DNA of 64,000 bases from Loxodes magnus (lineage: Eukaryota > Ciliophora > Karyorelictea > Loxodida > Loxodidae), in NCBI GenBank assembly GCA_946699065.1, contig CAMPDV010000269.1:186001-250000 (forward strand), in the 5' to 3' direction. The notes beneath the pieces were generated by a model. It saw only the letters and a program-made list of their open reading frames with translations. It did not search any database and had not been told where the DNA came from. Every line of letters begins with the position of its first letter. Positions within the stretch are counted from its first letter, which is position 1. Below are positions 1 through 64,000 of this stretch, in pieces. The position numbers and the translations under genes were made by a program.

Positions 1-80
1 TCACTTCCCGATACGATGAACTCTGAATCACTGGATATAGCCACAGATCTTACAGAATTTTTGTGACCACTCATGGTCTT

Positions 81-92
81 ACAGGTACCTGT
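81..92. repeat. 12-bp perfect palindrome, first of about 520 regularly spaced copies
   Basis: ACAGGTACCTGT is its own reverse complement and encodes T33-G34-T35-C36 (ACA GGT ACC TGT) in the blade linker. It recurs once per 123-bp unit; in some units it is broken by a single change (acaagtacc, for example near 811). Many units also carry ACTAGT about 35 bp away. Confidence 0.85.
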
Positions 93-785
93 CTTGACGT
101 CCCATAGTCTCACCGTATAATCTGCACTTCCCGATACGATGAACTCTGAATCACTGGATATAGCCACAGATAATACATAATTTGTGTGACCACTCATGGT
201 CTTACAGGTACCTGTCTATATGTTCCATAGTCTCACTGTCGAATCTCTACTTCCCGATACGATGAACTCTGAATCAATGGATATAGCCACAGATCATACA
301 GAATTTGTGTGACCACTCATGGTCTTACAGGTACCTGTATTGACGTTCCATAGTCTCACCGTATAATCTCCACTTCCCGATACGATGAACTCTGAATCAC
401 TGGATATAGCCACAGCATATACATGACCAGTGTGACCACTCATGGTCTTACAGGTACCTGTCTTGACGTTCCATAGTCTCACCGTCTCATCTCTACTTCC
501 CGATACGATGAACTCTGAATCACTGGATATAGACACAGATCATACATGACTAGTGTGACCACTCATGGTCTTACAGGTACCTGTCTTGACGTCCCATAGT
601 CTCACCGTATAATCTGCACTTCCCGATACGATGAACTCTGAATCACTGGATATAGCCACAGATAATACATAATCTGTGTGACCACTCATGGTCTTACAGG
701 TACCTGTCTTGACGTTCAATAGTCTCACCGTATAATCATGACTTCCCGATACGATGAACTCTGAATCAATGGATATAGCCACAGA

Positions 786-2314
786 TCATACATGACTAGT
801 GTGACCACTCATGGTCTTACAAGTACCTGTCTTGACGTTCAATAGTCTCACCGTATAATCATGACTTCCCGATACGATGAACTCTGAATCAATGGATATA
901 GACACAGATCATACATGACTAGTGTGACCACTCATGGTCTTACAGGTACCTGTCTTGACGTTCCATAGTCTCACCGTCTCATCTCTACTTCCCGATACGA
1001 TGAACTCTGAATCACTGGATATAGACACAGATCATACATGACTAGTGTGACCACTCATGGTCTTACAGGTACCTGTCTTGACGTCCCATAGTCTCACCGT
1101 ATAATCTGCACTTCCCGATACGATGAACTCTGAATCACTGGATATAGCCACAGATAATACATAATCTGTGTGACCACTCATGGTCTTACAGGTACCTGTC
1201 TTGACGTTCCATAGTCTCACTGTCGAATCTCTACTTCCCGATACGATGAACTCTGAATCAATGGATATAGACACAGATCATACATGACTAGTGTGACCAC
1301 TCATGGTCTTACAGGTACCTGTCTTGACGTTCAATAGTCTCACCGTATAATCATGACTTCCCGATACGATGAACTCTGAATCAATGGATATAGCCACAGA
1401 TGATACATAACTAGTGTGACCACTCATAGTCTTACAGGTACCTGTCTTGACGTTCCATAGTCTCACCGTATAATCTGCACTTCCCGATACGATGAACTCT
1501 GAATCAATGGATATAGCCACAGATGATACATAACTAGTGTGACCACTCATGGTCTTACAGGTACCTGTCTTGACGTTCCATAGTCTCACTGTCGAATCTC
1601 TACTTCCCGATACGATGAACTCTGAATCAATGGATATAGACACAGATCATACATGACTAGTGTGACCACTCATGGTCTTACAGGTACCTGTCTTGACGTT
1701 CAATAGTCTCACCGTATAATCATGACTTCCCGATACGATGAACTCTGAATCAATGGATATAGCCACAGATGATACATAACTAGTGTGACCACTCATAGTC
1801 TTACAGGTACCTGTCTTGACGTTCCATAGTCTCACCGTATAATCATGACTTCCCGATACGATGAACTCTGAATCACTGGATATAGCCACAGCATATACAT
1901 AACTAGTGTGACCACTCATGGTCTTACAGGTACCTGTCTTGACGTTCCATAGTCTCACCGTATAATCTCAACTTCCCGATACGATGAACTCTGAATCACT
2001 GGATATAGCCACAGCATATACATGACCAGTGTGACCACTCATGGTCTTACAGGTACCTGTCTTGACGTCCCATAGTCTCACCGTCTCATCTCTACTTCCC
2101 GATACGATGAACTCTGAATCAATGGATATAGCCACAGATCATACAGAATTTGTGTGACCACTCATGGTCTTACAGGTACCTGTATTGACGTTCCATAGTC
2201 TCACCGTATAATCTCCACTTCCCGATACGATGAACTCTGAATCACTGGATATAGCCACAGCATATACATGACCAGTGTGACCACTCATGGTCTTACAGGT
2301 ACCTGTCTTGACGT
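786..2314 (-). repeat. Higher-order block A1 (related to 4107-5512)
   Basis: TGA codons at 786, 909 and 1032 match those at 4107, 4230 and 4353 (offset 3321 bp, 27 units). The position-22 TGA at 1968 and the position-6 TGA at 2139 match 5166 and 5337 (offset 3198 bp, 26 units). The copies therefore differ by one unit gained or lost, and internal units are reshuffled: the TGA codons at 1278 and 1647 have no counterpart. Identity at the right end stops near 2314/5512, where a GTC/GTT linker difference starts. Several units here read LLN instead of LWN at W29. Confidence 0.75.
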
Positions 2315-3611
2315 CCCATAGTCTCACCGTATAATCATGACTTCCCGATACGATGAACTCTGAATCACTGGATATAGCCACAGATGATACATAACTAGTC
2401 TGACCACTCATGGTCTTACAGGTACCTGTCTTGACGTCCCATAGTCTCACCGTATAATCATTACTTCCCGATACGATGAACTCTGAATCACTGGATATAG
2501 CCACAGCATATACAAAATAAGAGTGACCACTCATGGTCTTACAGGTACCTGTCTTGACGTCCCATAGTCTCACCGTATAATCATTACTTCCCGATACGAT
2601 GAACTCTGAATCACTGGATATAGCCACAGATCTTACAGAATTTGTGTGACCACTCATGGTCTTACAGGTACCTGTCTTGACGTTCCATAGTCTCACCGTA
2701 TTATCACTACTTCCCGATACGATGAACTCTGAATCACTGGATATAGCCACAGATGATACAGAATAAGTGAGACCACTCTTGGTCTTACAGGTACCTGTCT
2801 TGACGTTCCATAGTCTCACCGTATAATCATGACTTCCCGATACGATGAACTCTGAATCAATGGATATAGCCACAGATGATACATAACTAGTGTGACCACT
2901 CATGGTCTTACAGGTACCTGTCTTGACGTTCCATAGTCTCACCGTATAATCATGACTTCCCGATACGATGAACTCTGAATCACTGGATATAGCCACAGAT
3001 CTTACAGAATTTGTGTGACCACTCATGGTCTTACAGGTACCTGTCTTGACGTTCCATAGTCTCACCGTATTATCACTACTTCCCGATACGATGAACTCTG
3101 AATCACTGGATATAGCCACAGATGATACAGAATAAGTGAGACCACTCTTGGTCTTACAGGTACCTGTCTTGACGTTCCATAGTCTCACCGTATAATCATG
3201 ACTTCCCGATACGATGAACTCTGAATCAATGGATATAGCCACAGATGATACATAACTAGTGTGACCACTCATGGTCTTACAGGTACCTGTCTTGACGTTC
3301 CATAGTCTCACCGTATTATCACTACTTCCCGATACGATGAACTCTGAATCACTGGATATAGCCACAGATAATACATAACTAGTGCGACCACTCATGGTCT
3401 TACAGGTACCTGTCTTGACGTTCCATAGTCTCACCGTCTTATCATCACTTCCCGATACGATGAACTCTGAATCACTGGATATAGCCACAGCATATACAGA
3501 ACTAGTGTGACCACTTATGGTCTTACAGGTACCTGTCTTGACGTCCCATAGTCTCACTGTCGAATCTCTACTTCCCGATACGATGAACTCTGAATCAATG
3601 GATATAGACAC
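2139..3611 (-). CDS. Stop-free WD40 stretch, 12 units
   Basis: This stretch is open between position-6 TGA codons at 3615 and 2139. Twelve blades would make more than one seven-bladed propeller. It holds two of the few CKTKSGLTYS units (M39 to K, H1 to L; near 2770 and 3140), spaced 369 bp apart inside a three-unit internal duplication. It also has an SGQTSYV unit and an HSYF unit. The first residue is an internal GTG Val, not a real start. Under the standard code this would be a fragment. Confidence 0.4.
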   Translation of the reverse strand: MSISIDSEFIVSGSRDSTVRLWDVKTGTCKTISGHTSSVYAVAISSDSEFIVSGSDDKTVRLWNVKTGTCKTMSGRTSYVLSVAISSDSEFIVSGSSDNTVRLWNVKTGTCKTMSGHTSYVSSVAISIDSEFIVSGSHDYTVRLWNVKTGTCKTKSGLTYSVSSVAISSDSEFIVSGSSDNTVRLWNVKTGTCKTMSGHTNSVRSVAISSDSEFIVSGSHDYTVRLWNVKTGTCKTMSGHTSYVSSVAISIDSEFIVSGSHDYTVRLWNVKTGTCKTKSGLTYSVSSVAISSDSEFIVSGSSDNTVRLWNVKTGTCKTMSGHTNSVRSVAISSDSEFIVSGSNDYTVRLWDVKTGTCKTMSGHSYFVYAVAISSDSEFIVSGSNDYTVRLWDVKTGTCKTMSGQTSYVSSVAISSDSEFIVSGSHDYTVRLWDVKTGTCKTMSGHTGHVYAVAISSDSEFIVSGSGDYTVRLWNVNTGTCKTMSGHTNSV

Positions 3612-4106
3612 AGATCATACATGACTAGTGTGACCACTCATGGTCTTACAGGTACCTGTCTTGACGTTCCATAGTCTCACCGTCTCATCTCTACTTCCCG
3701 ATACGATGAACTCTGAATCACTGGATATAGCCACAGATAATACATAATTTGTGTGACCACTCATGGTCTTACAGGTACCTGTCTTGACGTTCCATAGTCT
3801 CACCGTCTTATCATCACTTCCCGATACGATGAACTCTGAATCACTGGATATAGCCACAGATCTTACAGAATTTTTGTGACCACTCATGGTCTTACAGGTA
3901 CCTGTCTTGACGTTCCATAGTCTCACCGTATAATCTCCACTTCCCGATACGATGAACTCTGAATCACTGGATATAGACACAGATAATACATAATCTGTGT
4001 GACCACTCATGGTCTTACAGGTACCTGTCTTGACGTTCCATAGTCTCACTGTCGAATCTCTACTTCCCGATACGATGAACTCTGAATCAATGGATATAGC
4101 CACAGA

Positions 4107-5512
4107 TCATACATGACTAGTGTGACCACTCATGGTCTTACAAGTACCTGTCTTGACGTTCAATAGTCTCACCGTATAATCATGACTTCCCGATACGATG
4201 AACTCTGAATCAATGGATATAGACACAGATCATACATGACTAGTGTGACCACTCATGGTCTTACAGGTACCTGTCTTGACGTTCCATAGTCTCACCGTCT
4301 CATCTCTACTTTCCGATACGATGAACTCTGAATCACTGGATATAGACACAGATCATACATGACTAGTGTGACCACTCATGGTCTTACAGGTACCTGTCTT
4401 GACGTCCCATAGTCTCACCGTATAATCTGCACTTCCCGATACGATGAACTCTGAATCACTGGATATAGCCACAGATAATACATAATCTGTGTGACCACTC
4501 ATGGTCTTACAGGTACCTGTCTTGACGTTCCATAGTCTCACTGTCGAATCTCTACTTCCCGATACGATGAACTCTGAATCAATGGATATAGCCACAGATG
4601 ATACATAACTAGTGTGACCACTCATGGTCTTACAGGTACCTGTCTTGACGTTCCATAGTCTCACCGTATAATCATGACTTCCCGATACGATGAACTCTGA
4701 ATCAATGGATATAGCCACAGATGATACATAACTAGTGTGACCACTCATAGTCTTACAGGTACCTGTCTTGACGTTCCATAGTCTCACCGTATAATCTGCA
4801 CTTCCCGATACGATGAACTCTGAATCACTGGATATAGCCACAGATGATACATAACTAGTGTGACCACTCATGGTCTTACAGGTACCTGTCTTGACGTTCA
4901 ATAGTCTCACCGTATAATCATGACTTCCCGATACGATGAACTCTGAATCAATGGATATAGCCACAGATGATACATAACTAGTGTGACCACTCATAGTCTT
5001 ACAGGTACCTGTCTTGACGTTCCATAGTCTCACCGTATAATCATGACTTCCCGATACGATGAACTCTGAATCACTGGATATAGCCACAGCATATACATAA
5101 CTAGTGTGACCACTCATGGTCTTACAGGTACCTGTCTTGACGTTCCATAGTCTCACCGTATAATCTCAACTTCCCGATACGATGAACTCTGAATCACTGG
5201 ATATAGCCACAGCATATACATGACCAGTGTGACCACTCATGGTCTTACAGGTACCTGTCTTGACGTCCCATAGTCTCACCGTCTCATCTCTACTTCCCGA
5301 TACGATGAACTCTGAATCAATGGATATAGCCACAGATCATACAGAATTTGTGTGACCACTCATGGTCTTACAGGTACCTGTATTGACGTTCCATAGTCTC
5401 ACCGTATAATCTCCACTTCCCGATACGATGAACTCTGAATCACTGGATATAGCCACAGCATATACATGACCAGTGTGACCACTCATGGTCTTACAGGTAC
5501 CTGTCTTGACGT
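4107..5512 (-). repeat. Higher-order block A2 (related to 786-2314)
   Basis: This is the second copy of the block described at 786-2314. It carries the same position-22 TGA (5166-5168) and the same pair of units with NVNTG and YAVAIS alleles around 5337-5470. Its middle has fewer position-6 TGA codons than copy A1, so it has a longer open stretch (4353-5156, about 6.6 units). Confidence 0.72.
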
Positions 5513-6347
5513 TCCATAGTCTCACCGTCTCATCTCTACTTTCCGATACGATGAACTCTGAATCACTGGATATAGCCACAGATAATACATAACTAGTGTG
5601 ACCACTCATGGTCTTACAGGTACCTGTCTTGACGTTCCATAGTCTCACCGTCTCATCTCTACTTCCCGATACGATGAACTCTGAATCACTGGATATAGCC
5701 ACAGATAATACATAATCTGTGTGACCACTCATGGTCTTACAGGTACCTGTCTTGACGTTCCATAGTCTCACCGTCTTATCACTACTTCCCGATACGATGA
5801 ACTCTGAATCACTGGATATAGCCACAGATCTTACAGAATTTGTGTGACCACTCATGGTCTTACAGGTACCTGTCTTGACGTTCCATAGTCTCACCGTATT
5901 ATCACTACTTCCCGATACGATGAACTCTGAATCACTGGATATAGCCACAGATGATACAGAATAAGTGAGACCACTCTTGGTCTTACAGGTACCTGTCTTG
6001 ACGTTCCATAGTCTCACCGTATAATCATGACTTCCCGATACGATGAACTCTGAATCAATGGATATAGCCACAGATGATACATAACTAGTGTGACCACTCA
6101 TGGTCTTACAGGTACCTGTCTTGACGTTCCATAGTCTCACCGTATTATCACTACTTCCCGATACGATGAACTCTGAATCACTGGATATAGCCACAGATAA
6201 TACATAACTAGTGCGACCACTCATGGTCTTACAGGTACCTGTCTTGACGTTCCATAGTCTCACCGTATAATCATGACTTCCCGATACGATGAACTCTGAA
6301 TCACTGGATATAGCCACAGATGATACATAACTAGTCTGACCACTCAT
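5337..6347 (-). CDS. Stop-free WD40 stretch, about 8 units
   Basis: This is bounded above by TAG in the linker (6366-6368, K32) and below by position-6 TGA at 5337. It contains one LTYS/KTK unit and one SES unit (G20 to E, near 5530). The last unit carries the NVNTG linker seen before many position-6 TGA codons. There is no credible start codon. Confidence 0.38.
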   Translation of the reverse strand: MSGQTSYVSSVAISSDSEFIVSGSHDYTVRLWNVKTGTCKTMSGRTSYVLSVAISSDSEFIVSGSSDNTVRLWNVKTGTCKTMSGHTSYVSSVAISIDSEFIVSGSHDYTVRLWNVKTGTCKTKSGLTYSVSSVAISSDSEFIVSGSSDNTVRLWNVKTGTCKTMSGHTNSVRSVAISSDSEFIVSGSSDKTVRLWNVKTGTCKTMSGHTDYVLSVAISSDSEFIVSGSRDETVRLWNVKTGTCKTMSGHTSYVLSVAISSDSEFIVSESRDETVRLWNVKTGTCKTMSGHTGHVYAVAISSDSEFIVSGSGDYTVRLWNVNTGTCKTMSGHTNSV

Positions 6348-6404
6348 GGTCTTACAGGTACCTGTCTATATGTTCCATAGTCTCACTGTCGAATCTCTAC
6401 TTCC

Positions 6405-6406
6405 CA
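6405..6406 (-). other. 1-bp deletion (frameshift) in codon 19 region
   Basis: The + strand reads ttcccatacg where every other unit has ttcccgatacg or a substitution of it. The missing G shifts the minus-strand frame, so in-frame stops below this point lie at coordinates divisible by 3 (for example 5337), and above it at remainder 2 (for example 6935). The homologous unit in the neighbouring block (about 9108) is intact, so the change was not copied. Confidence 0.9.
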
Positions 6407-6934
6407 TACGATGAACTCTGAATCACTGGATATAGCCACAGATGATACAGAACTAGTGCGACCACTCATGGTCTTACAGGTACCTGTCTTGACGTTCCAT
6501 AGTCTCACCGTATAATCTCCACTTCCCGATACGATGAACTCTGAATCACTGGATATAGACACAGATAATACATAATCTGTGTGACCACTCATGGTCTTAC
6601 AGGTACCTGTCTTGACGTTCCATAGTCTCACTGTCGAATCTCTACTTCCCGATACGATGAACTCTGAATCACTGGATATAGCCACAGATGATACAGAACT
6701 AGTGCGACCACTCATGGTCTTGCAAGTACCTGTCTTGACGTTCCATAGTCTCACCGTATAATCTGCACTTCCCGATACGATGAACTCTGAATCAATGGAT
6801 ATAGCCACAGATGATACATAACTAGTGTGACCACTCATGGTCTTACAGTTACCTGTCTTGACGTTCCATAGTCTCACTGTCGAATCTCTACTTCCCGATA
6901 CGATGAACTCTGAATCAATGGATATAGACACAGA

Positions 6935-9763
6935 TCATACATGACTAGTGTGACCACTCATGGTCTTACAGGTACCTGTCTTGACGTTCCATAGTCTCAC
7001 CGTCTTATCATGACTTCCCGATACGATGAACTCTGAATCAATGGATATAGACACAGATCATACAGAATTTGTGTGACCACTCACGGTCTTACAGGTACCT
7101 GTCTTGACGTTCCATAGTCTCACTGTCGAATCTCTACTTCCCGATACGATGAACTCTGAATCAATGGATATAGACACAGATCATACATGACTAGTGTGAC
7201 CACTCATGGTCTTACAGGTACCTGTCTTGACGTTCCATAGTCTCACCGTCTTATCATGACTTCCCGATACGATGAACTCTGAATCACTGGATATAGCCAC
7301 AGATAATACATAATTTGTGTGACCACTCATGGTCTTACAGGTACCTGTCTTGACGTTCCATAGTCTCACTGTCGAATCTCTACTTCCCGATACGATGAAC
7401 TCTGAATCAATGGATATAGACACAGATCATACATAACTAGTGTGACCACTCATGGTCTTACAGGTACCTGTCTTGACGTTCCATAGTCTCACCGTCTTAT
7501 CATCACTTCCCGATACGATGAACTCTGAATCACTGGATATAGCCACAGATGATACATAACTAGTCTGACCACTCATGGTCTTACAGGTACCTGTCTTGAC
7601 GTCCCATAGTCTCACCGTATAATCATTACTTCCCGATACGATGAACTCTGAATCACTGGATATAGCCACAGCATATACATGACCAGTGTGACCACTCATG
7701 GTCTTACAGGTACCTGTCTTGACGTTCCATAGTCTCACCGTATAATCATGACTTCCCGATACGATGAACTCTGAATCACTGGATATAGCCACAGATGATA
7801 CATAACTAGTGTGACCACTCATGGTCTTACAGGTACCTGTCTTGACGTTCCATAGTCTCACCGTATAATCATGACTTCCCGATACGATGAACTCTGAATC
7901 ACTGGATATAGCCACAGATGATACATAACTAGTGTGACCACTCATGGTCTTACAGGTACCTGTCTTGACGTTCCATAGTCTCACCGTCTCATCTCTACTT
8001 CCCGATACGATGAACTCTGAATCAATGGATATAGCCACAGCATATACATGACCAGTGTGACCACTCATGGTCTTACAGGTACCTGTCTTGACGTCCCATA
8101 GTCTCACCGTCTCATCTCTACTTCCCGATACGATGAACTCTGAATCAATGGATATAGCCACAGATCATACAGAATTTGTGTGACCACTCATGGTCTTACA
8201 GGTACCTGTATTGACGTTCCATAGTCTCACCGTATAATCTCCACTTCCCGATACGATGAACTCTGAATCACTGGATATAGCCACAGCATATACATGACCA
8301 GTGTGACCACTCATGGTCTTACAGGTACCTGTCTTGACGTTCCATAGTCTCACCGTCTCATCTCTACTTCCCGATACGATGAACTCTGAATCACTGGATA
8401 TAGCCACAGATAATACATAATCTGTGTGACCACTCATGGTCTTACAGGTACCTGTCTTGACGTTCCATAGTCTCACCGTCTTATCACTACTTCCCGATAC
8501 GATGAACTCTGAATCACTGGATAAAGCCACAGATCTTACAGAATTTGTGTGACCACTCATGGTCTTACAGGTACCTGTCTTGACGTTCAATAGTCTCACC
8601 GTATAATCATGACTTCCCGATACGATGAACTCTGAATCAATGGATATAGCCACAGATGATACATAACTAGTGTGACCACTCATAGTCTTACAGGTACCTG
8701 TCTTGACGTTCCATAGTCTCACCGTCTCATCTCTACTTCCCGATACGATGAACTCTGAATCAATGGATATAGCCACAGATGATACAGAACTAGTGTGACC
8801 ACTCATGGTCTTACAGGTACCTGTCTTGACGTTCAATAGTCTCACCGTATAATCATGACTTCCCGATACGATGAACTCTGAATCACTGGATATAGCCACA
8901 GATAATACATAACTAGTGCGACCACTCATGGTCTTACAGGTACCTGTCTTGACGTTCCATAGTCTCACCGTATAATCATGACTTCCCGATACGATGAACT
9001 CTGAATCACTGGATATAGCCACAGATGATACATAACTAGTCTGACCACTCATGGTCTTACAGGTACCTGTCTATATGTTCCATAGTCTCACTGTCGAATC
9101 TCTACTTCCCGATACGATGAACTCTGAATCACTGGATATAGCCACAGATGATACAGAACTAGTGCGACCACTCATGGTCTTACAGGTACCTGTCTTGACG
9201 TTCCATAGTCTCACCGTATAATCTCCACTTCCCGATACGATGAACTCTGAATCACTGGATATAGCCACAGCATATACATGACCAGTGTGACCACTCATGG
9301 TCTTACAGGTACCTGTCTTGACGTTCCATAGTCTCACCGTCTTATCACTACTTCCCGATACGATGAACTCTGAATCACTGGATATAGACACAGATAATAC
9401 ATAATCTGTGTGACCACTCATGGTCTTACAGGTACCTGTCTTGACGTTCCATAGTCTCACTGTCGAATCTCTACTTCCCGATACGATGAACTCTGAATCA
9501 CTGGATATAGCCACAGATGATACAGAACTAGTGCGACCACTCATGGTCTTACAGGTACCTGTCTTGACGTTCCATAGTCTCACCGTATAATCATGACTTC
9601 CCGATACGATGAACTCTGAATCACTGGATATAGCCACAGATGATACATAACTAGTGTGACCACTCATGGTCTTACAGGTACCTGTCTTGACGTTCCATAG
9701 TCTCACTGTCGAATCTCTACTTCCCGATACGATGAACTCTGAATCAATGGATATAGACACAGA
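6935..9763 (-). repeat. 23-unit higher-order repeat, copy 1 (2829 bp)
   Basis: In-frame stops at 6935, 7058, 7181, 7427, 8165 and 9071 recur at +2829 bp (9764, 9887, 10010, 10256, 10994, 11900). 2829 is 23 x 123. The translated stretches in this block match those of copy 2 except for at least one unit near 7245, where H22-D23-K24 replaces R22-D23-E24. A rare CKTVSG unit (M39 to V, near 7083) and a rare SVALS unit (I10 to L, near 8523) also recur, confirming duplication of the whole block. Confidence 0.9.
8165..9052 (-). CDS. Stop-free WD40 stretch, about 7 units (block copy 1)
   Basis: One propeller's worth of units between the linker TAG at 9071 and TGA at 8165. It includes LLN units (W29 to L) and the SVALS unit. 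Its translation is identical to 10994-11881 in the next 2829-bp block copy. Confidence 0.36.
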   Translation of the reverse strand: MSGQTSYVSSVAISSDSEFIVSGSHDYTVRLWNVKTGTCKTMSGRTSYVLSVAISSDSEFIVSGSHDYTVRLLNVKTGTCKTMSGHTSSVSSVAISIDSEFIVSGSRDETVRLWNVKTGTCKTMSGHTSYVSSVAISIDSEFIVSGSHDYTVRLLNVKTGTCKTMSGHTNSVRSVALSSDSEFIVSGSSDKTVRLWNVKTGTCKTMSGHTDYVLSVAISSDSEFIVSGSRDETVRLWNVKTGTCKTMSGHTGHVYAVAISSDSEFIVSGSGDYTVRLWNVNTGTCKTMSGHTNSV

Positions 9764-12592
9764 TCATACATGACTAGTGTGACCACTCATGGTCTTACAG
9801 GTACCTGTCTTGACGTTCCATAGTCTCACCGTCTTATCATGACTTCCCGATACGATGAACTCTGAATCAATGGATATAGACACAGATCATACAGAATTTG
9901 TGTGACCACTCACGGTCTTACAGGTACCTGTCTTGACGTTCCATAGTCTCACTGTCGAATCTCTACTTCCCGATACGATGAACTCTGAATCAATGGATAT
10001 AGACACAGATCATACATGACTAGTGTGACCACTCATGGTCTTACAGGTACCTGTCTTGACGTTCCATAGTCTCACCGTCTCATCTCTACTTCCCGATACG
10101 ATGAACTCTGAATCACTGGATATAGCCACAGATAATACATAATTTGTGTGACCACTCATGGTCTTACAGGTACCTGTCTTGACGTTCCATAGTCTCACTG
10201 TCGAATCTCTACTTCCCGATACGATGAACTCTGAATCAATGGATATAGACACAGATCATACATAACTAGTGTGACCACTCATGGTCTTACAGGTACCTGT
10301 CTTGACGTTCCATAGTCTCACCGTCTTATCATCACTTCCCGATACGATGAACTCTGAATCACTGGATATAGCCACAGATGATACATAACTAGTCTGACCA
10401 CTCATGGTCTTACAGGTACCTGTCTTGACGTCCCATAGTCTCACCGTATAATCATTACTTCCCGATACGATGAACTCTGAATCACTGGATATAGCCACAG
10501 CATATACATGACCAGTGTGACCACTCATGGTCTTACAGGTACCTGTCTTGACGTTCCATAGTCTCACCGTATAATCATGACTTCCCGATACGATGAACTC
10601 TGAATCACTGGATATAGCCACAGATGATACATAACTAGTGTGACCACTCATGGTCTTACAGGTACCTGTCTTGACGTTCCATAGTCTCACCGTATAATCA
10701 TGACTTCCCGATACGATGAACTCTGAATCACTGGATATAGCCACAGATGATACATAACTAGTGTGACCACTCATGGTCTTACAGGTACCTGTCTTGACGT
10801 TCCATAGTCTCACCGTCTCATCTCTACTTCCCGATACGATGAACTCTGAATCAATGGATATAGCCACAGCATATACATGACCAGTGTGACCACTCATGGT
10901 CTTACAGGTACCTGTCTTGACGTCCCATAGTCTCACCGTCTCATCTCTACTTCCCGATACGATGAACTCTGAATCAATGGATATAGCCACAGATCATACA
11001 GAATTTGTGTGACCACTCATGGTCTTACAGGTACCTGTATTGACGTTCCATAGTCTCACCGTATAATCTCCACTTCCCGATACGATGAACTCTGAATCAC
11101 TGGATATAGCCACAGCATATACATGACCAGTGTGACCACTCATGGTCTTACAGGTACCTGTCTTGACGTTCCATAGTCTCACCGTCTCATCTCTACTTCC
11201 CGATACGATGAACTCTGAATCACTGGATATAGCCACAGATAATACATAATCTGTGTGACCACTCATGGTCTTACAGGTACCTGTCTTGACGTTCCATAGT
11301 CTCACCGTCTTATCACTACTTCCCGATACGATGAACTCTGAATCACTGGATAAAGCCACAGATCTTACAGAATTTGTGTGACCACTCATGGTCTTACAGG
11401 TACCTGTCTTGACGTTCAATAGTCTCACCGTATAATCATGACTTCCCGATACGATGAACTCTGAATCAATGGATATAGCCACAGATGATACATAACTAGT
11501 GTGACCACTCATAGTCTTACAGGTACCTGTCTTGACGTTCCATAGTCTCACCGTCTCATCTCTACTTCCCGATACGATGAACTCTGAATCAATGGATATA
11601 GCCACAGATGATACAGAACTAGTGTGACCACTCATGGTCTTACAGGTACCTGTCTTGACGTTCAATAGTCTCACCGTATAATCATGACTTCCCGATACGA
11701 TGAACTCTGAATCACTGGATATAGCCACAGATAATACATAACTAGTGCGACCACTCATGGTCTTACAGGTACCTGTCTTGACGTTCCATAGTCTCACCGT
11801 ATAATCATGACTTCCCGATACGATGAACTCTGAATCACTGGATATAGCCACAGATGATACATAACTAGTCTGACCACTCATGGTCTTACAGGTACCTGTC
11901 TATATGTTCCATAGTCTCACTGTCGAATCTCTACTTCCCGATACGATGAACTCTGAATCACTGGATATAGCCACAGATGATACAGAACTAGTGCGACCAC
12001 TCATGGTCTTACAGGTACCTGTCTTGACGTTCCATAGTCTCACCGTATAATCTCCACTTCCCGATACGATGAACTCTGAATCACTGGATATAGCCACAGC
12101 ATATACATGACCAGTGTGACCACTCATGGTCTTACAGGTACCTGTCTTGACGTTCCATAGTCTCACCGTCTTATCACTACTTCCCGATACGATGAACTCT
12201 GAATCACTGGATATAGACACAGATAATACATAATCTGTGTGACCACTCATGGTCTTACAGGTACCTGTCTTGACGTTCCATAGTCTCACTGTCGAATCTC
12301 TACTTCCCGATACGATGAACTCTGAATCACTGGATATAGCCACAGATGATACAGAACTAGTGCGACCACTCATGGTCTTACAGGTACCTGTCTTGACGTT
12401 CCATAGTCTCACCGTATAATCATGACTTCCCGATACGATGAACTCTGAATCACTGGATATAGCCACAGATGATACATAACTAGTGTGACCACTCATGGTC
12501 TTACAGGTACCTGTCTTGACGTTCCATAGTCTCACTGTCGAATCTCTACTTCCCGATACGATGAACTCTGAATCAATGGATATAGACACAGA
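9764..12592 (-). repeat. 23-unit higher-order repeat, copy 2 (2829 bp)
   Basis: Second full copy of the 2829-bp block. It carries the same TAG in the linker (11900-11902), the same V39 unit near 9912 and the same L10 unit near 11352. Its order of position-6, -22 and -24 alleles follows copy 1 with very few differences, which implies a recent tandem duplication. Confidence 0.9.
10994..11881 (-). CDS. Stop-free WD40 stretch, about 7 units (block copy 2)
   Basis: Translated product identical to 8165-9052. It lies between the linker TAG at 11900 and TGA at 10994. Two LLN units lack the framework Trp, which would weaken those blades. Confidence 0.36.
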   Translation of the reverse strand: MSGQTSYVSSVAISSDSEFIVSGSHDYTVRLWNVKTGTCKTMSGRTSYVLSVAISSDSEFIVSGSHDYTVRLLNVKTGTCKTMSGHTSSVSSVAISIDSEFIVSGSRDETVRLWNVKTGTCKTMSGHTSYVSSVAISIDSEFIVSGSHDYTVRLLNVKTGTCKTMSGHTNSVRSVALSSDSEFIVSGSSDKTVRLWNVKTGTCKTMSGHTDYVLSVAISSDSEFIVSGSRDETVRLWNVKTGTCKTMSGHTGHVYAVAISSDSEFIVSGSGDYTVRLWNVNTGTCKTMSGHTNSV

Positions 12593-13697
12593 TCATACAT
12601 GACTAGTGTGACCACTCATGGTCTTACAGGTACCTGTCTTGACGTTCCATAGTCTCACCGTCTTATCATGACTTCCCGATACGATGAACTCTGAATCAAT
12701 GGATATAGACACAGATCATACAGAATTTGTGTGACCACTCACGGTCTTACAGGTACCTGTCTTGACGTTCCATAGTCTCACTGTCGAATCTCTACTTCCC
12801 GATACGATGAACTCTGAATCAATGGATATAGACACAGATCATACATGACTAGTGTGACCACTCATGGTCTTACAGGTACCTGTCTTGACGTTCCATAGTC
12901 TCACCGTCTCATCTCTACTTCCCGATACGATGAACTCTGAATCACTGGATATAGCCACAGATAATACATAATTTGTGTGACCACTCATGGTCTTACAGGT
13001 ACCTGTCTTGACGTTCCATAGTCTCACTGTCGAATCTCTACTTCCCGATACGATGAACTCTGAATCAATGGATATAGACACAGATCATACATAACTAGTG
13101 TGACCACTCATGGTCTTACAGGTACCTGTCTTGACGTTCCATAGTCTCACCGTCTTATCATCACTTCCCGATACGATGAACTCTGAATCACTGGATATAG
13201 CCACAGATGATACATAACTAGTCTGACCACTCATGGTCTTACAGGTACCTGTCTTGACGTCCCATAGTCTCACCGTATAATCATTACTTCCCGATACGAT
13301 GAACTCTGAATCACTGGATATAGCCACAGCATATACATGACCAGTGTGACCACTCATGGTCTTACAGGTACCTGTCTTGACGTTCCATAGTCTCACCGTA
13401 TAATCATGACTTCCCGATACGATGAACTCTGAATCACTGGATATAGCCACAGATGATACATAACTAGTGTGACCACTCATGGTCTTACAGGTACCTGTCT
13501 TGACGTTCCATAGTCTCACCGTATAATCATGACTTCCCGATACGATGAACTCTGAATCACTGGATATAGCCACAGATGATACATAACTAGTGTGACCACT
13601 CATGGTCTTACAGGTACCTGTCTTGACGTTCCATAGTCTCACCGTCTCATCTCTACTTCCCGATACGATGAACTCTGAATCAATGGATATAGCCACA
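12593..13697 (-). repeat. 23-unit higher-order repeat, partial copy 3
   Basis: Stops at 12593, 12716, 12839 and 13085 continue the 2829-bp spacing. The match to copy 2 ends near 13697, where codon 6 is AGA (R) in a DNA context reading gatcttac, whereas copy 2 has the TAT-GCT (Y-A) allele. About nine of the 23 units are present. Confidence 0.85.
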
Positions 13698-14191
13698 GAT
13701 CTTACAGAATTTGTGTGACCACTCATGGTCTTACAGGTACCTGTCTATATGTTCCATAGTCTCACTGTCGAATCTCTACTTCCCGATACGATGAACTCTG
13801 AATCAATGGATATAGCCACAGATAATACAGAACTAGAGTGACCACTCATGGTCTTACAGGTACCTGTCTTGACGTTCCATAGTCTCACCGTATTATCATG
13901 ACTTCCCGATACGATGAACTCTGAATCAATGGATATAGACACAGATCATACAGAATTTGTGTGACCACTCATGGTCTTACAGGTACCTGTCTTGACGTTC
14001 CATAGTCTCACTGTCGAATCTCTACTTCCCGATACGATGAACTCTGAATCACTGGATATAGCCACAGATAATACATAATCTGTGTGACCACTCATGGTCT
14101 TACAGGTACCTGTCTTGACGTTCCATAGTCTCACCGTCTCATCTCTACTTCCCGATACGATGAACTCTGAATCAATGGATATAGCCACAGA

Positions 14192-16036
14192 TCATACAGA
14201 ATTTGTGTGACCACTCATGGTCTTACAGGTACCTGTATTGACGTTCCATAGTCTCACCGTATTATCACTACTTCCCGATACGATGAACTCTGAATCACTG
14301 GATATAGCCACAGCATATACATGACCAGTGTGACCACTCATGGTCTTACAGGTACCTGTCTTGACGTTCCATAGTCTCACCGTCTTATCATGACTTCCCG
14401 ATACGATGAACTCTGAATCAATGGATATAGACACAGATCATACAGAATTTGTGTGACCACTCATGGTCTTACAGGTACCTGTATTGACGTTCCATAGTCT
14501 CACCGTATAATCATGACTTCCCGATACGATGAACTCTGAATCAATGGATATAGACACAGATCATACAGAATTTGTGTGACCACTCATGGTCTTACAGGTA
14601 CCTGTATTGACGTTCCATAGTCTCACCGTATTATCTCTACTTCCCGATACGATGAACTCTGAATCACTGGATATAGCCACAGATAATACATAATCTGTGT
14701 GACCACTCATGGTCTTACAGGTACCTGTCTTGACGTTCCATAGTCTCACTGTCGAATCTCTACTTCCCGATACGATGAACTCTGAATCACTGGATATAGC
14801 CACAGATGATACAGAACTAGTGCGACCACTCATGGTCTTACAGGTACCTGTCTTGACGTTCCATAGTCTCACCGTATAATCTCCACTTCCCGATACGATG
14901 AACTCTGAATCACTGGATATAGACACAGATAATACATAATCTGTGTGACCACTCATGGTCTTACAGGTACCTGTCTTGACGTTCCATAGTCTCACCGTCT
15001 CATCTCTACTTCCCGATACGATGAACTCTGAATCACTGGATATAGCCACAGATGATACAGAACTAGTGCGACCACTCATGGTCTTGCAAGTACCTGTCTT
15101 GACGTTCCATAGTCTCACCGTATAATCATGACTTCCCGATACGATGAACTCTGAATCACTGGATATAGCCACAGATGATACATAACTAGTCTGACCACTC
15201 ATGGTCTTACAGGTACCTGTCTTGACGTTCCATAGTCTCACTGTCGAATCTCTACTTCCCGATACGATGAACTCTGAATCAATGGATATAGACACAGATC
15301 ATACATGACTAGTGTGACCACTCATGGTCTTACAGGTACCTGTCTTGACGTTCCATAGTCTCACCGTCTTATCATGACTTCCCGATACGATGAACTCTGA
15401 ATCAATGGATATAGACACAGATCATACAGAATTTGTGTGACCACTCATGGTCTTACAGGTACCTGTCTTGACGTTCCATAGTCTCACCGTATAATCATGA
15501 CTTCCCGATACGATGAACTCTGAATCAATGGATATAGCCACAGATGATACATAACTAGTGTGACCACTCATGGTCTTACAGGTACCTGTCTTGACGTTCC
15601 ATAGTCTCACCGTATAATCATGACTTCCCGATACGATGAACTCTGAATCAATGGATATAGACACAGATCATACAGAATTTGTGTGACCACTCATGGTCTT
15701 ACAGGTACCTGTCTTGACGTTCCATAGTCTCACTGTCGAATCTCTACTTCCCGATACGATGAACTCTGAATCACTGGATATAGCCACAGATAATACATAA
15801 TCTGTGTGACCACTCATGGTCTTACAGGTACCTGTCTTGACGTTCCATAGTCTCACTGTCGAATCTCTACTTCCCGATACGATGAACTCTGAATCACTGG
15901 ATATAGCCACAGATAATACATAATCTGTGTGACCACTCATGGTCTTACAGGTACCTGTCTTGACGTTCCATAGTCTCACCGTCTCATCTCTACTTCCCGA
16001 TACGATGAACTCTGAATCAATGGATATAGCCACAGA
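14192..16036 (-). repeat. 15-unit higher-order repeat, copy A (1845 bp)
   Basis: Stops at 14192, 14438, 14561, 15299, 15422 and 15668 recur at +1845 bp (15 units). This copy has one extra HTDYVLSVAIS unit near 15668-16033: two identical RDST units in a row, where copy B has one. This is a visible single-unit expansion. Confidence 0.87.
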
Positions 16037-17758
16037 TCATACAGAATTTGTGTGACCACTCATGGTCTTACAGGTACCTGTATTGACGTTCCATAGTCTC
16101 ACCGTATTATCACTACTTCCCGATACGATGAACTCTGAATCACTGGATATAGCCACAGCATATACATGACCAGTGTGACCACTCATGGTCTTACAGGTAC
16201 CTGTCTTGACGTTCCATAGTCTCACCGTCTTATCATGACTTCCCGATACGATGAACTCTGAATCAATGGATATAGACACAGATCATACAGAATTTGTGTG
16301 ACCACTCATGGTCTTACAGGTACCTGTATTGACGTTCCATAGTCTCACCGTATAATCATGACTTCCCGATACGATGAACTCTGAATCAATGGATATAGAC
16401 ACAGATCATACAGAATTTGTGTGACCACTCATGGTCTTACAGGTACCTGTATTGACGTTCCATAGTCTCACCGTATTATCTCTACTTCCCGATACGATGA
16501 ACTCTGAATCACTGGATATAGCCACAGATAATACATAATCTGTGTGACCACTCATGGTCTTACAGGTACCTGTCTTGACGTTCCATAGTCTCACTGTCGA
16601 ATCTCTACTTCCCGATACGATGAACTCTGAATCACTGGATATAGCCACAGATGATACATAACTAGTCTGACCACTCATGGTCTTACAGGTACCTGTCTTG
16701 ACGTCCCATAGTCTCACCGTATAATCATTACTTCCCGATACGATGAACTCTGAATCACTGGATATAGCCACAGCATATACATGACCAGTGTGACCACTCA
16801 TGGTCTTACAGGTACCTGTCTTGACGTTCCATAGTCTCACCGTCTCATCTCTACTTCCCGATACGATGAACTCTGAATCACTGGATATAGCCACAGATGA
16901 TACAGAACTAGTGCGACCACTCATGGTCTTGCAAGTACCTGTCTTGACGTTCCATAGTCTCACCGTATAATCATGACTTCCCGATACGATGAACTCTGAA
17001 TCACTGGATATAGCCACAGATGATACATAACTAGTCTGACCACTCATGGTCTTACAGGTACCTGTCTTGACGTTCCATAGTCTCACTGTCGAATCTCTAC
17101 TTCCCGATACGATGAACTCTGAATCAATGGATATAGACACAGATCATACATGACTAGTGTGACCACTCATGGTCTTACAGGTACCTGTCTTGACGTTCCA
17201 TAGTCTCACCGTCTTATCATGACTTCCCGATACGATGAACTCTGAATCAATGGATATAGACACAGATCATACAGAATTTGTGTGACCACTCATGGTCTTA
17301 CAGGTACCTGTCTTGACGTTCCATAGTCTCACCGTATAATCATGACTTCCCGATACGATGAACTCTGAATCAATGGATATAGCCACAGATGATACATAAC
17401 TAGTGTGACCACTCATGGTCTTACAGGTACCTGTCTTGACGTTCCATAGTCTCACCGTATAATCATGACTTCCCGATACGATGAACTCTGAATCAATGGA
17501 TATAGACACAGATCATACAGAATTTGTGTGACCACTCATGGTCTTACAGGTACCTGTCTTGACGTTCCATAGTCTCACTGTCGAATCTCTACTTCCCGAT
17601 ACGATGAACTCTGAATCACTGGATATAGCCACAGATAATACATAATCTGTGTGACCACTCATGGTCTTACAGGTACCTGTCTTGACGTTCCATAGTCTCA
17701 CCGTCTCATCTCTACTTCCCGATACGATGAACTCTGAATCAATGGATATAGCCACAGA
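16037..17758 (-). repeat. 14-unit higher-order repeat, copy B
   Basis: This block matches 14192-16036 with stops at 16037, 16283, 16406, 17144, 17267 and 17513, but ends one unit earlier (17759). Positions about 16643-16790 differ sharply from copy A. They carry SGQTSYV, WDVKTG, N22 and YAVAIS alleles that instead match 7550-7690 in another part of the array. Confidence 0.87.
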
Positions 17759-20341
17759 TCATACAGAATTTGTGTGACCACTCATGGTCTTACAGGTACC
17801 TGTATTGACGTTCCATAGTCTCACCGTCTTAGCACTACTTCCCGATACGATGAACTCTGAATCACTGGATATAGCCACAGATCTTACAGAATTTGTGTGA
17901 CCACTCATGGTCTTACAGGTACCTGTCTTGACGTTCCATAGTCTCACCGTCTCATCTCTACTTCCCGATACGATGAACTCTGAATCACTGGATATAGCCA
18001 CAGATGATACATGACCAGTGTGACCACTCATGGTCTTACAGGTACCTGTCTTGACGTTCCATAGTCTCACCGTCTTATCATCACTTCCCGATACGATGAA
18101 CTCTGAATCAATGGATATAGACACAGATCATACAGAATTTGTGTGACCACTCATGGTCTTACAGGTACCTGTATTGACGTTCCATAGTCTCACCGTATTA
18201 TCTCTACTTCCCGATACGATGAACTCTGAATCACTGGATATAGCCACAGATAATACATAATCTGTGTGACCACTCATGGTCTTACAGGTACCTGTCTTGA
18301 CGTTCCATAGTCTCACTGTCGAATCTCTACTTCCCGATACGATGAACTCTGAATCAATGGATATAGCCACAGATGATACAGAACTAGTGCGACCACTCAT
18401 GGTCTTACAGGTACCTGTCTTGACGTTCCATAGTCTCACCGTATAATCATGACTTCCCGATACGATGAACTCTGAATCACTGGATATAGACACAGATAAT
18501 ACATAATCTGTGTGACCACTCATGGTCTTACAGGTACCTGTCTTGACGTTCCATAGTCTCACCGTCTCATCTCTACTTCCCGATACGATGAACTCTGAAT
18601 CACTGGATATAGCCACAGATGATACAGAACTAGTGCGACCACTCATGGTCTTGCAAGTACCTGTCTTGACGTTCCATAGTCTCACCGTATAATCATGACT
18701 TCCCGATACGATGAACTCTGAATCACTGGATATAGCCACAGATGATACATAACTAGTCTGACCACTCATGGTCTTACAGGTACCTGTCTTGACGTTCCAT
18801 AGTCTCACTGTCGAATCTCTACTTCCCGATACGATGAACTCTGAATCACTGGATATAGCCACAGATAATACATAATCTGTGTGACCACTCATGGTCTTAC
18901 AGGTACCTGTCTTGACGTTCCATAGTCTCACCGTCTTATCATGACTTCCCTATACGATGAACTCTGAATCAATGGATATAGACACAGATCATACAGAATT
19001 TGTGTGACCACTCATGGTCTTACAGGTACCTGTCTTGACGTTCCATAGTCTCACCGTATAATCATGACTTCCCGATACGATGAACTCTGAATCAATGGAT
19101 ATAGCCACAGATGATACATAATCTGTGTGACCACTCATGGTCTTACAGGTACCTGTCTTGACGTTCCATAGTCTCACCGTCTCATCATCACTTCCCGATA
19201 CGATGAACTCTGAATCACTGGATATAGCCACAGCATATACAAAATAAGAGTGACCACTCATGGTCTTACAGGTACCTGTCTTGACGTTCCATAGTCTCAC
19301 CGTATTATCTCTACTTCCCTATACGATGAACTCTGAATCACTGGATATAGCCACAGATCATACATAACCAGTGTGACCACTCATGGTCTTACAGGTACCT
19401 GTCTTGACGTTCCATAGTCTCACCGTATAATCATTACTTCCCAATACGATGAACTCTGAATCAATGGATATAGACACAGATCATACAGAATTTGTGTGAC
19501 CACTCATGGTCTTACAGGTACCTGTCTTGACGTTCCATAGTCTCACCGTATAATCATGACTTCCCGATACGATGAACTCTGAATCACTGGATATAGCCAC
19601 AGATAATACATAATCTGTGTGACCACTCATGGTCTTACAGGTACCTGTCTTGACGTTCCATAGTCTCACCGTCTTATCATCACTTCCCGATACGATGAAC
19701 TCTGAATCAATGGATATAGCCACAGATGATACAGAACTAGTGCGACCACTCATGGTCTTACAGGTACCTGTCTTGACGTCCCATAGTCTCACCGTATAAT
19801 CTCCACTTCCCGATACGATGAACTCTGAATCACTGGATATAGCCACAGATGATACATGACCAGTGTGACCACTCATGGTCTTACAGGTACCTGTCTTGAC
19901 GTTCCATAGTCTCACCGTATAATCTGCACTTCCCGATACGATGAACTCTGAATCACTGGATATAGCCACAGATGATACATAATCTTTGTGACCACTCATG
20001 GTCTTACAGGTACCTGTCTTGACGTTCCATAGTCTCACCGTATAATCATGACTTCCCGATACGATGAACTCTGAATCACTGGATATAGCCACAGATGATA
20101 CATAACTAGTCTGACCACTCATGGTCTTACAGGTACCTGTCTTGACGTTCCATAGTCTCACTGTCGAATCTCTACTTCCCGATACGATGAACTCTGAATC
20201 AATGGATATAGACACAGATCATACATGACTAGTGTGACCACTCATGGTCTTACAGGTACCTGTCTTGACGTTCCATAGTCTCACCGTCTTATCATGACTT
20301 CCCGATACGATGAACTCTGAATCAATGGATATAGACACAGA

Positions 20342-21199
20342 TCATACAGAATTTGTGTGACCACTCATGGTCTTACAGGTACCTGTCTTGACGTTCCATA
20401 GTCTCACCGTATAATCATGACTTCCCGATACGATGAACTCTGAATCAATGGATATAGCCACAGATGATACATAACTAGTGTGACCACTCATGGTCTTACA
20501 GGTACCTGTCTTGATGTTCCATAGTCTCACCGTATAATCATGACTTCCCGATACGATGAACTCTGAATCACTGGATATAGCCACAGATAATACATAATCT
20601 GTGTGACCACTCATGGTCTTACAGGTACCTGTCTTGACGTTCCATAGTCTCACCGTCTTATCATCACTTCCCGATACGATGAACTCTGAATCAATGGATA
20701 TAGCCACAGATCTTACAGAATTTGTGTGACCACTCATGGTCTTACAGGTACCTGTCTTGACGTTCCATAGTCTCACCGTATAATCATGACTTCCCGATAC
20801 GATGAACTCTGAATCAATGGATATAGACACAGATAATACATAATCTGTGTGACCACTCATGGTCTTACAGGTACCTGTCTTGACGTTCCATAGTCTCACC
20901 GTCTCATCTCTACTTCCCGATACGATGAACTCTGAATCACTGGATATAGCCACAGATGATACATAACTAGTGTGACCACTCATGGTCTTACAGGTACCTG
21001 TCTTGACGTTCCATAGTCTCACCGTCTCATCTCTACTTCCCGATACGATGAACTCTGAATCACTGGATATAGCCACAGATAATACATAATTTGTGTGACC
21101 ACTCATGGTCTTACAGGTACCTGTCTTGACGTTCCATAGTCTCACCGTCTTATCATCACTTCCCGATACGATGAACTCTGAATCAATGGATATAGCCAC
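20342..21199 (-). CDS. Stop-free WD40 stretch, 7 units
   Basis: Exactly seven units lie between position-6 TGA codons at 21203 and 20342, the usual blade count of a single propeller. One unit has an NIKTG linker (near 20515). D22-K24 and R22-E24 alleles alternate with H22-Y24. Confidence 0.38.
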   Translation of the reverse strand: MAISIDSEFIVSGSDDKTVRLWNVKTGTCKTMSGHTNYVLSVAISSDSEFIVSGSRDETVRLWNVKTGTCKTMSGHTSYVSSVAISSDSEFIVSGSRDETVRLWNVKTGTCKTMSGHTDYVLSVSISIDSEFIVSGSHDYTVRLWNVKTGTCKTMSGHTNSVRSVAISIDSEFIVSGSDDKTVRLWNVKTGTCKTMSGHTDYVLSVAISSDSEFIVSGSHDYTVRLWNIKTGTCKTMSGHTSYVSSVAISIDSEFIVSGSHDYTVRLWNVKTGTCKTMSGHTNSV

Positions 21200-22762
21200 A
21201 GATCATACAGAATTTGTGTGACCACTCATGGTCTTACAGGTACCTGTCTTGACGTTCCATAGTCTCACCGTATAATCATGACTTCCCGATACGATGAACT
21301 CTGAATCAATGGATATAGCCACAGATGATACATAACTAGTGTGACCACTCATGGTCTTACAGGTACCTGTCTTGACGTTCCATAGTCTCACCGTCTTATC
21401 ATGACTTCCCGATACGATGAACTCTGAATCAATGGATATAGACACAGATCATACAGAATTTGTGTGACCACTCATGGTCTTACAGGTACCTGTCTTGACG
21501 TTCCATAGTCTCACTGTCGAATCTCTACTTCCCGATACGATGAACTCTGAATCAATGGATATAGCCACAGATGATACAGAACTAGTGCGACCACTCATGG
21601 TCTTACAGGTACCTGTCTTGACGTTCCATAGTCTCACCGTATAATCATGACTTCCCGATACGATGAACTCTGAATCACTGGATATAGCCACAGATAATAC
21701 ATAATCTGTGTGACCACTCATGGTCTTACAGGTACCTGTCTTGACGTTCCATAGTCTCACCGTATAATCATGACTTCCCGATACGATGAACTCTGAATCA
21801 CTGGATATAGCCACAGATGATACAGAACTAGTGCGACCACTCATGGTCTTACAAGTACCTGTCTTGACGTTCCATAGTCTCACCGTATAATCATGACTTC
21901 CCGATACGATGAACTCTGAATCAATGGATATAGACACAGATCATACAGAATTTGTGTGACCACTCATGGTCTTACAGGTACCTGTCTTGAAGTTCCATAG
22001 TCTCACTGTCGAATCTCTACTTCCCGATACGATGAACTCTGAATCAATGGATATAGACACAGATCATACAGAATTTGTGTGACCACTCATGGTCTTACAG
22101 GTACCTGTCTTGACGTTCCATAGTCTCACCGTATAATCATGACTTCCCGATACGATGAACTCTGAATCACTGGATATAGCCACAGATAATACATAATCTG
22201 TGTGACCACTCATGGTCTTACAGGTACCTGTCTTGACGTTCCATAGTCTCACCGTCTCATCTCTACTTCCCGATACGATGAACTCTGAATCACTGGATAT
22301 AGCCACAGCATATACAAAATAAGAGTGACCACTCATGGTCTTACAGGTACCTGTCTTGACGTCCCATAGTCTCACCGTATAATCATTACTTCCCGATACG
22401 ATGAACTCTGAATCACTGGATATAGCCACAGATGATACAAAATAAGAGTGACCACTCATGGTCTTACAGGTACCTGTCTTGACGTTCCATAGTCTCACCG
22501 TCTCATCGTAACTTCCCGATACGATGAACTCTGAATCACTGGATATAGCCACAGATGATACAGAATAAGTGAGACCACTCTTGGTCTTACAGGTACCTGT
22601 CTTGACGTCCCATAGTCTCACCGTCTCATCTCTACTTCCCGATACGATGAACTCTGAATCAATGGATATAGCCACAGATGATACAGAACTAGTGTGACCA
22701 CTCATGGTCTTACAGGTACCTGTCTTGACGTTCCATAGTCTCACCGTCTCATCTCTACTTCC

Positions 22763-23416
22763 CTATACGATGAACTCTGAATCACTGGATATAGCCACAG
22801 ATAATACATAATTTGTGTGACCACTCATGGTCTTACAGGTACCTGTCTTGACGTTCCATAGTCTCACCGTCTTATCATCACTTCCCGATACGATGAACTC
22901 TGAATCAATGGATATAGCCACAGATCTTACAGAATTTGTGTGACCACTCATGGTCTTACAGGTACCTGTCTTGACGTTCCATAGTCTCACCGTATAATCA
23001 TGACTTCCCGATACGATGAACTCTGAATCAATGGATATAGCCACAGATGATACATAACTAGTGTGACCACTCATGGTCTTACAGGTACCTGTCTTGACGT
23101 TCCATAGTCTCACCGTATTATCACTACTTCACGATACGATGAACTCTGAATCACTGGATATAGACACAGATCATACAGAATTTGTGTGACCACTCATGGT
23201 CTTACAGGTACCTGTCTTGACGTTCCATAGTCTCACTGTCGAATCTCTACTTCCCGATACGATGAACTCTGAATCAATGGATATAGACACAGATCATACA
23301 TGACTAGTGTGACCACTCATGGTCTTACAGGTACCTGTCTTGACGTTCCATAGTCTCACCGTATAATCATTACTTCCCGATACGATGAACTCTGAATCAA
23401 TGGATATAGACACAGA
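22763..23416 (-). repeat. TAG-S19 / TGA-G20 block, copy 1
   Basis: This block is defined by TAG at codon 19 (22763-22765), TGA at codon 20 (23129-23131), then position-6 TGA at 23171 and 23294. The same order and spacing recurs 4920 bp (40 units) away at 27683-28336, and its first part at 45762-46130. The right-hand part, from the codon-20 TGA, also recurs at 24359-24646 (+1230 bp, 10 units). Confidence 0.85.
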
Positions 23417-24343
23417 TCATACAGAATTTGTGTGACCACTCATGGTCTTACAGGTACCTGTCTTGACGTTCCATAGTCTCACCGTATAATCATGACTTCC
23501 CGATACGATGAACTCTGAATCACTGGATATAGCCACAGATAATACATAATCTGTGTGACCACTCATGGTCTTACAGGTACCTGTCTTGACGTTCCATAGT
23601 CTCACCGTCTCATCTCTACTTCCCGATACGATGAACTCTGAATCACTGGATATAGCCACAGATGATACAAAATAAGAGTGACCACTCATGGTCTTACAGG
23701 TACCTGTCTTGACGTTCCATAGTCTCACCGTCTCATCATAACTTCCCGATACGATGAACTCTGAATCACTGGATATAGCCACAGATGATACATAACTAGT
23801 GTGACCACTCATGGTCTTACAGGTACCTGTCTTGACGTTCCATAGTCTCACCGTATAATCTGCACTTCCCGATACGATGAACTCTGAATCACTGGATATA
23901 GCCACAGATGATACATAATCTGTGTGACCACTCATGGTCTTACAGGTACCTGTCTTGACGTTCCATAGTCTCACCGTATAATCATGACTTCCCGATACGA
24001 TGAACTCTGAATCACTGGATATAGCCACAGATAATACATAATTTGTGTGACCACTCATGGTCTTACAGGTACCTGTCTTGACGTTCCATAGTCTCACCGT
24101 CTTATCATCACTTCCCGATACGATGAACTCTGAATCAATGGATATAGCCACAGATCTTACAGAATTTGTGTGACCACTCATGGTCTTACAGGTACCTGTC
24201 TTGACGTTCCATAGTCTCACCGTATAATCATGACTTCCCGATACGATGAACTCTGAATCAATGGATATAGCCACAGATGATACATAACTAGTGTGACCAC
24301 TCATGGTCTTACAGGTACCTGTCTTGACGTTCCATAGTCTCAC
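23417..24343 (-). CDS. Stop-free WD40 stretch, about 7.7 units
   Basis: Bounded by the codon-20 TGA at 24359 and position-6 TGA at 23417. It includes a rare Y22 unit (SYDETV, near 23745), an HSYF unit and an A22 unit, making it one of the more diverse stretches at codon 22. Confidence 0.37.
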   Translation of the reverse strand: MRLWNVKTGTCKTMSGHTSYVSSVAISIDSEFIVSGSHDYTVRLWNVKTGTCKTMSGHTNSVRSVAISIDSEFIVSGSDDKTVRLWNVKTGTCKTMSGHTNYVLSVAISSDSEFIVSGSHDYTVRLWNVKTGTCKTMSGHTDYVSSVAISSDSEFIVSGSADYTVRLWNVKTGTCKTMSGHTSYVSSVAISSDSEFIVSGSYDETVRLWNVKTGTCKTMSGHSYFVSSVAISSDSEFIVSGSRDETVRLWNVKTGTCKTMSGHTDYVLSVAISSDSEFIVSGSHDYTVRLWNVKTGTCKTMSGHTNSV

Positions 24344-24358
24344 CGTATTATCACTACT

Positions 24359-24646
24359 TCACGATACGATGAACTCTGAATCACTGGATATAGACACAGA
24401 TCATACAGAATTTGTGTGACCACTCATGGTCTTACAGGTACCTGTCTTGACGTTCCATAGTCTCACTGTCGAATCTCTACTTCCCGATACGATGAACTCT
24501 GAATCAATGGATATAGACACAGATCATACATGACTAGTGTGACCACTCATGGTCTTACAGGTACCTGTCTTGACGTTCCATAGTCTCACCGTATTATCAC
24601 TACTTCCCGATACGATGAACTCTGAATCAATGGATATAGACACAGA
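24359..24646 (-). repeat. Partial copy of the TGA-G20 block
   Basis: TGA at codon 20 (24359-24361) is followed by position-6 TGA at 24401 and 24524, exactly 1230 bp (10 units) from 23129, 23171 and 23294. The units on the low-coordinate side of 24359 also match those below 23129: the H22-Y24, D22-K24 and HTNYV order. Confidence 0.8.
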
Positions 24647-25138
24647 TCATACAGAATTTGTGTGACCACTCATGGTCTTACAGGTACCTGTCTTGACGTT
24701 CCATAGTCTCACCGTATAATCATGACTTCCCGATACGATGAACTCTGAATCACTGGATATAGCCACAGATAATACATAATCTGTGTGACCACTCATGGTC
24801 TTACAGGTACCTGTCTTGACGTTCCATAGTCTCACCGTCTCATCTCTACTTCCCGATACGATGAACTCTGAATCAATGGATATAGCCACAGATCATACAG
24901 AATTTGTGTGACCACTCATGGTCTTACAGGTACCTGTATTGACGTTCCATAGTCTCACCGTATTATCACTACTTCCCGATACGATGAACTCTGAATCACT
25001 GGATATAGCCACAGCATATACATGACCAGTGTGACCACTCATGGTCTTACAGGTACCTGTCTTGACGTTCCATAGTCTCACCGTATAATCATGACTTCCC
25101 GATACGATGAACTCTGAATCAATGGATATAGCCACAGA

Positions 25139-26737
25139 TCATACAGAATTTGTGTGACCACTCATGGTCTTACAGGTACCTGTATTGACGTTCCATAGTC
25201 TCACCGTCTCATCTCTACTTCCCGATACGATGAACTCTGAATCACTGGATATAGCCACAGCATATACATGACCAGTGTGACCACTCATGGTCTTACAGGT
25301 ACCTGTCTTGACGTTCCATAGTCTCACCGTCTCATCTCTACTTTCCGATACGATGAACTCTGAATCACTGGATATAGCCACAGATAATACAGAACTAGAG
25401 TGACCACTCATGGTCTTACAGGTACCTGTCTTGACGTTCCATAGTCTCACCGTCTCATCTCTACTTCCCGATACGATGAACTCTGAATCACTGGATATAG
25501 CCACAGATAATACATAATCTGTGTGACCACTCATGGTCTTACAGGTACCTGTCTTGACGTTCCATAGTCTCACCGTATAATCATTACTTCCCGATACGAT
25601 GAACTCTGAATCAATGGATATAGACACAGATCATACAGAATTTGTGTGACCACTCATGGTCTTACAGGTACCTGTCTTGAAGTTCCATAGTCTCACTGTC
25701 GAATCTCTACTTCCCGATACGATGAACTCTGAATCACTGGATATAGCCACAGATAATACATAATTTGTGTGACCACTCATGGTCTTACAGGTACCTGTAT
25801 TGATGTTCCATAGTCTCACCGTATAATCATGACTTCCCGATACGATGAACTCTGAATCACTGGATATAGCCACAGATAATACATAATCTGTGTGACCACT
25901 CATGGTCTTACAGGTACCTGTCTTGACGTTCCATAGTCTCACCGTATAATCATGACTTCCCGATACGATGAACTCTGAATCACTGGATATAGCCACAGAT
26001 AATACATAATCTGTGTGACCACTCATGGTCTTACAGGTACCTGTCTTGACGTTCCATAGTCTCACTGTCGAATCTCTACTTCCCGATACGATGAACTCTG
26101 AATCACTGGATATAGACACAGATGATACAGAACTAGTGTGACCACTCATGGTCTTACAGGTACCTGTCTTGACGTTCCATAGTCTCACCGTCTCATCTCT
26201 ACTTCCCGATACGATGAACTCTGAATCACTGGATATAGCCACAGATGATACATAACTAGTGTGACCACTCATGGTCTTACAGGTACCTGTCTTGACGTTC
26301 CATAGTCTCACCGTATAATCATGACTTCCCGATACGATGAACTCTGAATCACTGGATATAGCCACAGATAATACATAATCTGTGTGACCACTCATGGTCT
26401 TACAGGTACCTGTCTTGACGTTCCATAGTCTCACCGTCTTATCATGACTTCCCGATACGATGAACTCTGAATCACTGGATATAGCCACAGATAATACATA
26501 ATCTGTGTGACCACTCATGGTCTTACAGGTACCTGTCTTGACGTTCCATAGTCTCACCGTCTCATCTCTACTTCCCGATACGATGAACTCTGAATCAATG
26601 GATATAGCCACAGATCATACAGAATTTGTGTGACCACTCATGGTCTTACAGGTACCTGTCTTGACGTTCCATAGTCTCACCGTCTTATCATGACTTCCCG
26701 ATACGATGAACTCTGAATCAATGGATATAGACACAGA
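25139..26737 (-). repeat. 13-unit higher-order block, copy A
   Basis: Stops at 25139, 25631 and 26615 recur at +3444 bp (28583, 29075, 30059; 28 units). The block is marked by rare linkers: NFKTG (V31 to F, near 25680) and NINTG (near 25800). It also has an SES unit (G20 to E, near 25333). Copy A differs from copy B at the unit near 25210, with R22-E24 against S22-N24. Confidence 0.87.
25631..26611 (-). CDS. Stop-free WD40 stretch, 8 units (13-unit block copy A)
   Basis: Eight units between TGA at 26615 and 25631, ending in NINTG and NFKTG linker units. It translates identically to 29075-30055. In the third copy (32273-33253) about 200 bp in the middle are exchanged. Confidence 0.37.
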   Translation of the reverse strand: MAISIDSEFIVSGSRDETVRLWNVKTGTCKTMSGHTDYVLSVAISSDSEFIVSGSHDKTVRLWNVKTGTCKTMSGHTDYVLSVAISSDSEFIVSGSHDYTVRLWNVKTGTCKTMSGHTSYVSSVAISSDSEFIVSGSRDETVRLWNVKTGTCKTMSGHTSSVSSVSISSDSEFIVSGSRDSTVRLWNVKTGTCKTMSGHTDYVLSVAISSDSEFIVSGSHDYTVRLWNVKTGTCKTMSGHTDYVLSVAISSDSEFIVSGSHDYTVRLWNINTGTCKTMSGHTNYVLSVAISSDSEFIVSGSRDSTVRLWNFKTGTCKTMSGHTNSV

Positions 26738-27682
26738 TCATACAGAATTTGTGTGACCACTCATGGTCTTACAGGTACCTGTCTTGACGTTCCATAGTCT
26801 CACCGTCTCATCTCTACTTTCCGATACGATGAACTCTGAATCACTGGATATAGCCACAGATAATACAGAACTAGAGTGACCACTCATGGTCTTACAGGTA
26901 CCTGTCTTGACGTTCCATAGTCTCACCGTATAATCATTACTTCCCGATACGATGAACTCTGAATCACTGGATATAGCCACAGATCTTATAGAATCTGTGT
27001 GACCACTCATGGTCTTACAGGTACCTGTCTTGACGTTCCATAGTCTCACCGTATTATCACTACTTCCCGATACGATGAACTCTGAATCAATGGATATAGA
27101 CACAGATCATACAGAATTTGTGTGACCACTCATGGTCTTACAGGTACCTGTCTTGACGTTCCATAGTCTCACCGTATAATCATGACTTCCCGATACGATG
27201 AACTCTGAATCACTGGATATAGCCACAGATAATACATAATCTGTGTGACCACTCATGGTCTTACAGGTACCTGTCTTGACGTTCCATAGTCTCACCGTCT
27301 CATCTCTACTTCCCGATACGATGAACTCTGAATCACTGGATATAGCCACAGATGATACAAAATAAGAGTGACCACTCATGGTCTTACAGGTACCTGTCTT
27401 GACGTTCCATAGTCTCACCGTATAATCATTACTTCCCGATACGATGAACTCTGAATCAATGGATATAGACACAGATCATACATAACTAGTGTGACCACTC
27501 ATGGTCTTACAGGTACCTGTCTTGACGTTCCATAGTCTCACCGTATAATCTGCACTTCCCGATACGATGAACTCTGAATCACTGGATATAGCCACAGATG
27601 ATACATAATCTGTGTGACCACTCATGGTCTTACAGGTACCTGTCTTGACGTTCCATAGTCTCACCGTCTCATCTCTACTTCC

Positions 27683-28336
27683 CTATACGATGAACTCTGA
27701 ATCACTGGATATAGCCACAGATAATACATAATTTGTGTGACCACTCATGGTCTTACAGGTACCTGTCTTGACGTTCCATAGTCTCACCGTCTTATCATCA
27801 CTTCCCGATACGATGAACTCTGAATCAATGGATATAGCCACAGATCTTACAGAATTTGTGTGACCACTCATGGTCTTACAGGTACCTGTCTTGACGTTCC
27901 ATAGTCTCACCGTATAATCATGACTTCCCGATACGATGAACTCTGAATCAATGGATATAGCCACAGATGATACATAACTAGTGTGACCACTCATGGTCTT
28001 ACAGGTACCTGTCTTGACGTTCCATAGTCTCACCGTATTATCACTACTTCACGATACGATGAACTCTGAATCACTGGATATAGACACAGATCATACAGAA
28101 TTTGTGTGACCACTCATGGTCTTACAGGTACCTGTCTTGACGTTCCATAGTCTCACTGTCGAATCTCTACTTCCCGATACGATGAACTCTGAATCAATGG
28201 ATATAGACACAGATCATACATGACTAGTGTGACCACTCATGGTCTTACAGGTACCTGTCTTGACGTTCCATAGTCTCACCGTATTATCACTACTTCCCGA
28301 TACGATGAACTCTGAATCAATGGATATAGACACAGA
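27683..28336 (-). repeat. TAG-S19 / TGA-G20 block, copy 2
   Basis: This reproduces 22763-23416 at an offset of exactly 4920 bp. It has TAG at 27683, TGA at codon 20 at 28049, and position-6 TGA at 28091 and 28214. Sharing two different rare nonsense changes in phase rules out independent mutation. Confidence 0.87.
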
Positions 28337-28582
28337 TCATACAGAATTTGTGTGACCACTCATGGTCTTACAGGTACCTGTCTTGACGTTCCATAGTCTC
28401 ACCGTATAATCATGACTTCCCGATACGATGAACTCTGAATCACTGGATATAGCCACAGATAATACATAATCTGTGTGACCACTCATGGTCTTACAGGTAC
28501 CTGTCTTGACGTTCCATAGTCTCACCGTCTCATCTCTACTTCCCGATACGATGAACTCTGAATCAATGGATATAGCCACAGA

Positions 28583-30181
28583 TCATACAGAATTTGTGTG
28601 ACCACTCATGGTCTTACAGGTACCTGTATTGACGTTCCATAGTCTCACCGTATTATCACTACTTCCCGATACGATGAACTCTGAATCACTGGATATAGCC
28701 ACAGCATATACATGACCAGTGTGACCACTCATGGTCTTACAGGTACCTGTCTTGACGTTCCATAGTCTCACCGTCTCATCTCTACTTTCCGATACGATGA
28801 ACTCTGAATCACTGGATATAGCCACAGATAATACAGAACTAGAGTGACCACTCATGGTCTTACAGGTACCTGTCTTGACGTTCCATAGTCTCACCGTCTC
28901 ATCTCTACTTCCCGATACGATGAACTCTGAATCACTGGATATAGCCACAGATAATACATAATCTGTGTGACCACTCATGGTCTTACAGGTACCTGTCTTG
29001 ACGTTCCATAGTCTCACCGTATAATCATTACTTCCCGATACGATGAACTCTGAATCAATGGATATAGACACAGATCATACAGAATTTGTGTGACCACTCA
29101 TGGTCTTACAGGTACCTGTCTTGAAGTTCCATAGTCTCACTGTCGAATCTCTACTTCCCGATACGATGAACTCTGAATCACTGGATATAGCCACAGATAA
29201 TACATAATTTGTGTGACCACTCATGGTCTTACAGGTACCTGTATTGATGTTCCATAGTCTCACCGTATAATCATGACTTCCCGATACGATGAACTCTGAA
29301 TCACTGGATATAGCCACAGATAATACATAATCTGTGTGACCACTCATGGTCTTACAGGTACCTGTCTTGACGTTCCATAGTCTCACCGTATAATCATGAC
29401 TTCCCGATACGATGAACTCTGAATCACTGGATATAGCCACAGATAATACATAATCTGTGTGACCACTCATGGTCTTACAGGTACCTGTCTTGACGTTCCA
29501 TAGTCTCACTGTCGAATCTCTACTTCCCGATACGATGAACTCTGAATCACTGGATATAGACACAGATGATACAGAACTAGTGTGACCACTCATGGTCTTA
29601 CAGGTACCTGTCTTGACGTTCCATAGTCTCACCGTCTCATCTCTACTTCCCGATACGATGAACTCTGAATCACTGGATATAGCCACAGATGATACATAAC
29701 TAGTGTGACCACTCATGGTCTTACAGGTACCTGTCTTGACGTTCCATAGTCTCACCGTATAATCATGACTTCCCGATACGATGAACTCTGAATCACTGGA
29801 TATAGCCACAGATAATACATAATCTGTGTGACCACTCATGGTCTTACAGGTACCTGTCTTGACGTTCCATAGTCTCACCGTCTTATCATGACTTCCCGAT
29901 ACGATGAACTCTGAATCACTGGATATAGCCACAGATAATACATAATCTGTGTGACCACTCATGGTCTTACAGGTACCTGTCTTGACGTTCCATAGTCTCA
30001 CCGTCTCATCTCTACTTCCCGATACGATGAACTCTGAATCAATGGATATAGCCACAGATCATACAGAATTTGTGTGACCACTCATGGTCTTACAGGTACC
30101 TGTCTTGACGTTCCATAGTCTCACCGTCTTATCATGACTTCCCGATACGATGAACTCTGAATCAATGGATATAGACACAGA
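28583..30181 (-). repeat. 13-unit higher-order block, copy B
   Basis: This copy has the same stop spacing as 25139-26737, and the eight-unit stretch 29075-30055 translates identically to 25631-26611. The NFKTG marker is near 29124 and NINTG near 29244. Copy C lies 3198 bp (26 units) further on. Confidence 0.87.
29075..30055 (-). CDS. Stop-free WD40 stretch, 8 units (13-unit block copy B)
   Basis: Identical translation to 25631-26611, bounded by TGA at 30059 and 29075. No start codon other than internal GTG is available. Confidence 0.37.
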   Translation of the reverse strand: MAISIDSEFIVSGSRDETVRLWNVKTGTCKTMSGHTDYVLSVAISSDSEFIVSGSHDKTVRLWNVKTGTCKTMSGHTDYVLSVAISSDSEFIVSGSHDYTVRLWNVKTGTCKTMSGHTSYVSSVAISSDSEFIVSGSRDETVRLWNVKTGTCKTMSGHTSSVSSVSISSDSEFIVSGSRDSTVRLWNVKTGTCKTMSGHTDYVLSVAISSDSEFIVSGSHDYTVRLWNVKTGTCKTMSGHTDYVLSVAISSDSEFIVSGSHDYTVRLWNINTGTCKTMSGHTNYVLSVAISSDSEFIVSGSRDSTVRLWNFKTGTCKTMSGHTNSV

Positions 30182-31108
30182 TCATACAGAATTTGTGTGA
30201 CCACTCATGGTCTTACAGGTACCTGTCTTGACGTTCCATAGTCTCACCGTCTCATCTCTACTTTCCGATACGATGAACTCTGAATCACTGGATATAGCCA
30301 CAGATAATACAGAACTAGAGTGACCACTCATGGTCTTACAGGTACCTGTCTTGACGTTCCATAGTCTCACCGTATAATCATTACTTCCCGATACGATGAA
30401 CTCTGAATCACTGGATATAGCCACAGATCTTATAGAATCTGTGTGACCACTCATGGTCTTACAGGTACCTGTCTTGACGTTCCATAGTCTCACCGTATAA
30501 TCATGACTTCCCGATACGATGAACTCTGAATCAATGGATATAGCCACAGATGATACATAACTAGTGTGACCACTCATGGTCTTACAGGTACCTGTCTTGA
30601 CGTTCCATAGTCTCACCGTATAATCATTACTTCCCGATACGATGAACTCTGAATCAATGGATATAGCCACAGATAATACATAATCTGTGTGACCACTCAT
30701 GGTCTTACAGGTACCTGTATTGACGTTCCATAGTCTCACCGTATTATCTCTACTTCCCGATACGATGAACTCTGAATCACTGGATATAGCCACAGATAAT
30801 ACATAATCTGTGTGACCACTCATGGTCTTACAGGTACCTGTCTTGACGTCCCATAGTCTCACCGTATAATCATTACTTCCCGATACGATGAACTCTGAAT
30901 CACTGGATATAGCCACAGCATATACATGACCAGTGTGACCACTCATGGTCTTACAGGTACCTGTCTTGACGTTCCATAGTCTCACCGTATAATCTGCACT
31001 TCCCGATACGATGAACTCTGAATCACTGGATATAGCCACAGATGATACATAATCTGTGTGACCACTCATGGTCTTACAGGTACCTGTCTTGACGTTCCAT
31101 AGTCTCAC
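30182..31108 (-). CDS. Stop-free WD40 stretch, about 7.7 units
   Basis: Open between TAG at codon 19 (31127) and TGA at 30182. It carries A22, N22-WDV and DSIR alleles. Part of it reappears at 33380-34114 (26 units away). Its high-coordinate end reappears near 45340-45743. Confidence 0.37.
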   Translation of the reverse strand: MRLWNVKTGTCKTMSGHTDYVSSVAISSDSEFIVSGSADYTVRLWNVKTGTCKTMSGHTGHVYAVAISSDSEFIVSGSNDYTVRLWDVKTGTCKTMSGHTDYVLSVAISSDSEFIVSGSRDNTVRLWNVNTGTCKTMSGHTDYVLSVAISIDSEFIVSGSNDYTVRLWNVKTGTCKTMSGHTSYVSSVAISIDSEFIVSGSHDYTVRLWNVKTGTCKTMSGHTDSIRSVAISSDSEFIVSGSNDYTVRLWNVKTGTCKTMSGHSSSVLSVAISSDSEFIVSESRDETVRLWNVKTGTCKTMSGHTNSV

Positions 31109-31780
31109 CGTCTCATCTCTACTTCCCTATACGATGAACTCTGAATCACTGGATATAGCCACAGATAATACATAATTTGTGTGACCACTCATGGTCTTAC
31201 AGGTACCTGTCTTGACGTTCCATAGTCTCACCGTCTTATCATCACTTCCCGATACGATGAACTCTGAATCAATGGATATAGCCACAGATCTTACAGAATT
31301 TGTGTGACCACTCATGGTCTTACAGGTACCTGTCTTGACGTTCCATAGTCTCACCGTATTATCACTACTTCCCGATACGATGAACTCTGAATCACTGGAT
31401 ATAGCCACAGCATATACATGACCAGTGTGACCACTCATGGTCTTACAGGTACCTGTCTTGACGTTCCATAGTCTCACCGTCTCATCTCTACTTTCCGATA
31501 CGATGAACTCTGAATCACTGGATATAGCCACAGATAATACAGAACTAGAGTGACCACTCATGGTCTTACAGGTACCTGTCTTGACGTTCCATAGTCTCAC
31601 CGTCTCATCTCTACTTCCCGATACGATGAACTCTGAATCACTGGATATAGCCACAGATAATACATAATCTGTGTGACCACTCATGGTCTTACAGGTACCT
31701 GTCTTGACGTTCCATAGTCTCACCGTCTCATCTCTACTTCCCGATACGATGAACTCTGAATCAATGGATATAGCCACAGA

Positions 31781-33379
31781 TCATACAGAATTTGTGTGAC
31801 CACTCATGGTCTTACAGGTACCTGTATTGACGTTCCATAGTCTCACCGTATTATCACTACTTCCCGATACGATGAACTCTGAATCACTGGATATAGCCAC
31901 AGCATATACATGACCAGTGTGACCACTCATGGTCTTACAGGTACCTGTCTTGACGTTCCATAGTCTCACCGTCTCATCTCTACTTCCCGATACGATGAAC
32001 TCTGAATCAATGGATATAGCCACAGATAATACAGAACTAGAGTGACCACTCATGGTCTTACAGGTACCTGTCTTGACGTTCCATAGTCTCACCGTCTCAT
32101 CTCTACTTCCCGATACGATGAACTCTGAATCACTGGATATAGCCACAGATAATACATAATCTGTGTGACCACTCATGGTCTTACAGGTACCTGTCTTGAC
32201 GTTCCATAGTCTCACCGTATAATCATTACTTCCCGATACGATGAACTCTGAATCAATGGATATAGACACAGATCATACAGAATTTGTGTGACCACTCATG
32301 GTCTTACAGGTACCTGTCTTGAAGTTCCATAGTCTCACTGTCGAATCTCTACTTCCCGATACGATGAACTCTGAATCACTGGATATAGCCACAGATAATA
32401 CATAATTTGTGTGACCACTCATGGTCTTACAGGTACCTGTATTGATGTTCCATAGTCTCACCGTATAATCATGACTTCCCGATACGATGAACTCTGAATC
32501 ACTGGATATAGCCACAGATAATACATAATCTGTGTGACCACTCATGGTCTTACAGGTACCTGTCTTGACGTTCCATAGTCTCACCGTATAATCATGACTT
32601 CCCGATACGATGAACTCTGAATCACTGGATATAGCCACAGATAATACATAATCTGTGTGACCACTCATGGTCTTACAGGTACCTGTATTGACGTTCCATA
32701 GTCTCACCGTATTATCTCTACTTCCCGATACGATGAACTCTGAATCACTGGATATAGCCACAGATAATACATAATCTGTGTGACCACTCATGGTCTTACA
32801 GGTACCTGTCTTGACGTCCCATAGTCTCACCGTATAATCATTACTTCCCGATACGATGAACTCTGAATCACTGGATATAGCCACAGCATATACATAACTA
32901 GTGTGACCACTCATGGTCTTACAGGTACCTGTCTTGACGTTCCATAGTCTCACCGTATAATCATGACTTCCCGATACGATGAACTCTGAATCACTGGATA
33001 TAGCCACAGATAATACATAATCTGTGTGACCACTCATGGTCTTACAGGTACCTGTCTTGACGTTCCATAGTCTCACCGTCTTATCATGACTTCCCGATAC
33101 GATGAACTCTGAATCACTGGATATAGCCACAGATAATACATAATCTGTGTGACCACTCATGGTCTTACAGGTACCTGTCTTGACGTTCCATAGTCTCACC
33201 GTCTCATCTCTACTTCCCGATACGATGAACTCTGAATCAATGGATATAGCCACAGATCATACAGAATTTGTGTGACCACTCATGGTCTTACAGGTACCTG
33301 TCTTGACGTTCCATAGTCTCACCGTCTTATCATGACTTCCCGATACGATGAACTCTGAATCAATGGATATAGACACAGA
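31781..33379 (-). repeat. 13-unit higher-order block, copy C with replaced segment
   Basis: Stops at 31781, 32273 and 33257 keep the block spacing, and the NFKTG (near 32322) and NINTG (near 32442) markers are present. About 32687-32895 is replaced. Copies A and B have R22-S24 and R22-E24 units there; copy C has R22-N24 with NVNTG, then N22-Y24 with WDVKTG and YAVAIS. Near 32005 it also has G20 and I12 where the other copies have E20 and S12. Confidence 0.85.
32273..33253 (-). CDS. Stop-free WD40 stretch, 8 units (13-unit block copy C)
   Basis: Same ends as the copies at 25631 and 29075, but the units around 32687-32895 carry N22-WDVKTG-YAVAIS and R22-N24-NVNTG alleles. The patch changes predicted surface residues without disturbing frame or unit length. 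Confidence 0.37.
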   Translation of the reverse strand: MAISIDSEFIVSGSRDETVRLWNVKTGTCKTMSGHTDYVLSVAISSDSEFIVSGSHDKTVRLWNVKTGTCKTMSGHTDYVLSVAISSDSEFIVSGSHDYTVRLWNVKTGTCKTMSGHTSYVYAVAISSDSEFIVSGSNDYTVRLWDVKTGTCKTMSGHTDYVLSVAISSDSEFIVSGSRDNTVRLWNVNTGTCKTMSGHTDYVLSVAISSDSEFIVSGSHDYTVRLWNVKTGTCKTMSGHTDYVLSVAISSDSEFIVSGSHDYTVRLWNINTGTCKTMSGHTNYVLSVAISSDSEFIVSGSRDSTVRLWNFKTGTCKTMSGHTNSV

Positions 33380-34348
33380 TCATACAGAATTTGTGTGACC
33401 ACTCATGGTCTTACAGGTACCTGTCTTGACGTTCCATAGTCTCACCGTCTCATCTCTACTTTCCGATACGATGAACTCTGAATCACTGGATATAGCCACA
33501 GATAATACAGAACTAGAGTGACCACTCATGGTCTTACAGGTACCTGTCTTGACGTTCCATAGTCTCACCGTATAATCATTACTTCCCGATACGATGAACT
33601 CTGAATCACTGGATATAGCCACAGATCTTATAGAATCTGTGTGACCACTCATGGTCTTACAGGTACCTGTCTTGACGTTCCATAGTCTCACCGTATAATC
33701 ATGACTTCCCGATACGATGAACTCTGAATCAATGGATATAGCCACAGATGATACATAACTAGTGTGACCACTCATGGTCTTACAGGTACCTGTCTTGACG
33801 TTCCATAGTCTCACCGTATAATCATTACTTCCCGATACGATGAACTCTGAATCAATGGATATAGCCACAGATAATACATAATCTGTGTGACCACTCATGG
33901 TCTTACAGGTACCTGTATTGACGTTCCATAGTCTCACCGTATTATCTCTACTTCCCGATACGATGAACTCTGAATCACTGGATATAGCCACAGATAATAC
34001 ATAATCTGTGTGACCACTCATGGTCTTACAGGTACCTGTCTTGACGTCCCATAGTCTCACCGTATAATCATTACTTCCCGATACGATGAACTCTGAATCA
34101 CTGGATATAGACACAGATCATACAGAATTTGTGTGACCACTCATGGTCTTACAGGTACCTGTCTTGACGTTCCATAGTCTCACCGTATAATCTGCACTTC
34201 CCGATACGATGAACTCTGAATCACTGGATATAGCCACAGATGATACATAATCTGTGTGACCACTCATGGTCTTACAGGTACCTGTCTTGACGTTCCATAG
34301 TCTCACCGTCTCATCTCTACTTCCCTATACGATGAACTCTGAATCACT

Positions 34349-34922
34349 GGATATAGACACAGATCATACAGAATTTGTGTGACCACTCATGGTCTTACAG
34401 GTACCTGTCTTGACGTTCCATAGTCTCACCGTCTCATCTCTACTTCCCGATACGATGAACTCTGAATCAATGGATATAGCCACAGATAATACATAATCTG
34501 TGTGACCACTCATGGTCTTACAGGTACCTGTCTTGACGTTCCATAGTCTCACCGTATAATCATGACTTCCCGATACGATGAACTCTGAATCACTGGATAT
34601 AGCCACAGATGATACATAACTAGTCTGACCACTCATGGTCTTACAGGTACCTGTCTTGACGTTCCATAGTCTCACTGTCGAATCTCTACTTCCCGATACG
34701 ATGAACTCTGAATCAATGGATATAGACACAGATCATACAGAATTTGTGTGACCACTCATGGTCTTACAGGTACCTGTCTTGACGTTCCATAGTCTCACCG
34801 TATAATCATGACTTCCCGATACGATGAACTCTGAATCAATGGATATAGACACAGATCATACATAATTTGTGTGACCACTCATGGTCTTACAGGTACCTGT
34901 CTTGACGTTCCATAGTCTCACC
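34349..34922 (-). repeat. Dispersed duplicate pair, copy 1 (offset 3936 bp)
   Basis: Position-6 TGA codons at 34364, 34733 and 34856 match 38300, 38669 and 38792 at an offset of 32 units, and the three-unit stretch 34364-34729 translates identically to 38300-38665. The match ends near 34922, where this copy has an N24 unit and the other an E24 unit. Confidence 0.82.
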
Positions 34923-35227
34923 GTATTATCACTACTTCCCGATACGATGAACTCTGAATCAATGGATATAGACACAGATCATACAGAATTTGTGTGACCA
35001 CTCATGGTCTTACAGGTACCTGTCTTGACGTCCCATAGTCTCACCGTCTCATCTCAACTTCCCGATACGATGAACTCTGAATCACTGGATATAGCCTCAG
35101 ATCATACAGAATTTGTGTGACCACTCATGGTCTTACAGGTACCTGTCTTGACGTTCCATAGTCTCACCGTCTCATCTCTACTTCCCGATACGATGAACTC
35201 TGAATCAATGGATATAGCCACAGATCA

Positions 35228-35347
<120 letters not shown>

Positions 35348-36331
35348 TCATACAGAATTAGTGTGACCACTCATGGTCTTACAGGTACCTGTCTTGACGT
35401 TCCATAGTCTCACCGTCTCATCTCTACTTTCCGATACGATGAACTCTGAATCACTGGATATAGCCACAGAAAATACAGAACTAGAGTGACCACTCATGGT
35501 CTTACAGGTACCTGTCTTGACGTTCCATAGTCTCACCGTCTCATCTCTACTTCCCGATACGATGAACTCTGAATCACTGGATATAGCCACAGATAATACA
35601 TAATCTGTGTGACCACTCATGGTCTTACAGGTACCTGTCTTGACGTTCCATAGTCTCACCGTATAATCATTACTTCCCGATACGATGAACTCTGAATCAA
35701 TGGATATAGACACAGATCATACAGAATTTGTGTGACCACTCATGGTCTTACAGGTACCTGTCTTGAAGTTCCATAGTCTCACTGTCGAATCTCTACTTCC
35801 CGATACGATGAACTCTGAATCACTGGATATAGACACAGATAATACATAATTTGTGTGACCACTCATGGTCTTACAGGTACCTGTATTGATGTTCCATAGT
35901 CTCACCGTATTATCTCTACTTCCCGATACGATGAACTCTGAATCACTGGATATAGCCACAGATCTTATAGAATCTGTGTGACCACTCATGGTCTTACAGG
36001 TACCTGTATTGATGTTCCATAGTCTCACCGTATTATCTCTACTTCCCGATACGATGAACTCTGAATCACTGGATATAGCCACAGATCTTATAGAATCTGT
36101 GTGACCACTCATGGTCTTACAGGTACCTGTCTTGACGTTCCATAGTCTCACCGTATAATCATGACTTCCCGATACGATGAACTCTGAATCACTGGATATA
36201 GCCACAGATGATACATAACTAGTGCGACCACTCATGGTCTTACAGGTACCTGTATTGACGTTCCATAGTCTCACCGTATAATCATGACTTCCCGAAACGA
36301 TGAACTCTGAATCAATGGATATAGACACAGA

Positions 36332-37258
36332 TCATACAGAATTTGTGTGACCACTCATGGTCTTACAGGTACCTGTCTTGACGTTCCATAGTCTCACCGT
36401 ATAATCTCTACTTCCCGATACGATGAACTCTGAATCACTGGATATAGCCACAGATAATACATAATTTGTGTGACCACTCATGGTCTTACAGGTACCTGTC
36501 TTGACGTTCCATAGTCTCACCGTCTTATCATCACTTCCCGATACGATGAACTCTGAATCAATGGATATAGCCACAGATCTTACAGAATTTGTGTGACCAC
36601 TCATGGTCTTACAGGTACCTGTCTTGACGTTCCATAGTCTCACCGTATAATCATGACTTCCCGATACGATGAACTCTGAATCAATGGATATAGCCACAGA
36701 TGATACATAACTAGTGTGACCACTCATGGTCTTACAGGTACCTGTCTTGACGTTCCATAGTCTCACCGTATTATCTCTACTTCCCGATACGATGAACTCT
36801 GAATCACTGGATATAGCCACAGATAATACATAATCTGTGTGACCACTCATGGTCTTACAGGTACCTGTCTTGACGTTCCATAGTCTCACTGTCGAATCTC
36901 TACTTCCCGATACGATGAACTCTGAATCACTGGATATAGCCACAGATGATACAGAACTAGTGCGACCACTCATGGTCTTACAGGTACCTGTCTTGACGTT
37001 CCATAGTCTCACCGTCTTATCATGACTTCCCGATACGATGAACTCTGAATCACTGGATATAGACACAGATAATACATAATCTGTGTGACCACTCATGGTC
37101 TTACAGGTACCTGTCTTGACGTTCCATAGTCTCACCGTCTCATCTCTACTTCCCGATACGATGAACTCTGAATCACTGGATATAGCCACAGATAATACAT
37201 AATTTGTGTGACCACTCATGGTCTTACAGGTACCTGTCTTGACGTTCCATAGTCTCAC
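36332..37258 (-). CDS. Stop-free WD40 stretch, about 7.8 units
   Basis: Bounded above by the only TAG at framework codon E15 (37289-37291, GAG to TAG) and below by position-6 TGA at 36332. It has a mixed set of codon-22 alleles (R, H, D). Confidence 0.37.
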   Translation of the reverse strand: MRLWNVKTGTCKTMSGHTNYVLSVAISSDSEFIVSGSRDETVRLWNVKTGTCKTMSGHTDYVLSVSISSDSEFIVSGSHDKTVRLWNVKTGTCKTMSGRTSSVSSVAISSDSEFIVSGSRDSTVRLWNVKTGTCKTMSGHTDYVLSVAISSDSEFIVSGSRDNTVRLWNVKTGTCKTMSGHTSYVSSVAISIDSEFIVSGSHDYTVRLWNVKTGTCKTMSGHTNSVRSVAISIDSEFIVSGSDDKTVRLWNVKTGTCKTMSGHTNYVLSVAISSDSEFIVSGSRDYTVRLWNVKTGTCKTMSGHTNSV

Positions 37259-38284
37259 CGTATAATCATGACTTCCCGATACGATGAACTATGAATCACT
37301 GGATATAGCCACAGATGATACATAATCTGTGTGACCACTCATGGTCTTACAGGTACCTGTCTTGACGTTCCATAGTCTCACCGTATAATCATGACTTCCC
37401 GATACGATGAACTCTGAATCACTGGATATAGCCACAGATAATACATAATCTGTGTGACCACTCATGGTCTTACAGGTACCTGTCTTGACGTTCCATAGTC
37501 TCACCGTATAATCTCCACTTCCCGATACGATGAACTCTGAATCACTGGATATAGACACAGATAATACATAATCTGTGTGACCACTCATGGTCTTACAGGT
37601 ACCTGTCTTGACGTTCCATAGTCTCACCGTCTTATCATGACTTCCCGATACGATGAACTCTGAATCAATGGATATAGACACAGATCATACAGAATTTGTG
37701 TGACCACTCATGGTCTTACAGGTACCTGTCTTGACGTTCCATAGTCTCACCGTCTCATCTCTACTTTCCGATACGATGAACTCTGAATCACTGGATATAG
37801 CCACAGATAATACAGAACTAGAGTGACCACTCATGGTCTTACAGGTACCTGTCTTGACGTTCCATAGTCTCACCGTATAATCATTACTTCCCGATACGAT
37901 GAACTCTGAATCACTGGATATAGACACAGATCATACAGAATTTGTGTGACCACTCATGGTCTTACAGGTACCTGTATTGACGTTCCATAGTCTCACCGTA
38001 TTATCATGACTTCCCGATACGATGAACTCTGAATCACTGGATATAGCCACAGATAATACATAATCTGTGTGACCACTCATGGTCTTACAGGTACCTGTCT
38101 TGACGTTCCATAGTCTCACCGTATAATCTCCACTTCCCGATACGATGAACTCTGAATCACTGGATATAGACACAGATAATACATAATCTGTGTGACCACT
38201 CATGGTCTTACAGGTACCTGTCTTGACGTTCCATAGTCTCACCGTCTTATCATGACTTCCCGATACGATGAACTCTGAATCAAT

Positions 38285-38858
38285 GGATATAGACACAGAT
38301 CATACAGAATTTGTGTGACCACTCATGGTCTTACAGGTACCTGTCTTGACGTTCCATAGTCTCACCGTCTCATCTCTACTTCCCGATACGATGAACTCTG
38401 AATCAATGGATATAGCCACAGATAATACATAATCTGTGTGACCACTCATGGTCTTACAGGTACCTGTCTTGACGTTCCATAGTCTCACCGTATAATCATG
38501 ACTTCCCGATACGATGAACTCTGAATCACTGGATATAGCCACAGATGATACATAACTAGTCTGACCACTCATGGTCTTACAGGTACCTGTCTTGACGTTC
38601 CATAGTCTCACTGTCGAATCTCTACTTCCCGATACGATGAACTCTGAATCAATGGATATAGACACAGATCATACAGAATTTGTGTGACCACTCATGGTCT
38701 TACAGGTACCTGTCTTGACGTTCCATAGTCTCACCGTATAATCATGACTTCCCGATACGATGAACTCTGAATCAATGGATATAGACACAGATCATACATA
38801 ATTTGTGTGACCACTCATGGTCTTACAGGTACCTGTCTTGACGTTCCATAGTCTCACC
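38285..38858 (-). repeat. Dispersed duplicate pair, copy 2 (offset 3936 bp)
   Basis: Partner of 34349-34922 with the same three position-6 TGA codons. The left edge of similarity is a C/A difference in the x12 codon region (34348 against 38284). Confidence 0.82.
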
Positions 38859-40018
38859 GTCTCATCTCTACTTCCCGATACGATGAACTCTGAATCACTG
38901 GATATAGCCACAGATAATACATAATCTGTGTGACCACTCATGGTCTTACAGGTACCTGTCTTGACGTTCCATAGTCTCACCGTATAATAATTACTTCCCG
39001 ATACGATGAACTCTGAATCACTGGATATAAACACAGCATATACAAAATAAGAGTGACCACTCATGGTCTTACAGGTACCTGTCTTGACGTTCCATAGTCT
39101 CACCGTATTATCTCTACTTCCCGATACGATGAACTCTGAATCACTGGATATAGCCACAGATCTTATAGAATCTGTGTGACCACTCATGGTCTTACAGGTA
39201 CCTGTCTTGACGTTCCATAGTCTCACCGTATAATCATGACTTCCCGATACGATGAACTCTGAATCACTGGATATAGCCACAGATGATACATAACTAGTGT
39301 GACCACTCATGGTCTTACAGGTACCTGTCTTGACGTTCCATAGTCTCACCGTCTCATCTCTACTTCCCGATACGATGAACTCTGAATCACTGGATATAGC
39401 CACAGATAATACATAATTTGTGTGACCACTCATGGTCTTACAGGTACCTGTCTTGACGTTCCATAGTCTCACCGTCTTATCATCACTTCCCGATACGATG
39501 AACTCTGAATCAATGGATATAGCCACAGATCTTACAGAATTTGTGTGACCACTCATGGTCTTACAGGTACCTGTCTTGACGTTCCATAGTCTCACCGTAT
39601 AATCATGACTTCCCGATACGATGAACTCTGAATCAATGGATATAGCCACAGATGATACATAACTAGTGTGACCACTCATGGTCTTACAGGTACCTGTCTT
39701 GACGTTCCATAGTCTCACCGTATAATCATGACTTCCCGATACGATGAACTCTGAATCAATGGATATAGCCACAGATAATACATAATCTGTGTGACCACTC
39801 ATGGTCTTACAGGTACCTGTCTTGACGTTCCATAGTCTCACTGTCGAATCTCTACTTCCCGATACGATGAACTCTGAATCAATGGATATAGCCACAGATG
39901 ATACATAACTAGTCTGACCACTCATGGTCTTACAGGTACCTGTCTTGACGTTCCATAGTCTCACCGTATTATCACTACTTCCCGATACGATGAACTCTGA
40001 ATCAATGGATATAGACAC
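38792..40018 (-). CDS. Stop-free WD40 stretch, 10 units
   Basis: Ten units between TGA at 40022 and 38792. One unit is doubly odd: D23 to Y (SNYYTV, near 38992), next to a unit with A9 to F-type context (YAVFIS, near 39028). D23 belongs to the conserved strand-turn of the blade, so that blade may be compromised. Confidence 0.39.
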   Translation of the reverse strand: MSISIDSEFIVSGSSDNTVRLWNVKTGTCKTMSGQTSYVSSVAISIDSEFIVSGSRDSTVRLWNVKTGTCKTMSGHTDYVLSVAISIDSEFIVSGSHDYTVRLWNVKTGTCKTMSGHTSYVSSVAISIDSEFIVSGSHDYTVRLWNVKTGTCKTMSGHTNSVRSVAISIDSEFIVSGSDDKTVRLWNVKTGTCKTMSGHTNYVLSVAISSDSEFIVSGSRDETVRLWNVKTGTCKTMSGHTSYVSSVAISSDSEFIVSGSHDYTVRLWNVKTGTCKTMSGHTDSIRSVAISSDSEFIVSGSRDNTVRLWNVKTGTCKTMSGHSYFVYAVFISSDSEFIVSGSNYYTVRLWNVKTGTCKTMSGHTDYVLSVAISSDSEFIVSGSRDETVRLWNVKTGTCKTMSGHTNYV

Positions 40019-40147
40019 AGATCATACAGAATTTGTGTGACCACTCATGGTCTTACAGGTACCTGTATTGACGTTCCATAGTCTCACCGTATAATCATGA
40101 CTTCCCGATACGATGAACTCTGAATCAATGGATATAGCCACAGATCT

Positions 40148-41130
40148 TACATAATCTGTGTGACCACTCATGGTCTTACAGGTACCTGTCTTGACGTCCC
40201 ATAGTCTCACCGTTTTATCATAACTTCCCGATACGATGAACTCTGAATCAATGGATATAGCCACAGATGATACATAACTAGTGTGACCACTCATGGTCTT
40301 ACAGGTACCTGTCTTGACGTTCCATAGTCTCACCGTATAATCATGACTTCCCGATACGATGAACTCTGAATCAATGGATATAGCCACAGATAATACATAA
40401 TCTGTGTGACCACTCATGGTCTTACAGGTACCTGTATTGACGTTCCATAGTCTCACTGTCGAATCTCTACTTCCCGATACGATGAACTCTGAATCAGGGA
40501 TATAGCCACAGATGATACAGAACTAGTGCGACCACTCATGGTCTTACAGGTACCTGTCTTGACGTTCCATAGTCTCACCGTATAATCATGACTTCCCGAT
40601 ACGATGAACTCTGAATCACTGGATATAGCCACAGATAATACATAATCTGTGTGACCACTCATGGTCTTACAGGTACCTGTCTTGACGTTCCATAGTCTCA
40701 CCGTATAATCATGACTTCCCGATACGATGAACTCTGAATCACTGGATATAGCCACAGATGATACAGAACTAGTGCGACCACTCATGGTCTTACAAGTACC
40801 TGTCTTGACGTTCCATAGTCTCACCGTATAATCATGACTTCCCGATACGATGAACTCTGAATCAATGGATATAGACACAGATCATACAGAATTTGTGTGA
40901 CCACTCATGGTCTTACAGGTACCTGTATTGATGTTCCATAGTCTCACCGTATAATCATGACTTCCCGATACGATGAACTCTGAATCAATGGATATAGCCA
41001 CAGATGATACAGAACTAGTGCGACCACTCATGGTCTTACAAGTACCTGTCTTGACGTTCCATAGTCTCACCGTATAATCATGACTTCCCGATACGATGAA
41101 CTCTGAATCAATGGATATAGCCACAGATAA
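40148..41130 (-). repeat. 983-bp tandem duplication, copy 1 (carries a 1-bp deletion)
   Basis: This copy matches 41131-42022 at an offset of 983 bp, which is eight units minus one base. Both copies have the same indel in the x12 codon (40497 and 41480) and the same rare AAA (K24) codon in a Y22-K24 unit (near 40213 and 41196). One visible difference is NVNTG near 40436 against NVKTG near 41419. Confidence 0.9.
40496..40497 (-). other. 1-bp deletion plus substitution (frameshift) in codon 12
   Basis: The + strand reads gaatcagggata where the array norm is gaatcactggata. The frame moves from remainder 2 to remainder 1 across this point. The out-of-frame peptide runs about 15 residues to a stop at 40453. 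Confidence 0.9.
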
Positions 41131-42022
41131 TACATAATCTGTGTGACCACTCATGGTCTTACAGGTACCTGTCTTGACGTCCCATAGTCTCACCGTTTTA
41201 TCATAACTTCCCGATACGATGAACTCTGAATCAATGGATATAGCCACAGATGATACATAACTAGTGTGACCACTCATGGTCTTACAGGTACCTGTCTTGA
41301 CGTTCCATAGTCTCACCGTATAATCATGACTTCCCGATACGATGAACTCTGAATCAATGGATATAGCCACAGATAATACATAATCTGTGTGACCACTCAT
41401 GGTCTTACAGGTACCTGTCTTGACGTTCCATAGTCTCACTGTCGAATCTCTACTTCCCGATACGATGAACTCTGAATCAGGGATATAGCCACAGATGATA
41501 CAGAACTAGTGCGACCACTCATGGTCTTACAGGTACCTGTCTTGACGTTCCATAGTCTCACCGTATAATCATGACTTCCCGATACGATGAACTCTGAATC
41601 ACTGGATATAGCCACAGATAATACATAATCTGTGTGACCACTCATGGTCTTACAGGTACCTGTCTTGACGTTCCATAGTCTCACCGTATAATCATGACTT
41701 CCCGATACGATGAACTCTGAATCACTGGATATAGCCACAGATGATACAGAACTAGTGCGACCACTCATGGTCTTACAAGTACCTGTCTTGACGTTCCATA
41801 GTCTCACCGTATAATCATGACTTCCCGATACGATGAACTCTGAATCAATGGATATAGACACAGATCATACAGAATTTGTGTGACCACTCATGGTCTTACA
41901 GGTACCTGTATTGATGTTCCATAGTCTCACCGTATAATCATGACTTCCCGATACGATGAACTCTGAATCAATGGATATAGCCACAGATGATACAGAACTA
42001 GTGCGACCACTCATGGTCTTAC
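41131..42022 (-). repeat. 983-bp tandem duplication, copy 2 (carries the same deletion)
   Basis: Second copy of the block at 40148-41130. The match ends near 42022, where the G34 codon region reads caggt instead of caagt. As both copies share the frameshift, the deletion predates the duplication. Confidence 0.9.
41479..41480 (-). other. 1-bp deletion (frameshift), duplicate of the one at 40497
   Basis: The lesion and surrounding sequence are the same as at 40497, 983 bp away. The frame moves from remainder 1 back to remainder 0, the register of the rest of the window. The two deletions are one event copied by the tandem duplication. Confidence 0.9.
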
Positions 42023-43094
42023 AGGTACCTGTATTGACGTTCCATAGTCTCACCGTATTATCACTACTTCCCGATACGATGAACTCTGAATCACTGGATA
42101 TAGCCACAGCATATACATGACCAGTGTGACCACTCATGGTCTTACAGGTACCTGTCTTGACGTTCCATAGTCTCACCGTATTATCTCTACTTCCCGATAC
42201 GATGAACTCTGAATCACTGGATATAGCCACAGATCTTATAGAATCTGTGTGACCACTCATGGTCTTACAGGTACCTGTCTTGACGTCCCATAGTCTCACC
42301 GTATAATCATTACTTCCCGATACGATGAACTCTGAATCAATGGATATAGACACAGATCATACAGAATTTGTGTGACCACTCATGGTCTTACAGGTACCTG
42401 TCTTGACGTTCCATAGTCTCACCGTCTTATCATCACTTCCCGATACGATGAACTCTGAATCAATGGATATAGCCACAGATCTTACAGAATTTGTGTGACC
42501 ACTCATGGTCTTACAGGTACCTGTATTGACGTTCCATAGTCTCACCGTATAATCATGACTTCCCGATACGATGAACTCTGAATCAATGGATATAGCCACA
42601 GATAATACATAATCTGTGTGACCACTCATGGTCTTACAGGTACCTGTCTTGACGTTCCATAGTCTCACCGTATTATCTCTACTTCCCGATACGATGAACT
42701 CTGAATCACTGGATATAGCCACAGATAATACATAATCTGTGTGACCACTCATGGTCTTACAGGTACCTGTCTTGACGTCCCATAGTCTCACCGTATAATC
42801 ATGACTTCCCGATACGATGAACTCTGAATCACTGGATATAGCCACAGATGATACAGAACTAGTGCGACCACTCATGGTCTTACAAGTACCTGTCTTGACG
42901 TTCCATAGTCTCACCGTATAATCATGACTTCCCGATACGATGAACTCTGAATCAATGGATATAGCCACAGATAATACATAATCTGTGTGACCACTCATGG
43001 TCTTACAGGTACCTGTCTTGACGTTCCATAGTCTCACCGTATAATCATTACTTCCCGATACGATGAACTCTGAATCAATGGATATAGACACAGA

Positions 43095-43952
43095 TCATAC
43101 AGAATTTGTGTGACCACTCATGGTCTTACAGGTACCTGTATTGACGTTCCATAGTCTCACCGTATAATCATGACTTCCCGATACGATGAACTCTGAATCA
43201 ATGGATATAGCCACAGATAATACATAATCTGTGTGACCACTCATGGTCTTACAGGTACCTGTATTGACGTTCCATAGTCTCACCGTATTATCTCTACTTC
43301 CCGATACGATGAACTCTGAATCACTGGATATAGCCACAGATCTTATAGAATCTGTGTGACCACTCATGGTCTTACAGGTACCTGTCTTGACGTCCCATAG
43401 TCTCACCGTATAATCATGACTTCCCGATACGATGAACTCTGAATCACTGGATATAGCCACAGATGATACAGAACTAGTGCGACCACTCATGGTCTTACAA
43501 GTACCTGTCTTGACGTTCCATAGTCTCACCGTATAATCATGACTTCCCGATACGATGAACTCTGAATCAATGGATATAGCCACAGATAATACATAATCTG
43601 TGTGACCACTCATGGTCTTACAGGTACCTGTCTTGACGTTCCATAGTCTCACCGTATTATCTCTACTTCCCGATACGATGAACTCTGAATCACTGGATAT
43701 AGCCACAGATCTTATAGAATCTGTGTGACCACTCATGGTCTTACAGGTACCTGTCTTGACGTCCCATAGTCTCACCGTATAATCATGACTTCCCGATACG
43801 ATGAACTCTGAATCACTGGATATAGCCACAGATGATACAGAACTAGTGCGACCACTCATGGTCTTACAGGTACCTGTATTGACGTTCCATAGTCTCACCG
43901 TATAATCATGACTTCCCGATACGATGAACTCTGAATCAATGGATATAGCCAC
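43095..43952 (-). CDS. Stop-free WD40 stretch, 7 units
   Basis: Seven units between TGA at 43956 and 43095, built largely from the 369-bp trimer (RTSSV / DSIR / DYVL). The codon-6 alleles run S, R, L in repeating order. Confidence 0.37.
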   Translation of the reverse strand: MAISIDSEFIVSGSHDYTVRLWNVNTGTCKTMSGRTSSVSSVAISSDSEFIVSGSHDYTVRLWDVKTGTCKTMSGHTDSIRSVAISSDSEFIVSGSRDNTVRLWNVKTGTCKTMSGHTDYVLSVAISIDSEFIVSGSHDYTVRLWNVKTGTCKTMSGRTSSVSSVAISSDSEFIVSGSHDYTVRLWDVKTGTCKTMSGHTDSIRSVAISSDSEFIVSGSRDNTVRLWNVNTGTCKTMSGHTDYVLSVAISIDSEFIVSGSHDYTVRLWNVNTGTCKTMSGHTNSV

Positions 43953-44200
43953 AGATCATACAGAATTAGTGTGACCACTCATGGTCTTACAGGTACCTGT
44001 CTTGACGTTCCATAGTCTCACCGTATTATCTCTACTTCCCGATACGATGAACTCTGAATCACTGGATATAGCCACAGATCTTATAGAATCTGTGTGACCA
44101 CTCATGGTCTTACAGGTACCTGTCTTGACGTCCCATAGTCTCACCGTATAATCATGACTTCCCGATACGATGAACTCTGAATCAATGGATATAGCCACAG
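43264..44200 (-). repeat. Three-unit (369-bp) higher-order trimer
   Basis: The rare HTDSIRS allele (codons 3-6 GAT TCT ATA AGA) occurs near 43343, 43712 and 44081, exactly 369 bp apart. In reading order each trimer is an RTSSV unit with H22 and WDVKTG, a DSIR unit with R22-N24, and a DYVL unit with I12 and H22-Y24. Further DSIR units near 44330 and 44942 lie outside strict spacing. Confidence 0.82.
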
Positions 44201-45761
44201 ATAATACATAATCTGTGTGACCACTCATGGTCTTACAGGTACCTGTCTTGACGTTCCATAGTCTCACCGTATTATCTCTACTTCCCGATACGATGAACTC
44301 TGAATCACTGGATATAGCCACAGATCTTATAGAATCTGTGTGACCACTCATGGTCTTACAGGTACCTGTCTTGACGTCCCATAGTCTCACCGTATAATCA
44401 TGACTTCCCGATACGATGAACTCTGAATCACTGGATATAGCCACAGATGATACAGAACTAGTGCGACCACTCATGGTCTTACAAGTACCTGTCTTGACGT
44501 TCCATAGTCTCACCGTATAATCATGACTTCCCGATACGATGAACTCTGAATCAATGGATATAGACACAGATCATACAGAATTTGTGTGACCACTCATGGT
44601 CTTACAGGTACCTGTATTGATGTTCCATAGTCTCACCGTATAATCATGACTTCCCGATACGATGAACTCTGAATCAATGGATATAGCCACAGATGATACA
44701 GAACTAGTGCGACCACTCATGGTCTTACAAGTACCTGTCTTGACGTTCCATAGTCTCACCGTATAATCATGACTTCCCGATACGATGAACTCTGAATCAA
44801 TGGATATAGCCACAGATAATACATAATCTGTGTGACCACTCATGGTCTTACAGGTACCTGTCTTGACGTTCCATAGTCTCACCGTATTATCTCTACTTCC
44901 CGATACGATGAACTCTGAATCACTGGATATAGCCACAGATCTTATAGAATCTGTGTGACCACTCATGGTCTTACAGGTACCTGTCTTGACGTTCCATAGT
45001 CTCACCGTATAATCATGACTTCCCGATACGATGAACTCTGAATCAATGGATATAGCCACAGATGATACATAACTAGTGCGACCACTCATGGTCTTACAGG
45101 TACCTGTATTGACGTTCCATAGTCTCACCGTATAATCATGACTTCCCGATACGATGAACTCTGAATCAATGGATATAGACACAGATCATACAGAATTTGT
45201 GTGACCACTCATGGTCTTACAGGTACCTGTCTTGACGTTCCATAGTCTCACCGTATAATCATGACTTCCCGATACGATGAACTCTGAATCAATGGATATA
45301 GCCACAGATAATACATAATCTGTGTGACCACTCATGGTCTTACAGGTACCTGTATTGACGTTCCATAGTCTAACCGTATTATCTCTACTTCCCGATACGA
45401 TGAACTCTGAATCACTGGATATAGCCACAGATAATACATAATCTGTGTGACCACTCATGGTCTTACAGGTACCTGTCTTGACGTCCCATAGTCTCACCGT
45501 ATAATCATTACTTCCCGATACGATGAACTCTGAATCACTGGATATAGCCACAGCATATACATGACCAGTGTGACCACTCATGGTCTTACAGGTACCTGTC
45601 TTGACGTTCCATAGTCTCACCGTATAATCTGCACTTCCCGATACGATGAACTCTGAATCACTGGATATAGCCACAGATGATACATAATCTGTGTGACCAC
45701 TCATGGTCTTACAGGTACCTGTCTTGACGTTCCATAGTCTCACCGTCTCATCTCTACTTCC

Positions 45762-46130
45762 CTATACGATGAACTCTGAATCACTGGATATAGCCACAGA
45801 TAATACATAATTTGTGTGACCACTCATGGTCTTACAGGTACCTGTCTTGACGTTCCATAGTCTCACCGTCTTATCATCACTTCCCGATACGATGAACTCT
45901 GAATCAATGGATATAGCCACAGATCTTACAGAATTTGTGTGACCACTCATGGTCTTACAGGTACCTGTCTTGACGTTCCATAGTCTCACCGTATAATCAT
46001 GACTTCCCGATACGATGAACTCTGAATCAATGGATATAGCCACAGATGATACATAACTAGTGTGACCACTCATGGTCTTACAGGTACCTGTCTTGACGTT
46101 CCATAGTCTCACCGTATTATCACTACTTCA
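45762..46130 (-). repeat. TAG-S19 / TGA-G20 block, partial copy 3
   Basis: TAG at codon 19 (45762) and TGA at codon 20 (46128-46130) are 366 bp apart, as in the copies at 22763 and 27683. The offset from 27683 is 18079 bp, which is 147 units minus two bases. The two missing bases are the 1-bp deletions at 40497 and 41480. On the high-coordinate side it departs from the other copies and opens into the longest stop-free stretch of the window. Confidence 0.83.
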
Positions 46131-47888
46131 CGATACGATGAACTCTGAATCACTGGATATAGCCACAGATGATACAGAATTTGTGTGACCACTCATGGTC
46201 TTACAAGTACCTGTCTTGACGTTCCATAGTCTCACCGTATAATCATGACTTCCCGATACGATGAACTCTGAATCACTGGATATAGCCACAGATGATACAT
46301 AACTAGTCTGACCACTCATGGTCTTACAGGTACCTGTCTTGACGTTCCATAGTCTCACCGTATTATCATTACTTCCCGATACGATGAACTCTGAATCACT
46401 GGATATAGCCTCAGATCTTACATAATCTGTGTGACCACTCATGGTCTTACAGGTACCTGTATTGACGTTCCATAGTCTCACCGTATTATCACTACTTCCC
46501 GATACGATGAACTCTGAATCACTGGATATAGCCACAGCATATACATGACCAGTGTGACCACTCATGGTCTTACAGGTACCTGTCTTGACGTTCCATAGTC
46601 TCACCGTATAATCATGACTTCCCGATACGATGAACTCTGAATCACTGGATATAGCCACAGATGATACATAACTAGTCTGACCACTCATGGTCTTACAGGT
46701 ACCTGTCTTGACGTTCCATAGTCTCACCGTCTCATCTCTACTTCCCGATACGATGAACTCTGAATCACTGGATATAGCCACAGATGATACAGAACTAGTG
46801 CGACCACTCATGGTCTTACAAGTACCTGTCTTGACGTTCCATAGTCTCACTGTCGAATCTCTACTTCCCGATACGATGAACTCTGAATCACTGGATATAG
46901 CCACAGATAATACAAAATAAGAGTGACCACTCATGGTCTTACAGGTACCTGTCTTGACGTTCCATAGTCTCACCGTCTTATCTCTACTTCCCGATACGAT
47001 GAACTCTGAATCAATGGATATAGCCACAGCATATACATGACCAGTGTGACCACTCATGGTCTTACAGGTACCTGTCTTGACGTTCCATAGTCTCACCGTA
47101 TAATCATGACTTCCCGATACGATGAACTCTGAATCACTGGATATAGCCACAGCATATACATGACCAGTGTGACCACTCATGGTCTTACAGGTACCTGTCT
47201 TGACGTTCCATAGTCTCACCGTATAATCATGACTTCCCGATACGATGAACTCTGAATCACTGGATATAGCCACAGATGATACATAACTAGTCTGACCACT
47301 CATGGTCTTACAGGTACCTGTCTTGACGTTCCATAGTCTCACCGTCTCATCTCTACTTCCCGATACGATGAACTCTGAATCACTGGATATAGCCACAGAT
47401 GATACAGAACTAGTGCGACCACTCATGGTCTTACAAGTACCTGTCTTGACGTTCCATAGTCTCACTGTCGAATCTCTACTTCCCGATACGATGAACTCTG
47501 AATCACTGGATATAGCCACAGATAATACAAAATAAGAGTGACCACTCATGGTCTTACAGGTACCTGTCTTGACGTTCCATAGTCTCACCGTCTCATCTCT
47601 ACTTCCCGATACGATGAACTCTGAATCACTGGATATAGCCACAGATGATACAGAACTAGTGCGACCACTCATGGTCTTACAAGTACCTGTCTTGACGTTC
47701 CATAGTCTCACTGTCGAATCTCTACTTCCCGATACGATGAACTCTGAATCACTGGATATAGCCACAGATAATACAAAATAAGAGTGACCACTCATGGTCT
47801 TACAAGTACCTGTCTTGACGTTCCATAGTCTCACCGTATAATCATGACTTCCCGATACGATGAACTCTGAATCAATGGATATAGACAC
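46128..47888 (-). CDS. Longest stop-free WD40 stretch, 14.3 units
   Basis: Open for 586 residues from an internal GTG below TGA 47892 to the codon-20 TGA at 46128. Fourteen complete units would suffice for two seven-bladed propellers. Position 6 is S, L, R or Y in every unit, with no TGA. Alleles include HSYFV, RTSSV, SGQTSYV and GHVYAV, plus one RSEAIS unit (V8 to E, near 46411). It contains a tandem dimer duplication (47302-47793), which suggests recent growth. If any part of the array is translated under the standard code, this is the best candidate, but no ATG start or upstream signal is present. Confidence 0.45.
   Translation of the reverse strand: MSISIDSEFIVSGSHDYTVRLWNVKTGTCKTMSGHSYFVLSVAISSDSEFIVSGSRDSTVRLWNVKTGTCKTMSGRTSSVSSVAISSDSEFIVSGSRDETVRLWNVKTGTCKTMSGHSYFVLSVAISSDSEFIVSGSRDSTVRLWNVKTGTCKTMSGRTSSVSSVAISSDSEFIVSGSRDETVRLWNVKTGTCKTMSGQTSYVSSVAISSDSEFIVSGSHDYTVRLWNVKTGTCKTMSGHTGHVYAVAISSDSEFIVSGSHDYTVRLWNVKTGTCKTMSGHTGHVYAVAISIDSEFIVSGSRDKTVRLWNVKTGTCKTMSGHSYFVLSVAISSDSEFIVSGSRDSTVRLWNVKTGTCKTMSGRTSSVSSVAISSDSEFIVSGSRDETVRLWNVKTGTCKTMSGQTSYVSSVAISSDSEFIVSGSHDYTVRLWNVKTGTCKTMSGHTGHVYAVAISSDSEFIVSGSSDNTVRLWNVNTGTCKTMSGHTDYVRSEAISSDSEFIVSGSNDNTVRLWNVKTGTCKTMSGQTSYVSSVAISSDSEFIVSGSHDYTVRLWNVKTGTCKTMSGHTNSVSSVAISSDSEFIVS
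47302..47793 (-). repeat. Two-unit (246-bp) tandem duplication
   Basis: 47302-47547 and 47548-47793 repeat the same dimer: HSYF unit with R22-S24, then RTSSV unit with R22-E24. A further copy starts at 46687 (615 bp, five units, upstream in + coordinates) and another at 51238. It lies inside the longest open stretch. Confidence 0.8.
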
Positions 47889-49490
47889 AGATCATACAGA
47901 ATTTGTGTGACCACTCATGGTCTTACAGGTACCTGTCTTGAAGTTCCATAGTCTCACTGTCGAATCTCTACTTCCCGATACGATGAACTCTGAATCACTG
48001 GATATAGCCACAGATAATACATAATTTGTGTGACCACTCATGGTCTTACAGGTACCTGTATTGATGTTCCATAGTCTCACCGTATAATCATGACTTCCCG
48101 ATACGATGAACTCTGAATCACTGGATATAGCCACAGATAATACATAATCTGTGTGACCACTCATGGTCTTACAGGTACCTGTCTTGACGTTCCATAGTCT
48201 CACCGTATAATCATGACTTCCCGATACGATGAACTCTGAATCACTGGATATAGCCACAGATAATACATAATCTGTGTGACCACTCATGGTCTTACAGGTA
48301 CCTGTCTTGACGTTCCATAGTCTCACTGTCGAATCTCTACTTCCCGATACGATGAACTCTGAATCAATGGATATAGCCACAGATGATACATAACTAGTCT
48401 GACAACTCATGGTCTTACAGGTACCTGTCTTGACGTTCCATAGTCTCACTGTCGAATCTCTACTTCCCGATACGATGAACTCTGAATCAATGGATATAGC
48501 CACAGATGATACATAACTAGTCTGACCACTCATGGTCTTACAGGTACCTGTCTTGACGTTCCATAGTCTCACCGTATTATCACTACTTCCCGATACGATG
48601 AACTCTGAATCAATGGATATAGACACAGATCATACAGAATTTGTGTGACCACTCATGGTCTTACAGGTACCTGTCTTGACGTTCCATAGTCTCACCGTAT
48701 AATCATGACTTCCCGATACGATGAACTCTGAATCACTGGATATAGCCACAGATAATACATAATCTGTGTGACCACTCATGGTCTTACAGGTACCTGTCTT
48801 GACGTTCCATAGTCTCACCGTCTCATCTCTACTTCCCGATACGATGAACTCTGAATCACTGGATATAGCCACAGCATATACATGACCAGTGTGACCACTC
48901 ATGGTCTTACAGGTACCTGTCTTGACGTTCCATAGTCTCACCGTCTCATCTCTACTTCCCGATACGATGAACTCTGAATCACTGTATATAGCCACAGATG
49001 ATACAGAACTAGTGCGACCACTCATGGTCTTACAAGTACCTGTCTTGACGTTCCATAGTCTCACCGTATAATCATGACTTCCCGATACGATGAACTCTGA
49101 ATCAATGGATATAGACACAGATCATACAGAATTTGTGTGACCACTCATAGTCTTACAGGTACCTGTCTTGACGTTCCATAGTCTCACCGTCTCATCTCCA
49201 CTTCCCGATACGATGAAATCTGAATCACTGGATATAGCCACAGATGATACATAACTAGTGTGACCACTCATGGTCTTACAGGTACCTGTCTTGACGTTCC
49301 ATAGTCTCACCGTCTTATCTCAACTTCCCGATACGATGAACTCTGAATCACTGGATATAGCCACATATCATACATAACTAGTGTGACCACTCATAGTCTT
49401 ACAGGTACCTGTCTTGACGTCCCATAGTCTCACCGTATAATCTCTACTTCCCGATACGATGAACTCTGAATCACTGGATATAGCCACATA

Positions 49491-50717
49491 TCATACATGA
49501 CCAGTGTGACCACTCATGGTCTTACAGGTACCTGTCTTGACGTTCCATAGTCTCACCGTATAATCATGACTTCCCGATACGATGAACTCTGAATCACTGG
49601 ATATAGCCACAGATGATACAGAACTAGTGTGACCACTCATGGTCTTACAGGTACCTGTCTTGACGTTCCATAGTCTCACCGTCTTATCACTACTTCCCGA
49701 TACGATGAACTCTGAATCACTGGATATAGCCACAGATAATACATAATTTGTGTGACCACTCATGGTCTTACAGGTACCTGTCTTGACGTCCCATAGTCTC
49801 ACCGTCTCATCTCTACTTTCCGATACGATGAACTCTGAATCACTGGATATAGCCACAGATGATACAGAACTAGTGCGACCACTCATGGTCTTACAAGTAC
49901 CTGTCTTGACGTTCCATAGTCTCACCGTATAATCATGACTTCCCGATACGATGAACTCTGAATCACTGGATATAGCCACAGCATATACATGACCAGTGTG
50001 ACCACTCATGGTCTTACAGGTACCTGTCTTGACGTTCCATAGTCTCACCGTCTTATCATCACTTCCCGATACGATGAACTCTGAATCACTGGATATAGCC
50101 ACAGCATATACATGACCAGTGTGACCACTCATGGTCTTACAGGTACCTGTCTTGACGTTCCATAGTCTCACCGTCTTATCATCACTTCCCGATACGATGA
50201 ACTCTGAATCACTGGATATAGCCACAGATGATACATAACTAGTCTGACAACTCATGGTCTTACAGGTACCTGTCTTGACGTTCCATAGTCTCACCGTATA
50301 ATCTGCACTTCCCGATACGATGAACTCTGAATCACTGGATATAGCCTCAGATCTTACATAATCTGTGTGACCACTCATGGTCTTACAGGTACCTGTATTG
50401 ACGTTCCATAGTCTCACCGTATTATCACTACTTCCCGATACGATGAACTCTGAATCACTGGATATAGCCACAGCATATACATGACCAGTGTGACCACTCA
50501 TGGTCTTACAGGTACCTGTCTTGACGTCCCATAGTCTCACCGTTTTATCATAACTTCCCGATACGATGAACTCTGAATCACTGGATATAGCCACAGATGA
50601 TACAGAACTAGTGCGACCACTCATGGTCTTACAAGTACCTGTCTTGACGTTCCATAGTCTCACCGTATAATCATGACTTCCCGATACGATGAACTCTGAA
50701 TCAATGGATATAGACAC
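49491..50717 (-). CDS. Stop-free WD40 stretch, 10 units
   Basis: Bounded by TGA at 50721 and 49491. It has an SCQTSYV unit (G41 to C, near 50248), a RSEAIS unit (near 50346), an SES unit (near 49820) and a Y22-K24 unit with the AAA codon (near 50545). Several framework changes in one stretch suggest relaxed constraint here. Confidence 0.38.
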   Translation of the reverse strand: MSISIDSEFIVSGSHDYTVRLWNVKTGTCKTMSGRTSSVSSVAISSDSEFIVSGSYDKTVRLWDVKTGTCKTMSGHTGHVYAVAISSDSEFIVSGSSDNTVRLWNVNTGTCKTMSGHTDYVRSEAISSDSEFIVSGSADYTVRLWNVKTGTCKTMSCQTSYVSSVAISSDSEFIVSGSDDKTVRLWNVKTGTCKTMSGHTGHVYAVAISSDSEFIVSGSDDKTVRLWNVKTGTCKTMSGHTGHVYAVAISSDSEFIVSGSHDYTVRLWNVKTGTCKTMSGRTSSVSSVAISSDSEFIVSESRDETVRLWDVKTGTCKTMSGHTNYVLSVAISSDSEFIVSGSSDKTVRLWNVKTGTCKTMSGHTSSVSSVAISSDSEFIVSGSHDYTVRLWNVKTGTCKTMSGHTGHV

Positions 50718-52442
50718 AGATCATACAGAATTTGTGTGACCACTCATGGTCTTACAGGTACCTGTCTTGACGTTCCATAGTCTCACCGTATAATCATGAC
50801 TTCCCGATACGATGAACTCTGAATCACTGGATATAGCCACAGATCATACATAACCAGTGTGACCACTCATGGTCTTACAGGTACCTGTCTTGACGTTCCA
50901 TAGTCTCACCGTCTCATCTCTACTTCCCTATACGATGAACTCTGAATCACTGGATATAGCCACAGATCATACATAACCAGTGTGACCACTCATGGTCTTA
51001 CAGGTACCTGTCTTGACGTTCCATAGTCTCACCGTCTCATCACTACTTCCCGATACGATGAACTCTGAATCAATGGATATAGCCACAGATGATACATAAT
51101 CTGTGTGACCACTCATGGTCTTACAGGTACCTGTATTGACGTTCCATAGTCTCACCGTATTATCACTACTTCCCGATACGATGAACTCTGAATCACTGGA
51201 TATAGCCACAGCATATACATGACCAGTGTGACCACTCATGGTCTTACAGGTACCTGTCTTGACGTTCCATAGTCTCACCGTCTCATCTCTACTTCCCGAT
51301 ACGATGAACTCTGAATCACTGGATATAGCCACAGATGATACAGAACTAGTGCGACCACTCATGGTCTTACAAGTACCTGTCTTGACGTTCCATAGTCTCA
51401 CTGTCGAATCTCTACTTCCCGATACGATGAACTCTGAATCACTGGATATAGCCACAGATAATACAAAATAAGAGTGACCACTCATGGTCTTACAGGTACC
51501 TGTCTTGACGTTCCATAGTCTCACCGTCTTATCTCTACTTCCCGATACGATGAACTCTGAATCAATGGATATAGCCACAGATGATACATAATCTGTGTGA
51601 CCACTCATGGTCTTACAAGTACCTGTCTTGACGTTCCATAGTCTCACCGTATAATCATGACTTCCCGATACGATGAACTCTGAATCAATGGATATAGACA
51701 CAGATCATACAGAATTTGTGTGACCACTCATGGTCTTACAGGTACCTGTATTGATGTTCCATAGTCTCACCGTCTCATCTCTACTTCCCGATACGATGAA
51801 CTCTGAATCACTGGATATAGCCACAGATAATACATAACCAGTGTGACCACTCATGGTCTTACAGGTACCTGTCTTGACGTTCCATAGTCTCACCGTCTCA
51901 TCTCTACTTCCCGATACGATGAACTCTGAATCACTGGATATAGCCACAGATGATACATAACTAGTCTGACCACTCATGGTCTTACAGGTACCTGTCTTGA
52001 CGTTCCATAGTCTCACCGTATTATCATTACTTCCCGATACGATGAACTCTGAATCAATGGATATAGCCACAGATAATACATAATCTGTGTGACCACTCAT
52101 GGTCTTACAGGTACCTGTCTTGACGTTCCATAGTCTCACCGTATAATCATGACTTCCCGATACGATGAACTCTGAATCACTGGATATAGCCACAGATGAT
52201 ACATAACTAGTGTGACCACTCATGGTCTTACAGGTACCTGTCTTGACGTTCCATAGTCTCACCGTATTATCACTACTTCCCGATACGATGAACTCTGAAT
52301 CAATGGATATAGCCACAGATCATACAGAACTAGTGCGACCACTCATGGTCTTACAAGTACCTGTCTTGACGTTCCATAGTCTCACCGTATAATCATGACT
52401 TCCCGATACGATGAACTCTGAATCAATGGATATAGCCACAGA

Positions 52443-53546
52443 TCATACATAATCTGTGTGACCACTCATGGTCTTACAGGTACCTGTCTTGACGTTCCAT
52501 AGTCTCACCGTCTCATCTCTACTTCCCGATACGATGAACTCTGAATCACTGGATATAGCCACAGATGATACAGAACTAGTGCGACCACTCATGGTCTTAC
52601 AAGTACCTGTCTTGACGTTCCATAGTCTCACCGTATAATCATGACTTCCCGATACGATGAACTCTGAATCACTGGATATAGCCACAGATGATACATAATC
52701 TGTGTGACCACTCATGGTCTTACAGGTACCTGTCTTGACGTTCCATAGTCTCACCGTATAATTATGACTTTCCGATACGATGAACTCTGAATCACTGGAT
52801 ATAGCCACAGATGATACAGAACTAGTGTGACCACTCATGGTCTTACAGGTACCTGTCTTGACGTTCCATAGTCTCACCGTCTCATCTCTACTTCCCGATA
52901 CGATGAACTCTGAATCACTGGATATAGCCACAGATGATACAGAACTAGTGCGACCACTCATGGTCTTACAAGTACCTGTCTTGACGTTCCATAGTCTCAC
53001 CGTATAATCATGACTTCCCGATACGATGAACTCTGAATCAATGGATATAGACACAGATGATACATAACCAGTGTGACCACTCATGGTCTTACAGGTACCT
53101 GTCTTGACGTTCCATAGTCTCACCGTATAATCATGACTTCCCGATACGATGAACTCTGAATCACTGGATATAGCCACAGATGATACATAACTAGTGTGAC
53201 CACTCATGGTCTTACAGGTACCTGTCTTGACGTTCCATAGTCTCACCGTATTATCACTACTTCCCGATACGATGAACTCTGAATCAATGGATATAGCCAC
53301 AGATGATACATAATCTGTGTGACCACTCATGGTCTTACAGGTACCTGTCTTGACGTTCCATAGTCTCACCGTATAATCATGACTTCCCGATACGATGAAC
53401 TCTGAATCACTGGATATAGCCACAGATAATACAGAACTAGAGTGACCACTCATGGTCTTACAGGTACCTGTCTTGACGTTCCATAGTCTCACCGTCTCAT
53501 CTCTACTTCCCGATACGATGAACTCTGAATCAATGGATATAGCCAC
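52443..53546 (-). CDS. Stop-free WD40 stretch, 9 units
   Basis: Nine units between TGA at 53550 and 52443. One unit has two changes in the SGS-D segment (SESHNYTV, near 52763: G20 to E and D23 to N). RTSSV and DYV units dominate. Confidence 0.38.
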   Translation of the reverse strand: MAISIDSEFIVSGSRDETVRLWNVKTGTCKTMSGHSSSVLSVAISSDSEFIVSGSHDYTVRLWNVKTGTCKTMSGHTDYVSSVAISIDSEFIVSGSSDNTVRLWNVKTGTCKTMSGHTSYVSSVAISSDSEFIVSGSHDYTVRLWNVKTGTCKTMSGHTGYVSSVSISIDSEFIVSGSHDYTVRLWNVKTGTCKTMSGRTSSVSSVAISSDSEFIVSGSRDETVRLWNVKTGTCKTMSGHTSSVSSVAISSDSEFIVSESHNYTVRLWNVKTGTCKTMSGHTDYVSSVAISSDSEFIVSGSHDYTVRLWNVKTGTCKTMSGRTSSVSSVAISSDSEFIVSGSRDETVRLWNVKTGTCKTMSGHTDYV

Positions 53547-53549
53547 ATA

Positions 53550-54530
53550 TCATACATAACTAGTGTGACCACTCATGGTCTTACAGGTACCTGTCTTGAC
53601 GTTCCATAGTCTCACCGTATTATCACTACTTCCCGATACGATGAACTCTGAATCACTGGATATAGCCACAGATGATACAGAATAAGTGAGACCACTCTTG
53701 GTCTTACAGGTACCTGTCTTGACGTTCCATAGTCTCACCGTCTCATCTCTACTTCCCGATACGATGAACTCTGAATCAATGGATATAGCCACAGATGATA
53801 CATAACTAGTGTGACCACTCATGGTCTTACAGGTACCTGTCTTGACGTTCCATAGTCTCACCGTATTATCACTACTTCCCGATACGATGAACTCTGAATC
53901 ACTGGATATAGCCACAGATGATACAGAATTTGTGTGACCACTCATGGTCTTACAAGTACCTGTCTTGACGTTCCATAGTCTCACCGTATAATCATGACTT
54001 CCCGATACGATGAACTCTGAATCACTGGATATAGCCACAGATGATACATAACTAGTCTGACCACTCATGGTCTTACAGGTACCTGTCTTGACGTTCCATA
54101 GTCTCACCGTATTATCATTACTTCCCGAGACGATGAACTCTGAATCACTGGATATAGCCTCAGATCTTACATAATCTGTGTGACCACTCATGGTCTTACA
54201 GGTACCTGTATTGACGTTCCATAGTCTCACCGTATTATCACTACTTCCCGATACGATGAACTCTGAATCACTGGATATAGCCACAGCATATACATGACCA
54301 GTGTGACCACTCATGGTCTTACAGGTACCTGTCTTGACGTTCCATAGTCTCACCGTATAATCATGACTTCCCGATACGATGAACTCTGAATCACTGGATA
54401 TAGCCACAGATGATACATAACTAGTGCGACCACTCATGGTCTTACAAGTACCTGTCTTGACGTTCCATAGTCTCACCGTATAATCATGACTTCCCGATAC
54501 GATGAACTCTGAATCAATGGATATAGCCAC
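53550..54530 (-). CDS. Stop-free WD40 stretch, 8 units
   Basis: Open between TGA at 54534 and 53550. It includes a KTKSGLTYS unit (near 53690) and a RSEAIS unit (near 54162). Its lower bound is a TGA in a distinct context (gccacatatcatac, where S7 is Y). Confidence 0.38.
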   Translation of the reverse strand: MAISIDSEFIVSGSHDYTVRLWNVKTGTCKTMSGRTSYVSSVAISSDSEFIVSGSHDYTVRLWNVKTGTCKTMSGHTGHVYAVAISSDSEFIVSGSSDNTVRLWNVNTGTCKTMSGHTDYVRSEAISSDSEFIVSGSNDNTVRLWNVKTGTCKTMSGQTSYVSSVAISSDSEFIVSGSHDYTVRLWNVKTGTCKTMSGHTNSVSSVAISSDSEFIVSGSSDNTVRLWNVKTGTCKTMSGHTSYVSSVAISIDSEFIVSGSRDETVRLWNVKTGTCKTKSGLTYSVSSVAISSDSEFIVSGSSDNTVRLWNVKTGTCKTMSGHTSYV

Positions 54531-54533
54531 ATA

Positions 54534-56075
54534 TCATACATAACTAGTGTGACCACTCATGGTCTTACAGGTACCTGTCTTGACGTTCCATAGTCTCACC
54601 GTCTCATCTGTACTTCCCGATACGATGAACACTGAATCAATGGATATAGCCACAGATGATACATAACTAGTGTGACCACTCATGGTCTTACAGGTACCTG
54701 TCTTGACGTTCCATAGTCTCACCGTATTATCACTACTTCCCGATACGATGAACTCTGAATCACTGGATATAGCCACAGATGATACAGAATTTGTGTGACC
54801 ACTCATGGTCTTACAGGTACCTGTCTTGACGTCCCATAGTCTCACCATATAATCATGACTTCCCGATACGATGAACTCTGAATCACTGGATATAGCCACA
54901 GATCTTACATAATCTGTGTGACCACTCATGGTCTTACAGGTACCTGTCTTGACGTTCCATAGTCTCACCGTATAATCATGACTTCCCGATACGATGAACT
55001 CTGAATCAATGGATATAGCCACAGATGATACATAATCTGTGTGACCACTCATGGTCTTACAGGTACCTGTCTTGACGTTCCATAGTCTCACCGTATTATC
55101 ACTACTTCCCGATACGATGAACTCTGAATCAATGGATATAGCCACAGATGATACATAACTAGTGTGACCACTCATGGTCTTACAGGTACCTGTCTTGACG
55201 TTCCATAGTCTCACCGTATAATCATGACTTCCCGATACGATGAACTCTGAATCAATGGATATAGCCACAGATGATACATAATCTGTGTGACCACTCATGG
55301 TCTTACAGGTACCTGTCTTGACGTTCCATAGTCTCACCGTATTATCACTACTTCCCGATACGATGAACTCTGAATCACTGGATATAGCCACAGATGATAC
55401 AGAATTTGTGTGACCACTCATGGTCTTACAGGTACCTGTCTTGACGTCCCATAGTCTCACCATATAATCATGACTTCCCGATACGATGAACTCTGAATCA
55501 CTGGATATAGCCACAGATAATACATAACCAGTGTGACCACTCATGGTCTTACAGGTACCTGTCTTGACGTTCCATAGTCTCACCGTCTCATCTCTACTTC
55601 CCGATACGATGAACTCTGAATCAATGGATATAGCCACAGATGATACATAATCTGTGTGACCACTCATGGTCTTACAGGTACCTGTCTTGACGTTCCATAG
55701 TCTCACCGTATTATCACTACTTCCCGATACGATGAACTCTGAATCAATGGATATAGCCACAGATGATACATAACTAGTGTGACCACTCATGGTCTTACAG
55801 GTACCTGTCTTGACGTTCCATAGTCTCACCGTATAATCATGACTTCCCGATACGATGAACTCTGAATCACTGGATATAGCCACAGATGATACATAACTAG
55901 TGTGACCACTCATGGTCTTACAGGTACCTGTCTTGACGTTCCATAGTCTCACCGTATTATCACTACTTCCCGATACGATGAACTCTGAATCACTGGATAT
56001 AGCCACAGATAATACAGAACTAGAGTGACCACTCATGGTCTTACAGGTACCTGTCTTGACGTTCCATAGTCTCAC
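54534..56075 (-). CDS. Second-longest stop-free WD40 stretch, 12.7 units
   Basis: Runs from the codon-19 TAG at 56094 down to TGA at 54534 (513 residues from an internal GTG). It holds two DYMVRLWD units (V26 to M) 615 bp apart (near 54846 and 55461), a T22 unit and an SVFIV unit (E15 to V, near 54631). The five-unit internal duplication marked by the M26 units is visible directly. Confidence 0.42.
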   Translation of the reverse strand: MRLWNVKTGTCKTMSGHSSSVLSVAISSDSEFIVSGSSDNTVRLWNVKTGTCKTMSGHTSYVSSVAISSDSEFIVSGSHDYTVRLWNVKTGTCKTMSGHTSYVSSVAISIDSEFIVSGSSDNTVRLWNVKTGTCKTMSGHTDYVSSVAISIDSEFIVSGSRDETVRLWNVKTGTCKTMSGHTGYVLSVAISSDSEFIVSGSHDYMVRLWDVKTGTCKTMSGHTNSVSSVAISSDSEFIVSGSSDNTVRLWNVKTGTCKTMSGHTDYVSSVAISIDSEFIVSGSHDYTVRLWNVKTGTCKTMSGHTSYVSSVAISIDSEFIVSGSSDNTVRLWNVKTGTCKTMSGHTDYVSSVAISIDSEFIVSGSHDYTVRLWNVKTGTCKTMSGHTDYVRSVAISSDSEFIVSGSHDYMVRLWDVKTGTCKTMSGHTNSVSSVAISSDSEFIVSGSSDNTVRLWNVKTGTCKTMSGHTSYVSSVAISIDSVFIVSGSTDETVRLWNVKTGTCKTMSGHTSYV

Positions 56076-58553
56076 CGTATTATCACTACTTCCCTATACG
56101 ATGAACTCTGAATCACTGGATATAGCCACAGCATATACATGACCAGTGTGACCACTCATGGTCTTACAGGTACCTGTCTTGACGTTCCATAGTCTCACCG
56201 TCTCATCTCTACTTCCCGATACGATGAACTCTGAATCACTGGATATAGCCACAGATGATACAGAACTAGTGCGACCACTCATGGTCTTACAAGTACCTGT
56301 CTTGACGTTCCATAGTCTCACCGTATAATCATGACTTCCCGATACGATGAACTCTGAATCACTGGATATAGCCACAGCATATACATGACCAGTGTGACCA
56401 CTCATGGTCTTACAGGTACCTGTCTTGACGTTCCATAGTCTCACTGTCGAATCTCTACTTCCCGATACGATGAACTCTGAATCAATGGATATAGACACAG
56501 ATCATACAGAATTTGTGTGACCACTCATGGTCTTACAGGTACCTGTCTTGACGTTCCATAGTCTCACCGTATAATCATGACTTCCCGATACGATGAACTC
56601 TGAATCAATGGATATAGCCACATATCATACAGAATTTGTGTGACCACTCATGGTCTTACAGGTACCTGTCTTGACGTTCCATAGTCTCACCGTCTCATCT
56701 GTACTTCCCGATACGATGAACTCTGAATCAATGGATATAGCCACAGATGATACATAACTAGTGTGACCACTCATGGTCTTACAGGTACCTGTCTTGACGT
56801 TCCATAGTCTCACCGTATTATCACTACTTCCCGATACGATGAACTCTGAATCACTGGATATAGCCACAGATGATACAGAATTTGTGTGACCACTCATGGT
56901 CTTACAGGTACCTGTCTTGACGTCCCATAGTCTCACCATATAATCATTACTTCCCGATACGATGAACTCTGAATCACTGGATATAGCCACAGCATATACA
57001 TGACCAGTGTGACCACTCATGGTCTTACAGGTACCTGTCTTGACGTTCCATAGTCTCACCGTCTTATCATCACTTCCCGATACGATGAACTCTGAATCAA
57101 TGGATATAGCCACAGCATATACAGAACTAGTGTAACCACTCATGGTCTTACAGGTACCTGTCTTGACGTCCCATAGTCTCACCGTATAATCTCAACTTCC
57201 CGATACGATGAACTCTGAATCACTGGATATAGCCACAGATGATACATAACTAGTATGACCACTCATGGTCTTACAGGTACCTGTCTTGACGTCCCATAGT
57301 CTCACCGTATAATCTCAACTTCCCGATACGATGAACTCTGAATCACTGGATATAGCCACAGCATATACAGAGCTAGTGTGACCACTCATGGTCTTACAGG
57401 TACCTGTCTTGACGTCCCATAGTCTCACCGTATAATCATTACTTCCCGATACGATGAACTCTGAATCAATGGATATAGCCACATATCATACATAACTAGT
57501 GTGACCACTCATGGTCTTACAGGTACCTGTCTTGACGTTCCATAGTCTCACCGTATTATCACTACTTCCCGATACGATGAACACTGAATCAATGGATATA
57601 GCCACAGATGATACATAACTAGTGTGACCACTCATGGTCTTACAGGTACCTGTCTTGACGTTCCATAGTCTCACCGTTTCATCTCTACTTCCCGATACGA
57701 TGAACTCTGAATCAATGGATATAGCCACAGATGATACATAACTAGTGTGACCACTCATGGTCTTACAGGTACCTGTCTTGACGTTCCATAGTCTCACCGT
57801 ATTATCACTACTTCCCGATACGATGAACTCTGAATCAATGGATATAGCCACAGATCATACAGAATTTGTGTGACCACTCATGGTCTTACAAGTACCTGTC
57901 TTGACGTTCCATAGTCTCACCGTATAATCATGACTTCCCGATACGATGAACTCTGAATCACTGGATATAGCCTCAGATGATACATAATCTGTGTGACCAC
58001 TCATGGTCTTACAGGTACCTGTCTTGACGTTCCATAGTCTCACCGTCTCATCTCTACTTCCCGATACGATGAACTCTGAATCAATGGATATAGCCACAGC
58101 ATATTCAAAATAAGAGTGACCACTCATGGTCTTACAGGTACCTGTCTTGACGTTCCATAGTCTCACCGTATAATCATGACTTCCCGATACGATGAACTCT
58201 GAATCACTGGATATAGCCACAGATGATACATAATCTGTGTGACCACTCATGGTCTTACAGGTACCTGTCTTGACGTTCCATAGTCTCACCGTCTCATCTC
58301 TACTTCCCGATACGATGAACTCTGAATCACTGGATATAGACACAGATCATACAGAATTTGTGTGACCACTCATGGTCTTACAGGTACCTGTCTTGACGTT
58401 CCATAGTCTCACCGTATAATCATGACTTCCCGATACGATGAACTCTGAATCACTGGATATAGCCACAGATAATACAGAACTAGAGTGACCACTCATGGTC
58501 TTACAGGTACCTGTCTTGACGTTCCATAGTCTCACCGTATTATCACTACTTCC

Positions 58554-59537
58554 CTATACGATGAACTCTGAATCACTGGATATAGCCACAGCATATACAT
58601 GACCAGTGTGACCACTCATGGTCTTACAGGTACCTGTCTTGACGTTCCATAGTCTCACCGTCTCATCTCTACTTCCCGATACGATGAACTCTGAATCACT
58701 GGATATAGCCACAGATGATACAGAACTAGTGCGACCACTCATGGTCTTACAGGTACCTGTCTTGACGTTCCATAGTCTCACCGTATTATCACTACTTCCC
58801 TATACGATGAACTCTGAATCACTGGATATAGCCACAGCATATACATGACCAGTGTGACCACTCATGGTCTTACAGGTACCTGTCTTGACGTTCCATAGTC
58901 TCACCGTCTCATCTCTACTTCCCGATACGATGAACTCTGAATCACTGGATATAGCCACAGATGATACAGAACTAGTGCGACCACTCATGGTCTTACAAGT
59001 ACCTGTCTTGACGTTCCATAGTCTCACCGTATAATCATGACTTCCCGATACGATGAACTCTGAATCACTGGATATAGCCACAGCATATACATAATCTGTG
59101 TGACCACTCATGGTCTTACAGGTACCTGTCTTGACGTTCCATAGTCTCACCGTCTCATCTCTACTTCCCGATACGATGAACTCTGAATCAATGGATATAG
59201 ACACAGATCATACAGAATTTGTGTGACCACTCATGGTCTTACAGGTACCTGTCTTGACGTTCCATAGTCTCACCGTATAATCATGACTTCCCGATACGAT
59301 GAACTCTGAATCACTGGATATAGCCACAGATGATACAGAACTAGTGCGACCACTCATGGTCTTACAGGTACCTGTCTTGACGTTCCATAGTCTCACCGTA
59401 TAATCATGACTTCCCGATACGATGAACTCTGAATCACTGGATATAGCCACAGATAATACAGAACTAGAGTGACCACTCATGGTCTTACAGGTACCTGTCT
59501 TGACGTTCCATAGTCTCACCGTATTATCACTACTTCC
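58554..59537 (-). repeat. TAG-S19 block, tandem copies
   Basis: TAG at codon 19 occurs at 58554, 58800 (two units on) and 59538 (six units on), each followed on the + strand side by the same GHVYAV unit and an RTSSV unit. The same arrangement lies 20 units away at 56094. One nonsense-bearing unit has been amplified locally several times. Confidence 0.78.
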
Positions 59538-62500
59538 CTATACGATGAACTCTGAATCACTGGATATAGCCACAGCATATACATGACCAGTGTGACCACT
59601 CATGGTCTTACAGGTACCTGTCTTGACGTTCCATAGTCTCACCGTCTCATCTCTACTTCCCGATACGATGAACTCTGAATCACTGGATATAGCCACAGAT
59701 GATACAGAACTAGTGCGACCACTCATGGTCTTACAAGTACCTGTCTTGACGTTCCATAGTCTCACCGTATAATCATGACTTCCCGATACGATGAACTCTG
59801 AATCACTGGATATAGCCACAGCATATACATGACCAGTGTGACCACTCATGGTCTTACAGGTACCTGTCTTGACGTTCCATAGTCTCACCGTCTCATCTCT
59901 ACTTCCCGATACGATGAACTCTGAATCACTGGATATAGCCATAGATGATACAGAACTAGTGCGACCACTCATGGTCTTACAAGTACCTGTCTTGACGTTC
60001 CATAGTCTCACCGTATAATCATGACTTCCCGATACGATGAACTCTGAATCAATGGATATAGACACAGATCATACAGAATTTGTGTGACCACTCATGGTCT
60101 TACAGGTACCTGTCTTGACGTTCCATAGTCTCACCGTATAATCACTACTTCCCGATACGATGAACTCTGAATCAATGGATATAGCCACAGATGATACATA
60201 ATCTGTGTGACCACTCATGGTCTTACAGGTACCTGTCTTGACGTACCATAGTCTCACCGTATTATCACTACTTCCCGATACGATGAACTCTGAATCAATG
60301 GATATAGCCACAGATGATACATAATCTGTGTGACCACTCATGGTCTTACAGGTACCTGTCTTGACGTTCCATAGTCTCACCGTATTATCATGACTTCCCG
60401 ATACGATGAACTCTGAATCACTGGATATAGCCACAGATAATACAGAACTAGAGTGACCACTCATGGTCTTACAGGTACCTGTCTTGACGTTCCATAGTCT
60501 CACCGTCTCATCTCTACTTCCCGATACGATGAACTCTGAATCAATGGATATAGCCACATATCATACATAACTAGTGTGACCACTCATGGTCTTACAGGTA
60601 CCTGTCTTGACGTTCCATAGTCTCACTGTCGAATCTCTACTTCCCGATACGATGAACTCTGAATCACTGGATATAGCCACAGATGATACAGAACTAGTGC
60701 GACCACTCATGGTCTTACAATTACCTGTCTTGACGTTCCATAGTCTCACCGTATAATCATGACTTCCCGATACGATGAACTCTGAATCAATGGATATAGA
60801 CACAGATAGTACATAATGTGTGTGACCACTCATAGTCTTACAGGTACCTGTCTTGACGTTCCATAGTCTCACCGTATAATCATGACTTCCCGATACGATG
60901 AACTCTGAATCACTGGATATAGCCACAGATGATACAGAACTAGTGCGACCACTCATGGTCTTACAAGTACCTGTCTTGACGTTCCATAGTCTCACCGTAT
61001 AATCATGACTTCCCGATACGATGAACTCTGAATCAATGGATATAGCCACAGATCATACATAACCAGTGTGACCACTCATGGTCTTACAGGTACCTGTCTT
61101 GACGTTCCATAGTCTCACCGTCTCATCTCTACTTCCCGATACGATGAACTCTGAATCACTGGATATAGCCACAGATGATACAGAACTAGTGCGACCACTC
61201 ATGGTCTTACAAGTACCTGTCTTGACGTTCCATAGTCTCACCGTATAATCATGACTTCCCGATACGATGAACTCTGAATCACTGGATATAGCCACAGATA
61301 ATACAGAACTAGAGTGACCACTCATGGTCTTACAGGTACCTGTCTTGACGTTCCATAGTCTCACCGTATAATCATGACTTCCCGATACGATGAACTCTGA
61401 ATCACTGGATATAGCCTCAGATCTTACATAATCTGTGTGACCACTCATGGTCTTACAGGTACCTGTCTTGACGTTCCATAGTCTCACCGTATTATCACTA
61501 CTTCCCGATACGATGAACTCTGAATCAATGGATATAGCCACAGATCATACAGAACTAGTGCGACCACTCATGGTCTTACAAGTACCTGTCTTGACGTTCC
61601 ATAGTCTCACCGTATAATCATGACTTCCCGATACGATGAACTCTGAATCAATGGATATAGCCACAGATCATACATAACCAGTGTGACCACTCATGGTCTT
61701 ACAGGTACCTGTCTTGACGTTCCATAGTCTCACCGTCTCATCTCTACTTCCCGATACGATGAACTCTGAATCACTGGATATAGCCACAGATCATACATAA
61801 CCAGTGTGACCACTCATGGTCTTACAGGTACCTGTCTTGACGTTCCATAGTCTCACCGTATAATCTGCACTTCCCGATACGATGAACTCTGAATCAATGG
61901 ATATAGCCTCAGATCTTACATAATCTGTGTGACCACTCATGGTCTTACAGGTACCTGTATTGACGTTCCATAGTCTCACCGTATTATCACTACTTCCCGA
62001 TACGATGAACTCTGAATCACTGGATATAGCCACAGCATATACATGACCAGTGTGACCACTCATGGTCTTACAGGTACCTGTCTTGACGTTCCATAGTCTC
62101 ACCGTCTCATCTCTACTTCCCGATACGATGAACTCTGAATCACTGGATATAGCCACAGCATATTCAAAATAAGAGTGACCACTCATGGTCTTACAGGTAC
62201 CTGTCTTGACGTTCCATAGTCTCACCGTATAATCATGACTTCCCGATACGATGAACTCTGAATCACTGGATATAGCCACAGATCATACAGAATTTGTGTG
62301 ACCACTCATGGTCTTACAGGTACCTGTCTTGACGTTCCATAGTCTCACCGTATAATCATGACTTCCCGATACGATGAACTCTGAATCAATGGATATAGCC
62401 ACAGATGATACATAATCTGTGTGACCACTCATGGTCTTACAGGTACCTGTCTTGACGTACCATAGTCTCACCGTATTATCACTACTTCCCGATACGATGA

Positions 62501-64000
62501 ACTCTGAATCAATGGATATAGCCACAGATGATACATAATCTGTGTGACCACTCATGGTCTTACAGGTACCTGTCTTGACGTTCCATAGTCTCACCGTATT
62601 ATCATGACTTCCCGATACGATGAACTCTGAATCACTGGATATAGCCACAGATCATACATAACCAGTGTGACCACTCATGGTCTTACAGGTACCTGTCTTG
62701 ACGTTCCATAGTCTCACCGTCTCATCTCTACTTCCCGATACGATGAACTCTGAATCAATGGATATAGCCACATATCATACATAACTAGTGTGACCACTCA
62801 TGGTCTTACAGGTACCTGTCTTGACGTTCCATAGTCTCACTGTCGAATCTCTACTTCCCGATACGATGAACTCTGAATCACTGGATATAGCCACAGATAA
62901 TACATAATCTGTGTGACCACTCATGGTCTTACAGGTACATGTCTTGATGTTCCATAGTCTCACTGTCGAATCTCTACTTCCCTATACGATGAACTCTGAA
63001 TCACTGGATATAGCCACAGATGATACAGAACTAGTGCGACCACTCATGGTCTTACAGGTACCTGTCTTGACGTTCCATAGTCTCACCGTATAATCATGAC
63101 TTCCCGATACGATGAACTCTGAATCAATGGATATAGACACAGATCATACATGACTAGTGTGACCACTCATGGTCTTACAGGTACCTGTCTTGACGTTCCA
63201 TAGTCTCACCGTATTATCACTACTTCCCGATACGATGAACTCTGAATCAATGGATATAGACACAGATCATACAGAATTTGTGTGACCACTCATGGTCTTA
63301 CAGGTACCTGTCTTGACGTTCCATAGTCTCACCGTCTCATCTCTACTTCCCGATACGATGAACTCTGAATCACTGGATATAGCCACAGATGATACAGAAT
63401 TTGTGTGACCACTCATGGTCTTACAAGTACCTGTCTTGACGTTCCATAGTCTCACCGTATAATCATGACTTCCCGATACGATGAACTCTGAATCACTGGA
63501 TATAGCCACAGATAGTACATAATGTGTGTGACCACTCATGGTCTTACAGGTACCTGTCTTGACGTTCCATAGTCTCACCGTATAATCATGACTTCCCGAT
63601 ACGATGAACTCTGAATCAATGGATATAGCCACAGATGATACAGAACTAGTGCGACCACTCATGGTCTTACAAGTACCTGTCTTGACGTTCCATAGTCTCA
63701 CCGTATAATCATGACTTCCCGATACGATGAACTCTGAATCAATGGATATAGACACAGATAGTACATAATGTGTGTGACCACTCATGGTCTTACAGGTACC
63801 TGTCTTGACGTTCCATAGTCTCACCGTATAATCTGCACTTCCCGATACGATGAACTCTGAATCACTGGATATAGCCACAGATGATACATAATCTGTGTGA
63901 CCACTCATGGTCTTACAGGTACCTGTATTGACGTTCCATAGTCTCACCGTATTATCACTATTTCCCGATACGATGAACTCTGAATCACTGGATATAGCCA

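Follow-up and report, generated by a model that had tools for sequence, protein, structure and literature searches.

A close parallel to the repeat examined here is provided by the NWD/HNWD genes of Podospora (het-D, het-E and het-R), whose WD40 repeats serve in non-self recognition and likewise consist of highly conserved units under concerted evolution (PMC1805685, PMC2873952). The Podospora codons given as selected (7, 9, 25 and 27) have the same spacing as codons 4, 6, 22 and 24 of our unit, and in both organisms paired hypervariable WD40 codons flank conserved ones (PMC1805685). Kinase-WD40 proteins are also found in bacteria (PkwA, PDB 5yzv, and cyanobacterial examples); these are named protein kinases that were matched by their WD40 part, with no shared satellite reported. 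Very similar WD40 units make up the WD-40 repeat protein of PDB 2ymu, which we take to be bacterial and which, unlike the present array, is a single protein of 577 residues. Satellite DNA resembles the present case in its long head-to-tail arrays at many loci, its segmental duplications and its neutral drift, but differs in that the unit here is a recognisable protein repeat common to a constrained gene family.

The published macronuclear assembly of Loxodes magnus is 706 Mbp, and the organism was reported to use NCBI table 27, the karyorelict nuclear code, in which TAA and TAG encode Gln and TGA is either Trp or stop depending on its distance to the poly-A (PMC11441545). As published, the genome did not have its repeats extensively edited out. 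The window, the whole 64 000-nucleotide stretch that was analysed, is part of a 412 032 bp contig (C269) and forms a single uninterrupted head-to-tail array of WD40-derived 123 bp (41-codon) units on the minus strand (1..64000). There are 521 unit anchors in it, and the complete units number 519, of which 516 measure 123 bp and three 122 bp. Each of the three shorter units, all on the minus strand, carries a 1 bp deletion that breaks the frame (6339..6460, 40532..40653 and 41515..41636), the last two being identical in sequence. A segmental duplication typical of satellite amplification occupies 7322..13594 (minus strand), where 28 units at 10151–13594 are an exact repeat, 23 units away, of 7322–10765. 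Open reading frames of the window matched the WD40 repeat profile PF00400 (E 5e-138 for one and 1.5e-114 for another), and a protein search with a window frame returned 5844 matches, the 120 listed being generic WD40 proteins with 30–49% identity. Neither Rfam nor tRNA scanning gave a match in the window. Satellite was found in all 114 kb of the contig that were inspected, namely the window and five further 10 kb samples.

The first-pass annotation had drawn attention to about 128 in-frame TGA at codon 6, in roughly a quarter of the units, and the count was exactly 128 of the 516 full units, the other codons being TCA (167), TTA (124), TAT (55), AGA (36), CTA (3), ATC (2, each in a junction unit that is out of frame) and TTT (1). 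TGG was indeed never found there (0 of 516). The example positions it gave (294, 2139, 10256, 25631, 43095 and 63267) are all TGA on the minus strand, the outermost lying at 294..296 and 63267..63269. The 128 units with TGA at codon 6 represent 58 distinct sequences, and where at least eight backgrounds at codons 1–5 had been claimed, exactly the eight named were recovered: HTNSV (82), HTSHV (23), HTSYV (10), HTGYV (7), RTSSV (2), HTNYV (2), HTDYV (1) and HTGHV (1). When the base frequencies of codon 6 were assorted independently, 134 TGA and no TGG were predicted, so TGA is neither over- nor under-represented given those frequencies; the non-random aspect is the amount of variation concentrated at this codon. 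The statement that every in-frame TGA is at codon 6 was incorrect, as there are 10 others. Six are at hypervariable codon 22 (57315..57317 and, by first base, 57194, 49322, 35056, 5168 and 1970, all on the minus strand) and four at conserved codon 20, usually GGA (for example 46128..46130, minus strand). The window also has 20 TAG, of which 13 are at conserved codon 19, usually TCG (for example 62982..62984, minus strand), four at codon 32, one at codon 15 and two at codon 3. The two at codon 3 are in out-of-frame junction units downstream of a 1 bp deletion.

A 27-mer from the unit had 374 649 exact matches in the 705 730 643 b assembly and its reversed control had none. From this copy number the satellite family spans at least 46 Mb, a figure that may be off because the authors suspected misassembly of low-complexity repeats (PMC11441545). 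Pure satellite was present at three of ten sampled contig starts, and the two array edges recovered begin mid-unit in AT-rich DNA lacking long open frames. Among 25 sampled units that were not 123 bp long, ten were 122 or 125 bp, nine were 120 or 117 bp and six were irregular. A prokaryotic or viral origin was rejected given an assembly of this size, no 27-mer in viral contigs and no match in phages or plasmids, comparisons from which records close to the genome itself may have been omitted.

The same unit is found in a family of genes that encode a protein kinase, pentapeptide repeats and WD40 repeats, with at least 150 loci matched. When the 633 residues upstream of the WD40 region were compared with Pfam at 11 loci (E ≤ 0.001), the kinase domain PF07714 was detected in 10 and pentapeptide repeats in all 11, while NACHT was absent from the hits; the kinase domain is also present in locus L016. 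A query made from the linker and pentapeptide region of L016 gave 156 protein matches, and the 120 listed were generic pentapeptide or WD40 proteins. Kinase-WD40 loci are often near contig ends; among 18 genes on the plus strand, 13 have a right end no more than 50 kb away. Fifteen of the at least 150 loci were read, with units located by a DNA anchor alone. The middle WD40 units of these 15 loci are 90–99% identical to the satellite consensus outside five hypervariable codons, although 44 of 61 looser-anchor units were kept by similarity to that same consensus. Four of 17 gene units, from five loci, did not differ outside the hypervariable codons from some of 558 satellite units. The 450 nt upstream of the gene units are just 58–73% identical between four paralogues.

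The hypervariable codons of the satellite unit are 3, 4, 6, 22 and 24, and the gene units likewise vary most at these five. Common satellite variants fall in them in 23 of 39 cases (expected 4.8, the codons having been chosen from the data on which they were tested), and rare variants in 5 of 42 (expected 5.1). Outside these codons the rare variants comprise nine synonymous and 28 non-synonymous changes (expected synonymous 8.9, dN/dS 0.98), though they may include sequencing errors, which likewise look neutral. All satellite variants outside the five codons gave a similar result (22 synonymous and 87 non-synonymous, expected synonymous 26.4, p = 0.37). The satellite thus evolves neutrally, whereas the gene units are constrained outside the hypervariable codons (24 synonymous and 28 non-synonymous, expected synonymous 13.0, dN/dS 0.39, p = 0.001). 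The first-pass annotation had treated the array as a protein gene, but what was found is satellite DNA with no sign of coding constraint. TGA in the gene units of the 15 loci is confined to codons 4, 6 and 22, and all 23 TGA, TAG or TAA in the 44 units are at hypervariable codons. The resulting count of reassigned stops at conserved codons, 0 of 23 in genes vs 56 of 669 in the satellite, has a chance of about 0.13 and is not significant alone. TGA occupies codon 6 in five of the 44 internal gene units, which bears out the earlier suggestion that it behaves as a normal allele.

The code was examined in genes unrelated to the array, as the first-pass annotation had proposed. In five actin copies picked for holding TGA (25 of 96 actin matches do), five of the eight internal TGA are at Trp columns 81, 88 and 343, where other copies have TGG, and the other three are at columns where other copies lack Trp. 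TGA also terminates, being found at the same C-terminal column (379) in all five aligned copies. Only 14 of 63 TAA/TAG cells are at columns where another copy has CAA or CAG. The GGQ motif, which is to our knowledge universal in eRF1, is spelled GG-TAA in L024 and L025, indicating TAA as Gln; this bears on TAA and not on TAG. The WD40 gene paralogues swap TGA and TGG at matching Trp sites (RIwNI/RRWNIGR). Actin, eRF1 and the WD40 genes therefore agree with table 27, from which no difference was seen in this genome. The proposal that TGA is read as Trp was correct, but the code is already published and TGA is also a stop, so a new genetic code was rejected. In the actin with the highest score, all four Trp columns are TGG and the stop is TGA, the pattern that had been named as speaking against a Trp reading, yet the dual-use code stands.

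We conclude, with a probability of about 0.86, that the window is satellite DNA of L. magnus with a unit copied from the middle WD40 units of the kinase-WD40 genes. The genes probably came first and the satellite later. In the gene units, five codons are hypervariable, possibly as binding positions, while exchange among genes and satellite would keep the remainder nearly identical through concerted evolution. Since table 27 reads TGA far from the transcript end as Trp, TGA at codons 4, 6 and 22 of the genes would be an ordinary Trp allele. Amplification of the satellite would have carried such alleles along, and unequal exchange would have spread them over many backgrounds within it. Because the satellite drifts neutrally, TAG and TGA at conserved codons and frameshifts accumulate. 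With a unit common to fast-varying WD40 kinase genes, the TGA looks like an inherited Trp variant rather than a new code.

That the array is instead one or more real genes for giant WD40 proteins, with TGA and TAG decoded as Trp and Gln throughout, is very improbable. The unit length is divisible by three and the table 27 frame is open save for the three 1 bp deletions in 64 kb, but this table has no unconditional stop codon, and an open frame is therefore no evidence for a gene. The contig, if satellite throughout, would need to encode about 3350 units or about 137 000 residues, and the extent of the family, the unconstrained variants, the odd unit lengths and the arrays that start mid-unit all argue against such a protein. 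It is also unlikely, if less so, that TGA at codon 6 is the noise of a satellite that was never decoded and has no connection with Trp. The array is neutral at present and the TGA count matches the product of base frequencies; however, TGA is found at this codon in the gene units, variation there is also greatest at the five hypervariable codons, and it is the common variants, not the rare ones, that cluster in them. PDB 2ymu has W, R or N at the corresponding site, where Trp is thus natural.

A further explanation, that the satellite is a working archive from which gene conversion supplies the genes with new WD40 specificities, is doubtful but the least improbable of these alternatives. Gene units that match satellite units exactly or almost exactly, though the gene flanks are far apart, and the hypervariable alleles retained in the satellite are consistent with it. 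A very similar picture would be expected if units were exchanged between genes only and the satellite had branched off from them. Since constraint acts on the gene units and not on the drifting satellite, either conversion is necessarily infrequent or selection has to purge the bad tracts. If the archive were real, a satellite of tens of Mb would act as the reservoir of diversity for a recognition system with at least about 150 kinase receptors in a ciliate, and the modules fed to the genes would include TGA-encoded Trp at codons 4, 6 and 22.

Returning to the reading of the window as a satellite copied from kinase-WD40 genes, the Loxodes genes differ from those of Podospora in having a kinase and pentapeptide repeats and not NACHT, in numbering at least 150 loci and in sharing their unit with a satellite of tens of Mb. 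By their codon spacing, the hypervariable codons of Loxodes appear allorecognition-like. No paper was found that joins karyorelicts or Loxodes with WD40, or satellite tandem arrays with the WD40 repeat, and among the papers listed on Loxodes macronuclear satellite, none deals with a WD40 satellite by title and abstract. On sequence comparison, the new element would be a satellite that shares, and appears to have recently exchanged, units with a hypervariable receptor-like family.

For annotators the array carries a warning, as under table 27 any satellite can resemble an open frame. The occurrence of one WD40 unit both in a large kinase gene family and in a major satellite of a ciliate is unusual. 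It offers a system for studying how coding repeats turn into satellites, for asking if sequence returns from satellites to genes, and for learning if the recognition repertoire of ciliates is an expanded one.

The window is a single uninterrupted minus-strand array of the 123-bp (41-codon) WD40-derived unit, with 521 anchors and 519 complete units (516 of 123 bp and three of 122 bp). The first-pass annotation had reported about 128 TGA at codon 6, and the exact count is 128 of the 516 full units, with TGG there in none. The six examples given (294, 2139, 10256, 25631, 43095 and 63267) each read TGA, and the TGA6 units, which comprise 58 distinct sequences, fall on exactly the eight codon 1–5 backgrounds named. 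In-frame TGA was not confined to codon 6 as claimed, because ten others were found in the window, six at codon 22 and four at codon 20. It also holds three 1-bp deletions and 20 TAG (thirteen at codon 19, four at codon 32, one at codon 15 and two at codon 3, both of these in junction units that are out of frame). Segmental duplications are present, the longest consisting of 28 units (10151–13594 and 7322–10765, exact copies offset by 23 units).

The array is satellite DNA, and its interpretation as a giant coding gene was wrong. Five more 10-kb samples of the same contig (the window is C269:186001–250000) were satellite from end to end, as were three of ten sampled starts of other contigs, and two array edges begin mid-unit within AT-rich DNA. 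In the assembly of 705,730,643 bases in 7,843 contigs, a 27-mer of the unit (codons 13–21) had 374,649 exact matches and its reversed control had none, which at 123 bp per match amounts to at least 46.1 Mb, or 6.5% of the assembly. The exact 27-mer is present in 935 of the 1,145 anchored units taken from 11 sampled stretches, which gives a rough estimate of about 56 Mb in total. The published Loxodes magnus macronuclear assembly is described as 706 Mbp, including 231 Mbp of low-complexity tandem repeats, in a report whose main text contains neither the term WD40 nor satellite (PMC11441545). The authors state that they suspected misassembly of such repeats (PMC11441545), and the true satellite amount may therefore differ. 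In one stretch of contig C4 (L015, C4:2253000–2262999), unit spacings were irregular (306, 160, 151, 222 and 86 bp) and the exact 27-mer was found in only 1/77 cases; the block may be older and in decay. A WD40-like stretch of a different kind, degenerate and AT-rich, was recognized by eye beside a satellite edge on C4 (L013:6900–7100). The contig starts L028, L030, L031 and L034 hold other tandem repeats: AT-rich ones with periods of 99, 90 and about 404 bp, two of which are multiples of three, and one built of degenerate GTACCTA.

The codon-6 observation was sound, and the variant code proposed from it, with TGA as a sense codon and most likely Trp, is right for the organism but was already known. 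NCBI table 27 (TAA=Q, TAG=Q, TGA=W) is reported for Loxodes magnus, with UGA described as the sole stop and also as Trp where the poly-A tail is distant (PMC11441545). Internal TGA was found in 25 of 96 actin matches in the assembly, and four such copies (L042–L045) were aligned with the top match, L036. TGA at conserved Trp sites of a housekeeping gene, the check originally suggested, was seen at column 81 (TGA in three copies, TGG in two), column 88 (one and four) and column 343 (one and two, with other residues in two) but in none of the five copies at Trp column 359. Five of the eight internal TGA are at Trp columns, and at the remaining three (columns 43, 48 and 340) the other copies have no Trp. 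The C-terminal column, 379, is TGA in all five copies. TGA is therefore both Trp and stop in this genome, matching the published code. In the top copy each of the four Trp columns is TGG and the terminal codon is TGA, a pattern that had been named as contrary to the Trp reading, but under a dual-use code it is no refutation. Of 63 actin TAA/TAG cells, 14 are at columns with CAA/CAG in another copy. The GGQ motif is generally regarded as universal in eRF1, and in the eRF1 copies L024 and L025 it is spelled GG-TAA. Three eRF1-domain loci (C196:19713, C196:54613 and C2:1762690), of which two resemble each other and are separated by 35 kb, may be relevant to the reading of dual-use TGA. Forty-three full-length actin matches of nearly equal score lie on a few contigs, often several on each (C266, C711, C437, C524, C707, C1162 and others), a distribution suggestive of an amplified repeat that carries actin.

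Some satellite-like units occur as short runs within AT-rich DNA. At four loci (L009, L011, L012 and L016) these runs proved to belong to genes, and a fifth, L010, is a degenerate fragment. The L016 gene (7310–9787, minus strand; 826 codons, TGA as the last) encodes a protein kinase (PF07714, 1e-59), a linker, pentapeptide repeats (by eye) and seven WD40 matches. The L012 gene (3862–6243, plus strand; 794 codons) has, by eye, a cysteine-rich start in place of the kinase, followed by a pentapeptide-like part and seven WD40 matches. This start, RING-like by eye and seen also in L009, is joined to the same pentapeptide-WD40 part, and that of L012 had no match among the Pfam rows listed. A search with the linker-pentapeptide part and first WD40 unit of L016 gave at least 150 matches on at least 142 contigs, those listed all with E ≤ 4e-50, and pseudogenes or allelic copies may be included. 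Scans of 11 more loci showed the kinase in ten and pentapeptide repeats in all; in L050, no kinase was found in the frame scanned.

The middle WD40 units of most genes read share 90–99% identity with the satellite consensus outside the hypervariable codons (3, 4, 6, 22 and 24), whereas divergence is seen in the first unit and in those past the fourth or fifth. L011 is an exception in that its first unit is also satellite-like. Over the 450 nt 5' of the WD40 part, four paralogues are merely 58–73% identical. With the hypervariable codons set aside, four of 17 gene units from five loci were identical to one or more of 558 sampled satellite units, and such silent-site identity in genes otherwise diverged points to recent exchange of units between genes and satellite.

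Variation in the satellite was examined across 13 stretches on six contigs, which gave 1,170 anchored units (1,145 of 123 bp); two out-of-frame junction units were removed, leaving 1,143 for variant analysis. Outside the five hypervariable codons, rare variants (seen once or twice) were 9 synonymous and 28 non-synonymous (8.9 synonymous expected, dN/dS 0.98), and all variants were 22 and 87 (26.4 expected, dN/dS 1.26, p = 0.37). Rare variants showed no preference for the five codons (5 of 42, 5.1 expected), whereas 23 of 39 common variants (2% or more) were there (4.8 expected; nominal p = 5e-12, an inflated value given that the five were picked as the most variable in the same data). The codon-6 variation is therefore old, and present change in the array is neutral. 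TGA6 was found in every sampled satellite group, from 1/19 to 55/145 units, and TGG at codon 6 in none of the 1,145.

The genes differ. Of 61 units located with a DNA anchor, 44 internal ones, from 15 loci, passed a cut-off of ≥85% identity; these had 24 synonymous and 28 non-synonymous variants (13.0 synonymous expected, dN/dS 0.39, p = 0.001). All 23 TGA, TAG and TAA in these units are at hypervariable codons: TGA at codons 6 (five), 4 (four) and 22 (four), TAG at codons 24 (eight) and 4 (one), and TAA at codon 22 (one). By itself this is only suggestive (chance about 0.13), because 613 of 669 satellite TGA, TAG and TAA are also at hypervariable codons, with 56 elsewhere, and the argument rests on the dN/dS contrast between genes and satellite. 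Given that contrast and the gene-unit TGA at codon 6, the best reading of TGA6 is as a Trp allele belonging to the genes and carried by the satellite as well. The equivalent site in PDB 2ymu is W, R or N depending on the blade, lending support to Trp as a natural residue at this position. All 38 TGG in the gene units are at the structural Trp, codon 29. In the window, 506 of 516 units have TGG at that codon and none has TGA; in the gene units, by contrast, TGA is restricted to hypervariable codons, which showed no TGG. This is perhaps a founder effect.

Many family genes are near contig ends and oriented towards them: among the matches listed on C1–C1000, 32 of 55 minus-strand members were <30 kb from the left end compared with 3 of 35 on the plus strand (p = 1.7e-6), and 13 of 18 listed plus-strand members with a determined right-end distance were within 50 kb of that end. 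The placement looks subtelomeric, though a contig may end either because the chromosome does or because repeats broke the assembly; the published account states that Loxodes telomeres could not be identified (PMC11441545). In Podospora NWD genes, strong positive selection is reported on codons 7, 9, 25 and 27, around conserved codons 8 and 26 (PMC1805685), and these four sites are placed on the interaction surface (PMC2873952). The spacing is equal to that of codons 4, 6, 22 and 24 here, around V5 and D23. A fungal NLR family was ruled out, as NACHT was not found in the 11 loci scanned, but by analogy at the level of the repeats the genes look like a recognition family. The main point of interest is a satellite whose unit is common to a hypervariable kinase-WD40 family, with signs of recent exchange between them.
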